Shown here in pieces: positions 1-64,000 of a DNA stretch of 64,000 nt. Each line of letters begins with the position of its first letter. Positions within the stretch are counted from its first letter, which is position 1. A program made the position numbers and the translations under genes. The DNA comes from Actinomycetes bacterium (lineage in GTDB: Bacteria > Actinomycetota > Acidimicrobiia > Acidimicrobiales > Microtrichaceae), in assembly GCA_029782335.1 (NCBI GenBank), contig JAKOVA010000245.1:1-64000 (forward strand). Direction: 5' to 3'. The notes beneath the pieces were generated by a model. That model was not told where the DNA came from. It was given only the letters and a program-made list of their open reading frames with translations, and ran no database searches.

Positions 1-177
1 AACCTCGGGCTGCGATGGGTCGTCGAGGCGACGAACTCGTGGTGGTCGAACTACGGGCAACTCCGCCGCAACACCGACCGCCGAACACGGCACCGCCACG
101 CCGCGCTCTGCCTGGCGACCACCGTCCTCATCGTCGGTCGACTCCTCGACTACCGCAACAGATGGAGCTCCAACTGA
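1..177 (+). mobile_element. C-terminal part of an IS5-family-type transposase, cut by window start
   Basis: Frame 1 is open from the first base to a TGA at 175-177 and gives 58 residues. It contains RWVVEATNSWWSNYGQLRR, then a run of charged residues, then a hydrophobic end before DYRNRW. This pattern (R-W-V-V-E, a tyrosine- and arginine-rich strand, then an A-x-x-L-A-T-T-V-L-I segment) is the usual C-terminus of DDE transposases of the IS5/IS1182-like group and includes the last catalytic Glu. Whether the N-terminus is intact cannot be seen. It lies 45 bp before rapZ, where uvrC is often found in this gene neighbourhood. Confidence 0.7.
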
Positions 178-185
178 GCACCTAT

Positions 186-217
186 CCGCTCAGGTCCTTA
201 GAAATATTCCTCAGCGG
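186..217. other. Inverted repeat upstream of rapZ
   Basis: CCGCTCAGG at 186-194 pairs with CCTCAGCGG at 209-217 (8 of 9 positions) around an AT-rich loop. It sits between the transposase stop and the rapZ start. It could be an IS end, a weak terminator for the transposase, or a structure in the rapZ leader. No T-tract follows. Confidence 0.35.
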
Positions 218-222
218 AAGCT

Positions 223-1122
223 GTGGATTCTCTCAACCGCGGAGCGTCACGCCGATACCGTGACGTGGTGGGCGAGTTCGTGATTCTCACCGGGATGTCG
301 GGGGCGGGCCGGAGCCAGGCGGGCGACGCGCTCGAGGACTTGGGCTGGTATGTGATCGACAACCTGCCGCCCGCACTGATGGCACAGGTCGCCCAAATGC
401 CGCCCGGCCACACCGGTCGAGCGGAGAAGGTCGCGTTCGTGACGGGCGCAGGTCTGACCGTCGATGAACTCGCGTCGGCGCGCAGCGAACTCGAAGCGCA
501 CGCGGAGAGCGTCCGGGTGCTGTTCTTCGATGCCTCCGACGAGGTGCTCATTCGGCGCTACGAGTCGACGAAACGCCGCCACCCCTTCGCGGGGGACCGG
601 CCGCTGAGCGAGGCGATCGAAGCGGAACGACGGGCCCTTCGCCCGGCACGGGACGCGGCCGACCTGGTGATCGACACGTCGGGCTTCACCATCTACGACT
701 GCCGCACCCGGATCCGAACCCTCTTCGGCGATGACGAAGCAGATGCCGAGCAGATGCAGACCACCGTCGTTTCGTTCGGCTACAAGCACGGCCTGCCCAC
801 CGACGTCGACCTGGTCTTCGACTGTCGATTCCTGCCGAACCCGCACTGGGTCGAAGAGCTTCGTCCGCAGTCGGGTCTGGACGCGCCGGTTCGCGACTAC
901 GTGTTCGCGCACCGACTCTCCGAGGCGTTCCTCGCGCGAGTCACCGAACTCCTGGAGCTGCTCGTTCCGGCGTACCGCGACGAGGGCAAGGCGTACCTCA
1001 CGATCGCGGTCGGTTGCACGGGCGGGCGCCATCGCTCGGTCGCGATCGCGGAGGAGCTGACGCGCCGCCTCACCGAACACCAGGTCCGGGCGCGGGTCAT
1101 CCATCGGGACATCGACAAGTGA
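223..1122 (+). CDS. rapZ: RapZ-type nucleotide-binding adapter protein (YvcJ family)
   Basis: This encodes 299 residues, close to the usual RapZ/YvcJ length (about 285-300). The N-terminal P-loop is GMSGAGRS (residues 24-31), followed by the family sequence LEDLGWYVIDNLPP. The C-terminal domain carries VGCTGGRHRSV near residue 264, the other family hallmark. Family members bind ATP/GTP; E. coli RapZ controls GlmZ decay, while the role of the actinobacterial homologues is less clear. The GTG at 223 has a weak GGAAG six bases upstream; GTG at 265 or 268 would also give a plausible N-terminus. The stop overlaps the next gene by 4 bp (GTGA), so the two are translationally coupled. Confidence 0.93.
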   Translation: MDSLNRGASRRYRDVVGEFVILTGMSGAGRSQAGDALEDLGWYVIDNLPPALMAQVAQMPPGHTGRAEKVAFVTGAGLTVDELASARSELEAHAESVRVLFFDASDEVLIRRYESTKRRHPFAGDRPLSEAIEAERRALRPARDAADLVIDTSGFTIYDCRTRIRTLFGDDEADAEQMQTTVVSFGYKHGLPTDVDLVFDCRFLPNPHWVEELRPQSGLDAPVRDYVFAHRLSEAFLARVTELLELLVPAYRDEGKAYLTIAVGCTGGRHRSVAIAEELTRRLTEHQVRARVIHRDIDK

Positions 1123-2021
1123 GCGCGCCAGCGCCGGGTGGTGTCGCGATCACGGCGATCGGCGGTGGTCACGGACTCGCTGCGACCCTCGCGGCCCTCC
1201 GACGACTGACCGAGCGTGTGACTGCCGTGGTCTCGCTCGCTGATGACGGGGGATCGTCGGGGCGGCTGCGCTCACAACTGGGGGTCGCCCCGCCGGGTGA
1301 TCTCCGCAAAGCGCTCGTGGCACTCGCGGATCCGACTTCACCGTTGGCGCGCGCCATGACCGCCCGCTTCGACAACGGGGACCTCGCCGGCCACGCCTTC
1401 GGGAACCTGCTGATCGCGACGCTCGCAGCGGTCGAAGGCGACCTCGTCCGGGCACTCGCGGAGGCGCTCCGCCTCATCGGGGGCATTGGGGCGGTGCTTC
1501 CGGCCACTGCGGAGCCCGTGGTGCTACAGGGGACGACGGAGGACGGCACGGTCGTCCGCGGTCAGGTGGCCGTCATGGGAACCCCGCGCCTCGCTCGGGT
1601 GGCGACCCTGCCCGCCGACCCCGAGGTGCCCGACGAGGTGCTCGCCGCGATTGAGCAGAGCGACGCCGTCGTGGTGGGCCCCGGCTCGCTGTTCACCAGC
1701 GTCCTGGCGGCTGCGGCGACGCCCACGCTGGTGGCGGCGCTGGCACGTCGGCGCGGCCCGCTCGTCTATGTCTGCAATCTGCGCCCCCAGGAACCCGAGA
1801 CGTCGGGGATGGACGTGGCCGCGCACGTTGCGCAGCTTCGACGGCACGCGATCGAACCCGACGTGGTGTTGTACGACCCGTCCACGATCGACTGCGTCGG
1901 TCTCGAGGGTCTCGCCGTCGGGGCGTCGGTGGCGAAAGCGAACGGCCGGGCACACGACCCCGTCGCGCTCGCGAGCGCCCTCGCGGCGCTCGAGTGCTGG
2001 CCGGGCCGCACCGGAGCCTGA
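1119..2021 (+). CDS. yvcK: YvcK/CofD-family protein, gluconeogenesis/cell-shape factor
   Basis: This encodes 300 residues beginning at the GTG that overlaps the rapZ stop. The N-terminal [12 protein letters not shown] loop and [13 protein letters not shown] are typical of YvcK, a UDP-sugar-binding relative of CofD (2-phospho-L-lactate transferase). GDLRKAL and [13 protein letters not shown] are further family motifs. In Bacillus and mycobacteria YvcK/CuvA affects cell-wall metabolism and growth on gluconeogenic carbon, which fits its place directly before glycolytic genes. A start at 1014 would overlap rapZ by 100 bp and lacks family similarity, so it was not chosen. whiA, which usually follows yvcK in actinobacteria, is absent: gap starts 70 bp downstream. 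Confidence 0.93.
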
Positions 2022-2091
2022 TTGGCGAACTCGCGCCCCGATCTGGTCGCATAGGTTGGTCACCTCATTCGCCCACAACGGAGACCATCTC

Positions 2092-3099
2092 ATGACCATT
2101 CGCGTCGGCATCAACGGCTTCGGACGGATCGGCCGCAACTTCTTCCGAGCGGCAAAGGGACGCGGCGCCGACATCGACTTCGTCGCAGTGAACGACCTCG
2201 GCGACGTCGCCACGATGGCGCACCTGCTCAAGTACGACTCGGTCGCCGGCGTCTACCCGGACCCGGTGTCGGTGCACGCTGACGGCATCGAGGTCGGCGG
2301 CGACGTGCTGAAGGTCGTGTCGCACCGCGACCCCGCCGACATCCCCTGGGGTGAGCTCGGCGTCGACGTCGTGATCGAGTCCACGGGCTTCTTCACCGAT
2401 CGCGACAAGGCGGCCGCCCACATCGCCGGTGGCGCGCCCCGCGTGATCATCTCGGCGCCGGCTAACGGTGTCGACGCGACCTTCGTGGTCGGCGTGAACG
2501 ACGACACGTTCGACCCGGCGAACCACACGATCGTGTCGAACGCGTCGTGCACCACGAACTGCTTCGTGCCGCTGATCAAGGCCCTCGACGACGCGTTCGG
2601 TGTGCAGCGCGGCCTCATGACCACCACCCACGCCTACACCGGTGACCAGAGCCTGGTGGACGGCCCCCACAAGGACCTGCGCCGGGCCCGCGCCGCGGCG
2701 ATCAACATCGTGCCCACCTCCACCGGCGCGGCACGTGCGACGGGTCTTGTGTTGGAGGCGATGAAGGGCAAGCTCGACGGCACGTCGCTGCGGGTGCCGA
2801 TCCCCACGGGTTCGATCACCGACTTCACCGGCATCGTGGGCCGCGAGGTCACCGTCGACGAGGTGAACGCAGCGGTCAAGGCGGCGGCGGACGGACCGCT
2901 CAAGGGCATCCTGCAGTACACCGAGGAGCCGATCGTCAGCTCCGACATCGTCGGCTCGCCGTACAGCTCGATCTTCGACGCTGGGATGACGATGACCATG
3001 GGCGACATGGTGAAGGTGTTCTCGTGGTACGACAACGAGGCCGGCTATTCGAACCGCCTCGTCGACCTGGCGCTCAAGGTCGGCGCCGCCAACAAGTAG
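2092..3099 (+). CDS. gap: Glyceraldehyde-3-phosphate dehydrogenase, type I
   Basis: This encodes 335 residues, full length for GapA. The N-terminal Rossmann motif is [12 protein letters not shown]. The catalytic Cys153 lies in [10 protein letters not shown], followed by [10 protein letters not shown], and the C-terminus has [15 protein letters not shown]. It oxidises and phosphorylates glyceraldehyde-3-phosphate to 1,3-bisphosphoglycerate using NAD(P)+ in the cytoplasm. A GGAG lies about 8 bases before the ATG. It is the first gene of the gap-pgk-tpiA set and is separated from yvcK by 70 bp that may hold its own promoter. Confidence 0.98.
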
Positions 3100-3151
3100 G
3101 CCCGAAGGCGAGCACCGCGAGCCGAACCGGAGGCGAAGGAGCCTTTGACCA

Positions 3152-4285
3152 ATGAAATTCGGCGTTCCCGAGCTTGAGGACCTGCCCGATGTCGACGGCA
3201 AGTCGGTGCTCGTGCGGGTCGACTTCAACGTGCCGATCCGCGACGGCGTCATCACCGACGACCTTCGGATCCGCGCGGCGCTCCCGACGCTCGGTTGGTT
3301 GACCGAGCGGGGAGCGCGGGTCACCGCCTGCACGCACCTCGGCCGTCCCAAAGGCGAGCCGAACCCGAAGTATTCGGTCGAACCGGTCCGCGCTCGGCTC
3401 GCCGAGCTCGCCCCGGGGGTGGAACTCGCCGAGAACCTGCGGTTCGACGCGGGGGAGGAGGCGAACGACCCGGCCTTCGTCGAGCGACTCGTCGGCGGCC
3501 ACGACCTCTACGTCAACGACGCGTTCGGTGCGTCGCACCGTGCGCACGCCTCGATCGTCGGGCCTCCCCGCACGCTGCCGTCCGCCGCGGGGCGGCTGTT
3601 GGCGAAGGAGGTCGAGGTGCTCCTCGGCATCCGCAACGACCCGGCGCGGCCGTTCGTCGCGATCACCGGCGGCTCGAAGGTGTCCGACAAGCTCGGGGTG
3701 ATCCGGGCGCTGCTCGACGTCGCCGACCAGCTCGTCATCGGCGGTGGCATGTGCTTCACGTTCCTCGCCGCGATGGGCAACGGGATCGGCGCCTCGCTCT
3801 TCGAAGCCGATCAGGTGGACACGTGCCGCGCCCTGCTCGAGGAGCACGGTGACCGTCTGCACCTGCCCAGCGACATCGTCGGGCTCGGCCCGGGCGGCAA
3901 GCTGTTCGAGCCCGATGCGGGGGGAGAGGTGCGCAACTTCGGGCGATCGCTGCCCGACGGGTGGATGGGTGTTGACATCGGCCCCGGGAGCGCAGCCGAG
4001 TTCGGCGACATCATCCGTGACGCCGCGACCATCCTGTGGAACGGCCCGATGGGCGTCTTCGAAGACCCACGATTCGAAGCCGGGACCCGAGCCGTTGGCG
4101 AATCGGTCGCCGACGGTCGAGGGTTTTCGGTGATCGGCGGCGGCGACAGCGCCGCGGCCGTTGCACAGTTCGGCCTCGCCGACCGAGTCGATCACATCTC
4201 GACCGGCGGTGGTGCCAGCTTGGAACTCATCGAGCAGGGCGACCTGCCCGGCCTGGACGCATTGCGAGGAGCACCCAATGCCTGA
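3152..4285 (+). CDS. pgk: Phosphoglycerate kinase
   Basis: This encodes 377 residues, slightly shorter than typical (about 395). It has the N-terminal substrate-binding VLVRVDFNVPI, the LGRPKG loop, and the C-terminal nucleotide-binding glycine-rich GGGDSAAAVAQFG and STGGGASLELIEQG. It transfers phosphate from 1,3-bisphosphoglycerate to ADP. An AAGGAG lies upstream of the ATG. Its last 8 bases overlap tpiA, which suggests coupled translation. Confidence 0.98.
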   Translation: MKFGVPELEDLPDVDGKSVLVRVDFNVPIRDGVITDDLRIRAALPTLGWLTERGARVTACTHLGRPKGEPNPKYSVEPVRARLAELAPGVELAENLRFDAGEEANDPAFVERLVGGHDLYVNDAFGASHRAHASIVGPPRTLPSAAGRLLAKEVEVLLGIRNDPARPFVAITGGSKVSDKLGVIRALLDVADQLVIGGGMCFTFLAAMGNGIGASLFEADQVDTCRALLEEHGDRLHLPSDIVGLGPGGKLFEPDAGGEVRNFGRSLPDGWMGVDIGPGSAAEFGDIIRDAATILWNGPMGVFEDPRFEAGTRAVGESVADGRGFSVIGGGDSAAAVAQFGLADRVDHISTGGGASLELIEQGDLPGLDALRGAPNA

Positions 4286-5054
4286 CCGCCGCCAGCCGCT
4301 CATCAGCGGCAACTGGAAGATGCACCACGACCACTTCGAGGCCCTGCGGACCGTGCAGAAGTTGTCCTACAACCTCGCGGATCACGACTACGCGTCGGTT
4401 GGGGTGAGTGTGCATCCGCCCTTCACCGACCTGCGGACCGTGCAGACCGCCATCGAGTCGGATCGCATGAAGTTCCAGCTCGGGGCGCAGCACTGCCACT
4501 GGGAGGAGAAGGGCGCCTTCACCGGTGAGGTGTCACCCGCGTTTCTGGCGAAGCTCAACGTGGCGTACGTGATCTGCGGGCATTCCGAGCGGCGGGAGTT
4601 GTTCGGCGAGACCGACGACGACGTGAACCGCAAGGTGAAGGCCATCCTGAAGTACGGGATGACGCCGATCATGTGTTGCGGCGAAACCGACGCCGAGCGA
4701 GAGGCCGGCGAGGCGCAGTCGAAGGTCGAAGGCCAGATCCGCGCCGGACTCGCGGGGATCTCGGCCGAACAGGCCGCCGGGCTGGTGGTCGCGTACGAAC
4801 CGATCTGGGCGATCGGGACGGGCAAGACCGCAACGCCGGAAGACGCGCAGGAAATGTGTGCGCTCGTGCGGCGGGTCGTCGGCGAGGTTCACGGTGCTGA
4901 TGCCGCCGCGGGTGTGCGGGTGCAGTACGGCGGGTCGGTCAAGCCGGGCAACGCGCGGGAGCTGATGGCGCAGCCCGACATCGACGGTGCGCTGGTGGGC
5001 GGGGCGTCGCTCGACGCCGACGACTTTGCCCAGATCGTGGTCGCATCGGCGTGA
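4278..5054 (+). CDS. tpiA: Triosephosphate isomerase
   Basis: This encodes 258 residues. SGNWKMHHD supplies the N-terminal Asn and Lys. The catalytic His102 is in CGHSERR, Glu174 is in AYEPIWAIGTGK, and the phosphate-gripping YGGSVKPGN and GALVGGASLD motifs are present. It interconverts dihydroxyacetone phosphate and glyceraldehyde-3-phosphate. The ATG at 4278 is preceded by GAGGAG inside the pgk end; an upstream in-frame start at 4161 would lie deep inside pgk. Confidence 0.98.
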   Translation: MPDRRQPLISGNWKMHHDHFEALRTVQKLSYNLADHDYASVGVSVHPPFTDLRTVQTAIESDRMKFQLGAQHCHWEEKGAFTGEVSPAFLAKLNVAYVICGHSERRELFGETDDDVNRKVKAILKYGMTPIMCCGETDAEREAGEAQSKVEGQIRAGLAGISAEQAAGLVVAYEPIWAIGTGKTATPEDAQEMCALVRRVVGEVHGADAAAGVRVQYGGSVKPGNARELMAQPDIDGALVGGASLDADDFAQIVVASA

Positions 5055-5099
5055 GCCGACCGGCTGGTATCGTGTCACGGCCTTGACGGAGGAGTTCCG

Positions 5100-5330
5100 G
5101 TGTACGTCGCCTCGTTGATCATCCAGTTCCTGCTCGCGTTTGCGCTGATCTTCCTGGTGCTGATCCACAGCGGGCGTGGCGGCGGTCTCTCCGACATGTT
5201 CGGCGGCGGCCTCGGTGCGTCCGCGGCGGGGTCGACCGTGATGGAGAAGAACCTCGACCGCCTCACGTTGGTGGTGGCGCTGGTGTTCGCCTTCAACTCG
5301 GTGATCCTCAGCTTCCTGATCGACAAGTAG
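5100..5330 (+). CDS. secG: Protein translocase subunit SecG
   Basis: This encodes 76 residues with a GTG start and a strong GGAGGAG 5 bases upstream. It has two hydrophobic segments (about residues 3-22 and 50-72) separated by the SecG signature GRGGGLSDMFGG. SecG is the small non-essential subunit of the SecYEG channel in the cytoplasmic membrane. Its place after tpiA is the common actinobacterial arrangement. The next gene begins directly at its stop. Confidence 0.93.
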   Translation: MYVASLIIQFLLAFALIFLVLIHSGRGGGLSDMFGGGLGASAAGSTVMEKNLDRLTLVVALVFAFNSVILSFLIDK

Positions 5331-5627
5331 GTGCTCCGCCACGTCGTGTTGCTGCAGTGGGTCGAGGGAGTCGACCCTGCTGCCGTTGAGGCGGTCCTCG
5401 AGGGGCTGGCCGGGTTGCCTGGGGCGATTCCCGAGCTGCGGTCGTACGTGTTCGGGAGCGATGCCGGGCTGAACGAGGGGAACTTCGACCTCGGGATCGT
5501 GGCCGACTTCGACTCGGCTGAGGGGTATCTGGTGTACCGGGACCATCCCGCGCACCTGGCCGTGATCGCGGAGCGGATCGCCCCGATCCTCGCCGCCCGA
5601 TCTGCGGTCCAATACGACATCCCGTAG
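5331..5627 (+). CDS. Dabb (stress-responsive A/B barrel) domain protein
   Basis: This encodes 98 residues starting with the GTG immediately after the secG stop, so it is probably co-transcribed. The N-terminus LRHVVLLQW, the central FDLGIVADFDSAEGYLVYRDHPAH and the end VIAERIAPIL match the Dabb/ferredoxin-like dimeric barrel, whose members often begin with M-x-x-H-x-V-x-F. No catalytic residues can be assigned and the substrate is unknown. Confidence 0.85.
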   Translation: MLRHVVLLQWVEGVDPAAVEAVLEGLAGLPGAIPELRSYVFGSDAGLNEGNFDLGIVADFDSAEGYLVYRDHPAHLAVIAERIAPILAARSAVQYDIP

Positions 5628-5664
5628 TCGATTCGTACCGCAGAATCCCCTGACGCCGGTTCCC

Positions 5665-5760
5665 GCGGTAGGCGCTCCCGGCGGTAGGCGCTCCCGGCGG
5701 TAGGCGATCCCGGCGGTAGGCGATCCCGGCGGTAGGCGATCCCGGCGGTCGGCGATCCCG
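5665..5760. repeat. Six tandem 16-bp repeats
   Basis: The unit GCGGTAGGCGATCCCG, or GCGGTAGGCGCTCCCG in the first two copies, repeats six times without a gap. The last copy has TCGG for TAGG. It lies in the 336-bp gene-free stretch between the Dabb gene and tRNA-Leu. There are no spacers, so it is a minisatellite-like array rather than CRISPR. Copy-number variation between strains is likely. Confidence 0.9.
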
Positions 5761-5762
5761 GC

Positions 5763-5880
5763 GAACTCGGCCCCCACCGCGCCCCCAGCCCGCGCACCGG
5801 GCCGAGTTCTCGCGAGCAGCCCCCGCCATGGCCGAACTAGGCCCCCGCGGCGCTCCCAGCCCGCGCTCCGGGCCGAGTTC
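5763..5880. repeat. Pair of 47-bp hairpin repeats
   Basis: Two similar 47-bp units (5763-5809 and 5834-5880, period 71 bp) each start with GAACTCGGCCC (GAACTAGGCCC in the second) and end with GGGCCGAGTTC, forming 11-bp inverted arms. Both share the inner sequence CAGCCCGCGC. They follow the 16-bp array directly and look like REP-type intergenic elements. Confidence 0.75.
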
Positions 5881-5963
5881 TCGCCGAGGAGGTCCGGCGC
5901 GACAGGTGTGGCGGGATGGATTCCCACGCGGTCGCCAAGTCCGCTATCGTCATCGCCCGCTAC

Positions 5964-6048
<85 letters not shown>

Positions 6049-6074
6049 CGATTGGGATGCCGAGAGACATTCCG

Positions 6075-6111
6075 GAAGCCCGGACCGTCAGGGTCCGGGC
6101 TTCTTGCTTTT
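6075..6111 (+). terminator. Rho-independent terminator after tRNA-Leu
   Basis: GAAGCCCGGACC (6075-6086) pairs perfectly with GGTCCGGGCTTC (6092-6103) around a 5-base loop, followed by TTGCTTTT. It lies 26 bases after the tRNA. Confidence 0.88.
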
Positions 6112-6114
6112 CGG

Positions 6115-6369
6115 AGTGCTGATGGGTCGGTAGTCCCGCGTGGGGTCGAGGGTGGGTGTGCGGATCAGTTCGACGGTGTCGTCGCTGACCTTTCGCGGTG
6201 AGCTCTTCAGTCGTCGTGACCGCGGTTCGAGCGCCCGGTCACCCTCGACTCGGAATCGCGTAACCAGTTCGTAGGCCCATCACCGCGACACCCCATAGGA
6301 GCGCGCTGCTTCGTTGACGGTGCGACCCTCGACGATGGCCGCGGTGATGGCCAGCCGGGCTTTGGACAT
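6115..6369 (-). pseudogene. Broken N-terminal fragment of an IS481-type transposase
   Basis: Read on the minus strand from an ATG at 6369, the frame gives MSKARLAITAAIVEGRTVNE, then AARSYGVSR, a TGA (6282-6280), then WAYELVTRFRVEGDRALEPR and so on to about 6115. This is the helix-turn-helix start of IS481/rve transposases (M-S-K-A-R-L-x-I-T-x-x-V-V-E-G-R...A-x-x-Y-G-V-S). The frame is interrupted by a stop inside the HTH and lost before the DDE core, at the junction with the tRNA terminator. It is a decayed insertion. Confidence 0.8.
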
Positions 6370-6497
6370 CCAGGCAGCGTCGAGCACTCTCCGGGGTGTC
6401 TCGTGACATCAGTCCGGGATGTGTTGAAACACCGCACCCGGGGGACAGGTGACCACCGGTTGGAGACGCCCTCCGGGTGGCCGCATCGACGCGGCGT
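6370..6497. other. Gene-free stretch, probable decayed IS end
   Basis: No credible reading frame. The minus-strand sequence just before the IS481 fragment contains ATCCCGGACTGATGTCACGA and then GACACC, resembling the GGACAGATGTC-type ends seen upstream of actinobacterial IS481 transposases. That comparison is from memory. Nothing else is visible. Confidence 0.35.
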
Positions 6498-7712
6498 TCA
6501 TACCGATGACGAGCGCGTCCGGCTTGGGCGCGTCCCGTCGCTGTCGACGCCTTTGGCGACTTCGCCGAGGCGGTGGAGATCAGAATCGAGTTCGACGGCT
6601 CGGCCCCGGTGCGAGGGCACCAGGATCGAATAGAGGAATGTGAGTGCCTTCGGCGCTCGCAGTACCTCATAGGACTGAACGATTCGGGTGCCGTCATCGG
6701 TTTCGTTCAGCTCGATCGTCCACCGACTGCTATCGGGGTAGAGAACCGACGGAACGGTTCGCCAGACAAAGCGGCGCGGCTCGTCGGCGACCTCGACTTC
6801 GTTGATGCGGGTCCAGCGCCACGGCCCGGCTTGGTTGGCCCCTCGGAACCGGGCCCCGGGTATTGCCTCGGTAGCGCCGTCGCTCCAGGTGACGTGGCGA
6901 CATTCGCGACTCCACTCCGGGACGCGTGTGACGTCGCTGACGACGCGCCACACCGCGTCGATCGGAACTTGCACGACCGCTTCGACATGGCCGGTGCGTG
7001 GGATGTGGCGGGGGAGCGGCCGGGCTGGTCGGTAGGCGTCGCGGTCCGCGTCACCCCAACAGGCAACGGCGTGACGGCGGTAGCGCCCGGCGAATCCCCG
7101 AACGAGCACGAGTCGGGCGAGAGCCGGCACGGTGTGGGTGACGACGTCGGCTCGCTCGGCGTCGAGACCGTCGAGTAGCCAATGACCTTCGAACCCGAGC
7201 TCGGCCATCGACTTGGGGCCGACGTAGTACTCCTGTTCGATCGCGTGCCACTCTGCAGCCGACATGGTGACGGAGATGATGGGTACGAGCTCGGCCTCCT
7301 CGCGTTCGAGGTGAGGCAGGAGCGTGGTGCACAGGTCCTGCAGCGCAGCCATGAGCCCGGAGGCGGCTGCGCCTGAAGGCTCGGCTCCGTAGCGTCGCGC
7401 GGCCGGTTTGACGCGTTCGATCAGCGGAGCGATAGCGGCGTGGTCGGCCTCCATATCCGCGAGCAGCACAGCGGCATCGGATCGACGACTCCTCACGACC
7501 GGCCACACGCCTTCGTCCTCACCGTGGTGGTGCTGGTGGAGGAAGCCCATCATCCATTCGACATGCCGGGCGATGGCTCCGCGGCGGGGTTCAGCTACTG
7601 GCGTCGACCCTGACAACGTATCGATGGCGCGGGTGAGGTCCCGGCGAAGAGCGTCGTGGACGATGCCCATGATGCGCATGTCCGATGGTGCGGTGTCTGC
7701 TGCGCTCATCAT
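6498..7712 (-). CDS. Hemerythrin-like HHE domain fused to an SRPBCC (polyketide-cyclase-like) domain
   Basis: This encodes 404 residues from the ATG at 7712, preceded by GAAAGGAAT. Residues about 10-165 form a hemerythrin-type bundle with HDALRRD, HVEWMMGFLHQHHHGEDEG and HLEREEAELVP, which supply the usual His/Glu iron ligands. Residues about 255-390 form a START/SRPBCC lipid-binding fold (VEAVVQVPIDAVWRVVSDVT, GARFRGANQAGPWRW, EVLRAPKAL). The two folds together are not a standard enzyme; sensing or binding of a hydrophobic ligand with a di-iron site is possible. The start overlaps the TetR stop by 4 bp, so the pair form an operon. Confidence 0.8.
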   Translation of the reverse strand: MMSAADTAPSDMRIMGIVHDALRRDLTRAIDTLSGSTPVAEPRRGAIARHVEWMMGFLHQHHHGEDEGVWPVVRSRRSDAAVLLADMEADHAAIAPLIERVKPAARRYGAEPSGAAASGLMAALQDLCTTLLPHLEREEAELVPIISVTMSAAEWHAIEQEYYVGPKSMAELGFEGHWLLDGLDAERADVVTHTVPALARLVLVRGFAGRYRRHAVACWGDADRDAYRPARPLPRHIPRTGHVEAVVQVPIDAVWRVVSDVTRVPEWSRECRHVTWSDGATEAIPGARFRGANQAGPWRWTRINEVEVADEPRRFVWRTVPSVLYPDSSRWTIELNETDDGTRIVQSYEVLRAPKALTFLYSILVPSHRGRAVELDSDLHRLGEVAKGVDSDGTRPSRTRSSSV

Positions 7713-8353
7713 TGATTCCTTTCGACGGGCCCGAGGAGCCGCACGATCGTGTCGGCCAACCACCGCTCGTAGGTCTCGGCACTCCAACCTGCGTGGTCGA
7801 GGAGCAGCTCGTACACCTCCAGACTCACCACCGCCCAAACTCCCGTGACGGCTGACTCTTCGACGTCGTCGCCGGCGATCACCTTCACGCCTTGCGCTAC
7901 GTCGGCTGCCCGGCGTAGCTCGATCTCGGCTCTGAGCTCTGCGAGTTCAGGTTCGGACGGCGCGCCCTCCCGAACCGCTCGGCGCAACCCCGCGGTCCGT
8001 CCATTGACTTGGCGGATCAGCGATGCCGCGGCGCCGGCACGGTGCGCGACCTCGCCCACACCGATCGCCGCGAACTCACTCCGCTCGGCAAGGGGGACCG
8101 GAGCCGAGTCGCCAACCACGGAGAGCTCGAGCGCGGCTTTGAGCAGCGCTGCTTTCGATCCGAACGTGGCGTAGACGGTTTCGACCGACACGCCGGCTTG
8201 CCGTGCGACCGCACGTATGCCGGTAGCCGCCCAGCCGTGCTCGGCGAACAGGTCAGCCGCAGCTGCGAGAACAGCGGACCGAGTCTCGCTGGCCTGCTGC
8301 TCGCGACGAGGCGACGTGTACCGACGTCGAGGTTCATCGGCGACAGCTGTCAT
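7709..8353 (-). CDS. TetR/AcrR-family regulator
   Basis: This encodes 214 residues. The HTH is in SAVLAAAADLFAEHGWAATG and AVARQAGVSVETVYATFGSK (about residues 25-70), followed by a helical ligand domain. It is co-transcribed with the hemerythrin-SRPBCC gene, so it probably controls that gene and itself. Its ATG lies inside the palindrome CATGTCGACATG (8351-8362), and the 40 bases before it are unusually AT-rich (TATTGTATTGATTCCATTAC on the minus strand), as expected for a promoter. The ligand is unknown. Confidence 0.88.
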   Translation of the reverse strand: MTAVADEPRRRYTSPRREQQASETRSAVLAAAADLFAEHGWAATGIRAVARQAGVSVETVYATFGSKAALLKAALELSVVGDSAPVPLAERSEFAAIGVGEVAHRAGAAASLIRQVNGRTAGLRRAVREGAPSEPELAELRAEIELRRAADVAQGVKVIAGDDVEESAVTGVWAVVSLEVYELLLDHAGWSAETYERWLADTIVRLLGPVERNQ

Positions 8354-8362
8354 GTCGACATG
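8351..8362. promoter_or_regulatory. Palindrome over the TetR start codon
   Basis: CATGTCGACATG is a perfect 12-bp palindrome covering the start of the minus-strand tetR gene, with an AT-rich promoter-like patch at about 8363-8395. It may be an autoregulatory operator. It is short, so chance is possible. Confidence 0.4.
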
Positions 8363-8464
8363 ATGGAACAGTAATGGAATCAATACAATAGCGTTCTGCA
8401 GGGCGGTCGATCCGGTCGAGCGCAGCCAGTGGCCAACCCGCCTCTGCGGCCTGCCGAGCGACCC

Positions 8465-8503
8465 GTATCGAGGATGGGTGCATATTGCACCGATCCTCGA
8501 TAC
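8465..8503. promoter_or_regulatory. 39-bp palindromic operator of the toxin-antitoxin operon
   Basis: The arms GTATCGAGGAT (8465-8475) and ATCCTCGATAC (8493-8503) are perfect complements. Inside them GGTGCA (8477-8482) and TGCACC (8486-8491) flank TAT; only G8476/G8492 do not pair. It ends 10 bp before the antitoxin ATG. FitAB-type complexes are known to bind a promoter inverted repeat of about 36 bp, so this is the likely autoregulation site. Confidence 0.85.
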
Positions 8504-8513
8504 CGTCTCTGCC

Positions 8514-8756
8514 ATGTCCAGAGTGATCCAGATCCGAGACGTGCCCGACGACGTACACGACGCCCTGGCTGAAGCGGCAGCGGCCGAGGGCCTCTCCTTG
8601 ACCCGATATATACGTCGTGAGCTCGAGCACCTGGCCGGCCGGGCGAAGACGGTGCGCGCGAACGCCGCCGTGATCCGACAGACCCAGGCGAAGGTCCGAG
8701 GCCGCGTCGATCGAGACACGATCCTCACCGCTCTGCGCGAAGGGCGCGGTGAGTGA
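8514..8756 (+). CDS. FitA/VapB-like ribbon-helix-helix antitoxin
   Basis: This encodes 80 residues. The N-terminal strand VIQIRDVPDDVHDAL followed by AAAAEGLSLTRYIRRELEHL is the RHH fold of FitA/VapB antitoxins (I-x-I-R-x-V-P-x-x-V then helix A and helix B). The C-terminal tail would wrap the toxin. The ATG at 8514 was preferred over 8478 because the RHH strand begins directly after it and the earlier start would lie inside the operator. It overlaps the toxin start by 4 bp (GTGA). Confidence 0.88.
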   Translation: MSRVIQIRDVPDDVHDALAEAAAAEGLSLTRYIRRELEHLAGRAKTVRANAAVIRQTQAKVRGRVDRDTILTALREGRGE

Positions 8757-9130
8757 GGGTCGTCGATGCCGGCGTGATCGTCGAACTCGTTGCAAACGAC
8801 CTTGACCCCGATCGTCTCGGCGACGAGGAACTCGCCGTACCGCATCTCATCGACAGCGAAGTCACCAACGTCCTTCGGCGGCTCGTCGTTCAGGAGATCC
8901 TGACCGAGAAGCAAGGCGCGTCCGCGTTGGATGGTTTCGCCCTTCTTGCCTTGACCCGGTTTCCCGCCGACTGGCTCCGGCCGAGGATGTGGGCGCTCCG
9001 GCACAATCTCAGCTCGTACGATGCCACCTATGTCGCCCTCGCCGAGATGACTGGCGCGACTGCGCTGCTCACGACCGACGCCCGATTGGCGAACGCGCCA
9101 GGCGTCGCGTGCCCGATCGAGTTGTTGTGA
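8753..9130 (+). CDS. PIN-domain ribonuclease toxin (VapC/FitB-like)
   Basis: This encodes 125 residues with a GTG start. The acidic PIN residues are in place: D5 in VVDAGVIVE, E36 in DSEVTNVLRR, D90 in SSYDATYVALAE and D109 in TTDARLA. Members of this family are Mg-dependent RNases held inactive by the cognate antitoxin. Length and gene order (antitoxin first, 4-bp overlap) are canonical, and no residue loss is seen, so the module looks intact. A GGGCCC...GGGCCC inverted repeat shortly after the stop may act as a weak terminator. Confidence 0.9.
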   Translation: MRVVDAGVIVELVANDLDPDRLGDEELAVPHLIDSEVTNVLRRLVVQEILTEKQGASALDGFALLALTRFPADWLRPRMWALRHNLSSYDATYVALAEMTGATALLTTDARLANAPGVACPIELL

Positions 9131-9311
9131 GCACCGCGCTGCGAGCGGGGCCCTTCCTCAACGGGCCCTCCTGATCTGCACGTCTACGCCACCGTCAGCC
9201 ACTCCGGCTGTCCAACACGATCGTGATGTCGGGAGACGTCTGCATCGACCGAGCCCAGCGTTGGCGGGTGCCGCCCGGACACGACCGAGACGGCACCGGT
9301 AGGTTCCGGGC

Positions 9312-9833
9312 GTGCTGGTGACCGTCTCGTGCGAGCTCGACTGCTCTGCGAAGGAAGCCGCGCGGCAGATGGTTCGGCCCGAACTGCTCGACCATGTCGC
9401 GTGGCCGGTCATGAGGTTCGTTCCCGACCGTCCGCATCCTTCTTCGTGGACGCCGGGCGACTACCCGGTTCGCTGCGTGGCGTTCGGGGTCGTTCCCCTT
9501 GGTCGCCAGGTCATCGTCATCGAGGTCCCCGAATCCGACCAACCCTGGGTTCACGTCCTCCGCGACAACGGTCGTGGTCTGAGCGGCATCCTGCGCGGAG
9601 TTTCGAGGTGGGATCACACGATCACGGTTCGACCTCACGAAAGCGATCCGCACCGGACCCGCTACAGCGACGACGTGGTGATTGAGGCCGGCCGGCTCAC
9701 ACCGGTCGTTTGGCTGTTCGCGAGCGGCTTCTACCGGTGGCGTCAATACCGTTGGCGTCGCCTCGCCCGCGTAGCCTTCGCCCCACTCGGCCCGGCGGAC
9801 GGTCGCAACGATGGAAGCGACCGCCCGGCCTGA
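9312..9833 (+). CDS. SRPBCC-like hypothetical protein
   Basis: This encodes 173 residues with a GTG start at 9312 (GTG 9318 is an alternative). The order CELDCSAKEAARQM, a central proline-rich strand region, GVSRWDHTITVRP, TRYSDDVVIEAGRLTP, then a long C-terminal amphipathic helix with ASGFYRWRQYRWRRLAR fits a START/SRPBCC-type ligand-binding protein ending in an aromatic/arginine helix. No catalytic function can be given. It is the first of two adjacent SRPBCC-type genes on this strand. Confidence 0.65.
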   Translation: MLVTVSCELDCSAKEAARQMVRPELLDHVAWPVMRFVPDRPHPSSWTPGDYPVRCVAFGVVPLGRQVIVIEVPESDQPWVHVLRDNGRGLSGILRGVSRWDHTITVRPHESDPHRTRYSDDVVIEAGRLTPVVWLFASGFYRWRQYRWRRLARVAFAPLGPADGRNDGSDRPA

Positions 9834-9863
9834 CGCCCGCCGCGGCGTTGGGTTTCCGACACG

Positions 9864-10352
9864 ATGGAAAGGTCACCGACGATGCACGACTCGGTCTCGA
9901 TGGACATGGCTGCGCCCCCGGCTGCGGTGTGGGCACTGGTCAGCGACGTCACCCGAACCGGCGAGTTCAGCCCCGAGACCCTCGAGTGCAGGTGGATGGG
10001 CGGCGCGACCGGACCCGCCACCGGCGCACGCTTCCGCGGGCACGTCAAACGCAACGGCCGCGGACCCATGTACTGGACCGTGTGCGTGGTCGACGTGTGC
10101 GAGCCCGAGCGGGAGTTCACCTTCACCGTCCTCGCCGGGTCCCGTCGGGTCAACACCTGGTCCTACCGTCTCGAAGCGATCGACAGCGGAACACGGGTCA
10201 CCGAGTCGTTCCGCCTGGCGCAGTCGCCGGTGCTCTCCGCCTACTGGGCGCTGTTCGGCCGCTGGCGGCGCCGCACCAACGTGCGCAACATGACCATCAC
10301 GCTGGAACGGATCCGAGCCGTCGTCGAGGCCGAGGGCGACACATCCACCTGA
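9864..10352 (+). CDS. SRPBCC (polyketide cyclase/dehydrase-like) family protein
   Basis: This encodes 162 residues. It has the SRPBCC start SVSMDMAAPPAAVWALVSDV, then PETLECRWMGGATGPATGAR, a set of alternating strands, and GTRVTESFRLAQSP before the C-terminal helix. ATG 9864 or ATG 9882 could be the start. It is very similar in plan to the SRPBCC half of the 6498-7712 protein (same V-W-x-x-V-S-D-V-T-R start and GARFRG segment), so the two probably share a ligand class or ancestor. Confidence 0.82.
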   Translation: MERSPTMHDSVSMDMAAPPAAVWALVSDVTRTGEFSPETLECRWMGGATGPATGARFRGHVKRNGRGPMYWTVCVVDVCEPEREFTFTVLAGSRRVNTWSYRLEAIDSGTRVTESFRLAQSPVLSAYWALFGRWRRRTNVRNMTITLERIRAVVEAEGDTST

Positions 10353-10414
10353 CCGCTGGCGTCGAGCGGGCACCCGACTCCCTGCCCGCGGCCAAGCCGC
10401 GCCGCGCCGAGCCG

Positions 10415-11443
10415 TCAGCCTCGTCCCGAGGTGAACCGCGCGAGCAGTTCGCGTTTGAGCTCTGCGCGGCTGGCGGCGACGAGCGTGAACACCGCTTCGC
10501 GCGCCAGTCGCTGCGCGTGGGACTCAGCGAGGAGCGACAGGCCACCACCGGCGGTCACGAGCGCTGCCGCAGAGCGCAAGGCGAGTTGGGCGGCATCCGC
10601 TCGAGCTGCGCCCATGTCATCGATGTCGGAGAGCCCGGCATCAAGGCAGTCACGCACGGCTGCCCGCTCGGCCTCGAGCGCCTCGGCTTGCGCCACCAGT
10701 CCCGCGTCCTTGAGAAGCCGACTGCACCGCCCGACCAGGCCGAGCGGCAGCGTCCCATTGACGCGGGCACCGAAGAGCTGGTTGGCGAGGAACTCGGCGC
10801 GAGGTACCCGGCTGACGACTCGATCGTCGGGGACGATCAGGTCGTCGAAGGTGATCGACACCGTGTTGGTCGCGTCAGCCGCCACCAACGAGTGCCGGGT
10901 CACCGAGGTGACGCCCGGCTGCTCGTGGGCGGCGATCACCCCGGCCACCACGTCACCGGAGGCCACATCCCCGGCGGACACCTGGAGCACGTCGATGATG
11001 CCCCACCCCGAGACGAACGGCGCGTGGCCCGAGAACCGCCAGCCATCGTCGTCGCGGATCGCCTGGACCCGTGGGGGATCGGGGATCACGCCGGCGAATG
11101 CCACGCCGGCGCGGGTTCGACCTGCGGCGAGGTCGGCCAGCAACTCGTCTCGCAACGCCTCGTTGGGCGAGCCGCCGAGCGCCATCACGAGCCCGTGATG
11201 TTGGATCCACGTGAAGGTCGTGGCGAGACAGCCCCCGGCCATGGTCTCGAGCGCCTCGACGATCTCGGGGAATCCGAGACCTGGGCCGCCGTAGCTCGGC
11301 GGCGCTGCGAGACCGTACAGGCCTTCCTCTGCGATCCGCTGCCAGTGGGTGTCGGGGATCACCCCGGTGTGATCCACCTCGAGCGCGGCCGGGAACAGGA
11401 CCTCATCGGCCAACGCACGGACACGGTCGAGAGGCTCAGCCAT
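10415..11443 (-). CDS. Acyl-CoA dehydrogenase-like flavoprotein
   Basis: This encodes 342 residues. It shows the N-terminal helical segment with IAEEGLYGLAAPPSYGGPGL, then TFTWIQHHGLVM and LLADLAAGRTRAGVAFAG, and a strand domain with GWRFSGHAPFVSGWGIID and FDDLIVPDDRVVSRVP. This is the order of acyl-CoA dehydrogenases, although the catalytic Glu loop is not obvious. At 342 residues it is about 40 shorter than usual, so it may be a monooxygenase-type or otherwise specialised member. It is the last gene of a minus-strand run with the DUF5134 and LDI-like genes. Confidence 0.8.
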   Translation of the reverse strand: MAEPLDRVRALADEVLFPAALEVDHTGVIPDTHWQRIAEEGLYGLAAPPSYGGPGLGFPEIVEALETMAGGCLATTFTWIQHHGLVMALGGSPNEALRDELLADLAAGRTRAGVAFAGVIPDPPRVQAIRDDDGWRFSGHAPFVSGWGIIDVLQVSAGDVASGDVVAGVIAAHEQPGVTSVTRHSLVAADATNTVSITFDDLIVPDDRVVSRVPRAEFLANQLFGARVNGTLPLGLVGRCSRLLKDAGLVAQAEALEAERAAVRDCLDAGLSDIDDMGAARADAAQLALRSAAALVTAGGGLSLLAESHAQRLAREAVFTLVAASRAELKRELLARFTSGRG

Positions 11444-11515
11444 GGTCGACCTTCTTACTGCGTTGTGGGGCCGAAGCGGAGGCTGCCCCGTCGAGCACCT
11501 CGGCAGATTGGGCGC

Positions 11516-12127
11516 TCAGAGCATCGCCACCATCGCGACGTCCATGACGAGGTGGGGGAGCAGGGCGACGCGCGCTCGGAGTGGGAACGGCGTCTCGTTG
11601 CTGCCGGGAACACGGCCGCTCACGAGAACAACAGCGGTGAACAGCCCGTCGGCGACGAACAGCGCCCCTACAAGCCTGCCGAGCCACAGCAACGCCCCGC
11701 CGCTCGACCCGTGGGCGCCGTGATGGTCACCGGAATGATCCCCGAACGTCGCGGCGTACAGCATGGCCAGGCTCGCAACGAGGTGATAGGCGGCTCCGCC
11801 AGCCTGGAGTCGCGCTCCGTCGCTGCCGACGGCAATGCCGCGGACGTGGACGAGGAGCCGCGTCGCGTAGAACACGCTCAGCGCCCCGAACAACCAACCC
11901 CACCATCGGTGCAGATCCGAGTCCGGGGCGCCCACCATCGCCGCCATTGCGGCGAGCATCACGATGTGGCCGACCTCGGCCTCCCCATCCGCGACGTACA
12001 TCGAACCTTGTGCCGGCTCGGAGCGACGTGGGCGACGCGAGCAGGCCGACACGAGCGCGATCAGCAGCGCGGCGACGAGGACCGCTGTCGCCGGCCAGCG
12101 GATCGTCGGGTTCGTCAACCAGGACAC
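11516..12127 (-). CDS. DUF5134-type integral membrane protein
   Basis: This encodes 203 residues with a GTG start. It has about five hydrophobic segments, an early conserved HIVMLAAMAAMV, and a His-rich loop (FGDHSGDHHGAHGSSGG) before the fifth segment. The layout matches actinobacterial DUF5134 proteins, which often lie near copper or respiratory genes; the His/Asp loop may bind metal. Function is unknown. Confidence 0.7.
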   Translation of the reverse strand: MSWLTNPTIRWPATAVLVAALLIALVSACSRRPRRSEPAQGSMYVADGEAEVGHIVMLAAMAAMVGAPDSDLHRWWGWLFGALSVFYATRLLVHVRGIAVGSDGARLQAGGAAYHLVASLAMLYAATFGDHSGDHHGAHGSSGGALLWLGRLVGALFVADGLFTAVVLVSGRVPGSNETPFPLRARVALLPHLVMDVAMVAML

Positions 12128-12163
12128 GGCGGCGACGGCGGGACGGATCGACAGGTCCGCCAG

Positions 12164-13585
12164 TCAGGCGCCTGGGTGAATCCGAACCTCGGAGCGATCT
12201 GCAAGGTCGACCGCGACCACGGCTTCGCCGGTCGACGAGGCGGTGACCTCGTCGTTCACCCCGCCCGTGATCCGGTAGCGCTGATTGGGCGCCAGTCGCT
12301 CGAGTCGCAACGTCGTACGCCGGGGCCCGCTCCCGGCACGCAACACGAGCTCGAGCGCCGATCCGTCGCTGACCGCCTTCGCGACCAGCACGTCGGGGTA
12401 GGCGGCCTCGGCGAGGATCGGACCCGTCCGCCACTCCTCAGGAATGGCGCCGGCCACCAGATCACGCATCGCGCCAGGTCGCGACCACCGCCCCAGCGCG
12501 TAGCTCCCGTAGCTCCACGGAGACAGACCCTTCAGCCGGCGAGCTCCACCCGACCACTCCGGTTGATGTCGCTCGATGATCGATCGGTCCAGCGCTGCGG
12601 CGACCTCTTCGTCGCCCTGCTCGCGGGCGCCCATCAGGAGGCCCGCCCTTGCGAGGCCGTCCCCTCGGGCGACGTTGTAGTTGCCGGCATCGATCCGATC
12701 GAGCGCCGCCCGGCGGAGCACGATCTCGCCGTTGTTCACCCTGACGGCACCGCTGTCGCGAAGCCCACGCCAGGTCGCGGCGGCGAGATCGGGCATCGTC
12801 GGGTTCAGCAACATCGCTATCGAGCCGTCGCTGAACAACATCGGCCCGGCGAGCTTGCGGCCCCGGCGTGTCCCGATGCTGTTGAACCTGCCGCTCTCGC
12901 GTCGCCAGCCGTCCTGGTCGTAGCTCCGGCGTACCCGATCCAGCAGATCGCCGGTGATGTCGGTGCCGTGAAGGCGGTCGTGCATCACCATCGCGTTCAT
13001 CGCGAAGGTGTTGCAGACGGGGTACACAAGGTGCGGTTCGCAGGGGAACTGGGGGTGCGACGGATGCTGCCGCATGTTGTCGCGAAGCGCCTCGGCCACG
13101 CGCTGGAAGTCGTAGGAGTAGGTCGTCCGGCGGTCCCACCGCAGCGGCAACGACCCCGGCACGCTGAAGCGACGATCATCGTTGAGGGTTTCGTAGAGCC
13201 CCAGCATCATGCCGAAGTACCCGGAGTACATGATGTTGTGAAACACGATCGGGTCGGGGTTCCAGCGCCCGTAACCGACGAGTCGCTCGGTGGCCCAGTA
13301 GCTCCACACCCTCCTCGCAGTCATTCTGACGATCGCGTTCCGTTGCGCCTCCACGAGGTAGCCGGTGAACGCCGGTGTGCGGGTGAACTGCGACATCGCG
13401 AGCGCCCACTGCGAGAAGTTCAGCTCGTAGCGGAACGCCGACAACCCGAACTGTTCGATCCTCTGGAATCCCTCCCATTCGTCGAGGGGCTGCAACAGGA
13501 GATCGAAGAAGTAGCGCTGCGTTGCGAGATCGTCGACGTCGGACTCGGCCACGGGCGTCGGCGTTGCGGTTCGGGTGACGCTCAT
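12164..13585 (-). CDS. Linalool dehydratase/isomerase (LDI)-superfamily protein
   Basis: This encodes 473 residues from the ATG at 13585. Residues about 48-205 match LDI: FRYELNFSQWALA, MTARRVWSYWA, NPDPIVFHNIMYSGY, GLYE, and CEPHLVYPVCN with Cys182 and Cys191. The nine-residue spacing equals that of the two active-site cysteines of Castellaniella LDI (CEPDNYFVQCN, from memory). The His of the LDI NIMYKGH motif appears to be Tyr123 here. No signal peptide is seen, unlike periplasmic LDI, and there is an extra C-terminal strand domain of about 90 residues. Hydration or dehydration of an alkenol is inferred only. It lies 1 base downstream of a possible 49-codon ORF. Confidence 0.78.
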   Translation of the reverse strand: MSVTRTATPTPVAESDVDDLATQRYFFDLLLQPLDEWEGFQRIEQFGLSAFRYELNFSQWALAMSQFTRTPAFTGYLVEAQRNAIVRMTARRVWSYWATERLVGYGRWNPDPIVFHNIMYSGYFGMMLGLYETLNDDRRFSVPGSLPLRWDRRTTYSYDFQRVAEALRDNMRQHPSHPQFPCEPHLVYPVCNTFAMNAMVMHDRLHGTDITGDLLDRVRRSYDQDGWRRESGRFNSIGTRRGRKLAGPMLFSDGSIAMLLNPTMPDLAAATWRGLRDSGAVRVNNGEIVLRRAALDRIDAGNYNVARGDGLARAGLLMGAREQGDEEVAAALDRSIIERHQPEWSGGARRLKGLSPWSYGSYALGRWSRPGAMRDLVAGAIPEEWRTGPILAEAAYPDVLVAKAVSDGSALELVLRAGSGPRRTTLRLERLAPNQRYRITGGVNDEVTASSTGEAVVAVDLADRSEVRIHPGA

Positions 13586-13586
13586 T

Positions 13587-13736
13587 TCACGCTTCCATGC
13601 CTGCGCTGCCAACGGCCACGGGTCCGCTGCGGTACGCCGGCGGAGCGAAGCCTCCCGTGTCGGGTAGTCGAGGTGGCCTGCGAAACAACCGCGCAGCGGT
13701 GCGCCACAGGAAGCTCACGAACAGACAACACGGCAT
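13587..13736 (-). CDS. Possible 49-residue leader ORF before the LDI-like gene
   Basis: An ATG at 13736 has GGGGGT six bases upstream. The frame runs 49 codons and stops one base before the ATG of the LDI-like gene, a spacing typical of translational coupling. The peptide starts MPCCLFVSFLWRTAARLFRR, then becomes proline/glycine-rich. It has a hydrophobic start with positive charges but no recognised family. The rest of the 272-bp gap (13737-13857) shows nothing else. It could be chance. Confidence 0.35.
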   Translation of the reverse strand: MPCCLFVSFLWRTAARLFRRPPRLPDTGGFAPPAYRSGPVAVGSAGMEA

Positions 13737-13857
13737 CGACGTACCCCCCGTTTGATCCAGGGTAGTTCGCGCTCCACACGCCACGGTTCCTGACGTTGGA
13801 GCGAGGTCGCCACAGAACCTTGGGCCTCGCCCGAAGCCGAAGGGCACTCGGGCGTCC

Positions 13858-14238
13858 CTACATCGGGGCATTCACCTTCACGATCTTCTTGCCGAAGGGC
13901 GCAAGCGCCAGACCCGCGAGTTTGAACGCCTGCAAGCCGAACGGAAACCCGATCACCGTGAGACACAGCAGGAGCCCGCTTGCGGCATAGCTCAGGAACA
14001 TGAGCATGCCGGGGATGATCCAAAACACGGCGCCGATGACCCCGAGCGCCGACGCGTCGGGGTCGCGCCTCGCCTCACGCCCGAAGGGCCACAGGCTGAA
14101 CCGTGCCAATTTCACGCACTGCACCGCGAACGGCAGGCCCACGATCGTGATCGCGAGCACGAACGCCCAGAACAGCCAGCCGAGCGCTGTCCACACGCCG
14201 GTGAACAAGAACCAGAGGATGTTGCCGATTGTCTTCAA
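13858..14238 (-). CDS. YccF-family (DUF307) inner membrane protein
   Basis: This encodes 126 residues from a TTG at 14238, where family similarity begins (KTIGNILWFLFTGVW). Two repeats, each a hydrophobic pair followed by PFAVQCVKLARFSLWPFGRE and by PFGLQAFKLAGLALAPFGKK, are the YccF hallmark. It has four membrane segments. Function is unknown. No strong ribosome binding site is seen; the open frame extends upstream but without family similarity. Confidence 0.85.
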   Translation of the reverse strand: MKTIGNILWFLFTGVWTALGWLFWAFVLAITIVGLPFAVQCVKLARFSLWPFGREARRDPDASALGVIGAVFWIIPGMLMFLSYAASGLLLCLTVIGFPFGLQAFKLAGLALAPFGKKIVKVNAPM

Positions 14239-14272
14239 TTGAAAGCCTGGAGGTCGTGACCGACGGTGTCGG

Positions 14273-14650
14273 TCAGGGGAGGCGGGCGATGCTGCGGGCA
14301 GGGGCGGTGAGACGATAGGAGGCGTCGAGCAACTCCGCGGCCTCCTCCCACCCGTCACCGTCGAGATCTCCGAGGTCGAAGCCACGCCAACCCGAGGGGC
14401 CGAGGTAGGCGGGCATGTAGAAGCGGGGGTCCTCAGCGACGGCGTCGCGCTCCTCCGGGTCGACCATCACGACCAGCGACTGACCGTGCTGCACCCACTC
14501 GCCGTCGACTTTCAACGAACCGCCGTAGTAGGCGAAAACCTTCTTGGTGAAGAAGGCGGGCCGGCCATGGGACACCTTCTCGTTGCTGTCGGGGAACGCC
14601 AGCGCCATGGCTCGCACTCGTGCCAGGAACGGATCGTCGTCATCGAACAT
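14273..14650 (-). CDS. MmcQ/YjbR-family (DUF419) protein
   Basis: This encodes 125 residues from ATG 14650 (GTG 14665 adds five). The sequence MFDDDDPFLARVRAMALAFP, then NEKVSHGRPAFF, KKVFAYYGGS, DPEERDAVAEDPRFYMPAYLG and GWRGFDLGDLDGDGWEE is typical of actinobacterial YjbR proteins with a CyaY-like fold. Members bind DNA or act as stand-alone small proteins; no specific role can be assigned. Confidence 0.87.
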   Translation of the reverse strand: MFDDDDPFLARVRAMALAFPDSNEKVSHGRPAFFTKKVFAYYGGSLKVDGEWVQHGQSLVVMVDPEERDAVAEDPRFYMPAYLGPSGWRGFDLGDLDGDGWEEAAELLDASYRLTAPARSIARLP

Positions 14651-14877
14651 TTTCGGGTGTTCCACCGACCCGAGGCTAGGACCATGCGGCGCGAGCGCCT
14701 CGATGCGGGGCCGGCCGACCGCTAGCCTCGCTCCGGAGCCGAAGGGTGGTGGGTACTACCGCTCGACTCGAGGTGAGGCATCTCGGGGTGGCCGCAACGG
14801 GGTGCATCGTCACCAGCGCTCCCGGCGTGGCCCGAGCATCCGCCGCTCTCAGGACACCAGACTGCACGCCCGACTCC

Positions 14878-17622
14878 ATGCCGCTCCTGCTCCTGTCCTT
14901 TGCCGTCACCGGTTTCGCGTTGATCGCGGGCGGTCAGCGGCTCGGAGCGAAGTCCTTCGTCGTCGGCGGCGCACCCATGGCCGCCGCGTTTGTCTGGATC
15001 CTGGCGCAACTCGACGACGTGACCTCCAACGTCGTGATACGACGATCGATCGCTTGGGTGGAGCCCCTGGGACTCCGACTCGATCTCCGCCTCGACGGCA
15101 TCTCGGCCACGCTTGCGCTGGTCGTCGCCGGAGTTGGCGTTGCGGTGATGCTGTACGCGGCCTGCTATGTCGGTGCTGAAGAAGCGACACCCGGGCGACT
15201 GGCGGGGCTCATGGTGCTCTTCAGCGGCTCGATGCTCGCGCTCACCATGGCCGACAACGTGTTCCTGCTCTATGTGTGCTGGGAGCTCACCACCATCACT
15301 TCGTACCTCCTGATCGGCAATCGCCACACCGATGCCCGCGCTCGCGGTGCCGCCCTCCATGCACTGCTGATCACCGCCGCCGGCGGCTTCGCTCTGCTCG
15401 CGGGGCTGCTGCTGATCGTCGCCGACAGCGGCGTCGATCGCCTGAGCGTCCTCGCCGCCAATCCACCGACGCATCTGCCGACCGCGGCGATCGTGCTGGT
15501 GCTCGTCGGGGTGTTCACCAAGTCCGCCCAGTATCCGTTCCACTCCTGGCTCCCGGGAGCAATGGCGGCCCCCACTCCCGTGAGTGCGTACCTCCACTCG
15601 GCGACGATGGTGAAGGCGGGCGTGTTCGTCCTCGCACTCCTCGCGCCGATCGCCCACGGCGCCGTTCCCTGGCGTGGAATGGTCGTTGCCGCCGGGCTGT
15701 GCTCGATGCTCTTCGGTGGCCTCCGCGCTCTCCGACAACAGGACATCAAGCTCCTCCTCGCATTCGGAACGGTGAGCCAACTTGGCCTGCTCACCGTGCT
15801 GTTCGGTCTGGGTACCCCCGAGACCGCGACCGCTGGTTGGGTGTTGCTCGTTGCGCACGCGCTGTTCAAGGCGACGCTGTTCATGGTCGTCGGCATCGTC
15901 GACCGGGGCACGGGCACCCGTGATCTCCGGGCGATCCCGCCGCTCCGGAGCGGCTGGCGCGGCGTGGAGGTGGTCGCGGGGATCGCCGTGGCATCGATGG
16001 CCGGCGTACCCCTGACCGCCGGCTTCGCCGCAAAGGAGCTCGCGTTCGACGCGGTGAGCGGGCTCGCGTGGGGCGCTCCCTGGACACTCGTCGGGATCGT
16101 CGCAGGGAGCGCGCTGACCGTCGCCTACTCGGCGCGCTTCTTCTGGGGCACCTTCGTCGCTCCGCGACGTCGGGCACCGGAGGATCCCGGACCGACCGGG
16201 CCCCGCGTCTGGTTTGTCACTCCGCCCACCCTCCTCACCGTCATCGCCGTGGCGTTCGGTCTCGCGCCGGGCGTCGCAGATGGCCTGGCGACCTCGGCGC
16301 TGAGGGTGTTCGGGACGAGCGCTGCGACTGCCCACTTGTCGGCCTGGCACGGCTTCGGACTTCCCCTCGCGCTCTCCGCCGTTGTGCTGGCGGGCGGCTT
16401 GGCGCTCTGGACGCTGCTCCCGCGACTCGAGTCCGCCCTGGAGCGCGGCGGCCGCGTCCCCAACGGCGGGGAGATCTTCCTCGCCGTGCTGCGCGGCGTG
16501 GGTCAACTCGCGACCCGCGTGACGGCGGTTATCCAGAACGGCTCCCTTCCCGTGTACGCGGGCGTGATTCTGCTCACGGCAGCACTCCTTCCCGCGGGTG
16601 CGCTCGTGATTGGCCGGGCGTCCATCGATCTCCCGACGTTCGGTTCCCCCGGTGAGGCGGTCGTCCTTGCGCTGCTCCTCACCGGCGCCTTCGGGGCTGC
16701 GCTCGTCCACCGCCGCTTCGCCGCGGCGCTCTTTCTCAGCGTCGCCGGGTACGCGATGGCGGGGCTCTTCGCCCTCTCGGGCGCGCCTGACCTCGCGCTA
16801 ACCCAGGTAGCGGTCGAAACCCTGTCGACCGTCGTGTTCGTGTTGGTCCTCCGTCGACTCCCCGAGGGGTTCGAACGGCAGGCGAGCGCTCCTCGGCGTA
16901 CCGCGAGCATCCTGATCGCAGCGGCGGTCGGAGCGACCGTCTTTGCGTTCGCCGTGATCGCCGCAGGGTTCGACCACGACACGGCGGCATCGGATCAGAT
17001 GGTCGAGCAGGCGGTGCCCGTTGGGCACGGACACAACGTTGTCAACGTGACACTCGTCGATTTCCGCGGATTCGACACGCTGGGGGAGATCTCGGTGCTG
17101 GTCGCAGCCTCGATCGGCGCGGTCGCCCTTGCCCGGGCGACCCGGCGCGCGCCGGCCGCACCGGTTCGCGAGCCGATGGCGAGCAGCGTCGCTCGGCTCG
17201 CGTTCATCGACGTCGCCGCGCGGGTCGCGTTCCCTGCCGTGCTGCTCATGTCGCTGTGGCTGCTGTTCGCGGGCCACGACTACCCCGGCGGCGGCTTCGT
17301 CGGGGGACTCCTCGCGGGAGCTGCGATCGCCATCCGCTACATCGCTGGCGGGATCCAAGAGGTGCGACAGCGCTCGCGTCTGAAGCCCTGGACCGTCCTG
17401 GGGACGGGCCTGTTCCTTGCCGCGGCCACGGCGGCTGCCCCGCTCCTCGCAGGGCGATCAGTCCTCGAGGTCGCGTCGACCAGCGTTTCGTTGCCGGTCC
17501 TTGGCGAGGTCGAGCTCAGCTCCGCGCTGGTCTTCGACATCGGCGTGTACTTCGCAGTCGTGGGGATGGTCCTCATGGCGTTCGAAGCTTTCGGTGACAC
17601 GCCCCAGGAGCGAGCGCTATGA
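14878..17622 (+). CDS. mrpA: Mrp/Mnh Na+/H+ antiporter subunit A with fused MnhB domain
   Basis: This encodes 914 residues and some 20 membrane segments. The NuoL-like core has the conserved Glu in CWELTTITSYLLIG and Lys in FTKSAQYPFHSWLPGAMAAP, both on the proton path in this family. After about residue 600 come the MrpA extension and, near residues 775-900, an MrpB domain (VAFPAVLLMSLWLLFAGHDY, then GGGFVGGLLAGAAIAIRYIA). The A-B fusion explains why no separate mrpB is present. ATG 14878 directly precedes the first membrane segment. It is the first gene of mrpACDEFG, and the upstream 212 bp likely holds the operon promoter. Confidence 0.95.
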   Translation: MPLLLLSFAVTGFALIAGGQRLGAKSFVVGGAPMAAAFVWILAQLDDVTSNVVIRRSIAWVEPLGLRLDLRLDGISATLALVVAGVGVAVMLYAACYVGAEEATPGRLAGLMVLFSGSMLALTMADNVFLLYVCWELTTITSYLLIGNRHTDARARGAALHALLITAAGGFALLAGLLLIVADSGVDRLSVLAANPPTHLPTAAIVLVLVGVFTKSAQYPFHSWLPGAMAAPTPVSAYLHSATMVKAGVFVLALLAPIAHGAVPWRGMVVAAGLCSMLFGGLRALRQQDIKLLLAFGTVSQLGLLTVLFGLGTPETATAGWVLLVAHALFKATLFMVVGIVDRGTGTRDLRAIPPLRSGWRGVEVVAGIAVASMAGVPLTAGFAAKELAFDAVSGLAWGAPWTLVGIVAGSALTVAYSARFFWGTFVAPRRRAPEDPGPTGPRVWFVTPPTLLTVIAVAFGLAPGVADGLATSALRVFGTSAATAHLSAWHGFGLPLALSAVVLAGGLALWTLLPRLESALERGGRVPNGGEIFLAVLRGVGQLATRVTAVIQNGSLPVYAGVILLTAALLPAGALVIGRASIDLPTFGSPGEAVVLALLLTGAFGAALVHRRFAAALFLSVAGYAMAGLFALSGAPDLALTQVAVETLSTVVFVLVLRRLPEGFERQASAPRRTASILIAAAVGATVFAFAVIAAGFDHDTAASDQMVEQAVPVGHGHNVVNVTLVDFRGFDTLGEISVLVAASIGAVALARATRRAPAAPVREPMASSVARLAFIDVAARVAFPAVLLMSLWLLFAGHDYPGGGFVGGLLAGAAIAIRYIAGGIQEVRQRSRLKPWTVLGTGLFLAAATAAAPLLAGRSVLEVASTSVSLPVLGEVELSSALVFDIGVYFAVVGMVLMAFEAFGDTPQERAL

Positions 17623-18023
17623 CCGTCCTGCTCGCCGCCGCTGCGGCGACTCTGTTCGCGATCGGCACCTACCTGCTGCTCCAGCGCAAACTCAGCCGAA
17701 TCATCATCGGCCTCGGCCTGCTCACCCACGGTGCGAACATTCTGCTGATCTCTGCCGGGGTGCGGGGTGAGCCGCCCATCATCGAGGGTGCCGAGACCTC
17801 CTCGTTCGCCGACCCGCTCCCTCAAGCGCTCGCGCTGACCGCGATCGTCATCACCTTTGGCGTCACGACGTTGTTGTTGGCGCTCGCGTTTCGCAGTTGG
17901 TTGCTCACCGATGACGATGAGGTGCAGGACGATCTTGCGGATCGCCACGTCGCGGGCCACGACGCAACCCGCGACGAAACCGAGGATCAACAGGAGTTGA
18001 TCGCTTGGGAGGAACGGCGGTGA
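17619..18023 (+). CDS. mrpC: Mrp antiporter subunit C
   Basis: This encodes 134 residues, a NuoK-like protein with three membrane segments: GTYLLLQRKLSRIIIGLGLL, then THGANILLISAG, then DPLPQALALTAIVITFGVTT. The conserved DPLPQALALTAIVI is diagnostic for MrpC. It overlaps mrpA by 4 bp. The C-terminal 35 residues are acidic and unlike typical MrpC. Confidence 0.95.
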   Translation: MTVLLAAAAATLFAIGTYLLLQRKLSRIIIGLGLLTHGANILLISAGVRGEPPIIEGAETSSFADPLPQALALTAIVITFGVTTLLLALAFRSWLLTDDDEVQDDLADRHVAGHDATRDETEDQQELIAWEERR

Positions 18024-19513
18024 GGTGGTTGCTGCCGGTCCCGATCGTCCTCCCGCTCCTGGGTGCCGGTCTGACGGTCTTGGTGGGTCGAGCGCGGGCC
18101 GTCCAACGATCAGTTGGTCTCGTGACGCTCACGCTCAGCACCATCGCCGCCGTCGCGCTGCTGATCTCCGTCGACCGTGACACAACCCTGCTCGACACAG
18201 CCGGCGGCCACCACGCTCGAATGGGCATCGTCCTCGTCGCCGACCGTTTCGCGTCGGTGCTCCTCGTTGTCGCCGAGGTCGCACTGCTCGCCGTGCTCGT
18301 CTACGCCATCGGCGAGCCTGGCGCCGAACGGAAGCACGTGGGGTTCCAGTCCGCGTACCTGATTCTCTCCGCCGGGGTCGCGGGCTCGCTGCTCACCGGT
18401 GACCTCTTCAGCCTCTTCGTCTCTTTCGAGATGATGCTCACCGCCAGCTACGTCCTGCTGACCCTCGGCGGCCAGCGCGAACAGGTTCGTGCCGGAATGA
18501 CCTACATCATCGTGAGCCTGATCGCGTCGACGCTGTTCGTCACTGCGCTCGCGTTGCTGTACTCCGCGACCGGAACGGTCAACATGGCCGACCTTGCCGG
18601 CCGCATCGGCACCTTGCCGCACGGGACCCGCACCGCGTTCGCCGTCCTCCTGATCGTGGTGTTCGGGATCAAGGCGGCGATCTTTCCGCTGTTCTTCTGG
18701 CTTCCCGACAGCTACCCGACCGCGCCGTCGCCCATCACCGCGGTCTTCGCCGGACTCCTGACGAAAATCGGCGTCTACGCGATGGTCCGGACACAACTCC
18801 TGCTGTTCCCCGCGGACTCTCGCCCGGTCACCCTGTTGTTGGTTCTGGCTGCGCTGACCATGGTCGTCGGTGTCCTCGGCGCCATCGCACAGGACGACAT
18901 TCGCCGACTCCTCTCGTTCACCATCGTGAGCCAGATCGGCTTCATGGTGATGGGTCTCGGCTTCTTCACGCGTGCCGCCATCGCCGCGCTCATCTTCTCG
19001 ATGGTGCATCACATCATCGTGAAGACCTCGCTCTTCCTCGTCGCCGGGATGGTCGAGGAGGTGGGGGGCGACAACCGGCTCTCGCGGCTCGGCGGGTTGG
19101 TTCGCCGCGCACCCTTCCTGTCGGCCCTGTTCCTGCTCGCCGCCCTCAGCCTCGCCGGCGTTCCACCCTTCTCGGGATTCATCTCGAAGCTGTCGTTGCT
19201 CGAAGCCGGAATCGCGCAGCGTCAATACGCCATGGTCACGATCGCGCTCGTGGTCGGGTTGCTGACCCTCTTCGCCATGGCCCAAGTCTGGACGAGCGCG
19301 TTCTGGAGCAGGGGAGAGGCGACCCCGGCCACGGCGAGCGGACCGTCGGTCGCCCCGAACGCACCGCGGGCGATGCTGCTGCCGACCGCTGCCCTCGTCG
19401 CCGTCAGCCTCTCGATTGCGCTGGCGGCCGGTCCGATCTACCGATTCTGCGAACGCGCAGCGACCGACCTCCTCGACCGTGGCTCGCTGGTGACTCGGGT
19501 GCTGGAGCGATGA
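18020..19513 (+). CDS. mrpD: Mrp antiporter subunit D
   Basis: This encodes 497 residues, a NuoM/N-like protein with about 14 membrane segments. The GTG at 18020 follows GGGAGGA and overlaps the mrpC stop. Conserved Glu is in FVSFEMMLTASYVLL and Lys in GIKAAIFPLFFWLPDSYPTA; LLTKIGVYAMVR and DDIRRLLSFTIVSQIGFM are further family motifs. With MrpA it forms the ion-translocating part of the complex. Confidence 0.96.
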   Translation: MRWLLPVPIVLPLLGAGLTVLVGRARAVQRSVGLVTLTLSTIAAVALLISVDRDTTLLDTAGGHHARMGIVLVADRFASVLLVVAEVALLAVLVYAIGEPGAERKHVGFQSAYLILSAGVAGSLLTGDLFSLFVSFEMMLTASYVLLTLGGQREQVRAGMTYIIVSLIASTLFVTALALLYSATGTVNMADLAGRIGTLPHGTRTAFAVLLIVVFGIKAAIFPLFFWLPDSYPTAPSPITAVFAGLLTKIGVYAMVRTQLLLFPADSRPVTLLLVLAALTMVVGVLGAIAQDDIRRLLSFTIVSQIGFMVMGLGFFTRAAIAALIFSMVHHIIVKTSLFLVAGMVEEVGGDNRLSRLGGLVRRAPFLSALFLLAALSLAGVPPFSGFISKLSLLEAGIAQRQYAMVTIALVVGLLTLFAMAQVWTSAFWSRGEATPATASGPSVAPNAPRAMLLPTAALVAVSLSIALAAGPIYRFCERAATDLLDRGSLVTRVLER

Positions 19514-20022
19514 GATCGGCCGGGCAACTCGTCATGCTCACCCTTCTGTGGATGTTCGCCTGGGGTGCCTTCACACCGGCCAGCGCCCTCAGTGGCCTTG
19601 CGGTTTCGGCGGCGCTCCTCGCGCTCTTCCCACCGGGGCCCACGCAACGCGTCCGGCTTCGACCCTTCGGCGCAGTTCGCCTCGTGGGTTACGTCGTGGT
19701 TCAACTCCTGTCGTCGAACCTCGTCGTGGCGCGACAGATCCTCCAGCCCCGCCCGTCGCTCCGCCAAGGTGTCGTTGCACACCGGCTCTCGGTGCCCGGT
19801 GCCGAAGTCGTGACGGTGATGACGACGATCATCGCGTTGAGCCCCGGGACGATGGTCGTCGACGCAAATGCTGACTCGACGACCATCCACGTCCACGTGC
19901 TCAACCTCGTCGATGTCGAGGGTGCCCGGCGGTCGCTGCAACGGCTCGAACGGCTCGTCGTTGCCGCGCTCGGCGCCGACCGCACCACCGAGACCGATCA
20001 TTCGCTCCGGGAGGATCAATGA
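19510..20022 (+). CDS. mrpE: Mrp antiporter subunit E
   Basis: This encodes 170 residues. Two N-terminal membrane segments are followed by a cytoplasmic domain with VVARQILQPRPSLRQGVV, the family TIIALSPGTMVVDAN segment, and IHVHVLNLVD near the end. MrpE is needed for full antiport in several species. It overlaps both mrpD and mrpF by 4 bp. Confidence 0.95.
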   Translation: MRSAGQLVMLTLLWMFAWGAFTPASALSGLAVSAALLALFPPGPTQRVRLRPFGAVRLVGYVVVQLLSSNLVVARQILQPRPSLRQGVVAHRLSVPGAEVVTVMTTIIALSPGTMVVDANADSTTIHVHVLNLVDVEGARRSLQRLERLVVAALGADRTTETDHSLREDQ

Positions 20023-20276
20023 CCCAGGCAACGCTCATCATCCTCACGATCTCGGGGGTGCTGTTCGTCTGTCGACTCATCGCGGGCCCGACCCTCGCGG
20101 ATCGCGTCGTCGCCGTGAACGGCATCGTGTTGGTCGGAATGGGCGCCGTTGCGGCAGCGGCGGTGCGCACCGGCAACGGTGCGTTCCTCCCGACGCTGGT
20201 CGCGGTCACCCTCGTCGGGCCGATCAGCACGGGCATGATCGCCCGTTTCATCGAAGGCCGTGAAGGCAATGGGTGA
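20019..20276 (+). CDS. mrpF: Mrp antiporter subunit F
   Basis: This encodes 85 residues and three membrane segments. CRLIAGPTLADRVVAVNGI is the MrpF signature (R-x-x-x-G-P-x-x-x-D-R). It overlaps mrpE by 4 bp and mrpG by 8 bp. Confidence 0.95.
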   Translation: MTQATLIILTISGVLFVCRLIAGPTLADRVVAVNGIVLVGMGAVAAAAVRTGNGAFLPTLVAVTLVGPISTGMIARFIEGREGNG

Positions 20277-20583
20277 GGCCCTCGCCCTCGGTGGCGCGGT
20301 GCTCGTGCTTCTCTCGGCCGTCGGCGTCGCGCGCTTCGACAACGTCCTCGCTCGACTGCATGCTCTCGCGAAAGCGTCCACCCTCGGCGTGCTGCTGATT
20401 CTCGGCGGCGCGGCAATCAGCCTCCGCCAACTGAACGACGTCACGTCGGTGCTGCTCGCATGCGTCCTGCATGTATTGGTCTCGCCACCCGCAGCGAACA
20501 TGCTGTCCCGCGCGACCTATCTCATCACCGCGATGCCTGACGGCGCGCTCGACGAGCACCGCGACGGTGCCGTCGATCGCTGA
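20269..20583 (+). CDS. mrpG: Mrp antiporter subunit G
   Basis: This encodes 104 residues and three membrane segments. RFDNVLARLHALAKASTLGV is the MrpG signature (F-D-x-x-x-R-x-H-A). ATG 20269 was chosen; an in-frame GTG at 20260 is possible. It is the last gene of the operon. The 120 bp after it contain direct TCGGCGCTA repeats but no clear terminator. Confidence 0.93.
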   Translation: MGEALALGGAVLVLLSAVGVARFDNVLARLHALAKASTLGVLLILGGAAISLRQLNDVTSVLLACVLHVLVSPPAANMLSRATYLITAMPDGALDEHRDGAVDR

Positions 20584-20703
20584 GCTCCGGTCTCGACGGA
20601 ACCCGCTGTCGCTCCCGCGGCGGCTCCGCAGGCGGATGCCTGAAGCGTCGTCGGCGCTAGCGTCCTCGGCGCTACCTTCCGCGGTGGGTACAGGGGGTTT
20701 CAG

Positions 20704-21639
20704 ATGAGTTACGCACACGGACATCCGCAGGGGCCGTACGGCTTTGGCGCGCCTGGCAACAAGTGGCACCCCGAGTACAACCAGCAGGGAGGAGACGATT
20801 CCGCCTTCTGGGTTGCCGCCGCCGTGATCACGTCCCCCGTGTGGATCTTCGCGTTTGGCATCGCTGCCCTCATGACGCTGATGTTCCTGGTCGCACTTCC
20901 GCTCGGCGGAGCGATTCTCCTGGGCAAGGGAGCGGTCAACGCCGCGGAATCCATCGGCACCGTGCGTTGGATCGGGGTGCTCATCCTCCTCGCCAGCGCG
21001 CCGGTAGCCGTGATCCTGGTGAGACACTGGGCTCGCCTCCGCAACGCCGAGGCTTCGAGCGACGGCAGGGCCTTCCCGGTCAGCGGTTCGGCCGGGTACT
21101 CACCGTTCGCTCCGGCGGGTCTCCTCCAGCGCCGGTGCGTCGCCTGGCTCATGGATCTGGGGATGCTCGCCGCACTGGCGATCGCGGTGTTTGCGCCCCT
21201 GTACATCTCGATGTCGACCGTCGACGCTTCCGGCGCCATCGACTGCGACGCCGAGGTGGTGTTCGACCGCGATGGGAACCGCCTGGACGATGGGCTCTGC
21301 ACGAATCTCGACGATGGGACCGTCCGCTACATGCCGGCGAACAAGGTCGGGGAGTTCTGGGTCACGACGGGGTCGCTCACGGCACTCTTCGTTGTGCTTC
21401 ACCTCGTGGTGCTCCAAGGAATCACGGGGGCAACCCTCGGGAAACGACTCGCCAGGCTGCGGGTCGTCAGGATCGACACCTCCGAACCGCCGGGTCTGTT
21501 ACGTGCGGCGCTCCGAACGCTGACGCTCTTCACGGTTGATCAGTGCGGCTTGCTGGGCCTGCTGATCGCCAGGTTCACAAAGCGCCGCCAGAGGATCGGT
21601 GATTTCCTCGCCCGCACAGTGGTGATCTCCGCGACATAG
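20704..21639 (+). CDS. RDD-family membrane protein with extra N-terminal membrane segments
   Basis: This encodes 311 residues, preceded by CAGGGGG. Residues 1-35 are Gly/Pro/His-rich and soluble; two membrane segments follow (about 37-100). From about residue 138 there is an RDD domain: LLQRRCVAWLMDLGMLAAL, a later GITGATLGKRLARLRVVR, and TKRRQRIGDFLARTVVI at the end. Within the domain a loop with DRDGNRLDDGLC resembles a short Asp-rich calcium-type loop. RDD proteins are often small transporters or membrane anchors; the substrate is unknown. Confidence 0.85.
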   Translation: MSYAHGHPQGPYGFGAPGNKWHPEYNQQGGDDSAFWVAAAVITSPVWIFAFGIAALMTLMFLVALPLGGAILLGKGAVNAAESIGTVRWIGVLILLASAPVAVILVRHWARLRNAEASSDGRAFPVSGSAGYSPFAPAGLLQRRCVAWLMDLGMLAALAIAVFAPLYISMSTVDASGAIDCDAEVVFDRDGNRLDDGLCTNLDDGTVRYMPANKVGEFWVTTGSLTALFVVLHLVVLQGITGATLGKRLARLRVVRIDTSEPPGLLRAALRTLTLFTVDQCGLLGLLIARFTKRRQRIGDFLARTVVISAT

Positions 21640-21658
21640 TGCGAACTCGGAGTGAGCC

Positions 21659-22750
21659 TCAGGGGCGATAGAGCGACACGACGCCCTGAGCGAAGCGGAG
21701 GTACGCGTCGCTCGATTCCTTCAGGTGGATCGGGTCCTGCAGGTGTGCCGCGTCGGGGATGAAGGCCGTCAGGCTGCCGAAGTTCGAAGCGTTGGGCGCA
21801 AAGACCTGGCCGGGATGCGCAGCAGCGAGACGTGCGTAGACCGTCCGGAGTCCGGCCTTGCTGCTCGAGAGATCGGTGGTGGCCATCGAACCGTTGAGGA
21901 TGGTGTCGACCTCGTTTGCGGTCACGTTGGGCGTAAACGGGAAGCGCGGGCGCCAATACGCGTCGAGCGCCGTCTTTGCCCCAACCGCCATGGTGGCGTT
22001 CACCCGTGCGTATCCCGACAGCACGATGTCGGCGTCCGGACGTTCCGCGAGGATCCGCTGAATCAGCGTCTCGATATTCGACTCGGCCCGCTGCAACGCC
22101 ACCTCACGAGGCAACGTTCCCGTCGTACGACGAAGATCGAGGATCTTGCTGAGCTCGAAGACGATGTCGTTGCCGCCCAGGCTGAGATAGACGACGGGCT
22201 GCTGTGGCGATGCGGCGATCTCGGCCAAGAGCGGCGTCACCAGGTCGGGGGTGGGTGTGGTTTTCGGCAGATGCATGCAGCCGAGCGCGTACATGTCGGC
22301 GACCGTCTCGTTTCCCGTCACACCATCCGCATCGAGGTAGACGTACGGGTCACATGGGCGACCTGACGCCCAGTTTGTGGTCGTCGACCCGCCGACGCCC
22401 CACGACTGCACCTCGCTCACCGCGAACCGGTGCTGGCCGGCGTCGTCGAGTGCGCCCGAGAAGGCCGCTCGCACCGAGTCGGTTCCCGCGACGAAGTGCC
22501 ATGACCCGAGCGGGGGAGGGGTGAGCACATGGCCGAGGATCCCCGTTCCGTTGCCTGCCTGTTGCGCCCAGCTGTCCCCCACGACAAAGACCTGGACCGA
22601 GCGGGTGCCCGCCGCAGGAACGGGGACAAGGGCAGGAGGCGGCCACGACGGGGTCGCTGTCGAGACCGGTGTTGGCTCGCATGCGACGGCGAGCGGGAGC
22701 AGCAGCGCTGCGAACAACATCAGGTGGCGACGAAACAGCATGTAGGACAT
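21659..22750 (-). CDS. Secreted SGNH-family hydrolase lipoprotein
   Basis: This encodes 363 residues. The signal peptide ends in a lipobox LAVAC (Cys24). The SGNH blocks are visible: VVGDSWAQQAG (Ser60), a central GVGG, LSLGGNDIVFE, and DAAHLQDPIHLKESSDAYL with the catalytic Asp/His. It is an esterase or lipase anchored outside the membrane. It is convergent with the RDD gene and divergent from the 75-residue gene. Confidence 0.87.
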   Translation of the reverse strand: MSYMLFRRHLMLFAALLLPLAVACEPTPVSTATPSWPPPALVPVPAAGTRSVQVFVVGDSWAQQAGNGTGILGHVLTPPPLGSWHFVAGTDSVRAAFSGALDDAGQHRFAVSEVQSWGVGGSTTTNWASGRPCDPYVYLDADGVTGNETVADMYALGCMHLPKTTPTPDLVTPLLAEIAASPQQPVVYLSLGGNDIVFELSKILDLRRTTGTLPREVALQRAESNIETLIQRILAERPDADIVLSGYARVNATMAVGAKTALDAYWRPRFPFTPNVTANEVDTILNGSMATTDLSSSKAGLRTVYARLAAAHPGQVFAPNASNFGSLTAFIPDAAHLQDPIHLKESSDAYLRFAQGVVSLYRP

Positions 22751-22845
22751 GGTCGGCGATGGGCACCCTCATTGCCAATCCGACGCGATGCGCCGCGCCG
22801 ACCTACCGTCGGGAGGAACCGACACACACGAAAGGTGCGAATTCC

Positions 22846-23073
22846 ATGGCTGATGACTGGTTGACGACCCTGATCACCGCAACGCCCCAGGAGGGTTTCG
22901 AACTGGCGATCACCCTCAGCCGCCGAGGCGTGAAGTACACCCAGCCCGACACTGATGTCCTGCACCAGTTGCGGCCCGACTATGCCAACTCGGCGGACTC
23001 GCTCACCGCCGCGTCGCAGGTCGTGGCAACCAACTTCCAAACGGTCGCCGCTGCCAACAACTACTGGCGCTGA
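22846..23073 (+). CDS. Unknown 75-residue protein before an ABC exporter
   Basis: The ATG at 22846 has GAAAGG about ten bases upstream. The product begins MADDWLTTLITATPQEGFEL and ends FQTVAAANNYWR. It has no signal peptide or membrane segment and no family I recognise. A strong hairpin follows 7 bases after the stop, then a DrrAB-type exporter 120 bp downstream. It could be an abundant small regulator or a precursor handled by the exporter, but neither is shown. Confidence 0.6.
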   Translation: MADDWLTTLITATPQEGFELAITLSRRGVKYTQPDTDVLHQLRPDYANSADSLTAASQVVATNFQTVAAANNYWR

Positions 23074-23080
23074 TCACCCT

Positions 23081-23112
23081 CGTTCGGGTCCGCGCCCTCG
23101 CGGACCCGAACG
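23081..23112 (+). terminator. Strong hairpin without T-tract between the 75-residue gene and the ABC exporter
   Basis: CGTTCGGGTCCGCG (23081-23094) pairs perfectly with CGCGGACCCGAACG (23099-23112) around CCCT, a 14-bp stem. No run of T follows (ACAAGGATTG), so it may be a partial terminator or an mRNA-stabilising stem that lowers expression of the exporter relative to the small gene. Confidence 0.75.
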
Positions 23113-23194
23113 ACAAGGATTGACACCTCGCAGCGTTCCCCGGTGACCTCGGGTGTGCACGGCGACACACCGTTCCGTCAGGCGAAAGGCCCCC

Positions 23195-24172
23195 ATGTCA
23201 CCGATCATCGAGGCGCATGACCTCCGCAAGCACTACGGCGACGTCCACGCGCTCGACGGCCTCAACCTCGTTGCGCACTCGGGACACGTCACGGCGCTGC
23301 TCGGTCCCAACGGCGCCGGAAAGACAACGTTCGTGAACGCCGTCGCAACCCTCCTTCGGCCCACGTCGGGCACCCTTCGCGTCGCAGGGATCGACGCGCT
23401 CGCGCAACCGAAGCAGGTGCGCCGGATCATCGGCCTCGCCGGGCAGTACGCGTCCGTCGAGCCGACGATGACCGGCACCGAGAACCTGGTGATGGTGGCC
23501 CGCCTCTTCGGCCTCGACGCAGCCGCTGCCAAACGCGGGGCCGCCGAGGTGCTCGAACAACTCGGCCTCACCGATGCGGGTGACCGCCTCGTGCGGGAGT
23601 ACTCCGGCGGGATGCGTCGACGGCTCGACCTTGGCGCGAGCCTCGTCGGCCGCCCCCAACTGTTGCTACTGGACGAGCCGACCACGGGTCTCGACCCGCG
23701 GAGCCGCATGGAACTGTGGGACGCCATCCGAGGACTCGTCGACAGCGGTACCGACGTGCTGCTCACCACCCAGTACCTCGAAGAGGCCGACCAACTCGCA
23801 CGCGACGTCGTGATCGTCGACCACGGCCGAGTCATTGCCGCCGGCACGCCCGATGAGCTGAAGGGACAGGCCGGCCGCGACGTCATCGAGATCCGACCCC
23901 ACACCGCCACCGACCTGGCAGCGGTGCAGGACGTCCTGCGGGCGGTCGGCGTCGAAGAGCCTCGTGTCGCCGCCGACCTGCACCGCGTGTCGACCCCCGT
24001 GGATCGCGGGGCGACCGACCTCGCCACCGTCGTCCGTCTCCTCGACGAGCGCTCGCTCGCCGTCGACGACGTGGGTCTCCGACGCCCCACCCTCGACGAG
24101 GTCTTCCTGACGCTCACCGGAGCCCCGATCGACGGCGACGCCGCCGACACCACGTCCGCGTCGCTCGCCTGA
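23195..24172 (+). CDS. ABC exporter ATPase, DrrA (daunorubicin resistance) type
   Basis: This encodes 325 residues. Walker A is GPNGAGKTT, the signature YSGGMRRRLDLG, and Walker B LLLLDEPTTGLDPRSR, followed by the H-loop region TTQYLEEADQL. The C-terminal 90 residues match the DrrA extension (RDVIEIRPHTATDLAAVQDV, RRPTLDEVFLTLTG). ATG 23195 lies 8 bases after a GAAAGG; the upstream in-frame start is rejected for lack of homology. It pairs with the permease downstream to export a hydrophobic drug, lipid or peptide. Confidence 0.93.
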   Translation: MSPIIEAHDLRKHYGDVHALDGLNLVAHSGHVTALLGPNGAGKTTFVNAVATLLRPTSGTLRVAGIDALAQPKQVRRIIGLAGQYASVEPTMTGTENLVMVARLFGLDAAAAKRGAAEVLEQLGLTDAGDRLVREYSGGMRRRLDLGASLVGRPQLLLLDEPTTGLDPRSRMELWDAIRGLVDSGTDVLLTTQYLEEADQLARDVVIVDHGRVIAAGTPDELKGQAGRDVIEIRPHTATDLAAVQDVLRAVGVEEPRVAADLHRVSTPVDRGATDLATVVRLLDERSLAVDDVGLRRPTLDEVFLTLTGAPIDGDAADTTSASLA

Positions 24173-24204
24173 GCGCCCACCCACCGCAACCACGAGAGAC
24201 CACG

Positions 24205-25059
24205 ATGACCACCACCTCCGCCGAGGCCGTTCCCCGCGACACCGAGGCGGGCGGCACCGCAGTCCGCCGCCCCGAGGGCGCCGGATACCTCACCACCGCC
24301 GCGGCGACCGCTCGCCGGAACCTCCTGCAGTTCTTCCGCACCCCCCAGACCCTCATGATGGGAACGATCCAGGGGGCGATGTTCCTGTTCATGTTCCGTT
24401 ACGTGTTCGGGTACGCGATCTCAACGCGCGGTGGCCTGTCGTATGTGGACTGGATGGTTCCGGGCTTCCTCGCCACCGTCATGGTCTGGACGGGGATGGG
24501 GGCCGCCGCCGGGATCGCGGAAGAGTCGGTCGCCGGCGTGTTCGACCGGTTCCGGTCGCTTCCGATCCCACGCTCCGCGGTGATGGTTGGCCGGTCGCTG
24601 GCTGACGGCGTGCTGATCGCCTGGGGGATCTTCACCACCACCGTCATCGGGCTGATCATCGGATTCCGTCCCCACGGCAGCGCGACGGAGATCGCGCTCG
24701 CGTTCCTGCTCATGCTCTTCGCCGGCTACGCCGTCAGCTGGGTCTTCATCGTGTTGGGCCTGGTGTCGAGCAGCGCCCAGGCGGCCCAGGGCATGGGGAT
24801 GTTGGTCATGCCCTTCTCGTTCATCTCCAGCGCCAACGTGCCGGTCGCCTCGATGCCAGGTTGGATGCAGCCCTTTGCTGCGAACCAACCCGTGTCGGTG
24901 CTGATCAACGCGGTCCGATCGCTGATGCACGGCGGCCCCGGCGTGGTGGGCATCGGCCACACAACGGCGTACTGGGTCGGGCTCAGCGTCGTGTGGTACG
25001 CCGGAATCGCCGTGGTATTCGCCGCCGTCGCAACCCGTCGGTTCTCACGTACCCGCTGA
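24205..25059 (+). CDS. ABC-2 type exporter permease, DrrB type
   Basis: This encodes 284 residues with six membrane segments. After a 30-residue cytoplasmic start comes ATARRNLLQFFRTPQTLMMG, then the ABC-2 core with GGLSYVDWMVPGFLATVM, VFDRFRSLPIPRSAVMVGRS, PFSFISSANVPVASMPGWMQ and FAANQPVSVLINAVRSL, the DrrB family pattern. It lies 32 bp after the ATPase gene and forms the membrane part of the same transporter. Confidence 0.93.
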   Translation: MTTTSAEAVPRDTEAGGTAVRRPEGAGYLTTAAATARRNLLQFFRTPQTLMMGTIQGAMFLFMFRYVFGYAISTRGGLSYVDWMVPGFLATVMVWTGMGAAAGIAEESVAGVFDRFRSLPIPRSAVMVGRSLADGVLIAWGIFTTTVIGLIIGFRPHGSATEIALAFLLMLFAGYAVSWVFIVLGLVSSSAQAAQGMGMLVMPFSFISSANVPVASMPGWMQPFAANQPVSVLINAVRSLMHGGPGVVGIGHTTAYWVGLSVVWYAGIAVVFAAVATRRFSRTR

Positions 25060-25101
25060 GGATCGCCGGCGCCCACCATCGCCGGTGACAGGATCACGGT
25101 G

Positions 25102-25698
25102 ATGGCAATGGATCTGATCCTGCTCCGACACGGTGAAACCGACTGGACGATCAGCGGCCGCCATACCGGACGAACCGACATCCCGTTGACCACGGCGGGG
25201 GAGCGCGAAGCGCGCGACGCCGGGGTGCTCCTCGAACAGGTCCTCGACGGTCGGTCGGCCGACGCGGTGTTCGTGAGCCCCCTCCGCCGCGCCCGACAGA
25301 CCGCCGCGATCGCTCTCCCCACCACCACTCCGATCGAGGAGCCGCTGATCGCCGAGTTCGACTACGGCGACTACGAAGGGCTCACCTCGGCGGAGATCCA
25401 CGCTCGTCACCCGGGATGGTCGATCTTCACCGACGGCTGCCCTGGCGGGGAACACCCCGAGGACGTCGCAGGGCGCGCACACCGCTTTCTCACGGAACGC
25501 CTCGCGGGCAGCGGCCTCGCGGTCGCGGTGACCCACGGCCACATGAGCCGCTTCCTCGCGCTCGTCGCGCTCGGGCTTCCCCTCCGCGACGGGCGACACC
25601 TCGGTTCCTCCACGGCGTCGATCTCGCTCATCACCCGCTCCGGCGCGGAGCCGACGCTCGACCTCTGGAACGCTGCGCCGCGCGCTGGCCGACCTTGA
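25102..25698 (+). CDS. Histidine phosphatase (phosphoglycerate mutase-like) family protein
   Basis: This encodes about 198 residues. The phosphohistidine motif LRHGETDW is at the N-terminus. SPLRRARQTA, EFDYGDYEG and VTHGHMSRFLAL supply the second Arg, the Glu and the second His of the branch-1 fold. Starts at 25099 (GTG), 25102 or 25108 are all possible. A broad-specificity phosphatase such as an alpha-ribazole phosphatase-like enzyme is likely; the substrate is not visible. Confidence 0.88.
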   Translation: MAMDLILLRHGETDWTISGRHTGRTDIPLTTAGEREARDAGVLLEQVLDGRSADAVFVSPLRRARQTAAIALPTTTPIEEPLIAEFDYGDYEGLTSAEIHARHPGWSIFTDGCPGGEHPEDVAGRAHRFLTERLAGSGLAVAVTHGHMSRFLALVALGLPLRDGRHLGSSTASISLITRSGAEPTLDLWNAAPRAGRP

Positions 25699-25749
25699 TC
25701 GAACGACGAACCCGTTGACGGCCTCGCCGTTGCGGGGTGGACTGGGCCG

Positions 25750-26649
25750 ATGGCGACCGTCACACAGCGTTCCGCACCCGCACGCGGCGAGCTGCCCCTC
25801 GGCCGCGACTCGATGGCGTGGCGGATCAACTCCGAACCAACGGTGATCCTCGGGGGTGCACGGGCATTGCTCCTCCAGGTGGCCCACCCGGCGATCGCGG
25901 CCGGCGTCGAACAGCATTCGAGCTACAAACGCGACCCATGGGGGCGCCTCTTCGGGACGCTCCACGTCGTCGGCAAGATGACCTTCGGTTCGGCGGAGGA
26001 GAGCCGCCGCCATCAGGACCTGCTGATGAAGTTCCACGAGGGTGTCGTCGGGATCGCCGACGACGGCACGAAGTACCGGGCGCTGGACCCGTCGCTGCTG
26101 TTGTGGGTGTGGGCGACCCTGCTCGACACCGCGGTCGAGATGTACCGGTTGTGCGTCGGGCCACTTTCCGACGCGGAGATCGCCCAGTACTACGAGGAAT
26201 CGAAGGCGCTCGCGGTCGCGGTCGGTGTCTCTTACGAGCAGTGCCCGGCCACCTGGGCTGACCTCCAGCGCTACTTCGCCGAGGTCGTCGAGACGGACCT
26301 GCACGTCGTCGACAGCGCCCAGACCGTCGCGATCGCGGTGCTGGCCCCACCCTTCCCCTTTGGCATCGCGGGCCTCGCCGCTCTCCCACAGACCCTCGTC
26401 ACCGCAGGGCTGCTTCCGGACCGGATCAGAGAGCAGTACGGCCTCTCGTGGTCGGCGCGGGACCAACGGCTCTTCGACGCACTCTTCGCACGGATCCGGC
26501 TCGCGTCCCGCCTCACCTATCCGCCCGCCCGCCGACTTCCCGCTTCGCTCGCGCTGCGGCTCCGCCGGCCGCTCCGCCTGCCGGCACTGCAGTGGGCGGG
26601 TGGCCGCATCATCACCCACCGGTTGCAACGAGCCGGGTTCGCCGCCTGA
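25750..26649 (+). CDS. Oxygenase MpaB/rubber-oxygenase-family protein (DUF2236)
   Basis: This encodes 299 residues. RINSEPTVILGGARALLLQV, AHPAIAAGVEQHSSYKRDPW, GRLFGTLHVVGKMTFG and LLLWVWATLLDTAVEM are typical of the Lcp/MpaB haem-oxygenase-like fold. The His in AHPAIAAGV and in the QHS segment are candidate haem ligands. The oxidative substrate is unknown. It is convergent with the HD-GYP gene. Confidence 0.85.
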   Translation: MATVTQRSAPARGELPLGRDSMAWRINSEPTVILGGARALLLQVAHPAIAAGVEQHSSYKRDPWGRLFGTLHVVGKMTFGSAEESRRHQDLLMKFHEGVVGIADDGTKYRALDPSLLLWVWATLLDTAVEMYRLCVGPLSDAEIAQYYEESKALAVAVGVSYEQCPATWADLQRYFAEVVETDLHVVDSAQTVAIAVLAPPFPFGIAGLAALPQTLVTAGLLPDRIREQYGLSWSARDQRLFDALFARIRLASRLTYPPARRLPASLALRLRRPLRLPALQWAGGRIITHRLQRAGFAA

Positions 26650-26712
26650 GCGAACAGAGCGGCGTGGGGACGGAGCGCACCGACGATCAGGGCGTGTCGG
26701 CGAGGGCGTCGA

Positions 26713-28206
26713 TCAGGCGTTGACCAGCTCCCGCTCTGCTGCGTCGATCTCGTGGCAGCTCTGTGCTGCCTCCCATGCAGTCTCCGCGAGACCCGCCGTG
26801 GCGTTCGGCACCACGACACCCTCGTCGCGCATCACGTCCTGCAACGCGTCCACGACAAGCGGGTCGAAGTGGGTGCCTGAGCCGGCCACGATGTGCGCGA
26901 GGGCGTCGGCGGCCGGCATCGGGTCGCGATAGGAACGCTTCGAGGTCAGGGCGTCCCAGACGTCGGCGACGGTGACGATCCGGGCACCGAGGGGCACCTC
27001 GGCGCCGGCCAGGCCGTCCGGATACCCCTTGCCGTCCATGCGTTCGTGGTGGTGCAGGATGATCGGCAGCGCCTCACTCAAGACCTGTGCCGGACGGGCG
27101 ATCTCGTAGCCGAGCTGCGGGTGGGTTTCGATGACGGCGCGTTCCTCGTCGGTGAGGCGGCCCGGCTTGTTGAGGATCTCGTCGGGAATCCCGATCTTGC
27201 CGAGGTCGTGCAGGTGGGCGCCGCAGGCCACGATTCGAAGCATGTCCGCATCGAGGCCGAGTCGCACGCCGAGTCGCACCGCGAGACGTGCCGTGCGCTC
27301 GCTGTGTCCGTGGGTGTAGGCGTCTTTGACCTCGACGGCGCGAACCATCGATCGCAACGCCTCGGGATAGCCAGCCGTGATCAGTTCGAAGGTGTCATGG
27401 TTGAACGCCGCGCTGAGCGCGGAGACGACGCTGCGTTCCTGACGCGAACGGCGACGGATCGCGTAGATGCTCCCCGCGAACCCCGCCAGGAGATAGCCGT
27501 GGTAGTTCCACCACGACAGCCGTCCCGGCTGACCGAAACGCAGCGCACCGAACGCGGCGATGGTCATCGTCGCCGACGCCACGAACGCGAACTGCAACAC
27601 GTCGCGGCTCAGGCGCCAACGCGGCCAGTGCCGGACGATGACCCGGAGGAGCAGCACGCAGCTGATCGCCACCAGGACGTCGGTGATCAGCTGCTCGGCA
27701 GGGAGCGGCGAGACGCCGTGCAGCCAGCGTGGGTCGTAGCTCAGGCAGGAGACCAGGACCGCCAGCACCACGGCCGGAACCGCCAGGACGGCACGCCAGT
27801 GCGCCAACACGACGCGGTCGAAGCGGCGAAGGCGCGAGGATCCGGTCGCGACCAACCCGAAGGTCAGGGCAAAGACGGTGAGAAGGCTGAGCCGCCCCAC
27901 CCACAGATTCTGGGGCTGGCCGAGCGCTCCGGGTGTGGTCAACCCATGGCCGATCAACACGACACACACCGACAGCGACCCGAGGGCGAGCCAGACCGTT
28001 CCCGCAGCTCGAACCCGAGCGGCGGTCACCGCCGCGCCGAGGGCGACCACCAACGCGCACGCAGCGGTCAGGACGGCGATCAGCAGGTGAATGTTGGGAG
28101 CGAAGAGGAACCAGTCGAGCCGGGGCCGGATGCGGAACGCTGCTAACACCACGAGCGGTACGCCCAACAGGACAATGATGGGCACCTTCGCACGAATCGA
28201 TCTCAC
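26713..28206 (-). CDS. Membrane-bound HD-GYP domain phosphodiesterase
   Basis: This encodes 497 residues. The N-terminal half has about eight membrane segments (a MASE-like sensor). From about residue 285 the HD-GYP domain begins with VKDAYTHGHSERTARLAVRL, then HLHDLGKIGIPDEILNKPG, HHHERMDGKGYPDGLAG and VADVWDALTSKRSYR. All HD and GYP residues are present, so cyclic-di-GMP hydrolysis is likely. The sensed signal is unknown. Confidence 0.93.
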   Translation of the reverse strand: MRSIRAKVPIIVLLGVPLVVLAAFRIRPRLDWFLFAPNIHLLIAVLTAACALVVALGAAVTAARVRAAGTVWLALGSLSVCVVLIGHGLTTPGALGQPQNLWVGRLSLLTVFALTFGLVATGSSRLRRFDRVVLAHWRAVLAVPAVVLAVLVSCLSYDPRWLHGVSPLPAEQLITDVLVAISCVLLLRVIVRHWPRWRLSRDVLQFAFVASATMTIAAFGALRFGQPGRLSWWNYHGYLLAGFAGSIYAIRRRSRQERSVVSALSAAFNHDTFELITAGYPEALRSMVRAVEVKDAYTHGHSERTARLAVRLGVRLGLDADMLRIVACGAHLHDLGKIGIPDEILNKPGRLTDEERAVIETHPQLGYEIARPAQVLSEALPIILHHHERMDGKGYPDGLAGAEVPLGARIVTVADVWDALTSKRSYRDPMPAADALAHIVAGSGTHFDPLVVDALQDVMRDEGVVVPNATAGLAETAWEAAQSCHEIDAAERELVNA

Positions 28207-28391
28207 CCCGGCACTATCGGCAGCGTCCCGTCGAGTGTGAACACTGATCGCTGCGGTCGGCTGGAGGGACGGAGCGCGCTCCGCCTGCGGGCTCAGCGGG
28301 TGAATCGTTCGAGTACCTCGCTATTTGGGACTTCGACAAGTTGGAAGGGCGGGCCGGACACCGGGTCGACTGCAGGATCTACCCTTGCCGC

Positions 28392-29423
28392 ATGCGGCAT
28401 TCGACTGGGGGAGTGCGGCGGGGACGACGGCGAGTCACTCCGACCGTGATGGCAGTGATCGCACTTGCGGCGGCGACGATCGCCGGGTGCACGAACCCGC
28501 CGGGCAGCGGCCCCGGCGCCCCACCCACCACGCTCGTGCCGCTGCCGGCGCCGCCCGGGACCTTCCGTGTGCTGTCCTACAACGTCGCTGGGCTCCCGGA
28601 GGGCATCTCCAGCGCACACCCGCAGTGGAGCATGTCGCTGATCAGCCCGCTGCTGAACGACTACGACGTCGTGTTGACCCAGGAGAACTTCGACTGGTGG
28701 CAGCCGATCGCGGGGATCCTCGACTTCGCCCACTACCACGAGCGTCTCCGCTCGAAGGCAACCCATCCGTATCGGTCGGCACAACACCCCGGGCCTCTCG
28801 CCGTGGGTCTCAACCCCGCCTCGCGTCCGCTGTTGGTGGGCGACGGGCTCGGCTGGCTGTCGCGCTACCCCTTCACCGGCGAGCAGCGTGTTCCGTGGAC
28901 CGGCTGCAACGGCGGGCCGCTCCCCGACGGCGGAGCGGCGGACTGTCTCGCGATGAAGGGGTTCGGCGTTGTCCGGATGACCCTCGCCGACGGCTACGAG
29001 GTCGACGTCTACGACCTGCACGGTGAAGCCGGGGGCCAGCCCGCCGACCAGCGTCTCCAGGCGGCCGACTATGCGCAGCTCGCCGCCTTCATCGCGACGC
29101 ACAGCGCTGGACGGGCGGTGATCCTCGGTGGAGACACCAACCTCCACACCGACCTCACGACCGCCGACGGCGGCCACGGTGCCGACATCGAGATCTGGCA
29201 GAGGTTCCTCCGCGAGACCGGCCTCACCGACGCCTGCCACGCCACCGACTGTCCCGACACCGGCTCGATCGACAAGATCGCCTTCCGCAGTGGCGGCGCT
29301 GTCGAGCTGCGGGCGGTCGATCACGAAATGCCCGTGGAACGCTTCCAGTATCCGGGCGGCGGTGATCTCAGCGACCACCCACCGCTCGCGGTGACCTTCA
29401 CCTGGAGCGCCGCGAACTCCTGA
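28392..29423 (+). CDS. Endonuclease/exonuclease/phosphatase-fold lipoprotein
   Basis: This encodes 343 residues. The signal peptide with many Arg ends in a lipobox ATIAGC (Cys33), then a Pro/Gly linker. The EEP motifs follow: VLSYNVAGLPEG, VVLTQENFDWW, VYDLHGEAGG, VILGGDTNLH, DKIAFRSG and LSDHPPLAVTF. Extracellular members of this family include sphingomyelinase-like phosphodiesterases and nucleases; either is possible here. The ATG at 28392 begins the signal sequence. Confidence 0.88.
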   Translation: MRHSTGGVRRGRRRVTPTVMAVIALAAATIAGCTNPPGSGPGAPPTTLVPLPAPPGTFRVLSYNVAGLPEGISSAHPQWSMSLISPLLNDYDVVLTQENFDWWQPIAGILDFAHYHERLRSKATHPYRSAQHPGPLAVGLNPASRPLLVGDGLGWLSRYPFTGEQRVPWTGCNGGPLPDGGAADCLAMKGFGVVRMTLADGYEVDVYDLHGEAGGQPADQRLQAADYAQLAAFIATHSAGRAVILGGDTNLHTDLTTADGGHGADIEIWQRFLRETGLTDACHATDCPDTGSIDKIAFRSGGAVELRAVDHEMPVERFQYPGGGDLSDHPPLAVTFTWSAANS

Positions 29424-29491
29424 CGTTCTGCCCTGTTTCTGGCCGGTGTCCGCTGCGACGATACGCAGCGAGCACCGTGAGAGGAGCAGGC

Positions 29492-30913
29492 ATGACCCTC
29501 ACCACCCTCCGCGCCGATCGTCTCGGCGCACTCGACGCCGAATTTCTGCTCATCGACGATGGGGTCGGACACATGCACCTCGCGGGCGCGTGCGTGTTCG
29601 AAGGTCCCGCTCCGTCCTTCGACGAGTTGGCGGCGCTCCTCGAGGCGAAGTTCCACGAGATCCCTCGGTACCGCCAGCGCGTACGGACCGTTCCCCTCGA
29701 ACTCGGGCGACCGGTCTGGGCCGACGACCCACACTTCGATCTCTCCTACCACCTCCGCGACACCGCGTTGCCCGCGCCGGGCGACGACGCAGCATTCCGT
29801 CGCCTCATGGGACGGCTGATGTCCCAGCCGCTTGACCGCAACCGACCGCTGTGGGAGGCCTGGCGGGTCGAAGGCCTCGAAGACGACCGTTGGGCGATGG
29901 TGTTCAAAGTGCACCACTGCATGGTCGACGGCATCGCCGGGGTCGGGCTGTTGGCAGCGCTGCTCGATGTCTCCCCGGACCGCACGGTCGGCTCGCCGAG
30001 TCCGTGGGAACCGGCGCCGGAGCCCGGAGTAGCGGCGAAGGTCCTGGGCGCGTGGCAAGGAGCCGTCGAGGATGCCCGACGCCACGTCGGCAATGCCGTG
30101 TCGGCCGTGCGGCACCCCGTCCGCGCCGCGGCCGTGACCCTCGAAACCCTCCGCGGGGGTGGCCGTATCGCCGCCGAACTCGGCGCGACGGCGCCACTCA
30201 CCATCGACGGCTCGATCGGCCCGCACCGCGTCTGGGCCCACTCCTCGGTCGATCTCGACGATGTGCGCAGGATCCGCGAGGCGTTCGGCGTCACCGTGAA
30301 CGACGTCGTGCTGAGCGCCCTCACGGCGGGCTATGCGGCTCTGCTCCGCCATCACGGCGACGTGGTCGACGAGGCGGTCCTGCGGTCACTCGTGCCGGTC
30401 TCCACCCGTCGGGCCGATGGCGAAGGTGTCGCCGACAACCGGGTTTCGCTCATGTTGATCGACCTGCCCGTGGCGGTGGCAGATCCGCTCGAGCGTCTCG
30501 GCGCGGTCCGCTCGGAGATGGCGTCGCTCAAGGCCTCACACATGGTCGAGGCGGGCGAGGTCGTGACCGCGGTGGGGGAGCTCGCGCCGCCGATGATCGT
30601 CGGGCCGATCAGCCGGTGGGTCACCCGGGTGATGCATCGGCTGCCGCAGCGCTCCGTGAGTACCGTGACCACCAACGTTCCCGGCCCGCAGTTTCCCCTG
30701 TACTGCCTCGGTCGGCAGATGCTGGCGGCGCTCCCGTACGTCCCGATCACCCACGGGGTGCGTGTCGGCACGGCAGCGCTGTCCTACAACGGTCGGATCG
30801 CGTTCGGGGTGACCGGCGACGCCGGCACCGTGCCCGACGTGGCGATCCTGGTGGAGACCGCTGCCCGCGAGGTGGCGGCCCTGCGGAGGTGTGCCGACGA
30901 CGTACTAGGGTAA
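29492..30913 (+). CDS. WS/DGAT wax ester synthase/diacylglycerol acyltransferase 1
   Basis: This encodes 473 residues. The catalytic HHxxxDG motif is HHCMVDG at 141-147. Family motifs LGALDAEFLLID near the start, PLDRNRPLWEAWRVEGL, VNDVVLSALTAGYAALL and TNVPGPQFPLYCLGRQM are present. It transfers acyl groups from acyl-CoA to alcohols or diacylglycerol for storage lipid. ATG 29492 is preceded by GAGGAG; GTG 29477 is the alternative. Its stop codon lies within the operator of the next gene, 24 bp before it. Confidence 0.93.
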   Translation: MTLTTLRADRLGALDAEFLLIDDGVGHMHLAGACVFEGPAPSFDELAALLEAKFHEIPRYRQRVRTVPLELGRPVWADDPHFDLSYHLRDTALPAPGDDAAFRRLMGRLMSQPLDRNRPLWEAWRVEGLEDDRWAMVFKVHHCMVDGIAGVGLLAALLDVSPDRTVGSPSPWEPAPEPGVAAKVLGAWQGAVEDARRHVGNAVSAVRHPVRAAAVTLETLRGGGRIAAELGATAPLTIDGSIGPHRVWAHSSVDLDDVRRIREAFGVTVNDVVLSALTAGYAALLRHHGDVVDEAVLRSLVPVSTRRADGEGVADNRVSLMLIDLPVAVADPLERLGAVRSEMASLKASHMVEAGEVVTAVGELAPPMIVGPISRWVTRVMHRLPQRSVSTVTTNVPGPQFPLYCLGRQMLAALPYVPITHGVRVGTAALSYNGRIAFGVTGDAGTVPDVAILVETAAREVAALRRCADDVLG

Positions 30914-30925
30914 ACGGCGTTTACC
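30909..30925 (+). promoter_or_regulatory. Operator site 1 of the proposed TetR regulon
   Basis: GGTAAACGGCGTTTACC is a perfect 7-3-7 palindrome over the stop of the WS/DGAT gene and 12 bp before the ATG of carotenoid oxygenase 1. The core TAAAC-GGC-GTTTA matches three other sites at 37517, 38157 and 43209 in alignment (AAC-RGY-GT constant). Confidence 0.8.
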
Positions 30926-30937
30926 AAAGGGGTTCCC

Positions 30938-32677
30938 ATGCCGACGCCGGACAGCCTGACCACCGCCCAGCACCACGACTTCGACCTCGAGGTGACGAGC
31001 GGGGCGTGGCCTTCCGACATCGCCGGGGAGGTGATCTTCTCCGCACCCCGTTTCGACGACGCGTTGCCGTCGGGTCTCTTCGGGTTCGGCTGCGTGGCGC
31101 GTCTCGCGCTTCGACCGGCGACCCACGGCGCGCCGGCTGATCGGTTCGCCTGGCGGGTTCGTACGATCGAGAGCCCAGGCAAGCGCCTTCACGACCTGGT
31201 CCCGGATGTCTTCACGGCGAACTCCGTCGGCTACCAGTCGCCCTTCGGCCCCCCGAACGCCTCGAACACCGCGCCGCTGGTGTGGGGTGACCGCCTCTTC
31301 AGCACCTGGGACGCCGGTCGGCCCGTGGAACTCGACCCGGCCACGCTCGACTATCTCGCGGACGTGGGATCGATCGACAGTTGGGGCGGACCGATCTTCG
31401 GTACCGAGACGATGCTGCCGACGATTCTCTCCTCGGCACACCCGGTGATCGATCCGGATCGCAACGGCATGTGGAGCACACGGCTTCGACCGGTGCTCAG
31501 CCCGAGCTTCGGCATGGCGTTGTCGGTCATGTGGTGGGACGGCGAAGGCACCGAGGTTGCGGTGTGGCCGCTGCGCGACATCGTGTTTGGTGGATCGACC
31601 CACACCGTGAGCCAAACCCGCGACTGGCTGGTCTTGTCGGACTCGGGCAACTTCCGAGCGGACCCCGGTGAGATGTTCGGTGGGGAACGGACCGTCACCG
31701 TCGAGGACGACGCCCCGGTGTGGTTGGTCCGAAAGGACCAGCTGTTGGCGACACCACCCGGCACCCCGGTTGATGCGATCTGTCTCCGGGTCGCGCCCCC
31801 GAGTGGCCATTTCTATGCCCGCTACGACGACAGCGAGGGCATCTCGGTCATCTGGGAGGGGATGGATCTCACCGACCTGGGCCTGTCGCTCCGGCCGGAC
31901 GACCTCGATATCCATGGACGGCCGATCGCCCCGACCGCGGCCCGGCTCTACAACATGGCAATGGCGCCCTCCACGTTGATGGAGGTCCACTTCGACCCGA
32001 CGAGCGGAGCGGTGACGGAGCGCGCGGTGCGGCGCGACGAGTGGGCGTTCAACTTGCAGCTCTCCGCGATGGACTGGAGCGTTGCGGGCCAGGAGCACCC
32101 GACCTACCACCACGTCGACTTCCAGGGGTGCCGGCCGGGAGCGGTCAGCCAGCGGGCGGCCACCCTCTACGACGGTCGGATCGACCGGGCCCAGCTCGGC
32201 GAGGAGACCCCGGGGCGCCTCGTCACCTTCCGTCGCGGCAGCCTCGAGGTCGTCTCGGCGTGGGAGTACCCCGACACCGCAGAGCTGATCTCGTCGCCGA
32301 CATTCGTTCCCCGAACACGCTCCACCGACGACCGCAGCGAGGGCGGCACTCACGCGGGCGACACCGCCAATCACCCCGGCGGCCACGACGGCTATGTGGT
32401 ACAGCCCGTCCTGAGCGACAGCGGATTCCGCGTTGAGTTGTTCGACGCGGCGGCGGTGGGCGCGGGACCGATCGCGACGCTTCGGGGTACCCGTCGCGAA
32501 TGCGTGCCGCTGATCCTGCACTCCGCATGGCAGGCCGACGGTGCCGTCCGCCGCGACGCGGATCGACTGCGGTTCTCCGACGAGATCAACGAGGCACGCC
32601 TCGCCGGCCTCGATGACGCGCAACGGCGTGCGGTCCAACAAGTGGCCTCGGACCTCGACGCTCAGGCGTCGAGGTAG
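30938..32677 (+). CDS. Carotenoid oxygenase (RPE65) family protein 1, divergent
   Basis: This encodes 579 residues, longer than the usual 450-500. By motif order the four Fe-binding His are H168 (SSAHPVIDPDRNG), H222 (STHTVSQTRDWLVL), H291 (SGHFYARYDDSEG) and H528 (PLILHSAW). ATG 30938 follows AAAGGGG. No signal peptide is present. The protein is much more like carotenoid oxygenase 3 (41264-43171) than oxygenase 2: both share FxxLSDSGN/VVLDASGT-like, GHF-x-x-x-Y and LxLHSxW segments. It would cleave a C=C bond with O2; the substrate is not known. Its 3' end overlaps the convergent livF by 16 bp. Confidence 0.86.
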   Translation: MPTPDSLTTAQHHDFDLEVTSGAWPSDIAGEVIFSAPRFDDALPSGLFGFGCVARLALRPATHGAPADRFAWRVRTIESPGKRLHDLVPDVFTANSVGYQSPFGPPNASNTAPLVWGDRLFSTWDAGRPVELDPATLDYLADVGSIDSWGGPIFGTETMLPTILSSAHPVIDPDRNGMWSTRLRPVLSPSFGMALSVMWWDGEGTEVAVWPLRDIVFGGSTHTVSQTRDWLVLSDSGNFRADPGEMFGGERTVTVEDDAPVWLVRKDQLLATPPGTPVDAICLRVAPPSGHFYARYDDSEGISVIWEGMDLTDLGLSLRPDDLDIHGRPIAPTAARLYNMAMAPSTLMEVHFDPTSGAVTERAVRRDEWAFNLQLSAMDWSVAGQEHPTYHHVDFQGCRPGAVSQRAATLYDGRIDRAQLGEETPGRLVTFRRGSLEVVSAWEYPDTAELISSPTFVPRTRSTDDRSEGGTHAGDTANHPGGHDGYVVQPVLSDSGFRVELFDAAAVGAGPIATLRGTRRECVPLILHSAWQADGAVRRDADRLRFSDEINEARLAGLDDAQRRAVQQVASDLDAQASR

Positions 32678-33408
32678 CCGGCCTCGAGGAGATCCGGCTG
32701 GGCGGCGAGCGACTCCGCGGTGCCCTCGAGCACCACTCGACCCCGCCGCAACACATAGCCCCGGTCTGCGACCTCCAGGACCGTCTGCACGTGCTGTTCG
32801 ACAACGAGCACCCCGAGGCCGGTCTCGGAGGCGATGGAGCGCAGCACTCCCAACAGGTGCTCGACGATCATCGGTGCGAGCCCGGTGCTCAGCTCATCGA
32901 TCAGCAGCAGCTTCGGACCCGCGCTCAGCGCAGTCGCGAGCGCCAACATCTGCTGTTCACCGCCCGACAGGAGCCCGGCCCGCCGTTTCGCGAGTGGAGC
33001 GAGCGCCGGAAACCAGTTGGCGACGCGGGCCGGGTCCGCTGTTGCCGAGCGCGTCGAGCGACGCGCTGAGCCCGCCAGCCGAAGGTGTTCTGTGACCGTC
33101 AACTCGGCAAAGAGCCCTCGGTCGTCGGGGACATGGCCGAGCCCCCACCGGGCGGGCCGCCACCCCGATCGCCACGGATCACGCCGCCGGCCCGGCTGCT
33201 CGGTCGAGTGACCGAGCAACTCGATCGTGCCGCCGCTCCGCTGCGTCATCCCCGACACGGTGAGCAGTGTGGTGGTCTTGCCGGCCCCGTTCGATCCGAG
33301 GAGTGCGACGACTTCGCCAGCTCGGACCTCGAGCGACACGTCGTGGAGCACGGGTCTCTCGCGGTACCCGGCGCACACGGAACGCAGGGCGAGCAGGTGT
33401 CCGGTCAT
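32662..33408 (-). CDS. livF: Branched-chain-type ABC importer ATPase LivF
   Basis: This encodes 248 residues. Walker A is LGSNGAGKTT, the signature LLSGGEQQMLALATAL, Walker B KLLLIDELSTGLAP, and VLVVEQHVQTVLEVADRGYV is the LivF-type H-loop region. It is the last gene of the SBP-livHM-livG-livF operon; its start overlaps livG by 4 bp. An unusual 13-residue Arg-rich insertion (EQPGRRRDPWRSGWRPARWG) precedes the Q-loop. Confidence 0.93.
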   Translation of the reverse strand: MTGHLLALRSVCAGYRERPVLHDVSLEVRAGEVVALLGSNGAGKTTTLLTVSGMTQRSGGTIELLGHSTEQPGRRRDPWRSGWRPARWGLGHVPDDRGLFAELTVTEHLRLAGSARRSTRSATADPARVANWFPALAPLAKRRAGLLSGGEQQMLALATALSAGPKLLLIDELSTGLAPMIVEHLLGVLRSIASETGLGVLVVEQHVQTVLEVADRGYVLRRGRVVLEGTAESLAAQPDLLEAGYLDA

Positions 33409-34151
33409 CGCCTCGCCCCGAGGTAGGCGTCGATCACGGCGGGATCACGCCGAACCGCCTCGGGAGTGCCGGAGGCCACTCGGCGACCAAGGTCCAGCAC
33501 ATCAACGCGGTCACACACCGACATGATCAGCGACATGTCGTGGTCGACCACCAGGACCGCGATCCCCGCTGCAGCGATCGAGCGAAGCAGGTCGGCCATC
33601 GCTGCCGTTTCCGTCCCGTCGAGACCTGCCGCCGGCTCGTCGACGAGCACCACGTGAGGCGATGAGACGACGGCGCGACCGAGCGCCAGGCGCTGCCGCT
33701 CGGCGGTACTCAGCGCTGCGGGACGCGCGGCTCGAAGGTCGCTGATGCCGAGCAACCGGAGCGTCTCTTCGACCGCGGTGGGCCGGGAGGACTTCGGCCA
33801 GAACACGTCGGTGATCGTCGAACGCCACGAGGGCGCTGGGGCAGCGACGAGGAGATGTTCCTCTGCGGTGAGATCGTCGAAGAGCTCGACCGCTTGAAAC
33901 GTGCGGCAGAGACCGGCTCGAACACGCTTGGCGGGCGACATGGTTGTGAGATCGCGGCCGTCGACCGCCACCGTGCCGCCCGACGGTGTCACAAACCCCG
34001 ACACCGCGTCGATGAAGGTCGACTTGCCAGCACCGTTGGGTCCGATCAGTCCGACGATCGACCCTCGCTCGACCGACAGATCCACCCCGTCGAGCGCGAC
34101 CAAGCCGCCGTGGCGCACCGTCAGGCCGCGCACCTCGAACAGCGCGCTCAC
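33405..34151 (-). CDS. livG: Branched-chain-type ABC importer ATPase LivG
   Basis: This encodes 248 residues from the GTG at 34151, which overlaps the permease stop (GTGA). Walker A is GPNGAGKST, the signature LSTAERQRLALGRAV (S-T-A-E-R in place of S-G-G-x-x), and Walker B VVLVDEPAAGLD. GLCRTFQAVELFDDLTAEEH is the LivG-type Q-loop. The altered signature is seen in some actinobacterial Liv systems. Confidence 0.92.
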   Translation of the reverse strand: MSALFEVRGLTVRHGGLVALDGVDLSVERGSIVGLIGPNGAGKSTFIDAVSGFVTPSGGTVAVDGRDLTTMSPAKRVRAGLCRTFQAVELFDDLTAEEHLLVAAPAPSWRSTITDVFWPKSSRPTAVEETLRLLGISDLRAARPAALSTAERQRLALGRAVVSSPHVVLVDEPAAGLDGTETAAMADLLRSIAAAGIAVLVVDHDMSLIMSVCDRVDVLDLGRRVASGTPEAVRRDPAVIDAYLGARR

Positions 34152-36154
34152 CGCGACGACTCCTGGGGAACACGGCGAGGCTGCGATTGCGGCGAGCGCG
34201 CCGCCGGGAGCCACGCGCGAACGGCGCCGCTGATCCCGCCGGGCACGAGGATCGCCGCGACGATCAACGCGATGCCGCTGAGCGCGAGGACCGGACCTTC
34301 ACCCGTCGTCGCGCCGGAGTCCCCGCCCAACGCCGAGAGCACACCTCCCTGGGTCAGGACGCCGGCGATCAGCGCGCCGGAGATCCCCGCCACACCACCG
34401 AGATAGGTCAAGGCGACGATCACGAGTGCCCCGATCGCCATGAACGAGTTCGGCGACAAGGTCGTGACGGCGAACGCGGTGAGTACTCCGGCGAGGCCGG
34501 CGAGCAGTGACGAGACGGCGAAGGCGCCCAGCTTCGCCCGAGCGACCTCGATGCCTGCTGCTGCGGCAGCCCGCTCGTTGGAGCGCACCGCAAGCCACCG
34601 AAGCCCGGTTCGGTTCCGGCGGAGGTTCGCGACACCTGCCGCTGCGAGGCCCAACCCGACCAGGCAGACCGCCCCGTAGCGGGGCCGGAAGTTGGCGGCG
34701 CCAACCGCCCCGACACTCAGGTCCCACCCGAAGATCTCTGGGCGGGGAGCGGAGCGACCCGCCGCGCCACCCGAAACCGCGTCGCTCGCGAGGACCAGCC
34801 CCTCGATCGCGACCGCCACGGCCAGGGTGACGACGGCGAGGCTCATTCCTCGCACTCGGGTCGCCGGCCACGACACCAAGGTGCCGACGAGCGTCGCGAG
34901 CGCCACTGCCGCGACCACCGCGACGAGAAAGGGGGCGCGCTGCTCCATCAGGCGGATGGCAGTGAAGCCAGCGATACCGGCGATCGCCTGCACCGCCAGC
35001 GAGATCTGACCGACATAGCCCGTCGCAACCACCACCGACAGGGAGCCGACCGCCGCGATCGTCGAGACGATGATGCCGTGGCGACCCGATGCTCCGGCGG
35101 TCCACAGCCCCCAGATCGCCAATGCACCGATCGCGACAACCCAACCGGTGACATGACGTGGTGTCGGCGACGGCGGGAGCCGCTGTGCCAGGACGCCGCG
35201 ACGGTCGGGCAGTACGTCGCTCCGGCGAACGAGGACGCCGATGATCACCACGACGGGGACCGCCTGTTGCAGACCGGTTGTCGGCAGCCATCCAGGCAAC
35301 CAGGTCGCGTCCGGCCGCACCGCCAGGTCGAGGATCAGCGACTGCGCCATGCCGATCCCCAAGCCGGCGACCGTGGTCAGCGCGAAGGAGCGCAGGCCGC
35401 CGAGGAGTGCCGCCGCCAATGCCGGGACGACGAGCAGGGGAGTGGTGCTCGGAGACAACCCGGAGATCGGTTCGATCAGGATCACGGCCGCGCCACCGAG
35501 CACCGTTGCCGCCGCCCACGACACCACGCCGAGGCGGTTCGGGGAGATTCCCAGCAGCAACGCGCCCTTCTCGTTCGCAGCGCCGGCCCGGATCGCCAGC
35601 CCGAGGGCGCTGAATCGGAAGAACACCGTGAGCACGACCGCGACGGCGACCGCGAGCAACGCGAGCGCGAGCCGGTTGACGGTGACCACGGTCCCGAGCA
35701 GGCGAACCGGGGCCGTCGGCAGCACCGGCCGGCGTCGCACGACGCCCGCGCCCGCGACCGGGAAGCGGACCCGCACCACCTCCTGAAGGTAGAGCAGGAG
35801 CCCGAGCGACGCGACGACCCGCGCGAGCGGCGCGCCAGTGCGGAGCAGCCGAAAGATCACGAGGTAGACCACGGCCCCGAGCGCTGCGGCCAACACGAGG
35901 GCGAAGACCAGCGCGGTGGCGAGTGTGGGCCGCGGCACGAGGTGGACTCGAGCGGGCAGGCCGAGCACCGGCAGCACCAGATCACCCGTCTCGCGGAAGT
36001 CGAAGTACGCGTATGCCACATACATCCCGAGCGCCGCGTGCGCGAAGTTGACGACGTTCGAGCTGCGATAGGTGAGGACCAGTCCGACCCCGAGGGACGC
36101 GATGACCGCGCCCCCGCCGAGTCCCGCGAGCAGGGCGCCGAGCGATGAGGACAT
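34148..36154 (-). CDS. Fused LivH-LivM permease of the branched-chain-type ABC importer
   Basis: This encodes 668 residues, about the sum of LivH and LivM. Residues 1-300 are LivH-like (GVGLVLTYRSSNVVNFAHAA, AGAANEKGALLLGISPNRLG). Residues about 330-660 are LivM-like (VATGYVGQISLAVQAIAG, then ATRVRGMSLAVVTLAVAVAI, NERAAAAAGIEVARAKLGAF). The ATG at 36154 lies 15 bp after the substrate-binding protein stop. Fusion fixes the two halves in 1:1 ratio. Confidence 0.93.
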   Translation of the reverse strand: MSSSLGALLAGLGGGAVIASLGVGLVLTYRSSNVVNFAHAALGMYVAYAYFDFRETGDLVLPVLGLPARVHLVPRPTLATALVFALVLAAALGAVVYLVIFRLLRTGAPLARVVASLGLLLYLQEVVRVRFPVAGAGVVRRRPVLPTAPVRLLGTVVTVNRLALALLAVAVAVVLTVFFRFSALGLAIRAGAANEKGALLLGISPNRLGVVSWAAATVLGGAAVILIEPISGLSPSTTPLLVVPALAAALLGGLRSFALTTVAGLGIGMAQSLILDLAVRPDATWLPGWLPTTGLQQAVPVVVIIGVLVRRSDVLPDRRGVLAQRLPPSPTPRHVTGWVVAIGALAIWGLWTAGASGRHGIIVSTIAAVGSLSVVVATGYVGQISLAVQAIAGIAGFTAIRLMEQRAPFLVAVVAAVALATLVGTLVSWPATRVRGMSLAVVTLAVAVAIEGLVLASDAVSGGAAGRSAPRPEIFGWDLSVGAVGAANFRPRYGAVCLVGLGLAAAGVANLRRNRTGLRWLAVRSNERAAAAAGIEVARAKLGAFAVSSLLAGLAGVLTAFAVTTLSPNSFMAIGALVIVALTYLGGVAGISGALIAGVLTQGGVLSALGGDSGATTGEGPVLALSGIALIVAAILVPGGISGAVRAWLPAARSPQSQPRRVPQESSR

Positions 36155-36169
36155 CGACGTGGGATGGGC

Positions 36170-37465
36170 TCAGCCGCGGGCGATCGACCCGACGTCGATC
36201 CAGTCGCCGATCTGAGCGAGTTGCCCGTTATGCATTCGAGCGAGGATCTGCTGGGGGGCACACATCGCTGGAAGCGCAGGGAACTGCTTGCGATCACACG
36301 TCGACGCGTGGCCGTCGAAGCTCGGGGCGCCGGCCTGGGAACGCAACGCGGTCGACACGCCGGACGCGGTCGGGTCGGCGCCGAGACCGACGAGGACGCG
36401 GTAGAGGTTCATGAACGAGCGGAACGTCACGGTTCCGGCGCCGATGGGGTTCAACCCGTCGCCGTAGCGGGCGACCACCGCGTTGTAGAGGTCGCGGTCG
36501 GGGTCATCAACCCCCTTCGGGATCGGCCCTTCGACGTTGAAGATCGCACCCTCGGTCGCCGCGTTGCCGACCTGCTCGGTGATCGACGGCGCAGCGCACG
36601 CCCCGGTGAAATACCGCGTGGCGCGAGTGCCGAGCGCCGCGAGTCCTTCGAGGCCGGCTCGGCACCCGGTGTCGGCCGCCAACACGATCACGGCATCGTG
36701 GTCGCTGCCGACCGCGGCCGACAATGCAGCGGTGAGGTCGGTGGTGAGCACCGGATAGGGGACCATCTGCACCGTCGCCCCAGCCCGTTTCAACACGGCC
36801 TCACCGACCTTGGCGGCGTCTGCGATCGAACCGAAGTCGCCGTAGACGATCGACACCGATGTGGCGTGCGCCTCGACGGCGTGGTGCGCGAACGCGACTG
36901 CAGCGCCCCACGTTCCGCCACTCCACTGGAACGAGTTGTCGGAACGGACCGACTGCATGCTGACCGGGATGCCTCCGACATAGGGCACTCCGTTTGCTGC
37001 GAGGACGTCGACCGCGTTGCCGAAGACGTCGATACCGCCGAGGACCGCGGGCACTCGCGCTTCAACGAACTTCTGTCCGCAGTCGGTTGAGCCCTCGGCC
37101 GAGAAGCCGGTGTTGCACACCTCGACGCGGATCGGCCGCCCAGCGAGGCCACCGAGTTGCTCGTTCACGAAGCTCACCGCGGCCTGCACTGCCTGGGACA
37201 ACTCTGGGTAGCTGCCAGCGGGAGTGTTCTCCTGGTTGATCATTCCGATCACGAGCGGGTCACCGGTTGCCGGCGTTGGGGACTCGACGATGAGCTCACC
37301 GAGCGACGAGCGGCGAGCGCACGCGACGAGGTCGTCGGCACGACACAGCTCCGATGTCGCGATGGTGCTGCGTTGCGTCGCCCCACCCCCGGGGTCGGCC
37401 TCGCTGCAGGACAATCCGAGCACCATGACTGCCACAACGGCGATGCAGGTTGTGAAGCGCCTCAC
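36170..37465 (-). CDS. Periplasmic-type substrate-binding lipoprotein of the Liv-type importer
   Basis: This encodes 431 residues from the GTG at 37465. The signal peptide ends in lipobox LGLSC (Cys20). The body is Leu/Ile/Val-binding-protein-like: PLVIGMINQENTPAGSYPEL, AVSFVNEQLGGLAGRPIRVE, VSIVYGDFG, and a second lobe with AAVGSDHDAVIVLAADTGC. The regulator, not the fold, hints at the substrate; members of this fold also bind aromatics, amides and urea. It is the first gene of the operon, with operator site 2 in its leader (52 bp upstream). Confidence 0.9.
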   Translation of the reverse strand: MRRFTTCIAVVAVMVLGLSCSEADPGGGATQRSTIATSELCRADDLVACARRSSLGELIVESPTPATGDPLVIGMINQENTPAGSYPELSQAVQAAVSFVNEQLGGLAGRPIRVEVCNTGFSAEGSTDCGQKFVEARVPAVLGGIDVFGNAVDVLAANGVPYVGGIPVSMQSVRSDNSFQWSGGTWGAAVAFAHHAVEAHATSVSIVYGDFGSIADAAKVGEAVLKRAGATVQMVPYPVLTTDLTAALSAAVGSDHDAVIVLAADTGCRAGLEGLAALGTRATRYFTGACAAPSITEQVGNAATEGAIFNVEGPIPKGVDDPDRDLYNAVVARYGDGLNPIGAGTVTFRSFMNLYRVLVGLGADPTASGVSTALRSQAGAPSFDGHASTCDRKQFPALPAMCAPQQILARMHNGQLAQIGDWIDVGSIARG

Positions 37466-37516
37466 GTCGCGGTTCCCCCGTGTTTTCCGGCCGACCTCCG
37501 ACCGGAGGCAGCTCAA

Positions 37517-37532
37517 GCTAACAGTGTTTAGC
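37517..37532 (-). promoter_or_regulatory. Operator site 2 of the proposed TetR regulon
   Basis: GCTAACAGTGTTTAGC (plus strand) abuts the tetR stop and lies 52 bp before the start of the importer operon. Aligned by its AGT centre it gives CTAAC-AGT-GTTTA, matching the AAC-RGY-GT core of sites 1, 3 and 4. Confidence 0.72.
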
Positions 37533-38138
37533 TCAGCTGGGTCGGGGAGTCGCGCCGTAACCGGCGAGCAGTCGATCAACGATCTCGTCGATGAGTCGCT
37601 CCTGATCAACTTCGGCGAGGCCCAACTGCACCACGGTCGCCACACCGTGTGCCGCCGCCCAGAAGGTGAGCGTGACGAGCAGGGCATCCTCGGCATGCAA
37701 GAGACCCGCCGAGACGGCCTCCTCGATGGTGGCCGCCGCCGTTGCGAACACCCGGGTCGCGCCCGGCAACTCGGCGTCACCCGGAACGTCGAGACCGAGT
37801 GGCCCGGGCGGGAAGAGGAACATCACCCGGAACAGTTCGGGCCGCCGTCGCGCGACGTCGACGTAGGCACGGGCCTGCGCACGGACTCGCTCGAGAGGAT
37901 CGCGCTCGGCGACGCGATCGAACGCGTCGCCCAGCAGGGAGAACTCGCCTTCGGCGACGCCGCGCAGCAGGTCGCGCTTGTCCTGGACGTGCGCATAGAG
38001 GGCCGCTGCGGTGACGCCGAGGCGAGCGGCGAGGCGTCGTAGCGACAGCGCTTCGAGGCCGGCGTCGGCAATGAGATCGCGTGCAGCGGCGATGATGGTC
38101 CCTCGATCGAGGGGGGCACGAGGGGCGCTCGGGGTCAT
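37533..38138 (-). CDS. TetR-family regulator, proposed controller of the carotenoid-oxygenase/importer block
   Basis: This encodes 201 residues from ATG 38138 (TTG 38147 is possible). The HTH is in LSLRRLAARLGVTAAALYAH following TIIAARDLIADAGLEAL; the C-terminal domain with RRRPELFRVMFLFPPGPLGL and WAAAHGVATVVQLGL resembles the WHG-type TetR ligand domain. It is divergent from carotenoid oxygenase 2, and upstream of the importer operon on the same strand. Candidate operators flank it on both sides (37517, 38157). Confidence 0.9.
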   Translation of the reverse strand: MTPSAPRAPLDRGTIIAAARDLIADAGLEALSLRRLAARLGVTAAALYAHVQDKRDLLRGVAEGEFSLLGDAFDRVAERDPLERVRAQARAYVDVARRRPELFRVMFLFPPGPLGLDVPGDAELPGATRVFATAAATIEEAVSAGLLHAEDALLVTLTFWAAAHGVATVVQLGLAEVDQERLIDEIVDRLLAGYGATPRPS

Positions 38139-38156
38139 CCGGGGCAACGTACTGAC

Positions 38157-38170
38157 TGAACAGCGTTAAC
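38157..38170 (+). promoter_or_regulatory. Operator site 3 of the proposed TetR regulon
   Basis: TGAACAGCGTTAAC lies in the 62-bp divergent gap between tetR (start 38138) and carotenoid oxygenase 2 (start 38201). It matches the family core TGAAC-AGC-GTTAA, so one site could control both directions. Confidence 0.72.
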
Positions 38171-38200
38171 TTCCCGCTCGAGTCTCGCTATGGTGCACGC

Positions 38201-39613
38201 GTGAGCAGCACCGAAACTCCGCCCGCATCGGCCTGGCCGTCGAACCCGTGGCTCGAGGGTCACTACGCGCCCGTCGCCGACGAACTCGACGCGCCAAACC
38301 TCGAAGTGCAGGGCTCGTTGCCCGACGGGTTGCGCGGCGCCTTCCTGCGCAACGGACCGAACCCGCAGTTCCCGCCACTGGGCCGCTACCACCTCTTCGA
38401 CGGCGACGGGATGATCCATTCGGTCGTCTTCGACGGCAGCGGCAGCGCCGCGTATGCCAACCGCTGGATACGAAACGACGGGCTCGACGCCGAACGTGCC
38501 GCTGGCCGCGCCCTCTTCGGGGGCCTCGCTGAGTTCCGCCTGCCGCCACCCGACGTGATGGCCGTCGCCGGCCCGATGAAGAACACCGCAAATACGCACG
38601 TGGTCGCCCACGCCGGACACATCCTGGCGTTGATGGAGGGGGCCGGCCCCATCGAGGTGGCGCCCGACCTCGACACCATCGGGCCCTTCGACTTCGGCGG
38701 CCGCCTCCGCGGTGCGATGACCGCGCACCCCAAAGCCGACCCGACGACCGGCGAGTTGGTCTTCTTCGGGTACTCGCCGGTGCCACCGTTCCTGCGGGTT
38801 CACACAGCGGATCGCAACGGAGACCTCACCTGGACGACAGAGGTGGAACTCCCGGGGCCGGTGATGATGCACGACTTCGCCGTGACGGCGACCCACGTGG
38901 TGATCTTCGACCTGCCAGCGGTCTTCGATCTTCAAGCGATGTTGGCTGGCGGTACGAGCATCTACTGGGAGCCCGATCGGGGGGCCCGGGTCGGGGTGTT
39001 GCGCCGGGGCGAACCCGGCACGTCGATCCGCTGGATCGACACCGACCCGTTCTGGGTGTTCCACTTCCTCAACGCGTACGACGAGCCCGACGGTTCGATC
39101 ACCGTGACCGGGTGCCGGGCACCGAGGCTGAACACCAGTTTCGGCGACGACGCCACCATCGACGGCCTTCAGCCGATGCTGTACCGCTGGCGCATCGACG
39201 CCGCTGCCGGGTCGCTCGGTGGCCAGCAACTCGACGACGCGCCGACCGACTTCCCCCGCATCAACGACGCACACAGCGGACTGCCGCACCGCTACGGCTA
39301 TTCGGGCCACACCCGCATGTGGTCGGGCGACGAGGCGATGTTCGACGGCGTCGTGAAGCACGACCTGGCGGCGGGAACCTCGCGGTTCCACCTCTACGGC
39401 GACTCCGCGGCGTGTGGCGAGACCGTCTTCGCCCCGGATCCCAATGGCACCGGAGAAGACGCAGGTTGGCTGCTGAACTTCGTGCACGATCTGGCGAGCG
39501 ACGAGAGTTCGGTGGTGGTGCTCGACGCACCCACCCTCGAGGAAGTGGCCCGAGTGGTGCTTCCCCGTCGGGTGCCCTTCGGCTTCCACGGCAGCTTCGT
39601 GGCGGCACGATGA
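38201..39613 (+). CDS. Carotenoid oxygenase (RPE65) family protein 2, canonical
   Basis: This encodes 470 residues with a GTG start. All four iron His are clear: H176 (TAHPKAD), H224 (MMHDFAVT), H288 (WVFHFLNAYDE) and H463 (FGFHGSFV), with the family Glu in NAYDE. The N-terminus has FLRNGPNPQF and RYHLFDGDGMIHSV, typical of apocarotenoid oxygenases, lignostilbene dioxygenases and isoeugenol monooxygenases. It is cytoplasmic. It overlaps the ligase gene by 4 bp (ATGA), so cleavage product and CoA activation may be consecutive steps. Confidence 0.95.
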   Translation: MSSTETPPASAWPSNPWLEGHYAPVADELDAPNLEVQGSLPDGLRGAFLRNGPNPQFPPLGRYHLFDGDGMIHSVVFDGSGSAAYANRWIRNDGLDAERAAGRALFGGLAEFRLPPPDVMAVAGPMKNTANTHVVAHAGHILALMEGAGPIEVAPDLDTIGPFDFGGRLRGAMTAHPKADPTTGELVFFGYSPVPPFLRVHTADRNGDLTWTTEVELPGPVMMHDFAVTATHVVIFDLPAVFDLQAMLAGGTSIYWEPDRGARVGVLRRGEPGTSIRWIDTDPFWVFHFLNAYDEPDGSITVTGCRAPRLNTSFGDDATIDGLQPMLYRWRIDAAAGSLGGQQLDDAPTDFPRINDAHSGLPHRYGYSGHTRMWSGDEAMFDGVVKHDLAAGTSRFHLYGDSAACGETVFAPDPNGTGEDAGWLLNFVHDLASDESSVVVLDAPTLEEVARVVLPRRVPFGFHGSFVAAR

Positions 39614-41214
39614 GCGTGCTGTTGGCGCCGCTGGTGGCGCTCTGCGGCGACGAGGCTGCGGTGATCGACGACTCCTCGGTGCTGTCGTGGCGGACCCTCG
39701 ACGAGCGGGTTGACGCCTTGTCGGCGGCCCTCGCGACACGCGGCGTCGAAGCGGATGACCGGATCGTCGCGTTGCTCGGCAACCAGCACGAGATGGTCGA
39801 GTTGTCCCTCGCGGCCCTCGGGGGCGGGTGGGTGCTCGTGCCGCTGAACTGGCACTGGGTCGCACGCGAGGTGGCCTACGTCATCGACGACGCCACCCCA
39901 TCGGCGATCATCGTCGACCAACGCTTCGAGGCCGTGGCATCTGAAGCGCTCGCCATCGCGGAGCACCCGCCGGCCCTCCGGGTGCTGGTCGGCGCGGAGC
40001 GCGGTGACAAGGGGAGCGGTGGCGAGGGGCGCGACGAGGGGTGGGTGCACTACGAGGAACTCCTCTCGGGGGCGCCGGAGACTGGCCCCGAGCCCCTCAA
40101 GGGCGGCCCGATGTTCTACACATCCGGAACCACCGGCTTCCCCAAGGGGGTGAAGTCGACCCTGAGCGCGGTCGGTGGCCCCGCGGAGCTGAGCCTGCTG
40201 ATCGCACACTCGATGGGCCCGACGATCGGTGTACCGCCGCTTGGGTCCGCGGAGGACCCTCGGCGGTGCCAGCTCATCTGCGGACCGATGTATCACTCGG
40301 CGCAGTGGGTGTTCGCCCACTTCGCGCTGCTGTGCGGAGCGACGATCATGCTGCAGCACCGCTTCGACGCCGGGGAGGTCCTCGAGCTGATCGAGCAGCA
40401 CGGCGTCACGAACCTGCATCTGGTTCCGACCCAGATGTCACGCCTCCTGGACCTGCCTGCCCAGCGTCGAGCGCGCTTCGACGCATCGACGCTCCGAACC
40501 GTCCTCCACGGCGCTGCCCCGTGCCCGCCGGCGCTGAAGCGGGCGCTGATCGAGTGGTGGGGGCCGATCGTCTCGGAGTACTACGGCGGCACCGAAGGCG
40601 GCTTCCTCGCCCTGATCGAATCGGCGGACTGGCTGGAGCGCCCCGGAAGCGTCGGACGGCCGTTGCCGGTTGTCGAGGTTCGCATCCTCGACGACGAGGG
40701 CAACGTGGTGGAAGCCGGACACACCGGAGAGATCTGGTTCCGGAACCTCCTGGGTTCCGACTTCGAGTACCACAACGCCCCTGGCAAGACCGACGCAGCA
40801 CACCGTGACGGGTTCGGAACGCTCGGCGACGTCGGCTACCTCGACGCGGATGGATTCCTCTACCTGGCCGACCGCAAGATCGACATGGTCGTCTCCGGTG
40901 GCGTCAATATCTATCCCGCTGAGGTCGAGGGCGCGCTCCACGAGCATCCGGCGATCTCCGATGTCGCGGTGTTCGGTGTCCCCCACGCCGAGATGGGCGA
41001 GGCGGTGCACGCGGCGGTGGTGCTGCGCGACGGGATCGAGTGGTCCGACTCGCTCGAGGCCGACCTCGACGCCTGGTGCCGCGAGCGGCTCGCTGGCTAC
41101 AAGCGACCCCGGGGCTACGAAGTCCACGAGGAGCTTCCCCGCAACGAGTCCGGGAAGCTGCTCAAGCGCGGGCTGCGCGACCCGTGGTGGGCTGGGACTG
41201 ATCGCAGGATCTGA
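39610..41214 (+). CDS. AMP-forming acyl/aryl-CoA synthetase
   Basis: This encodes 534 residues. The P-loop is MFYTSGTTGFPKGVKS, the substrate region has YYGGTEGGFLALI, and the hinge and C-terminal motifs are LADRKIDMVVSGGVNIYPAE and RNESGKLLKRGLRDP with the catalytic Lys. It is of the fatty/phenylpropanoid acyl-CoA synthetase type (feruloyl- or long-chain acyl-CoA ligases). Translational coupling to carotenoid oxygenase 2 suggests it activates an acid made from the cleavage product. Substrate not determined. Confidence 0.93.
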   Translation: MSVLLAPLVALCGDEAAVIDDSSVLSWRTLDERVDALSAALATRGVEADDRIVALLGNQHEMVELSLAALGGGWVLVPLNWHWVAREVAYVIDDATPSAIIVDQRFEAVASEALAIAEHPPALRVLVGAERGDKGSGGEGRDEGWVHYEELLSGAPETGPEPLKGGPMFYTSGTTGFPKGVKSTLSAVGGPAELSLLIAHSMGPTIGVPPLGSAEDPRRCQLICGPMYHSAQWVFAHFALLCGATIMLQHRFDAGEVLELIEQHGVTNLHLVPTQMSRLLDLPAQRRARFDASTLRTVLHGAAPCPPALKRALIEWWGPIVSEYYGGTEGGFLALIESADWLERPGSVGRPLPVVEVRILDDEGNVVEAGHTGEIWFRNLLGSDFEYHNAPGKTDAAHRDGFGTLGDVGYLDADGFLYLADRKIDMVVSGGVNIYPAEVEGALHEHPAISDVAVFGVPHAEMGEAVHAAVVLRDGIEWSDSLEADLDAWCRERLAGYKRPRGYEVHEELPRNESGKLLKRGLRDPWWAGTDRRI

Positions 41215-41263
41215 GCGGCGGCGCCGACGAAGTGGGGCACCCCTCGGAGAGCGGGTCGGGGGA

Positions 41264-43171
41264 TCAGCGCAGGAGCGCCTCGTAGGGGCCGAGCACGTCA
41301 CGCTCGAGAATCGAGCGCACCTGCGGATCGAAGCGCCACGTCGCCGCTCGAGAGACGAGTTCCCGTCGCACGTCAACCGATGAGTCGGGCCCGGCCGAGC
41401 GGGTCGAGTCCAACCAGATCGAGTGCAGCGTGAGCGGGACGGCCAGCTCCGGGTGGCCGAGCTTCGCGACCGGGCCCGAGGCGAGGTGTGCTGCGTCGAA
41501 GACCCACAGCTCGGTTCCGGCGGAGCGTTCGGTGACGTGGTCGCTGTAGACAACGGCGACCACGTATCCGTCGGTCGAGCCGCTGGCGGTGCCGCGGCGG
41601 GGGACGAAGGTGGGCGTCCAGCCAAAGCGGTCACCGGGATAGAAGAACGCGTCGGCGACCGAGCCCGCATCGTGGTCGATCCGCACCAGCCCTGATGGCA
41701 CGCCTTCCCACGGCAGTTCCTCATAGGGAACCAGCCGGTAGGGGTGCCGGATGAAGCCGGTGCCCACACGCCGGACCGCGAGATCGGTGGGGAAGCCGGA
41801 GGTCGCGTGGTACACGTCGCCGAGGGTGTCCTCGGAGTGGAGCGGATTGCGGGCGACCAACCCGCCGGTGCCCCAGGTGGCGTCGCTGTAGAAAACGTGC
41901 TGATCCACGACAGCGCCCCGGCGGGCGTCGATCTCGTAGCGGCCGACGACGCCGATGTCGTAGTTCACCGGGGTGATGGCGTTGACCAGTTCCTCGCGCA
42001 CCGGCTCGCCGGTGTGGGGGTGGCGGTCGTACGGCTGGACCCATTCGGCAAAGTCGCTGGCGCTGGTGTGCGCGCTGTGCACGACCAGCCGATCTGGTGT
42101 CGAGTCGTAGTCGACCATGAAGTGGCCCGACTCGCGCGGGATGATCGCTCGTCGCGCCACGACGCCGCCGCGGGTGGTCCGAATGTCGTCGCGGCTGATG
42201 ACGTAGAGATACGACTCGGGTCGCGGCACGATCGTCTGGCCGGCTTCCCACGAGTCGGGTGGGTTGAGCAGCTTTCCGGCCTCGATCGTCCCGGAAGCGT
42301 CGAGTACCACGAGGTGGTGTCGCGTCACGCACAGTTGGTGTGCGTTCTGGGTGATCGCGAGCGGCGACCCGTCGGGCATCGTCACCGGCACCCGCTTGAT
42401 GGCACCGTGGCCGTCCCAGGCCAACACCTCGAAGTACATCATCCCCGGCAGGGGGACGATCGACAGGGACACGCCGTAGTACTCGCCGGTGTGACGGTCG
42501 TAGGGCGGATGGGCACTCGCGACGCCCATCGGCGCGAGGAACCGATTGATCGGAGGGTCGACCATCGGTCGGTAGTCGTCGAGTCGGCCCACCGGTGAGA
42601 GCGGATCCAAGGTGGCGGGGTCGATCTCCCAGGGTCGGCCGCCGTCGCAGGTGGCGATCAGCCGGTTGCCGTCGAGGGACACCAGGGCGGTGTTCGCCTG
42701 GTTCTGCAGCCCGAGGCGCCCGAGGCGGGTCATCCCTCGGGACTCGAACCGGTAGGGCGTGTCCTCGAACGCGCGGGCCATGAGATAGTCGGTCGTTCGC
42801 AACAGGCGCGAGGTGAGCCGGGGAGTCGGCCCGTCGAGGTCGAGACGCCACACCATGCCGTCGCCGCTGAAGCCCGCATCACTCGGCAACAGCGACAACG
42901 ATTGGAACAGGACGTGGCCGGCGAGGTCATCGGGCAAGCGGCCCTCGAGCACCCCGAGTTCGCTCGGCGCGAACTCGGTCGTCACCCGGCGGTTGAAGGC
43001 CGCCGGAAGTCGGGCCCAACGGTCACGACCACCGAGCGGTGTGGGGAGAGGGTGCGGGCCCGACCCGAACGGATCCGGCGGGCTTGCCGGCGCGCACCCC
43101 AGCGCAGCACCACCGATCACGATGAGCGCACCACCACTCGCCGCGCCCCTCAGAAAGTCTCGACGATCCAC
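41264..43171 (-). CDS. Carotenoid oxygenase family protein 3, Tat-exported lipoprotein
   Basis: This encodes 635 residues from GTG 43171, with GGGGG upstream. The N-terminus DRRDFLRGAASGG followed by a hydrophobic core and ALGC (Cys26) is a twin-arginine signal with a lipobox. The oxygenase body has His at ASAHPPYDRHTG, NAHQLCVTRHHLVVLDASG, GHFMVDYDSTPD and PLTLHSIW, so the four iron ligands appear kept. It resembles oxygenase 1. Export of a carotenoid oxygenase is unusual and suggests cleavage of a hydrophobic substrate outside the membrane before import. Operator site 4 lies 38 bp upstream. Confidence 0.88.
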   Translation of the reverse strand: MDRRDFLRGAASGGALIVIGGAALGCAPASPPDPFGSGPHPLPTPLGGRDRWARLPAAFNRRVTTEFAPSELGVLEGRLPDDLAGHVLFQSLSLLPSDAGFSGDGMVWRLDLDGPTPRLTSRLLRTTDYLMARAFEDTPYRFESRGMTRLGRLGLQNQANTALVSLDGNRLIATCDGGRPWEIDPATLDPLSPVGRLDDYRPMVDPPINRFLAPMGVASAHPPYDRHTGEYYGVSLSIVPLPGMMYFEVLAWDGHGAIKRVPVTMPDGSPLAITQNAHQLCVTRHHLVVLDASGTIEAGKLLNPPDSWEAGQTIVPRPESYLYVISRDDIRTTRGGVVARRAIIPRESGHFMVDYDSTPDRLVVHSAHTSASDFAEWVQPYDRHPHTGEPVREELVNAITPVNYDIGVVGRYEIDARRGAVVDQHVFYSDATWGTGGLVARNPLHSEDTLGDVYHATSGFPTDLAVRRVGTGFIRHPYRLVPYEELPWEGVPSGLVRIDHDAGSVADAFFYPGDRFGWTPTFVPRRGTASGSTDGYVVAVVYSDHVTERSAGTELWVFDAAHLASGPVAKLGHPELAVPLTLHSIWLDSTRSAGPDSSVDVRRELVSRAATWRFDPQVRSILERDVLGPYEALLR

Positions 43172-43208
43172 GCGTCCCCCAGGTTCCGTCGGTACCGCCC
43201 GCCCGGAC

Positions 43209-43223
43209 TGAACAGTGTATACC
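43209..43223 (-). promoter_or_regulatory. Operator site 4 of the proposed TetR regulon
   Basis: TGAACAGTGTATACC (plus strand) gives TGAAC-AGT-GTATA, again with AAC-RGY-GT. It lies between carotenoid oxygenase 3 (minus) and the DUF1971 gene (plus), so it could control both, and perhaps the downstream WS/DGAT 2. Confidence 0.7.
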
Positions 43224-43311
43224 TCGGGTCGAGCCGTTACGAAGGGGCAGTCGATCCGGTACGGTCGATCACGCGAGCCCGACTCCCGACCCCCAGAGAG
43301 GAGCATCGCCC

Positions 43312-43647
43312 ATGAATGAAGTCATGCCCGACGGCCTTGAGTACGTCCGCACCACCGACGTGTTCGATCAGGAACAGCACCCGGCCGGTCTCTTGCGCGC
43401 CCACCGGGTCGCCGAGGGCGTCTGGGGTCGCCTGCTCGTCCACACCGGCGGGGTCCGCTTCGTTTTCGAGGACGACACTGACCATCCCATCGACGTGACG
43501 GCCGGCGGCACTCAGGTGATCCCACCGGGTCGCGAGCACCACGTCGAGTTCGTCGGGCCGGCAACCTTCGCCATCGAGTTCCACCGTGAGCCCCGACAGG
43601 CGACGCCGACCCCCGGCGACGAGAGCACCGGCCTCGCTGAGACCTGA
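43312..43647 (+). CDS. YeaR/TehB-like cupin (DUF1971) domain protein
   Basis: This encodes 111 residues with AGAGAGGAG upstream. The order VRTTDVFDQEQHPAGLLRAH, a barrel with GVWGRLLVHTGGVRFVFED, TQVIPPGREHHVEFVG and ATFAIEFHRE matches the small cupin family of YeaR. The conserved His pair in EHHVEF is a candidate metal site. It is followed 5 bp later by WS/DGAT 2, so they form an operon. Confidence 0.78.
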   Translation: MNEVMPDGLEYVRTTDVFDQEQHPAGLLRAHRVAEGVWGRLLVHTGGVRFVFEDDTDHPIDVTAGGTQVIPPGREHHVEFVGPATFAIEFHREPRQATPTPGDESTGLAET

Positions 43648-43652
43648 TCCGC

Positions 43653-45074
43653 GTGGAGCGCCTCACCGCAGCCGACTCGTGGTACCTCCAGGTCGAGTCA
43701 CCCACCGTGCCCATGCACGTGGCGGGCGTGATGATCCTCGAGCCGAAGACCGCTGGCAGGCGTCTCACCCCCACACGCCTGCGCGACCACATCGCCCGCG
43801 GGTTCGCCACCATCCCGTCGCTGCGCCGGCGGCTCGTTGAGGTTCCGTTCGGGATCGACCATCCCGTGTGGGTCGAGGACCCCGATTTCGACCTCGACCA
43901 CCATCTCTCACGTCACATCCTCGGCCGGCCGGGCGAGCCCGCGGATCTCGACACGTTCGTCGGCCGCTTCCTCTCTCCGCTGCTCGACCGCTCGAAACCC
44001 CTGTGGCAGATGGCGCTGGTGGAGGGCCTCGAGGGCAAGCGGATCGCGATCGTCGTCAAGTTGCACCATTGCCTCGTCGACGGGGCGAGCGGCCTCGCGA
44101 TCCTCGGCGAGCTGATCGATCTGACCGCGGAGGAGACGGCGAGCACATCCCGACCCTCGGACACGCCCGAGCGAGCCGAGCGAGCCGAGCGAGTCCCGGG
44201 TCGCACCGAACTCGTCACCGGAGCGCTGTGGAATCGAGCGATCACCCCGATGCGTCCGCTTCGAGCGGCGGCACACGTTGCGTCGTCGATCGCGAACCTC
44301 GCAACCACCGCAACTGCCCGCCGACGCTCTGGGGCGACGCCTTCCGCACGTCCCCTCGATGCTCCCCGAACACCCCTCAACGGGGTCCTGACAACTCGTC
44401 GGGCCACCTCGTTCACCCAGCTTCCCCTCGACGACTTCAAGCGCGTCCGAACGGCCTTCGGGGCGACGGTCAACGACGTCGTGCTCGCCGTGTGCAGCGG
44501 GGCGCTCCGCGAGTATCTCGACGCGCGCGGTGCGCTTCCGGACCGACCCCTCGTGTGCTCGGTGCCGGTCTCCACCCACGGCCACGACGACGCGGACCGC
44601 TCGACGAATCAGGTGTCGAGCCTGTTCGTCCACCTCCCCGTGCACCTCGCGGACCCTCTCGATCGACTCGCCGCGGTCCACGAAACGGCAGAGGGCGCAA
44701 AGCAGTACCACGCAGCGCTCGGGGGCAGCATTCTGGGTGATGCGGTCGAGATGATTCCGACGACCCTGCTGCGTCTCGGAAGTCGCGCCTATGGCCGCAG
44801 CCACCTCCCGTCGCTGCTGCCGCCGATCCAGAACCTGATCGTCTCCAATGTGGTGGGCCCACCGAGCCCCCTCTACATCGCGGGTGCGGAGGTCGTCGGC
44901 CTGTTCCCGGTCGGCCTCCTCACCGAGGGAACCGGCTTGAACATCACGGTGTTCTCGAGCAACGGCGTGTTGAACGTCGGGCTGCTGGCGTGCCCCGATC
45001 TCCTCGATGACCTCGGCGAGTTGGTCTCGGGGATTCGGCGCAGCCTCGAGGAGTTGCTCGCGCTCGCCGCTTGA
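43653..45074 (+). CDS. WS/DGAT wax ester synthase/diacylglycerol acyltransferase 2
   Basis: This encodes 473 residues with a GTG start. The catalytic motif is HHCLVDG at 138-144. ERLTAADSWYLQVESPTVPM, LLDRSKPLWQMALVEGLEGK, VNDVVLAVCSGALREYL and VVGPPSPLYIAGAEVVGLFP are family motifs. It is paralogous to the gene at 29492. Having two WS/DGAT genes in one neighbourhood suggests linkage of the oxygenase pathway to storage lipid or ester formation. Confidence 0.93.
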   Translation: MERLTAADSWYLQVESPTVPMHVAGVMILEPKTAGRRLTPTRLRDHIARGFATIPSLRRRLVEVPFGIDHPVWVEDPDFDLDHHLSRHILGRPGEPADLDTFVGRFLSPLLDRSKPLWQMALVEGLEGKRIAIVVKLHHCLVDGASGLAILGELIDLTAEETASTSRPSDTPERAERAERVPGRTELVTGALWNRAITPMRPLRAAAHVASSIANLATTATARRRSGATPSARPLDAPRTPLNGVLTTRRATSFTQLPLDDFKRVRTAFGATVNDVVLAVCSGALREYLDARGALPDRPLVCSVPVSTHGHDDADRSTNQVSSLFVHLPVHLADPLDRLAAVHETAEGAKQYHAALGGSILGDAVEMIPTTLLRLGSRAYGRSHLPSLLPPIQNLIVSNVVGPPSPLYIAGAEVVGLFPVGLLTEGTGLNITVFSSNGVLNVGLLACPDLLDDLGELVSGIRRSLEELLALAA

Positions 45075-45146
45075 TCGCGAGGCATTGCGGTCGATGGAAC
45101 CCTGATCGACGTGCCGCCCCGTCGGCCGGATCGCCGGAGGTCTCCT

Positions 45147-46667
45147 GTGGCCGAGCCGCTCAGTGCACCGACTCGTTTCGAGAACCCTGTGGACGCCCAG
45201 GGTCACGTGATGCGGCCGGTCGACCCTCACGTTGTGGTGCTCGTCGGCGCTACCGGTGACCTCGCCCGCAGGAAACTGCTGCCAGGACTGTTCCACCTCG
45301 CTGAGGTGGGGTTGTTGTCGTCGTTCCACATCGTCGGAACCTCCCTGGAGGACCTCGACGACGAGGACTTCCGGCAACTGACGCTCGCGGCGTGCCGGGA
45401 GTACGCCCGTCGCCCACCCGACGAGTCGGCGTGGCGGCACTTCGCGCAACGGCTCCGATACGTGCGTCAGAGCGATGGCCCTGCGGCGCTCGCGGCCGCG
45501 GTGCATGACGCGGAGGACGATCTCGGCGTCGACGCGCGCCGCCTCCACTACGTGTCGGTTCCGCCGTTCGCAGCCCCGGACGTGATCCGCACCCTCGGCG
45601 CGGCCGGATTGGCAGAGCGCGCACGGGTGGTGCTCGAGAAGCCCTTCGGCACCGATCTCGACAGTGCACAGAAGCTCAACCTGATCATCCACGAGGTGTT
45701 CGAAGAAGACCAGGTGTTCCGCATCGACCACTTCCTCGGCAAGGAAGCGGCCCTCAACATTCTCGCGTTCCGCTTCGCGAACGGGCTCTTCGAGCCCATC
45801 TGGAACCGCCAGATGATCTCCCACGTGCAGATCGACGTCCCCGAGACGCTCTCGGTCGGCAACCGGGCAGCGTTCTACGAGTCGGCGGGGGCGTTCCGCG
45901 ACATGGTCGTCACACACCTCATGCAGATCCTTGCGTTCGTGGCAATGGAACCACCGACGGCCCTCGAGCCGTTCGCGATCAACGAGGAGAAGAACAAGGT
46001 CTTCCGCTCGATGCTGCCACTACGGCCCGATCACGTGGTCCGTGGCCAGTACGAGGGGTACTGCGACATCGACGGCGTCGATCCGGACAGCCAGACCGAC
46101 ACCTTTGTGGCGCTGCGTTGCGAGATCGACAACTGGCGATGGGCGGGGGTGCCGTTCTTCCTGCGCACCGGCAAGCACATGGCCGAAGGCGCCCGGATCG
46201 TGTCGATCGCGTTCCGTGAGCCGCCACGCTCGATGTTCCCGGGTGCGTCGGGCGTCGGGATGAAGGGGCCCGACCACCTCACCTTCGACCTGGCCGAGTC
46301 GGCGAAGATGTCACTGTCGTTCTACGGGAAACGGCCCGGCCCCGGCATGGTTCTCGACAAGCTGAGCCTCCAGTTCGCCCTCTCGGAGACGGCGGCGGCC
46401 GGTGACGTTCTCGAAGCGTACGAGCGGCTCATCCTCGATGCGATGCACGGCGACCACACGCTGTTCACGAATGCGGCCGGCATCGAGCGACTCTGGGAGG
46501 TCGCCGCGCCGCTGCTCGCAGACCCGCCGGAGGTGCACCTCTACAAGCGGGGCTCGTGGGGTCCACGAGCGATGCACGGGCTCATCCAGCCGTTCGGCTG
46601 GCGCCTTCCCTTCGAGCGCGCCTGGCGTGAGGCCCCGCACGACGACGCGGCGCACCCGGCGACCTGA
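45147..46667 (+). CDS. zwf: Glucose-6-phosphate dehydrogenase
   Basis: This encodes 506 residues from GTG 45147, preceded by GGAGG at 8 bases; GTG 45111 and ATG 45210 are alternatives. The NADP site is VLVGATGDLARRKL, the substrate motif RIDHFLGKEA contains the catalytic His, and EKPFGTDLDSAQKLN and FFLRTGKHM are typical. It makes 6-phosphogluconolactone and NADPH for the pentose phosphate pathway. No opcA, pgl, tal or tkt is adjacent, so it stands apart from the usual actinobacterial cluster. Confidence 0.97.
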   Translation: MAEPLSAPTRFENPVDAQGHVMRPVDPHVVVLVGATGDLARRKLLPGLFHLAEVGLLSSFHIVGTSLEDLDDEDFRQLTLAACREYARRPPDESAWRHFAQRLRYVRQSDGPAALAAAVHDAEDDLGVDARRLHYVSVPPFAAPDVIRTLGAAGLAERARVVLEKPFGTDLDSAQKLNLIIHEVFEEDQVFRIDHFLGKEAALNILAFRFANGLFEPIWNRQMISHVQIDVPETLSVGNRAAFYESAGAFRDMVVTHLMQILAFVAMEPPTALEPFAINEEKNKVFRSMLPLRPDHVVRGQYEGYCDIDGVDPDSQTDTFVALRCEIDNWRWAGVPFFLRTGKHMAEGARIVSIAFREPPRSMFPGASGVGMKGPDHLTFDLAESAKMSLSFYGKRPGPGMVLDKLSLQFALSETAAAGDVLEAYERLILDAMHGDHTLFTNAAGIERLWEVAAPLLADPPEVHLYKRGSWGPRAMHGLIQPFGWRLPFERAWREAPHDDAAHPAT

Positions 46668-46722
46668 TGGTCCCACGCGCCAGCGTGACGCCGCGACGCT
46701 CGTCACCCCAGCGCGCGGCGCC

Positions 46723-49011
46723 CTACGTCGGAAGGGGAGCGAAGCGCCGGAGGCGCAGGCTGTTGGTCACCACGAACACCGACGAGAAGGCCATCGCCGC
46801 ACCGGCGAGCATCGGGTTGAGGAGACCGGCTGCGGCGAGCGGGAGGGCCGCCACGTTGTAGGCGAAGGCCCAGAACAGGTTGCCCTTGATGGTCGCGAGG
46901 GTCCGCCGAGCGAGGCGGATGGCGTCGGCGGCAACCCGAAGGTCTCCGCGGACGAGAGTGAGGTCGGCCGCTTCGATCGCGACGTCGGTGCCCGTGCCCA
47001 TCGCCAGGCCGAGGTCGGCCTGGGCCAGCGCCGCAGCGTCGTTCACGCCGTCGCCGACCATCGCGACGGTCCGACCGTCGTCTTGGAGGCGCTTGATGAC
47101 CGCGACCTTGTCGGCGGGGAGCACTTCGGCGATCACCGACTCGGCATCGATTCCGACCGCATCGGCGACCGTCGCGGCGACCGCCGCGTTGTCGCCCGTG
47201 AGCAACATCGGTGTCAGCCCGAGCGCACGGAAGCGCGTGATCGCCTCAGCGGAGCCGTCCTTGAGGGCATCGGCCACCACGAGCACGCCGCGGGCCGCGC
47301 CGTCCCAGCCGACGGCGACCGCCGTCCACCCGCGGCCGGCGGCGTCGCTCATCGCGGTGGACAGTTCTGGTCCGAGGTGCTGGGACCAGTCCGCCAACAG
47401 CCGGGCACGGCCGACGACGACCGCGTGGGTCTGGTCGCCGTCGCGGACCATGCCCTGGACGCCGAGGCCCTCGACATTGGCGAAGTCGACCACCGTTGCG
47501 AGCTCTCCGACCCGCTCCGCGGCTCCCGCGGCGATGGCCGCCGCGATGGGGTGCTCGGAGGCGCCCTCGATCGCTCCCGCAATGCGGAGGAGCTGGGCCT
47601 CGTTCTCCCCGTCGGCGGCGACGACCTCGACGAGGGTCATCTTGCCGGTCGTGACCGTGCCGGTCTTGTCCAAGACGATGGTGTCGACACGCCGCGTTGA
47701 TTCGAGGACTTCGGGGCCTTTGATCAGGATGCCCAGTTGCGCACCGCGACCGGTGCCGACGAGCAGTGCCGTCGGCGTCGCCAGACCGAGCGCGCACGGG
47801 CACGCGATGATCAGCACCGCGACGGCGGCGGTGAACGCGGCGGATGGCCCGTCGCCACGAATCATCCAATAGGCGAAGGTCGCGACGGCGAGGATCAGCA
47901 CGATCGGCACGAAGACGCCGGAGATGCGGTCGGCGAGGCGCTGCACCTGCGCCTTTCCGCTCTGAGCGTCTTCCACCAGGCGCGCCATCTGGGCGAGTTG
48001 TGTGTCGGCTCCGACCCGTGTCGCTTCGACCACGAGGCGACCGCCGGCGTTCACGGTTGCTCCCACCACGGGATCACCTGATCCGACCTCGACGGGAACC
48101 GACTCGCCGGTGACCATCGACATGTCGAGCGCAGAGGTGCCCTCGATGACGGTGCCGTCGGTGGCGACCTTCTCGCCGGGACGGACGACGAAGTGATCGC
48201 CGACCGCGAGTTGATCGACGGGGATCCGTTCCTCACGGTCACCCCGCAGCACGGAGACCTCTTTGGCGCCGAGTTCGAGCAGGGCGCGCAGCGCTGCGCC
48301 CGCCCGGCGCTTCGAGCGCACTTCCAGGTAGCGGCCGGCCAGGATGAACGTGGTCACCCCTGCCGCCGCCTCGAGGTAGATGTTCGCCGAGCCGTGGGTC
48401 CGCTCGACGGTGAACTCGAACGCGTGGGTCATGCCCGGCTCGCCCGCCATTCCGAAGAACAGCGCGTAGATCGACCATCCGAACGCGGCCAGGGTGCCGA
48501 TCGAGATCAGGGCGTCCATCGTCGTGGTGCCGTGACGCAGGTTCGTCCAGGCGGCACGGTGGAACGGCAGCGCCCCCCACACGACGACGGGCGCGGCGAG
48601 GGTCAGCGACAACCACTGCCAGTGACGGAACTGAAGCGGCGGCACCATCGCCATCGCGACCACCGGCGCGCTCAGGAGCGCTGAGACGACCAGCCGCTCG
48701 CGCAGGGAGCGAAGCTCGTGATCCTCCGCGGCACCGTGCTCGTCAGTTGCCGCAACAGGGGTGGGAGCCGGCAGCGTTGCCGAATAGCCCGCCTGCGCCA
48801 CGGTGTCGAGCAGCGCCTCCGGTGTCACCGCAGGGGAGAAGGTGACCTTCGCCTTTTCGGTGGCGTAGTTCACGCTCGCGGTCACCCCGTCGAGCTTGTT
48901 GAGCTTCCGCTCGATCCGATTGGCGCACGACGCGCACGTCATGCCCGAGATGGCGAGTTCGATCTCCCGGGGTTGGTCGGTGAGCGTCGGGTCGTGCTCG
49001 GTCGTGCTCAT
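46723..49011 (-). CDS. copA: Copper-exporting P1B-type ATPase
   Basis: This encodes 762 residues from ATG 49011. A single N-terminal HMA domain has [12 protein letters not shown]. Eight membrane segments include the CPC metal motif in [13 protein letters not shown]. The phosphorylation site is [11 protein letters not shown], followed by the HP motif SEHPIAAAI and [16 protein letters not shown]. It pumps Cu(I) outward. Its start overlaps the copZ-like gene by 4 bp (ATGA). The HMA plus CsoR context makes copper the likely metal. Confidence 0.96.
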
Positions 49012-49214
49012 GTCGTCTGGTATCCGGCTTCGGCGACCGCGGCACGGATCGCCGCGTCTTCGACGGGTCCGTCGGAGGTGACCGTCATGCGGCCGGAGGC
49101 CAAGTCGACATCGACGCCGGTCACGCCCGCGACCTCGCCGACTTCCTCGGTGACCGATGCGACGCAGTGGCCGCAGGTCATGCCGACAACGGTGTAGGTG
49201 GTGGTCTCGCTCAT
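49008..49214 (-). CDS. copZ: CopZ-like copper chaperone (single HMA domain)
   Basis: This encodes 68 residues: a ferredoxin-like HMA domain with [15 protein letters not shown] at the N-terminus and [13 protein letters not shown] later. It delivers Cu(I) to CopA, and their genes overlap by 4 bp. It lies 53 bp after csoR on the same strand. Confidence 0.94.
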
Positions 49215-49267
49215 TTGGGTGCTCCGTTTCGGTTGCTGGGGTTTGGTCGGTGGGAGGGTGGGGGACC

Positions 49268-49570
49268 TCAGGAACGAACGAGACGGCCGATGGCGTCGGT
49301 CGCCTCCTTGAGCTTCGCTGCGCCTTCTGGGCCGCCCGCGGCGACCGCGTTCGCAACGCAGTGCCCGAGGTGTTCCTCGAGGAGGCCCAGGGAGACGGCC
49401 TGGAGCGCCTTGGTCATCGCGGAGACCTGCGTGAGGATGTCGATGCAGTACTGCTCCTCATCGACCATCCGCTGGAGGCCTCGCGCCTGACCTTCGATGC
49501 GCCGCAGCCGCTTGAGGTAGTCCTCCTTGCGGCTGAGGTAGCCAGGAGTCGCGTGGTGAGCTTGCTCCAT
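49268..49570 (-). CDS. csoR: CsoR-family copper-sensing repressor
   Basis: This encodes 100 residues from ATG 49570; ATG 49576 adds two. The all-helical DUF156 fold has [19 protein letters not shown], Cys in [11 protein letters not shown], and His and Cys in [13 protein letters not shown], the Cys-His-Cys Cu(I) ligand set. It represses its own operon with copZ and copA until Cu(I) binds. Its operator covers the start region. Confidence 0.95.
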
Positions 49571-49574
49571 TACC

Positions 49575-49591
49575 ATACCCCCCTAGGGTAT
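49575..49591 (-). promoter_or_regulatory. CsoR operator
   Basis: ATACCCCCCTAGGGTAT is a 6-5-6 inverted repeat (ATACCC/GGGTAT), the typical G/C-tract pseudo-palindrome bound by CsoR. It lies 4 bp upstream of ATG 49570 and overlaps the alternative ATG at 49576, so bound repressor would block transcription directly at the start. Confidence 0.85.
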
Positions 49592-49695
49592 CACGAGACC
49601 TCCAGGTCTACAAGGGGGGCAGGGTGGGAACGACCAACCCGGCACCGATTGTCGGGGTGCCCCTCCATCCGGAGGTCGAAACAAGGAGGTCGGCG

Positions 49696-50604
49696 ATGAA
49701 GCGAGTGTTGGTTGGCATCGATGGTTCGGAGACGGCAGCAGCCGCTGCCGCATGGGCTGCCCGTCTGACCCGAGCCACCGGCGCAGAACTCATCGCTGCG
49801 ACCGCGTGGCGACCGTCACAGTCCGAGGCAGCTCCCGAGGAGATGGAACTGCTTCGAGACGACACGGCCTCACGACTGGCGGGGGAATGGACCGAGCCGA
49901 TCCGCCAAGAGGGTGTCGAAGCACGAACGACGGTGTTGAACGGCAATCCCGACCGACTGCTCGCCGCAGCCCTCGACGACGACGTCGACCTGATCGTCAT
50001 CGGGACCCACGGCCATAGCGGTGTTGCGCCGTTGAAGTTCGGCAGCAACGCCCACCACCTCGCGCACTACACGCGTCGGCCGCTGGCCCTCATCCCGAAC
50101 TCGAGTGCCGCCGGCGGCGAGCCGATTCGCAAGATCGTCGTGTGCGTCGACGGGTCACCGGGCTCGACCGCCGCGGTGCAGTTCTGTGCAGACGTGGCAC
50201 CGGGCTTGGGCGCGACCGTGACCGCAGTGGCCTCAGAGGAACCCTTCCTCGAGTGGGTCCGCGAGAGCGACCCCAGAAGCTGGCGCAGCTACCTGGAATC
50301 CGAGGCCGAGGAGTGGTCACAGCCGATTCGTGACGCCGGCGTCGAGGTCGAGGTGGTCGTCCGCCGCGACCTCCACCCGTCCCACGCGTTGCTCGAGGCG
50401 GCGGCCGACGCGCAGCTGCTCGTCGTCGGAACCGCAGGGCTGAGCTCGGTGCTCGGCGTGCGTATCGGCGGCACTGCGATGCAGGTCATCGACAGCGCGA
50501 ACGTGCCGGTGGTCATGGTTCCGCCCACCGATCCTGGAGGGACCCGCACCGGGCCGCTCGACCACACCACCGACCAGCACGACGACGCAGCAACGAACGC
50601 CTGA
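49696..50604 (+). CDS. Tandem universal stress protein (two UspA domains)
   Basis: This encodes 302 residues with AAGGAGG 7 bases before ATG 49696. Domain 1 (about 1-135) has VLVGIDGSETAAAAA and DLIVIGTHGHSGVAPLKFGS; domain 2 (about 148-285) has IVVCVDGSPGSTAAVQF and LLVVGTAGLSSVLGVRIGG. The GxxG(9)G[ST] ATP-binding pattern is partly kept. Actinobacterial tandem Usp proteins respond to hypoxia or stress. It is divergent from csoR and 10 bp before the NuoF-like gene, so an operon with that gene is likely. Confidence 0.92.
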   Translation: MKRVLVGIDGSETAAAAAAWAARLTRATGAELIAATAWRPSQSEAAPEEMELLRDDTASRLAGEWTEPIRQEGVEARTTVLNGNPDRLLAAALDDDVDLIVIGTHGHSGVAPLKFGSNAHHLAHYTRRPLALIPNSSAAGGEPIRKIVVCVDGSPGSTAAVQFCADVAPGLGATVTAVASEEPFLEWVRESDPRSWRSYLESEAEEWSQPIRDAGVEVEVVVRRDLHPSHALLEAAADAQLLVVGTAGLSSVLGVRIGGTAMQVIDSANVPVVMVPPTDPGGTRTGPLDHTTDQHDDAATNA

Positions 50605-50614
50605 GGAGCACGTG

Positions 50615-52099
50615 ATGCCCAACGATGAACAACGACTGATTCCAACGGCGCCGATCACCTCCCTCGAGCAGTACCGGAGCGAGTGCAGCGGCGTTGACGC
50701 GCTGATGGCGGCGCGTGCCGTGCAGCCCGACGACGTGATCGCCGAGATCACCGCCTCGGGATTGCGGGGCCGTGGCGGCGCCGGGTTTCCGACGGGCGTC
50801 AAGTGGCAGACCGTCCGCGACAACCAATCGGAGGTCCTCGCGACCACGGTTGTGGTCAACGCCGCGGAGGGAGAGCCGGGGACCTTCAAGGACCGGACGA
50901 TCCTGCGGGCAAACCCCTACGTCGTCGTCGAAGGCGCGCTGATCGCCGCTCACGCCGTCGAGGCCCGCCAGGTGATCATCGCGACCAAGGCAGCATTCGT
51001 CGACGTGGTGGCGGCGCTGTGCCGGGCGGTGTCCGAGTTCACTGACGCCGGCCTGTGCGGCGACGTGGAGATCGAGGTGTTCGAGGGTCCCGACGAGTAC
51101 CTCTACGGGGAGGAGACGGCGCTGCTCGAGGTGATCGACGGCCGTCCGCCGTTCCCCCGGATCGCGCCGCCGTTTCGTCGCGGTGTGGTCGAGGTGGTCG
51201 AGCACGACGAGGACGCCGTCTCGGGGAGCGGCTTGGCCGCGCACGTCGAGATGGCCGGGGCTGCAGCGGAGAACCTGGCACCACCGGCACTCGTCGACAA
51301 TGTGGAGACGCTCGCGAACGTGCCGCAGATCATCCTCCGCGGCGCGGACGCTTTCCGGCAGGTCGGCACCGAGCGCTCCGCCGGCACGATCCTCTGCACG
51401 ATCACCGGACACGTCCGCCATGCCGGCACGGCGGAAGTCCCACTCGGCACAACCTTGCGCGACGCCATCGACCGCATCGGCGGCGGCGCCCTCCCCGGTC
51501 GGACGCTGACCGCCGCGATGCCCGGCGTCTCGGGAGCGCTGATCCCCGCGGAGCGCTTCGACACCCCGCTCACCTACGAGGACATGGCGTCGATCGGCAG
51601 TGGGCTCGGCTCGGCCGGCTTCTGGATCCTCGACGATTCGGTCGACCCGGTCGCGGCGGTTGCCGGAGTCTCCCGCTTTCTCGCCGTCGAGTCGTGCGGT
51701 CAGTGCACACCGTGCAAGGTCGACGGGCTGACCTTGGCCGACACGCTGGAGCGAATCGCCGCCTCCGCAGGCAACGAGACCGACCTCGCCACCATCCGCA
51801 AGCGGGTCGACACGGTCGCGTTCGGCGCACGGTGCAACCTCGGCCGCCAGCAACAGGCAGTCGTCCAGAGCCTCCTCGACCACTTCTCCGATGTCCTCGA
51901 GGATCACGTTCACCGGCGGGTCGAGGGGGTCGACCCGGTCTTTGTGGCCGAGTTGCGGGACGTCGACGACGGGGAGGTCACACTCAACGAGCGTCAGGCC
52001 GACAAGCAACCTGACTGGACCTACCACGACAGTTGGGACGGCCGCTTTCCGGTCGAACGATTCACCGACCACCGCCGCGACGAGCCCCTCGACGGCTGA
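50615..52099 (+). CDS. Orphan NuoF-like NADH-binding iron-sulfur flavoprotein
   Basis: This encodes 494 residues from ATG 50615 (GAGGAG 7 bases upstream). The NADH site is GLRGRGGAGFPTGVKW, the FMN region has NAAEGEPGTFKDRTIL and YGEETALLEVIDG, and the 4Fe-4S site has SCGQCTPCKVDG plus the fourth Cys in ARCNLG. All catalytic features of NuoF/HoxF/FdsB are present. No nuoE, nuoG, hox or fds genes are nearby, so its partner is unknown; NAD(P)H-linked electron transfer to a distant partner is inferred. The C-terminal 60 residues are extra. Confidence 0.92.
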   Translation: MPNDEQRLIPTAPITSLEQYRSECSGVDALMAARAVQPDDVIAEITASGLRGRGGAGFPTGVKWQTVRDNQSEVLATTVVVNAAEGEPGTFKDRTILRANPYVVVEGALIAAHAVEARQVIIATKAAFVDVVAALCRAVSEFTDAGLCGDVEIEVFEGPDEYLYGEETALLEVIDGRPPFPRIAPPFRRGVVEVVEHDEDAVSGSGLAAHVEMAGAAAENLAPPALVDNVETLANVPQIILRGADAFRQVGTERSAGTILCTITGHVRHAGTAEVPLGTTLRDAIDRIGGGALPGRTLTAAMPGVSGALIPAERFDTPLTYEDMASIGSGLGSAGFWILDDSVDPVAAVAGVSRFLAVESCGQCTPCKVDGLTLADTLERIAASAGNETDLATIRKRVDTVAFGARCNLGRQQQAVVQSLLDHFSDVLEDHVHRRVEGVDPVFVAELRDVDDGEVTLNERQADKQPDWTYHDSWDGRFPVERFTDHRRDEPLDG

Positions 52100-52162
52100 G
52101 CCGAACGGACCGCACCCGGCTGAGGGGCGCCGCGGTGGGCGGCGCGATGGTGGGGCGGTGGG

Positions 52163-53362
52163 TCACGTCGTCGCGACGAGTCGCTCGCGGGAGGGAGCGA
52201 CCCGCCGCAGCAAGGCCAGCGCGGCGAGACACATCACGCCACCGGCGATGAACGAACCGCGATGACTCGTGATCGCTGCAACGCCACCGAGGGCGATCGC
52301 CCCGAGGCCGCTGGCAGCGTCGAAGAAGCTCGACACGGTGCCCATCGCCGCGCTCCGCTCGCTCACCGGCACGCCGTCGAACGCCAACAACAGGATCGCC
52401 GGGTACAGCTGCGACATTCCCACCGCGAAGATCACCGTTCCGCCGTAGAGGCCCAGCGGAGTCGCAACCAGGCCCATCACCACCAGGCCGAGCGCGGAGA
52501 GGCCCGTCGCGAGGGTGCCGGTCACCCGTGGGCCGAGTCGATCGGGCACCTTCGCGCCGGCGAGGCGCAGCGCGAGGATCAACAAGCCGTACGTCAACAG
52601 AACGGTCGCGGAGTCCTCCATGCCGATCTCGTGCACGTAGAGCGGCACGAACTCGGCGAACCCGGCGAGCCCGATCATTCCGAGGAACAGCACAACGCCG
52701 GGGCCCACCGCGGGGCGGTAGAGGATCGTGGAGGCGGCATCGCTCGACGCCCGCTCCTCCGCCGTGGCTCGGTGCGTCTCCCGCGTGAAGGTTCCGAGCA
52801 CCGCCGCTCCGAGTGTGAGGGCCGCGCTGAGCGTCCAGATGCGACCGAAGTTCCCGCCGGCGAGGACCTTCTCCCCGAGGACCGGGCCGAGTGCCAAGCC
52901 GCCGTAGACCGCAACCGACCAGTAGGAGACGGCCTCCCCGCGACGTTCTGCGGGGGCGAGGTCGGTTGCCATCGTGCCGGCGCCGACGAAGAACGCCGCC
53001 TCACCCGCGCCGGCGAGGAGGCGGGTCGCGACCAGGGCGGGGAGGCTCGTCGCCAGGTGAACCGCCGCGTACGCGATCGCCACGATGAGCGCACCGCCAA
53101 CGATCAGGATCTTGCGGCCGAGCCGATCACCGAGACGACCCACAAAAGGCCGGAGGACCACGGCACCGAACGAGAACGCACCCACCGCGACGCCAACACC
53201 GACCGAACCGCCCCCGAGTCGTTGCTGCACAAACTTCGGGACGGTGGGCAGGAGGGTGCCGATCGCGAGGAAGTAGGCGAGCCCGCAGCTCACCACCAGC
53301 ACGAATGCCGGGCTCCACAGCGACGGAATTTCCTTCACCGCGGTGGGTCCGACTCGTCTCAC
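52163..53362 (-). CDS. Major facilitator superfamily transporter
   Basis: This encodes 399 residues from GTG 53362 with twelve hydrophobic segments. [16 protein letters not shown] is the MFS A-motif after TM2. The layout resembles the DHA1/YfcJ-like drug-efflux group. The open frame extends upstream but lacks a leader. It is convergent with the NuoF-like gene and divergent from trpB, with only 54 bp between the divergent starts. Confidence 0.92.
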
Positions 53363-53416
53363 CGCAGCAGTGTAGGGACCCGCGCCTCGGGCAACGGGAG
53401 GCGGCCGCCACGATCT

Positions 53417-54679
53417 ATGGTTCGGCCCGTGCGATTCAATCTTCCTGTCGATCAGATGCCCACCGCCTGGTTCAACGCGCTGCCGCGAATGCCCGAGCCG
53501 ATGCAGCCGCCACTGCACCCCGGCACTCGCGAACCGATCGGTCCCGATGACCTCGCGCCGCTGTTCCCGATGGCGCTCATCGAACAGGAGATGTCCACCG
53601 CTCTCGAGATCGAGATTCCCGGTGAGGTGATCGACATCCTCCGCCTGTGGCGCCCGACTCCGCTCGTGCGGGCGGAGCGTCTCGAACGGGCCCTCGGCAC
53701 GCCGGCGCGGATCTACTTCAAGGACGAGTCCCAGAGCCCGGCCGGGTCACACAAGACCAACACGTCGGTGGCGCAGGCGTTCTACAACAAGCAGTCGGGC
53801 GCCAAGCGGCTCACCACCGAGACGGGTGCCGGCCAGTGGGGCACGGCGCTGTCGTTCGCGTGCGCCCAGTTCGACCTCGAGTGCAAGGTGTACATGGTCC
53901 GCACCTCGTTCGACTCGAAGCCGTATCGGCGGGTGTTGATGGAGACCTGGGGCGCCGAGTGTGTGCCGTCACCGGTCGACGACCCCTCCTCGCCGGGGTC
54001 GCTCGGCCTCGCCATCAGCGACGCGGTGCGTGACGCGGTGAGCCGTGAAGATTCCCACTATGCGCTGGGGTCGGTACTGAACCACGTGCTGTTGCACCAG
54101 ACGATCATCGGTCTCGAGGCGAAGGATCAGCTCGCGATGGCGGGGGAGGAGCGGCCAGACGTGGTGATCGCCCCGTGTGGTGGCGGCTCCAACCTCGGCG
54201 GGGTGACGCTGCCGTTCATGGAAGACGCCGCGGTGCGGCTCGTGGCCGTGGAACCGACGTCGTGCCCGACGCTCACGAAGGGCAACTTCGAGTACGACTT
54301 CGGCGACACCGCCGGGATGACCCCGCTGATGGAGATGTACACGCTCGGCCACGACTTCATGCCGCCCGACATTCACGCGGGGGGTCTGCGCTACCACGGC
54401 GACTCGCCGATCATCTCGGCGCTCGTGAAGGCGGGCCGCATGGAGGCGGTCGCCTATCCGCAGGGGAAGGTCTTCGAGGCGGCACGGCAGTTCGCGACCG
54501 TCGAGGGTCGGGTGCCGGCACCCGAGACCGCGCATGGGATCCGCGCCGCGATCGACGAGGCGCTCGCCTGCAAGGAGTCGGGCGAGGAGAAGGTGATCCT
54601 CTTCAACTACTCGGGCCACGGGTTCCTGGACCTCGCTGCGTACGACGACTTCAACCACGGTCACCTGCTCGACGCCTGA
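53417..54679 (+). CDS. trpB: Tryptophan synthase beta-like protein, TrpB2 type
   Basis: This encodes 420 residues from ATG 53417 (GTG 53429 possible). The PLP lysine is Lys113 in [11 protein letters not shown], with [23 protein letters not shown] and [12 protein letters not shown]. The longer N-terminus with [15 protein letters not shown] is typical of TrpB2, the stand-alone form that condenses indole (or related substrates) with serine. No trpA is adjacent. Confidence 0.94.
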
Positions 54680-54691
54680 GCGACCCCCTTC

Positions 54692-54740
54692 CCGGCCGAA
54701 CCCCCCTACCGGCCGAACCCCCCTACCGGCCGAACCCTCC
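54692..54740. repeat. Three tandem 17-bp repeats
   Basis: CCGGCCGAACCCCCCTA occurs twice exactly (54692-54708 and 54709-54725) and a third time with a changed end (54726-54740). It lies directly after trpB in a 208-bp gene-free gap. Confidence 0.85.
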
Positions 54741-54744
54741 TTCC

Positions 54745-54792
54745 GAACTTTGGGTCCACCGTCCCGATTTCGGGACGTACGACCCAAAGTTC
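54745..54792. repeat. 48-bp nested hairpin element
   Basis: Outer arms GAACTTTGGGTC (54745-54756) and GACCCAAAGTTC (54781-54792) are perfect complements. Inside, GTCCCGA (54761-54767) pairs with TCGGGAC (54770-54776). The plan (GAACT...AGTTC ends, about 47 bp) resembles the pair at 5763-5880, so they may be one class of REP-like element. It could end trpB transcription. Confidence 0.8.
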
Positions 54793-54878
54793 AGGAGCGG
54801 GGAGGGGTCAGGAACCGGGGGCTGAGGGTCAGGAGCTGGGAGCTGCGGGTCAGGAGCGGGGAGGGGTCAGGAACCGGG
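54791..54878. repeat. 29-bp direct repeats
   Basis: A 29-bp sequence starting TCAGGAGCGGGGAGGGGTCA occurs at 54791-54819 and again at 54850-54878; GGGTCAGGAGC and related fragments recur between. These complete the repeat-filled gap before the DUF2231 gene. Confidence 0.85.
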
Positions 54879-54887
54879 AGCTGGGGG

Positions 54888-55454
54888 TCAGTGCGAGCCG
54901 GGGAAGACGTCGTCCTCCGAGACGTGCCAGACCGGGTGGTCGCCAGCCGTCTCCACGTTGAAGCCGTAGTCGAACACCAGGCTGCCGCCATAGGTCGCAC
55001 CCCACGCCACGAGCGCGGCGGTCACCACAGAGAGGATCATCACGCCGACCGGCGTCGCCAGGTGGTCGCCGTAGGCGCTGATCCTCCACACGGCGTCGAC
55101 GATCGCGAGGATCGTCGAGACGACCATGATCGCCGCGTGCGTGTTGATCGTCCGTCGCGCCTGGGTGCCGGCCTCGGAGGAACTGTTGCGATCGACCAGA
55201 CCGGTCAGCGCTGCACCCACCGCCACCACGAGGCCGATCACCATGATGAAGCTCCCAGCTCGCCACAGTGCGAGTGCCCAGTCGTGATCCCCGCCACCGA
55301 TCGCCGAGAGCACGTCGAGGATCGCCACCAGCACGTAGGCGCCGATGGGGATATCGGTGAGCGGCGGGTGCGTCGGCTTTCCGGCCCAACCTCGGAGCCC
55401 CTTGAACTTCCGGCCCTTCACGGTGATCGCCGGCCGAACCGAGAACTGTCTCAT
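54888..55454 (-). CDS. DUF2231-family membrane protein
   Basis: This encodes 188 residues with GAAAGGAAT before the ATG. HPPLTDIPIGAYVLVAILDV is the DUF2231 signature (H-P-x-L-x-x-x-P-I-G), followed by three more membrane segments and a polar C-terminus. Function is unknown; some members sit beside haem or respiratory genes. An inverted repeat TGATGA...TCATCA (55471-55493) lies in its leader. Confidence 0.85.
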   Translation of the reverse strand: MRQFSVRPAITVKGRKFKGLRGWAGKPTHPPLTDIPIGAYVLVAILDVLSAIGGGDHDWALALWRAGSFIMVIGLVVAVGAALTGLVDRNSSSEAGTQARRTINTHAAIMVVSTILAIVDAVWRISAYGDHLATPVGVMILSVVTAALVAWGATYGGSLVFDYGFNVETAGDHPVWHVSEDDVFPGSH

Positions 55455-55618
55455 GGCGATTCCTTTCGAATGATGAAACGTCTGTACTCATCAAACGATC
55501 GGGCACGCCGCGCTATTCCGGCTCGTGAACGGGTGCACCCCGGAGACGCCGCGGAGCCAGGGAGCTGGCGGCGCCCTGGGCACTCGGGGGCACTGAGGCG
55601 ATCGATCGCCCCGGCCGA

Positions 55619-57490
55619 TCAGGGTGTTCCGGCGTGTCGGACCGACAGGTCCACCGACGACAGGCCCGGACCTCGGAGTACCCCGTAAACACCACCGGCG
55701 AGATGCTCCAGGTCAGCGAGGGGGATGAGGTGGGGGAAGTCCGCCGTCGCGATGCGCAGACGGAGCCGGTGTCCAGCCGGAATCGTGGCGAAGGTCGGAC
55801 GCACCTCGATCTCGTAGGACACATCCGCACCGACGGGCACCGGGCTTCGCGCGGCGCGGGTCAGCTGCAACTGCGGCCGGAGCACCGATCCGTCGGCGTT
55901 GTACCAAGTGGCGTCCTCGTCGAGCGCCCGCAATGAACCGAGTTGCGCCCCGCCGCTGAGATCGGTCGAGCGGCCGTCGGGGCCGACGTCCTCGACGGTG
56001 ACCGCGAAGAGGGCATCGGAGCGGGTCGAGGTCGCACGGAGGTGGACGGCGATGGGTCCGCTGAGCTGCAACGGCTCGGTGAGTGGCCCGGTGGTGTACG
56101 TGACCTCGCCGTCGGTGCGGGTCGGCTTGAACGCGGGCATCGGGCACTCCTTGGCCACCATGCCGGCGGTGAACTGCACCGTCGAGGCCGAACACCCCGG
56201 GCCGACGCCGGTGTAGGCGATCGTGTCGCTTCCCCCAACGGTCGGCTCGTTCGCGTTCAGGGTCCCGCCGCCATCGAGCCACCACCGCTGCCGGACGGCG
56301 TCTGCCACGGGGTAGGCGGAGGTCGACCACCGTGCGCCTCCGGGCTCGATCACGTGCAGTGGGGTGTCGGTCGAGTCCACGCCGTTGTCGACGCCCTTGA
56401 GCCAGTGGTCGAACCAACGCAGTTGGATCGCCGTCAGATCTGCACCGTCACCGACGTTGCCGTGATGCCACGGACCGAACAGCAGCTGAAAGCGCGGGTC
56501 GGGGCGTTGGGTCGGGTCCATCGGAGCGTCGACCGGGCGGCCGGCCGCAGCGTTCTGCAGGCCGCTGTACAGCAACGGTTCGCCCCGCTGGAACACGTCG
56601 TAGAGACCACCGACGAGGTAGACCGCGACGTTGTTGTCGACGATTCGCTGCAACACCGTCTGGGGTGCCCGCTGCTGCCACCACTCGTTGTTGTAGCGGC
56701 GGGGACCGTTGTTGAGCATGTCGCTCGCCATCACCGCCTCGAAACGCGAGAGCTGTTCGACGTTGGCCCCGGCGAGGCGCACCGCCTCCTCGATCGTGTC
56801 GGCCTCACGGAACGGATTGGTCGAGCGCTCGCCGCCGTATCCGAACAACAACCCCAGCGGCGAGATGACGTTGAGGGCACCGCCGCTCACGAACAGGTCG
56901 CGGTAGGGGTCGATGGTCGCCGCGGAGGGGAAGATCGCCTTGAGCGGCGAGTCGGGACCGACCTCGGCCGCGGTGAAGAGCTGGTCGATCGCCGAATAGG
57001 AGTGGCCGATCATGCCGACCCGCCCGTTGGAGCGCGGCAGGTTCGCCGCCCAACGCACCACCGCAGCACCGGCGACCGCCTCGGCCTTGTCGAACAACTC
57101 GAATCGCCCCTCCGACGCTCCGGTCCCCGGTACATCAACGACGAGGGCGAGATACCCGTGGCGCACGAGGTCGAGGTTGAGTCCGCTCCCGCCCGTTCCA
57201 CCTTGCTGGAGCGCCGCGCTCTTGCTGTAGGGGGTGTAGCCGACGATGACGGGAAACGGGCCCTCCGCGGGCTGCCCCGTCTCCGGGTCGGCCGGAGTGT
57301 AGAGGTCGGCGGCGAGCGTGCGACCATCGGGCAGGCGCAGCCGCAGGTTGTGGGTGTAGGTGGCGATGTAGGGAGCGTCGGTTCGTCGTGCGAGCTCGTC
57401 GGGAGGCGGAGGGGACGCGCAGGCCGCCCCCACCACGACAAACGTGCACATGAGTGCGATGAACCTGGTGATCGACCGTCGTCTCGTCAC
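55619..57490 (-). CDS. Secreted CocE/NonD (S15) family alpha/beta hydrolase lipoprotein
   Basis: This encodes 623 residues from GTG 57490. The signal peptide ends in VGAAC (Cys24). The S15 core has GYTPYSKS, nucleophile Ser164 in IGHSYSAIDQLF, and the region FGPWHHGNVG with the catalytic His. The C-terminal third is a jelly-roll (GRSTDLSGGAQ, HRLRLRIATADF) as in cocaine esterase and X-Pro dipeptidyl-peptidase. It hydrolyses an ester or amide outside the cell. It is divergent from the SDR operon with an operator in the gap. Confidence 0.92.
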   Translation of the reverse strand: MTRRRSITRFIALMCTFVVVGAACASPPPPDELARRTDAPYIATYTHNLRLRLPDGRTLAADLYTPADPETGQPAEGPFPVIVGYTPYSKSAALQQGGTGGSGLNLDLVRHGYLALVVDVPGTGASEGRFELFDKAEAVAGAAVVRWAANLPRSNGRVGMIGHSYSAIDQLFTAAEVGPDSPLKAIFPSAATIDPYRDLFVSGGALNVISPLGLLFGYGGERSTNPFREADTIEEAVRLAGANVEQLSRFEAVMASDMLNNGPRRYNNEWWQQRAPQTVLQRIVDNNVAVYLVGGLYDVFQRGEPLLYSGLQNAAAGRPVDAPMDPTQRPDPRFQLLFGPWHHGNVGDGADLTAIQLRWFDHWLKGVDNGVDSTDTPLHVIEPGGARWSTSAYPVADAVRQRWWLDGGGTLNANEPTVGGSDTIAYTGVGPGCSASTVQFTAGMVAKECPMPAFKPTRTDGEVTYTTGPLTEPLQLSGPIAVHLRATSTRSDALFAVTVEDVGPDGRSTDLSGGAQLGSLRALDEDATWYNADGSVLRPQLQLTRAARSPVPVGADVSYEIEVRPTFATIPAGHRLRLRIATADFPHLIPLADLEHLAGGVYGVLRGPGLSSVDLSVRHAGTP

Positions 57491-57525
57491 GCCTTGCCCC
57501 CCGTTTCTCGGAGGATCATGACCGA

Positions 57526-57555
57526 CCACGAACCTGCGAACAAGTCTGTTCGTGG
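57526..57555. promoter_or_regulatory. Nested palindromic operator between the S15 hydrolase and SDR operon
   Basis: CGAACAAGTCTGTTCG (57537-57552) is a 6-4-6 palindrome. An outer arm CCACGAAC (57526-57533) pairs with GTTCGTGG (57548-57555). It lies 14 bp before the SDR ATG and 35 bp from the start of the S15 gene. Likely bound by the TetR protein encoded at the end of the SDR operon. Confidence 0.72.
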
Positions 57556-57569
57556 AGTACGGTCCGACA

Positions 57570-58430
57570 ATGGCGACAACACACGACCTGAGCGGCCGCA
57601 GGGTTTTCATCACCGGCGCAGCACGCGGCATCGGCGCAGCACTCGCACAGCGGCTGACCGAGCGGGGCGCACGCGTCGCGCTCGCCGGGCTCGAACCGGA
57701 ATTGCTCGCGGAGGTCGCCGGAGGCCTCGATGCCCCGTGGTGGCGCTGCGACGTCGGCGACCGCGTCCAGGTCGAACACGCCGTGGACGCTGCGGCCAAA
57801 GCGCTCGGCGGACTCGACGTGGTGGTGGCGAACGCCGGGGTTGCCGCCCAGCTTCCCATCGTCGCCGGAGACCCGCGCATCTTCGAGCAAACCGTCCGCG
57901 TGAACCTCCTGGGGAACTACTACACGGCCCGCGCGGCGGGCCCCCACGTCGGGCACGGCAGTGGTTACGTCGTGTTGGTGTCCTCCCTGGCCGCTGCGGT
58001 GCACCTGCCGCTCATGGGCGCCTACAGCGTTTCCAAAGCAGGGGTCGAGGCGCTCGGCAACTCACTGCGTCAGGAACTCCGACCGACCGGCGCGCGGGTC
58101 GGGGTCGCCTACTTCGCGGAGCTCGAAACCGACATGACACGCCGCGGCTTCGACACCGAGGCCGCCCGCAAGTTTCTGCCGGGCTCCGTCGTCACGAAGG
58201 TCACACCGCTGCGGGTCGGCATCGATGCGCTCGAGCGCGGGATCACGAACCGGAGCCGCATCATCGTGGCCCCCGGCTACATCCGACCGATCCTTCCGTT
58301 CCGGGCCGTCGCCCAGCGGGTTGTCGAGCTCGCCGTCGGGCGCCGGGTCGGGGCGGTCATGCCGATCGCCGAGCGCGAGATCGTCGATCTCACCACGCCA
58401 CAGATCGTCGAGGAGCAGGCGTCGTCATGA
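57570..58430 (+). CDS. Short-chain dehydrogenase/reductase
   Basis: This encodes 286 residues from ATG 57570; GTG 57552 would start inside the operator. The cofactor motif is GAARGIG (TGxxxGxG variant), NAGV follows, Ser is in LVSSLAAAV and the active site is YSVSKAGVEAL. It oxidises or reduces an alcohol/ketone using NAD(P). It overlaps the CMD gene by 4 bp. Confidence 0.94.
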   Translation: MATTHDLSGRRVFITGAARGIGAALAQRLTERGARVALAGLEPELLAEVAGGLDAPWWRCDVGDRVQVEHAVDAAAKALGGLDVVVANAGVAAQLPIVAGDPRIFEQTVRVNLLGNYYTARAAGPHVGHGSGYVVLVSSLAAAVHLPLMGAYSVSKAGVEALGNSLRQELRPTGARVGVAYFAELETDMTRRGFDTEAARKFLPGSVVTKVTPLRVGIDALERGITNRSRIIVAPGYIRPILPFRAVAQRVVELAVGRRVGAVMPIAEREIVDLTTPQIVEEQASS

Positions 58431-59047
58431 CCACCAGTCACGGCAGCACCACACGCACCAACGACCAGCCCGCCGGCGGGTCGGGGCATCTCGTGGAGCG
58501 GGCAACGCCCGAACCGCGGATCGCTCCGGGTACCCGCCGCGAGGTCGGCGTCGTGAACTGGTTGATCAGTGCCGCGTCGGGCGCCGTCGCCCGCACTCCG
58601 CCACCGAACCTGTTTCTCACCCTGGGCCGCCAGCGCGGCCTGTTCCGGGCGTGGATGTGGTTCGCCGGCCATCTGATGCCCGGCGGGAAGCTCGGCCGAC
58701 GTACCACCGAGCTCGTGATTCTGCGGGTCGCCGAGTTGCGCGGCTGCGAGTACGAACTCGAGCACCATCGCTCGCTCGCGCAGCGCAGCGGGGTGAGCGC
58801 CGAGGAGGTCGAACGGGTCTCCGAGGGGCCCGACGCCGCAGGGTGGACCGACCGGGAGCGTGCGATCCTCGCCGCCGTCGACGAACTCCACCACACCAAC
58901 GATCTCTCCGACGATCACTTCGCGGCGCTCGAGACGCACCTCGACGCGCCGCGAATCGTCGAGTTGGTGATGCTCGTCGGCCACTACGAAATGCTCGCGA
59001 CGGCTATTACGGCCTTGCGCGTCCAGCCCGATCCGCACCACCGATGA
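58427..59047 (+). CDS. Carboxymuconolactone decarboxylase (CMD/AhpD-like) family protein
   Basis: This encodes 206 residues. LGRRTTELVILRVAELRGCE followed by YELEHHRSLAQRSGVSAEEV and ERAILAAVDELHH is the CMD fold, with Cys and His of the CxxxxxxH relay. Members act in aromatic lactone steps or as AhpD-like peroxidase partners. It is in the same operon as the SDR and TetR genes, overlapping both by 4 bp. Confidence 0.92.
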   Translation: MTTSHGSTTRTNDQPAGGSGHLVERATPEPRIAPGTRREVGVVNWLISAASGAVARTPPPNLFLTLGRQRGLFRAWMWFAGHLMPGGKLGRRTTELVILRVAELRGCEYELEHHRSLAQRSGVSAEEVERVSEGPDAAGWTDRERAILAAVDELHHTNDLSDDHFAALETHLDAPRIVELVMLVGHYEMLATAITALRVQPDPHHR

Positions 59048-59670
59048 GCGCTACGGCGAGCCTGCCCCGCGGCCGCCATGGCCTGTCGCGCGACGAGGTC
59101 GAGTCGCATCAGCGGCTGCGCATCCTCGCCGCGATCGCCGACACCATGGCCCAGAAGGGATACGCCGCAACCTCGGTGGCGGACATCATCCGCGGGGCCG
59201 GGGTCTCGCGGGAGACCTTCTACCAGCTCTACGACAACAAGCTCGATGCGTTCATGGCGGCGTTCGACACCGTCGCCGAGGTCGTGGTGGAGGCGCTCGC
59301 AACGACCGACGGGCCCACGTCGCCGACCGATCGGATCGAGGCGCTCATCGAGGCCTACCTGGGCCTGGTCGCTGCGACACCCGAGTGGGCCCGGCTCTTT
59401 CTCGTCGAGGTCCACGCCGCCGGCCCCGACGCCATCGCCCGGCGGGCGGAGATCCAGGAGCGCATCGTTGATGCGATCACCGCAGCGCTCGACACGAGCG
59501 ACCCGACCGTCCGATTCGACGTGCGGGTGATCGTCGCGGCGATCGGCCCGCTCGTCGAGGCGCCGTTGGTGCGCGGTGACATCGCCGCGATCGCAGCGCT
59601 CGGCGCCCCACTCCGCGCCCACGTGCACCACATCCTGGCAAGCCGCTCGGCGGGGTCCGTCCGATGCTGA
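59044..59670 (+). CDS. TetR-family regulator of the SDR-CMD operon
   Basis: This encodes 208 residues. The HTH is in RILAAIADTMAQKGYAATSV, then IIRGAGVSRETFYQLYDNKL. The C-terminal domain has a TetR_C-like hydrophobic helix with WARLFLVEVHAAG. It is the third gene of the operon and overlaps CMD by 4 bp. It probably represses the operon and the divergent S15 gene through the palindrome at 57537-57552. The ligand is unknown. Confidence 0.92.
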   Translation: MSATASLPRGRHGLSRDEVESHQRLRILAAIADTMAQKGYAATSVADIIRGAGVSRETFYQLYDNKLDAFMAAFDTVAEVVVEALATTDGPTSPTDRIEALIEAYLGLVAATPEWARLFLVEVHAAGPDAIARRAEIQERIVDAITAALDTSDPTVRFDVRVIVAAIGPLVEAPLVRGDIAAIAALGAPLRAHVHHILASRSAGSVRC

Positions 59671-59733
59671 GCACACCACGGGAACCCCATCGGCTCAACC
59701 GCTCTCACAGGGCCCGACGGTAGGCTGGCGACC

Positions 59734-61548
59734 TTGAACACCCCGTCGACGCCCATCACCGACGTCAGGCTCCGCGAGATGTACCTGGCGTTCTTCGTTG
59801 ATCGCGGCCACGCCGTGATCCCCAGTGCATCGTTGGTCCCCCAGGACGACCCGACGGTCCTGTTCACCACGGCCGGGATGCATCCGCTCACGCCGTATCT
59901 CAAGGGCCAGACCCACCCGTCGGGCACCCGCCTGGTGGACTGCCAGAAGTGCGTCCGTACCACCGACATCGATGATGTCGGCGACCCGAGCCATCTCACG
60001 TTCTTCGAGATGCTGGGCAACTGGTCACTCGGCGACTACTACAAGAACGAGTCGATCCGCTGGAGCTACGAGTTCCTCACCGATCCGCAGTACCTCGGCA
60101 TCGACCCGCAGCGTCTCTGGATCACGATCTTCGAGGGCAACGATGTGGTGCCCCGAGACGACGAGAGCGCCGAGGTCTGGCGCAGCCTGGGCATTCCCGA
60201 CGAGCGCATCATCGCTCTGGGCGAGGACGACAACTGGTGGTCGGCGGGCGCGGAGGGCGCGTGCGGCCCCGACACCGAGATCTTCATGGACCGCACCGGC
60301 GTGCCGTGTGCACGCGGCGACGAGTGCCTGCCCGGCACCTGCGACTGCGACCGGTTCTTCGAGATCTGGAACAACGTGTTCATGTCCTACGAGCGGCGCG
60401 GCGGCGAGATCACTCCGCTGCCCAACCGCAACGTCGACACGGGCATGGGGCTCGAACGCACCGTCGCGATGCTCAACGACCTGCCGTCGGTCTACGAGAT
60501 CCCCACCCTCGTGGAGATCCGCAACTCGATCACCGAACCGCTCGAGGTAGCCCCCACCGGCGAGGCCGCCGCTCGCGCGCTGCGAATCCTCGTGGACCAC
60601 CTCCGCGCCGCGGTGTTCATCATCGGTGACACCACGAGCACCCTGCCGAGCAACCAAGGGCGCGGCTATGTCGTGCGTCGGCTCATTCGTCGTTCGGTCC
60701 GCGTCGCGCAGAGCCTCGGCCTCGACCCGTACCACTGGGCTGACTGTTCGCTGCGGGTGATCGACCTCTACGGCGAGGTCTACCCCGAACTCGAGCGCCA
60801 TCGCAGCTTGATCCATGACGAGCTCCGCGCCGAGTGTGAGCGGTTCCTCACCACCCTGCACCGGGGTATGCGCAAGCTCGAGTCCGAGATCGAGTCGTTG
60901 GTCGCTGAGGGCGGGGGAGTGCTGTCGGGGGAGGTCGCCTTCCACCTCTACGACACCGACGGTTTCCCCGTGGATCTCACCCAGGAGGTCGCCCGCGAGG
61001 CTGGGCTCGAAGTTGACATCGACGATTTCGAACGTCGCTTCGCCGAGCACCGCGACCGCTCACGCGGCCAGCGCGCTGCGGGTGGCCTCGCCGACGACAG
61101 CGAGGAGAGCGTGCGCTACCACACCGCGACGCACCTGCTGCACGCCGCGCTGCGCGAGGTGCTGGGTGACCACGTCGTGCAGAAGGGGTCGAACATCACC
61201 CGTGAGCGGCTGCGCTTCGACTTCAGCCACCATGCCGCGATGACCCCCGAGGAAGTGGCGAAGGTGACCGCCCTCGTCCAGGAACAGATCGACCGTGGCA
61301 TCGCCGTCGAGCGTGAGGTGATGACCATTCCCGAGGCTCGCGCCGCGGGCGCGATCGGCCTGTTCGACGACAAGTACGAGGGCGACGTCTCCGTCTATCG
61401 GGTCCCCGGCTTCTCCCTGGAGTTCTGCGGTGGACCGCACGTGGCCAACACCGGCGAGCTCGGCCATTTCCGCATCGTCAAAGAACAATCCGCCGGTGCG
61501 GGGGTGCGCCGGATCCGAGCGGAGCTGGAACCGAAGAGCGCCGCGTAA
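59734..61548 (+). CDS. alaS: Short alanyl-tRNA synthetase lacking the C-Ala domain
   Basis: This encodes 604 residues from TTG 59734. The class II catalytic domain has FFVDRGHAVIPSASLVP, TAGMHPLTPYLKGQ, FEMLGNWSLGDYYK and NVDTGMGLERTVAML; the tRNA-recognition region and the editing domain follow, with zinc ligands HTATH and CGGPH (P in place of the usual T). The protein stops right after the editing domain (GHFRIVKEQSAGAGVRRIRA), about 270 residues short of typical AlaRS. The DHHA1/C-Ala domain is missing with no frameshift or following fragment, so the short form looks natural. It could be the only AlaRS or a second copy. Confidence 0.93.
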   Translation: MNTPSTPITDVRLREMYLAFFVDRGHAVIPSASLVPQDDPTVLFTTAGMHPLTPYLKGQTHPSGTRLVDCQKCVRTTDIDDVGDPSHLTFFEMLGNWSLGDYYKNESIRWSYEFLTDPQYLGIDPQRLWITIFEGNDVVPRDDESAEVWRSLGIPDERIIALGEDDNWWSAGAEGACGPDTEIFMDRTGVPCARGDECLPGTCDCDRFFEIWNNVFMSYERRGGEITPLPNRNVDTGMGLERTVAMLNDLPSVYEIPTLVEIRNSITEPLEVAPTGEAAARALRILVDHLRAAVFIIGDTTSTLPSNQGRGYVVRRLIRRSVRVAQSLGLDPYHWADCSLRVIDLYGEVYPELERHRSLIHDELRAECERFLTTLHRGMRKLESEIESLVAEGGGVLSGEVAFHLYDTDGFPVDLTQEVAREAGLEVDIDDFERRFAEHRDRSRGQRAAGGLADDSEESVRYHTATHLLHAALREVLGDHVVQKGSNITRERLRFDFSHHAAMTPEEVAKVTALVQEQIDRGIAVEREVMTIPEARAAGAIGLFDDKYEGDVSVYRVPGFSLEFCGGPHVANTGELGHFRIVKEQSAGAGVRRIRAELEPKSAA

Positions 61549-61551
61549 CCC

Positions 61552-62766
61552 TCAGCGATAAGCGACGGCAACGGGCGAGTCGGCCGCGACGCCCGCGGCA
61601 TGGTTCCACCGTCGCCAGAGATGACGCAGCCAGCGGGGCCGCCGATCGCCGTGCACCGCCTCGACGACCAGCGCCGAGACCCGTCGGTCGAACGCGTCCG
61701 CCTCCTCAAGTGCGTCGAGCATGCCCGGCCGTTGGTCGATCCAGCGAGCCTGGATCGCGTCGCGTTCGTTCCGCAGCGCCCCCAACGTCGCCGGGAGATC
61801 CGCCAGCGCCGCACGGTGGATCACCTCATGCCGCCACCAGCGGATCTCCGGGTCGTACCGGTTCGACCCCGGCGCTTCCGCGGGCAGCGAGCCGTCGAGG
61901 GGGAGTGGCAGGAACAGCGACATGCACGGCGCCGAGGTTCCCGTCGCCCAGACGTCGACGCCACCGCGGAGATCGGCAATCCATGAGGCGGTGGTCTGCG
62001 ATGCCGTCGCGAGCCCCCCAGCGTGAACACACGGCGCAGCGAGCGTCCCGTTGAGCAGCGACCACGACGGCCCGAGCCCGGCGCCGTGGTCCGAAAGGAG
62101 GGTAACCATGTCGAGGACGCCGCTCGCCGCGCAGGCCGCACGCTCGGTGCGCGCACGCCGCGAGCGACCGGCGGCGACGTACTCACGCAGCGGGTCACGG
62201 TGGGCCTCGGCGAACCCAGCGATGGTGAGCCCGTTGGAGATCGAACGGGCTGGTCCACGAACCGTCTCGACCGCCCAGTCCCTGCCCGCCGTCTCGAGCA
62301 CCATCGCCCCGTCGCGGTCGGCGATGAGGAACGAGTTGTCGTAGGTGAAACCCGGCCGCTCGTGGCTGCAGGGCCCACCTTGGCCGTGGCGCTCGAGCAG
62401 CCCGACGATCACCTCCACCGCTTCGGCCGCATGCTGGGCCCGCTCCAACGCGAGCCGCACGAGGTCCATTCCCAGCAGCGCAGGCGGGCCGGCCTTCGAC
62501 TTCGTGAACACCGCCTCGTTGCCGATGGTGAGGCCGAACTCGTTGGTCCCCATCTCCGCGCCCCACATCCACCAGGGCTGCGACACGACGACGGCATGGG
62601 TGTGCGCCACCTGGGGGATCTCGATCCAGGTACACCGCAAGGTCGAACCGTTCGGGTGATCCGCCGCGGGGTACCAGCGGATCTGTTGCGCTTCGTTCGG
62701 GTCGCGGTCGCTGTTCTTTGCGAACAGCACACCGTCGGGACCCAACGCGACCGCCGTGTCGCACAT
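61552..62766 (-). CDS. C69/secernin-like Ntn hydrolase (dipeptidase)
   Basis: This encodes 404 residues from ATG 62766. It begins MCDTAVALGPDGVLFAKNSD: Cys2 is the N-terminal nucleophile after Met removal, and K-N-S-D-R-D is a C69 motif. GANEFGL-like GTNEFGLTIGNEAVF, ALLGMDLVRLALERA and NSFLIADRDGAMVLE are typical of secernin-type peptidases. There is no signal peptide. It is convergent with alaS (3 bp between stops). Confidence 0.88.
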   Translation of the reverse strand: MCDTAVALGPDGVLFAKNSDRDPNEAQQIRWYPAADHPNGSTLRCTWIEIPQVAHTHAVVVSQPWWMWGAEMGTNEFGLTIGNEAVFTKSKAGPPALLGMDLVRLALERAQHAAEAVEVIVGLLERHGQGGPCSHERPGFTYDNSFLIADRDGAMVLETAGRDWAVETVRGPARSISNGLTIAGFAEAHRDPLREYVAAGRSRRARTERAACAASGVLDMVTLLSDHGAGLGPSWSLLNGTLAAPCVHAGGLATASQTTASWIADLRGGVDVWATGTSAPCMSLFLPLPLDGSLPAEAPGSNRYDPEIRWWRHEVIHRAALADLPATLGALRNERDAIQARWIDQRPGMLDALEEADAFDRRVSALVVEAVHGDRRPRWLRHLWRRWNHAAGVAADSPVAVAYR

Positions 62767-62827
62767 GGTGCGAGCGTATCGGCGGACGTGGCTGATCAGG
62801 CGCTGATCGACGGGCGATCCGCGGGGA

Positions 62828-64000
62828 TCAGCCGCGGTCGCGACGCACGTTCGCCCGCTTGCCGCGGATGGTGGTCTCCCGCATCGCGGCCACGACGTGA
62901 TCCGCACGGTTGGCGGGGACATCGACGAGGGAGAAGCGGTCCGCGATGTCGATCGGCCCGATGTCACGGCCCGACAACCCGCTTTCGCCGGCAATCGCCC
63001 CGACGAGATCGCCCGGCCGGACGCCCGCTGCGCGGCCGGCATTGACGAAAAGGCGCACCTTGCCTTTGGCGGGTGGGCCGAGGCGGCCGCGGCCGGCGCC
63101 GCGGGTAGCGCGATCGCCTCGCATCGGCCCGCCCCGATCACGATCGTCGGGCCCGCGGCGGCCGTCCCGATCACGCCAGTCGCTGTCACGCCGGCCGTCA
63201 CGGCGGGCCGATCGCGACGGCTGCGCGGTGCGTTCGCCGCGCTGGGGACGCAGGGGCACGTCGGGGATCTCTGCGTCGTCCTCAGCAGCCGACTGATCGT
63301 GGAGCAGCTGTGCCGCAGCGAGCGCGACTTCGACGATGTCGTACTCGTCGGCGAGGGAGTCGATCGTTGCGCGCATGGACTCGAGGTCGCCGCGCACGAG
63401 CCGCTCACGGATGGCCTCGGTGGTGAGCTCGACGCGGCGGGCGGCGAGATCTGCGACCGACGGCACCTTCCGGACCGGCAGCGAACGCCCGATGGACGCC
63501 TCGATGTTCTTGATGAGTCGATGCTCACGGGGCTCGGCAAGGGTGATCGCGACCCCCGCTCGTCCGGCGCGACCCACCCGGCCGATGCGATGAACGTAGG
63601 ACTCGGGAGCGGAGGGCACGTCGAAGTTCACGACGTGGGTGAGCAGATCGATGTCGAGGCCGCGGGCGGCGACGTCGGTCGCCAACAACAACTCCGCGGT
63701 CCCGGCGCGCAGACGGCTCATGACCCGTTCGCGCTGTTCCTGGCTCATGCCGCCATGCAGTGCCTCGGCGCGGTAGCCGCGGCCGTTCATGGTCTCGTTG
63801 AGCTGGTCGACTTCCGTGCGGGTCCGGCAAAACACCAGGGTCGCGGCGGGTGCCTCGACGTCGAGCAGCCGTCCCAATGCCGCCGGCTTGTGCGAACGGG
63901 GCACGACGTACACCGTCTCACGGATCTGTGCGTCGTCGGCTGCGGTGTGGCGGGGCGAGCTAATCTCGATGCGCTGCGGATCGTTGAGGTGGTGCCGAGC
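62828..64000 (-). CDS. DEAD-box RNA helicase (DeaD/CsdA type), N-terminus outside the window
   Basis: This holds 390 residues of the C-terminal part; the frame is open to the window end (first codon GCT, 64000-63998). The helicase C domain has VFCRTRTEVDQL, ALHGGMSQEQRERV, ATDVAARGLDI and HRIGRVGRAGRAG. It is followed by a linker, an Arg/Asp-rich low-complexity tail (about 230-290 of this part), and an RNA-binding DbpA domain (GKVRLFVNAGRAAGVRPGDL...). RNA unwinding in ribosome assembly or cold adaptation is likely. The DEAD box itself lies beyond the window. Confidence 0.95.
   Translation of the reverse strand, partial: ARHHLNDPQRIEISSPRHTAADDAQIRETVYVVPRSHKPAALGRLLDVEAPAATLVFCRTRTEVDQLNETMNGRGYRAEALHGGMSQEQRERVMSRLRAGTAELLLATDVAARGLDIDLLTHVVNFDVPSAPESYVHRIGRVGRAGRAGVAITLAEPREHRLIKNIEASIGRSLPVRKVPSVADLAARRVELTTEAIRERLVRGDLESMRATIDSLADEYDIVEVALAAAQLLHDQSAAEDDAEIPDVPLRPQRGERTAQPSRSARRDGRRDSDWRDRDGRRGPDDRDRGGPMRGDRATRGAGRGRLGPPAKGKVRLFVNAGRAAGVRPGDLVGAIAGESGLSGRDIGPIDIADRFSLVDVPANRADHVVAAMRETTIRGKRANVRRDRG

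Follow-up and report, generated by a model that had tools for sequence, protein, structure and literature searches.

The window analysed here, a stretch of 64,000 nucleotides, carries between positions 29,492 and 45,074 a block of genes in which the earlier note had recognized three RPE65-family oxygenases, an AMP-forming ligase, a Liv-type importer, two WS/DGAT genes and a tetR gene. Pfam searches located all of them there. The oxygenases, designated CCOA, CCOC and CCOB, scored 68, 446 and 141 bits, respectively, and the two WS/DGAT genes, the AMP-binding ligase, two Liv ATPases, the permease, a Peripla_BP_6 protein and the TetR-family regulator were likewise confirmed. CCOA, CCOB and CCOC are the only RPE65-family genes found in the 3.19 Mb assembly (G000), which is 75% complete. 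The features of the block are the following.

29492..30913, + strand: WS1, WS/DGAT acyltransferase (Pfam PF03007/PF06974); upstream of the CCOA operator, not behind it
30911..30923, no strand: predicted TetR operator TAAACGGCGTTTA, 0 mismatches, before CCOA (motif match)
30938..32677, + strand: CCOA, divergent RPE65-family oxygenase, 579 aa (Pfam, four-His alignment, AF2 model, Foldseek)
32662..33408, - strand: LivF-type ATPase (Pfam ABC_tran; syntenic orthologues 47-62%)
33405..34151, - strand: LivG-type ATPase (Pfam ABC_tran and BCA_ABC_TP_C; start picked by overlap with the LivHM stop)
34148..36154, - strand: fused LivH-LivM permease, 668 aa (Pfam BPD_transp_2, two stretches; orthologues 47-67%)
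36170..37465, - strand: SBP, Liv-type substrate-binding lipoprotein (Pfam Peripla_BP_6; lipobox-like start VRRFTTCIAVVAVMVLGLSC)
37518..37530, no strand: predicted TetR operator CTAACAGTGTTTA, 2 mismatches, before the SBP-Liv operon (motif match)
37533..38138, - strand: TetR-family regulator, predicted repressor (Pfam TetR_N and TetR_C_33)
38157..38169, no strand: predicted TetR operator TGAACAGCGTTAA, 1 mismatch, between tetR and CCOC (motif match)
38201..39613, + strand: CCOC, canonical RPE65-family oxygenase, 470 aa (Pfam 446 bits; active-site residues)
39610..41214, + strand: ACS, AMP-forming acyl-CoA ligase (Pfam AMP-binding and C-terminal domain; orthologues 53-59%)
41264..43171, - strand: CCOB, divergent RPE65-family oxygenase with Tat lipoprotein signal (Pfam 141 bits; sequence)
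43209..43221, no strand: predicted TetR operator TGAACAGTGTATA, 1 mismatch, in the CCOB/DUF1971 divergent promoter gap (motif match)
43312..43647, + strand: DUF1971 small protein (Pfam)
43653..45074, + strand: WS2, WS/DGAT acyltransferase (Pfam); 5 bases behind DUF1971, membership uncertain

The Liv-type (HAAT) importer is complete, as had been claimed, with SBP, LivHM, LivG and LivF all confirmed by Pfam and with LivH and LivM forming one protein. The coupling of the ligase to the canonical oxygenase was also borne out, the ligase ATG overlapping the CCOC stop (ATGA at 39610-39613, 4 bases). The operator, the Tat signal of CCOB and the DUF1971 gene had not been part of the earlier note.

Conserved linkage and a shared predicted operator

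Linked orthologues of CCOC, CCOA, SBP, LivHM, LivG, LivF and TetR, and often of the CoA ligase, are present in other Acidimicrobiia, in loci with varying subsets of the CCOA, CCOC, Liv, SBP, TetR and ACS genes (L035, L036, L138, L139, L166, L169, L174, L182, L211 and others). Synteny across Acidimicrobiia, the test that the earlier note had set for itself, was found for CCOA, CCOC, the importer and TetR, and for the ligase in several genomes (ACS orthologues of 53-59% identity in L034, L138, L139 and L169). A gene of the same DUF1971 family as that of the block (cluster c64) is the neighbour of CCOA, or of the CCOA operon, in L115, L133, L138, L139, L141 and L144.

No WS/DGAT orthologue was found in the Liv-type loci of relatives, and the idea that these genes are core members was dropped. 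By this comparison both lie outside the conserved Liv-type module; membership is not supported for WS1 and is uncertain for WS2. We keep them as possible members because two of the four WS/DGAT genes found in the assembly lie in the block and because, in a second context, ten further loci have WS/DGAT genes of about 30% identity some 4-7 kb away from CCOC. This part of the earlier proposal has become weaker.

Four promoter gaps of the window contain a palindrome, TRAACRSYGTTYA, which also stands before the same genes in relatives, with 47 exact sites in 18 genomes versus 2 for a control pattern. About 31 of the 47 adjoin module genes, and exact copies stand ahead of SBP in L166, L174, L182, L256, L257 and L260. 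Unlinked operons also carry it exactly: SBP-LivHM (L256, L257), CCOB-like genes (L127/L261, L128), Rieske plus amidohydrolase (L243) and amidohydrolase/P450/SDR/ThuA (L247). The other sixteen are beside genes without a clear link; operator sites away from module genes, such as those at an SGNH acyltransferase and an ABC permease, showed no consistent theme. In the window, the site on the SBP side (37518..37530) has 2 mismatches and was among the sequences used to derive the motif. No operator was seen at the CCOB orthologue of a genome of the same genus (G001, L132; 73% for the protein), and none of 11 one-mismatch matches on other contigs of G000 precedes a regulon-type gene. One of these 11 falls within a gene that belongs to an unrelated Liv-like operon (C54).

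A TetR orthologue was found in all 18 module genomes searched and in none of six other genomes; in G005, where it is missing, the CCOC-Liv cluster is also without the operator. Since the palindrome is shared by linked and unlinked importer and oxygenase operons, we predict a single TetR regulon comprising the importer, the oxygenases and the ligase, joined in many relatives by an operon, under the same operator, of Rieske oxygenase, amidohydrolase, P450, SDR and ThuA genes. A Rieske gene accompanies CCOA in 13 of 18 CCOA genomes versus 1 of 43 others (Fisher p 1.7e-8, uncorrected for kinship); no Rieske or amidohydrolase genes of this kind were found in the 75% complete G000. Comparative genomics thereby establishes the conserved linkage and the common predicted operator, which together rule out chance clustering.

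Three oxygenases and competing explanations

In alignment, CCOC has the four iron-binding His, the occluding Thr and a second sphere of Glu/Asp/Glu, together with the CCD1-type DFPR(I/V)N motif; its membership in the beta-propeller fold is assigned by sequence. The nearest solved structures are those of plant CCD1 and VP14 (247 and 221 bits, versus 184 for NOV1), and in the tree the NOV1+LSD and CCD1+VP14 pairs each fall outside the CCOC group. CCOA and CCOB are mutually similar, as had been observed (28% identity, hhalign probability 100). A family tree that included NOV1, LSD, CCD1 and VP14 places them, with the CCOB-like ‘CCOD’, in a separate deep clade outside all four. The AF2 model of CCOA (pLDDT 86) matched ACO, LsdA and NOV1 in Foldseek (E about 1e-17 to 1e-20, TM 0.55-0.70), and also LSD4 and CAO1; that of CCOB (pLDDT 63) was too weak for a fold search. 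The CCOB N-terminus reads as a Tat lipoprotein signal (VDRRDFLRG...GGAALGCA), and no signal peptide was seen in CCOA.

Part of the second-sphere carboxylates is missing in CCOA and CCOB, and their cleavage activity is therefore not assured. The first position holds Asp instead of Glu, the second, hard to align, Gln in most CCOA and Gly in CCOB, and at the third Glu is lost to Ser/Thr. These changes would suit catalytically altered or accessory paralogues that bind or isomerise, with CCOC as the only cleaving enzyme. We consider this unlikely, though it deserves some weight, since the four His are invariant in CCOC, CCOA, CCOB and all aligned relatives, as is the oxygen-site Thr in every CCOA, CCOB and CCOB-like row, and the second sphere may hold either Glu or Asp (PMC12051055).

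The reading put forward earlier, uptake and cleavage of a hydrophobic alkene followed by activation of the acid, fits the gene content and is kept as an inferred pathway; its stilbene or phenylpropenoid variant has become weaker. In other bacteria lignin aromatics are taken up by importers of the Liv type, the PDB relatives of the ligase include feruloyl-CoA synthetases, though behind FadD5 and FadD8, and relatives possess an ACMSD-like amidohydrolase and a Rieske oxygenase, all of which could speak for a lignin-type 4-hydroxystilbene or phenylpropenoid, an LSD/NOV1-type CCOC and a ligase acting on an aromatic acid. However, the Tyr101 and Lys134 that hold the substrate 4-hydroxyl in LSD4 (PMC8191317) are replaced by Phe/Met in CCOC, gap/Trp in CCOA and gap/Cys in CCOB, Lys134 being missing from every aligned family member, CCOC scores lower to NOV1 than to CCD1 and VP14, and in the tree NOV1+LSD, like CCD1+VP14, stand outside the CCOC group; we regard such a substrate as improbable. 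Similarly improbable is that the oxygenases act on carotenoids or retinal of the cell itself, for a rhodopsin chromophore or in pigment turnover, with an incidental transporter. A phytoene synthase family gene does occur in 12 of 18 CCOA genomes versus 8 of 43 others (p 5e-4), but none was found in five CCOA genomes of 92-98% completeness (G002, G016, G017, G028, G037), only 6 of 61 genomes have a rhodopsin, and the importer bears the operator even when unlinked (L256, L257). The 75% complete G000 gave no match to phytoene synthase (PF00494) or rhodopsin (PF01036), and retinal synthesis for rhodopsin was dropped as a candidate. A sequence search of the PDB gave no relative of SBP from which its ligand might be read. 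As Liv-type importers are common and the SBP sequence does not reveal a ligand, the Liv genes might encode an ordinary branched-chain amino-acid importer that became a neighbour of a separate detoxification or lipid-damage response formed by the oxygenases and TetR; the recurrence of the linkage in many genomes with differing gene orders, and the operator before SBP in L166, L174 and L182 and before the unlinked SBP-LivHM of L256 and L257, make this the least probable of the alternatives. An apocarotenoid-like polyene is our tentative choice of substrate, and a guess.

A predicted uptake-and-cleavage regulon

In our judgement from genome comparison, the block is probably the central part of a regulon, under TetR control, for taking up and cleaving a hydrophobic alkene from outside the cell. 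For repression, transport, cleavage and activation we infer the following. TetR would repress the four operator-bearing promoters through the palindrome until an inducer is present. The paralogue CCOB, a lipoprotein exported by the Tat route, may act first and cut outside the cell, and SBP with LivHM-G-F would take in either the substrate itself or a fragment already cut. In the cytoplasm CCOC, as a CCD1/VP14-like four-His iron oxygenase, and CCOA, from the new divergent four-His clade, would split C=C bonds and yield aldehydes or ketones. No aldehyde dehydrogenase was found in the cluster, and the aldehydes would be oxidised by enzymes encoded outside it, after which the ligase could turn the acid into acyl-CoA for beta-oxidation. 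The Rieske/amidohydrolase/P450/SDR/ThuA operon of relatives suggests that they also break down the rings or end groups of this compound.

CCOC resembles CCD1, VP14, ACO, NdCCD and MtCCO (Rv0654) of the CCD superfamily in its four His, occluding Thr, Glu/Asp/Glu and CCD1-type DFPR(I/V)N; CCOA, CCOB and CCOD differ by their deep clade and altered second sphere, and CCOB by its Tat signal. With MtCCO there is a precedent for an oxygenase of this kind in a bacterium without carotenoid genes (PMC5133782). With the lignostilbene dioxygenases LSD4, NOV1 and CAO1 the fold and iron ligands are shared, whereas their Tyr101/Lys134 pair is not. CouPSTU-type systems are Liv/HAAT importers for aromatic-acid uptake; the present importer has in common with them an SBP, two permease halves, two ATPases and an adjoining CoA ligase, and differs in the LivH-LivM fusion and in its linkage and operator tie to predicted alkene-cleaving oxygenases. 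FadR and KstR control catabolic regulons of the TetR type, similar in having one regulator, a palindromic operator and scattered operons including a CoA ligase; here the operator and the gene set differ. The earlier note knew of no system with this gene set. The literature searched, which covers a minority of subscription journals, likewise yielded no description of one, nor of carotenoid oxygenases of Acidimicrobiia or a TetR regulon of such content. The regulon seems to be undescribed. A bolder version, which we hold to be possible but doubtful, is that Acidimicrobiia possess an undescribed operator-defined catabolic regulon for an aquatic or soil polyene, with a new deep four-His clade (CCOA/CCOB/CCOD) having a rebuilt second coordination sphere and an exported lipoprotein member that precuts the substrate before Liv-type uptake.

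A regulated pathway of uptake, C=C cleavage and CoA activation, with oxidative follow-up in relatives, is hereby predicted from sequence for mostly uncultured aquatic Actinomycetota, and its defined predicted operator offers a direct route to further members. The deep four-His clade, lacking residues common to CCD1, VP14, NOV1 and LSD, is a natural test of the role of the second sphere. Should an apocarotenoid or a piece of a pigment prove to be the substrate, the regulon would point to genes for the use of algal pigments by bacteria, a carbon flow for which, to our knowledge, few genes are known.

Genes of the block and their oxygenases

Pfam confirmed all the genes named in the earlier note, on contig C126 of the 3.19 Mb, 75% complete assembly G000:

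29492-30913, WS/DGAT gene 1
30938-32677, CCOA, divergent RPE65-family oxygenase
32662-37465, minus strand, Liv-type ATPases LivF and LivG, fused LivH-LivM permease (LivHM), substrate-binding lipoprotein (SBP)
37533-38138, TetR
38201-39613, CCOC, canonical oxygenase
39610 (start), ligase
41264-43171, CCOB, divergent oxygenase
43653-45074, WS/DGAT gene 2

The ligase start overlaps the CCOC stop. No RPE65-family genes beyond these three were found in the 75% complete assembly, and the CCOB sequence carries an N-terminal twin-arginine lipoprotein signal. An MpaB/Lcp-type protein (rubber oxygenase family; 25750-26649, plus strand) is encoded 3 kb upstream of the block; no homologue was found in the relatives' loci mapped with it.

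CCOA and CCOB are, as claimed earlier, mutually similar (28% identity, hhalign probability 100), CCOC being more remote (98.3 to CCOA, 99.8 to CCOB). The suggested family tree could be built with NOV1 and LSD, leaving out ACO, BCO and RPE65; in its 64 rows, flagged by the program for long branches, one long branch with full support parts CCOC, CCD1, VP14, NOV1 and LSD from CCOA, CCOB and CCOD, a third, CCOB-like group from relatives. Four His and Asn120 are conserved in all rows, and the occluding Thr in all but VP14 and one CCOC relative. Three second-sphere carboxylates are usual in the carotenoid cleavage oxygenase superfamily (PMC12051055). CCOC has Glu135, Asp353 (as in CCD1) and Glu at the third position. 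CCOA, CCOB and CCOD have Asp first and, among inspected rows, Ser, Thr or Pro third; at the second position CCOA has Gln or Glu, whereas CCOB and CCOD have lost the carboxylate. The predicted CCOA structure (pLDDT 86) matches ACO, LsdA, NOV1 and other family members.

Conservation and exchange among relatives

We searched 99 relatives with each oxygenase, scanned named genomes with a CCOA profile, and mapped the resulting loci with the window proteins. The synteny asked about in the earlier note exists, in varying subsets and with variable gene order and orientation. CCOC, TetR, CCOA, LivF, LivG, LivHM and SBP are linked in genus g9 (L035, L036), and CCOA-CCOC-LivFGHM-SBP-TetR-ligase in Microthrixaceae (L138, L139). 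Most core genes occur in L166, L169, L174, L182 and L211, with a second divergent oxygenase in L169, L182 and L211; L034 retains TetR-CCOC-ligase and L042 CCOC-LivFGHM-SBP. The WS/DGAT genes, formerly counted in the pathway, have no orthologue in these syntenic loci.

In other loci (L113, L115, L116, L133, L135, L138, L139, L141, L145 and others) CCOA is linked to some or all genes of a Rieske-type context, usually accompanied by a second canonical oxygenase type:

Rieske oxygenase (closest in the PDB to carnitine monooxygenase)
Amidohydro_1 enzyme
two SDRs, a P450 and a ThuA-like protein
ACMSD-like Amidohydro_2 protein

A Rieske gene is present in 13 of 18 genomes with CCOA versus 1 of 43 without (P = 1.7e-8, uncorrected for relatedness; 61 genomes). 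Neither Rieske nor amidohydrolase genes were found in the 75% complete G000; thus the core alone is seen in this species, or at least in its incomplete assembly. DUF1971 is common to the window and the Rieske-type loci. In the tree, the window's CCOA groups with oxygenases of the Rieske-type context and its CCOC with those of Liv-type loci, showing that parts are exchanged between both arrangements.

CCOC-type oxygenases also occur in a second conserved context (L040-L050, L052) with luciferase-like monooxygenases, a ligase and a DUF7064/7065 protein, a WS/DGAT gene lying several kb distant. Some CCOA-bearing contigs have unlikely organism names (Bifidobacterium breve, L178 and L187; Akkermansiaceae, L150; Deltaproteobacteria, L156). 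L178 is identical in length and gene positions to contig C74 of the same-family genome G025, and therefore looks like a wrong label or a contaminated bin.

A predicted TetR operator

Comparing the window's promoter gaps with each other revealed a palindrome, the predicted TetR operator:

before CCOA, TAAACGGCGTTTA
before SBP, CTAACAGTGTTTA
between tetR and CCOC, TGAACAGCGTTAA
between CCOB and DUF1971, TGAACAGTGTATA

Random stretches of equal length from other parts of the window (4000 draws each) never reached 0 or 1 mismatch, and reached 2 in <1.5%. Perfect copies precede CCOA, CCOC, SBP, tetR and the CCOB-like gene in relatives. In genome-wide counts, 18 genomes carry 47 copies of TRAACRSYGTTYA versus 2 of the reversed pattern; by our own count 31 of the 47 sites adjoin module genes. 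Exact sites at physically unlinked module genes weigh most. They lie at SBP-LivHM in G105 (L256) and G106 (L257), at a Rieske-amidohydrolase operon in G009 (L243), at CCOB-like genes in G015 and G037 and, in G016, both at such a gene and at an amidohydrolase-P450-SDR-ThuA operon (L247). All 18 operator-bearing genomes have a TetR orthologue, which six further genomes lacked when tested; one of the six is G005, at whose CCOC-Liv cluster the operator was not found. TetR is predicted to bind the palindrome.

One-mismatch palindromes lie at five CCOC genes of the luciferase-like monooxygenase context (L040, L041, L045, L046, L047). CCOD proteins (L127-L131, L169, L182, L211), with the N-terminus MATLTxNLFxGxGE...VVEGHWP and no signal peptide, often have a perfect operator directly upstream. 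Exact sites also precede genes with no evident link (L242, L244, L248, L258, L259), encoding an ABC permease, an SGNH acyltransferase, a pyruvate:ferredoxin oxidoreductase-like protein and an unknown 559 aa protein; these are possible further regulon members.

Substrate and role of the module

A hydrophobic alkene had been proposed as substrate, stilbenes included. In LSD4, Tyr101 and Lys134 hold the stilbene 4-hydroxyl (PMC8191317); CCOC has Phe and Met at these positions, and CCOA and CCOB have neither residue. With the pair missing in all three oxygenases, stilbenes are improbable. CCOC comes closest to plant CCD1 and VP14, and an external apocarotenoid-like polyene is our tentative first guess; much of the probability falls to unnamed alkenes. 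The organism's own carotenoids are an unlikely substrate, since neither phytoene synthase nor rhodopsin family genes were seen in the 75% complete G000.

Cultured Actinomycetota (L162-L212; Actinomadura, Planobispora, Nonomuraea and others) encode homologues about 45% identical to CCOA that are convenient sources for biochemistry; within those loci, neither Liv genes nor CCOC or TetR homologues were found nearby.

No system of such gene content was found in the literature searched. These genes form a conserved module, probably under TetR control, that belongs to a wider predicted regulon. Its simplest reading is the route suggested earlier, in which the module would take up, cleave and activate its substrate.

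Follow-up and report, generated by a model that had tools for sequence, protein, structure and literature searches.

A short alanyl-tRNA synthetase without C-Ala that appears to have displaced the canonical enzyme in a lineage of Microtrichaceae

According to a review, every alanyl-tRNA synthetase (AlaRS) has a C-Ala domain linked to its editing domain, and editing collapses without it (PMC3158927). The window, a stretch of 64,000 nucleotides from a draft genome of the family Microtrichaceae (G000), holds an alaS gene whose product ends just after the editing core. The locus raises the question of whether such a protein is a natural enzyme in use and, if so, whether it does the whole alanine-charging job of its host. 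The features that bear on this question are as follows.

59734..61548, plus strand: short alaS, 604 aa, PRK01584-type alanine--tRNA ligase, TTG start
59770..61134, plus strand: class II catalytic and tRNA-recognition domains (Pfam tRNA-synt_2c, model positions 2-453 of 552; AlphaFold superposition)
60262..60372, plus strand: four-cysteine loop CGPDTE...EIWN (C192, C198, C203, C205), putative metal site
61063..61092, plus strand: flexible linker, aa 444-453, which stands where canonical enzymes have the beta-barrel and connects the aminoacylation part straight to the editing core
61105..61527, plus strand: editing core, aa 458-598, metal motifs HTATH (463-467) and CGGPH (565-569)
61552..62764, minus strand: convergent gene, putatively Ntn-hydrolase/C69-like; no Pfam match, start approximate
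62828..64000, minus strand: DEAD-box helicase (Helicase_C and DbpA), running off the window

The gene and its domain architecture

The preliminary description of this DNA had taken the gene for a natural-looking short AlaRS without C-Ala and without the remains of a frameshift, and both points hold: the reading frame contains 0 stops and 0 frameshifts, the chain stops ~35 aa past CGGPH, and none of the downstream frames yields a C-Ala. TTG is a plausible start codon, because the copy in the sole congener examined (G001) also has TTG at the same place. Pfam recognizes an aminoacylation part (aa 13-467) and tRNA_SAD (aa 552-594) and nothing else. Alignment with canonical AlaRSs of the same order reveals two absences, namely the C-Ala domain itself (~165 aa), with its helical and DHHA1-like portions, and a Gly-rich beta-barrel of ~100 aa that canonically lies between the tRNA-recognition domain and the editing core. 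Of the catalytic, tRNA-recognition and editing domains earlier called complete, Pfam and NCBIfam match the first two and tRNA_SAD, but the editing part has lost its beta-barrel, and the tRNA-synt_2c match breaks off at model position 453 of 552. In the AlphaFold model (mean pLDDT 86, pTM 0.69), two well-formed parts flank the low-confidence linker; the model superposes on the AlaRS catalytic fragments 1riq and 9jc7 with a TM-score by target of 0.81-0.84, and the PDB match of the editing core is AlaX (1v7o/1wnu). The class II motifs and the residues for G3:U70 recognition are present.

Set against the canonical bacterial enzyme (TIGR00344, exemplified by E. coli and A. aeolicus), the window protein shares the catalytic and tRNA-recognition domains, the editing core and the metal motifs. 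The canonical enzyme differs in its beta-barrel, its C-Ala, its CGGTH motif and its length of ~870 aa, and in this order its gene adjoins ruvX. The stand-alone AlaX trans-editing proteins, in turn, have the fold and metal motifs of the editing core in common with the short enzyme but no synthetase part, and AlaX-M retains the very beta-barrel that the short AlaRS lost.

Membership of a curated family

The short AlaRS is no local oddity; on its profile match it is a member of a large curated family. It scores 775 bits against NCBIfam NF002436/PRK01584 (cut-off 529), and since the match spans positions 5-593 of the 595-position model, its length is normal for that family. All 29 aligned relatives match NF002436 too. 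Members occur in spirochaetes, Clostridia, Patescibacteria and some archaea; like the window protein, they are ~580-650 aa long and have CGGPH, no beta-barrel and no C-Ala. In other groups, 12 genomes with a short AlaRS were tested, and none of them has any further AlaRS. Unlike the other members, the window protein comes from a lineage of high GC in which the other genera sampled retain the canonical enzyme, and it sits on a deep branch of its own with one metagenomic relative. Gene order and GC content make it probable that this lineage is actinobacterial. In the tree, the window, congener and metagenomic sequences form one clade (100/99) inside the short family, while the canonical AlaRSs of the order form a separate clade (100/100). 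The metagenomic sequence (58% identity), the nearest relative beyond the congener, comes from a 3.7-kb contig of doubtful taxonomy.

Two residue patterns set the family apart. The second metal motif had been read correctly as CGGPH in the preliminary description, but this is the family rule: its proline (P568) occurs in 82 of 82 short enzymes, whereas the canonical motif has threonine (25 of 25). By this count CGGPH is a signature of the short family and not a quirk of the window protein, a signature found in the present comparison and lying outside the curated NF002436 definition. The second pattern is the cysteine loop in the catalytic domain, shared by the window protein with most NF002436 members. 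It carries four cysteines in 61 of the 82 short enzymes, three in 4 and is absent from 17; none of the 25 canonical AlaRSs of the order has it, their equivalent position being a Gly-rich loop. Metal binding by the four cysteines is putative.

The family is already catalogued but little studied, and a literature search by the accessions PRK01584 and NF002436 found no paper discussing it. The AlaRSs of well-studied spirochaetes are about as long as the window protein, so specialists may already know of short AlaRSs. The cysteine loop appears to be new, as does the proposed displacement of alaS with its vacant slot, described below.

Within the order, a sample of 298 genomes yielded no other short AlaRS at the threshold used, and in a phylum sample of 397 genomes the only other match was in genome G363 (L191, contig C154). 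That genome also encodes a canonical AlaRS of 882 aa, and the contig with the short gene carries Patescibacteria-like genes, so the match may reflect contamination of the assembly; it was not counted as a further case within the phylum. A further short AlaRS, 49% identical to that of the window, is encoded by a 114-kb database entry labelled as a gut phage sequence and marked unverified (L192, MT835476.1:53587-55347); its partner in the tree is a Clostridia sequence.

The empty alaS slot and competing explanations

Several observations bear on whether the short gene is in use. The two copies encode proteins 84% identical, and their divergence (dN 0.116, dS 0.876, dN/dS ~0.13) indicates that the gene is under purifying selection in both species. 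Three tRNA-Ala genes were found, all with G3:U70 and A73. Taken together, the sequence evidence gives good support to a natural, functional short AlaRS.

The AlaRS complement of G000 (75% complete) consists of the short enzyme only, plus AlaX, and G001 likewise has the short alaS and AlaX and no canonical AlaRS; the full-length enzyme whose presence elsewhere would, on the preliminary description, have made this gene a relic was found in neither. Of 59 further relatives that were searched, most by far have a canonical AlaRS of ~870 aa, while a few, in incomplete assemblies, have none or fragments only. Because some incomplete assemblies thus appear to lack any AlaRS, bare absence is weak evidence. 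The main support for replacement is instead positional, and it is strong. The ancestral order rarA–small–tiny–alaS–ruvX–mltG–aroE, seen in G005, G009 and G010, reads rarA–small–tiny–ruvX–mltG–aroE in G000. There it lies inside an 80-kb contig, the stop of the tiny gene overlaps the ruvX start, and the junction contains no N. A remnant of canonical alaS at this ruvX locus was sought and rejected, as matches stayed at chance level. This vacancy was observed in G000 alone, the G001 assembly having no ruvX. The genes beside the short alaS are, as had been noted, not ruvX and mltG. As a separate observation, the C-terminus of rarA (mgsA) in G000 (L032:8514-10120), near the empty slot, appears shortened or frameshifted relative to its relatives.

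Since the position that canonical alaS normally occupies is cleanly vacant, the short enzyme very probably carries out all of the alanine charging. We consider it highly likely, on these sequence comparisons, that a short AlaRS was acquired and took the place of the canonical enzyme, that it charges tRNA-Ala independently of C-Ala and that it edits with its own core together with AlaX. A PRK01584-type short alaS would have been acquired by an ancestor of the genus and would have taken over, the canonical alaS then being cleanly deleted from its operon; gain of the short gene followed by loss of the canonical one is the order of events we infer. A conserved site lacking the short gene was not found in relatives, where only the helicase is common to the surroundings of the helicase.

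The short AlaRS could conversely be a second enzyme, inhibitor-resistant or specialized, with a canonical AlaRS hidden in the quarter of the genome that the assembly lacks. G000 and G001 are MAG-like drafts, both ~75% complete, and a relocated canonical alaS may lie in their missing parts. Two Bacillales plasmids, moreover, carry a short AlaRS in a biosynthesis-like cluster, which suggests self-immunity and invites comparison with the AcmD/AcmF pair of ascamycin. Yet the ancestral slot in G000 is vacant and no canonical gene was found in G001, no biosynthesis-like cluster flanks the window gene, and the sole-AlaRS status in all 12 other hosts also speaks against an accessory role, which we regard as quite improbable. 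The plasmid loci are of interest in themselves (L189, NZ_CP053558.1:82620-84407; L190, NZ_CP068052.1:43386-45173): they share a cluster of an AlaRS-related protein, an AsnA-like protein, a methyltransferase, an ATP-grasp ligase, an S66 peptidase and an MFS pump, and by analogy the function of their short AlaRS may be self-immunity.

Still less probable, to the point of being hard to credit, is that the contig was binned from another organism and that a canonical alaS is present in the genome proper. The draft consists of 309 contigs, and the possible contamination in G363 illustrates the hazard. However, in the congener the same downstream genes accompany its 84%-identical copy, the convergent gene (whose stop at 61552 lies 3 nt past that of alaS) adjoining it there too; the helicase two genes on has orthologues 59-65% identical in same-family genomes, which places the contig in this lineage; the GC content of the region agrees with that of the genome (0.67-0.69); and the bin itself has no alaS in the canonical slot. 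Least probable of all is a relic or truncated canonical alaS, for although the window enzyme is shorter than that of its relatives, it falls within the separate short family, the loss of both domains is family-wide, dN/dS is low and the motifs are intact.

Proposed charging and proofreading without C-Ala

If the short AlaRS replaced the canonical enzyme, it would have to work without C-Ala. The preliminary description had envisaged a monomer or a separate partner, and proposed a search for stand-alone C-Ala/DHHA1 or AlaX proteins. The partner was rejected: a profile of the order's own C-Ala detected no DHHA1 or stand-alone C-Ala in G000 or G001 even at E<=1, while at the same threshold it found C-Ala in 10 of 10 relatives. 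The short AlaRS is probably a monomer. AlaX did turn up, both species encoding an AlaX-M-like trans-editing protein without C-Ala (L038:3-644, cut by the contig end in G000; L037:7811-8593). A role for it as specific compensation for the short enzyme was rejected, because AlaX-like proteins are also encoded by relatives whose AlaRS is canonical.

In the proposed mechanism, the conserved aminoacylation domain would recognize the acceptor stem (G3:U70) and nothing beyond it, the tRNA elbow not being held by C-Ala. The Tupanvirus AlaRS, which has no C-Ala, charges tRNA-Ala and acceptor-stem RNA (PMC10036535), and an E. coli AlaRS fragment comprising residues 1-700 is reported to be a monomer that charges like the wild type (PMC4649089); by analogy with these, charging without C-Ala is credible for the short AlaRS. 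The Tupanvirus mini-AlaRS resembles it in being a natural AlaRS without C-Ala, but has no editing domain and is related to the AlaRS of its eukaryotic hosts (PMC10036535). Editing without C-Ala is less certain than charging, because removal of C-Ala from the isolated editing domain lowered editing ~1000-fold in the enzyme studied (PMC3158927). Here, the editing core on its short flexible linker, active without C-Ala, and the stand-alone AlaX would together clear Ser-tRNA-Ala and Gly-tRNA-Ala. The conserved editing motifs and the presence of AlaX suggest that proofreading is kept in this organism.

A bolder proposal can be built on the family as a whole. Three glycines of the A. fulgidus AlaRS are described as a separator of CCA-end routes (PMC10036535). 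A widespread class of AlaRS might charge and proofread as a monomer with a single tRNA and no C-Ala, the linker swinging the editing core, the putative four-cysteine metal loop of the family, which may lie near the CCA-route glycines, helping to steer the acceptor end, and resistance to natural AlaRS inhibitors having driven both the spread of the class and the replacement of canonical alaS. In this full form the proposal is speculative and rather unlikely.

As the sole AlaRS of the tested hosts, the short family is an exception to the rule that all AlaRSs have C-Ala. The window lineage, in which the canonical gene appears displaced while relatives retain alaS, offers a clean case of essential-gene replacement and a natural test of the need for C-Ala in charging and proofreading.
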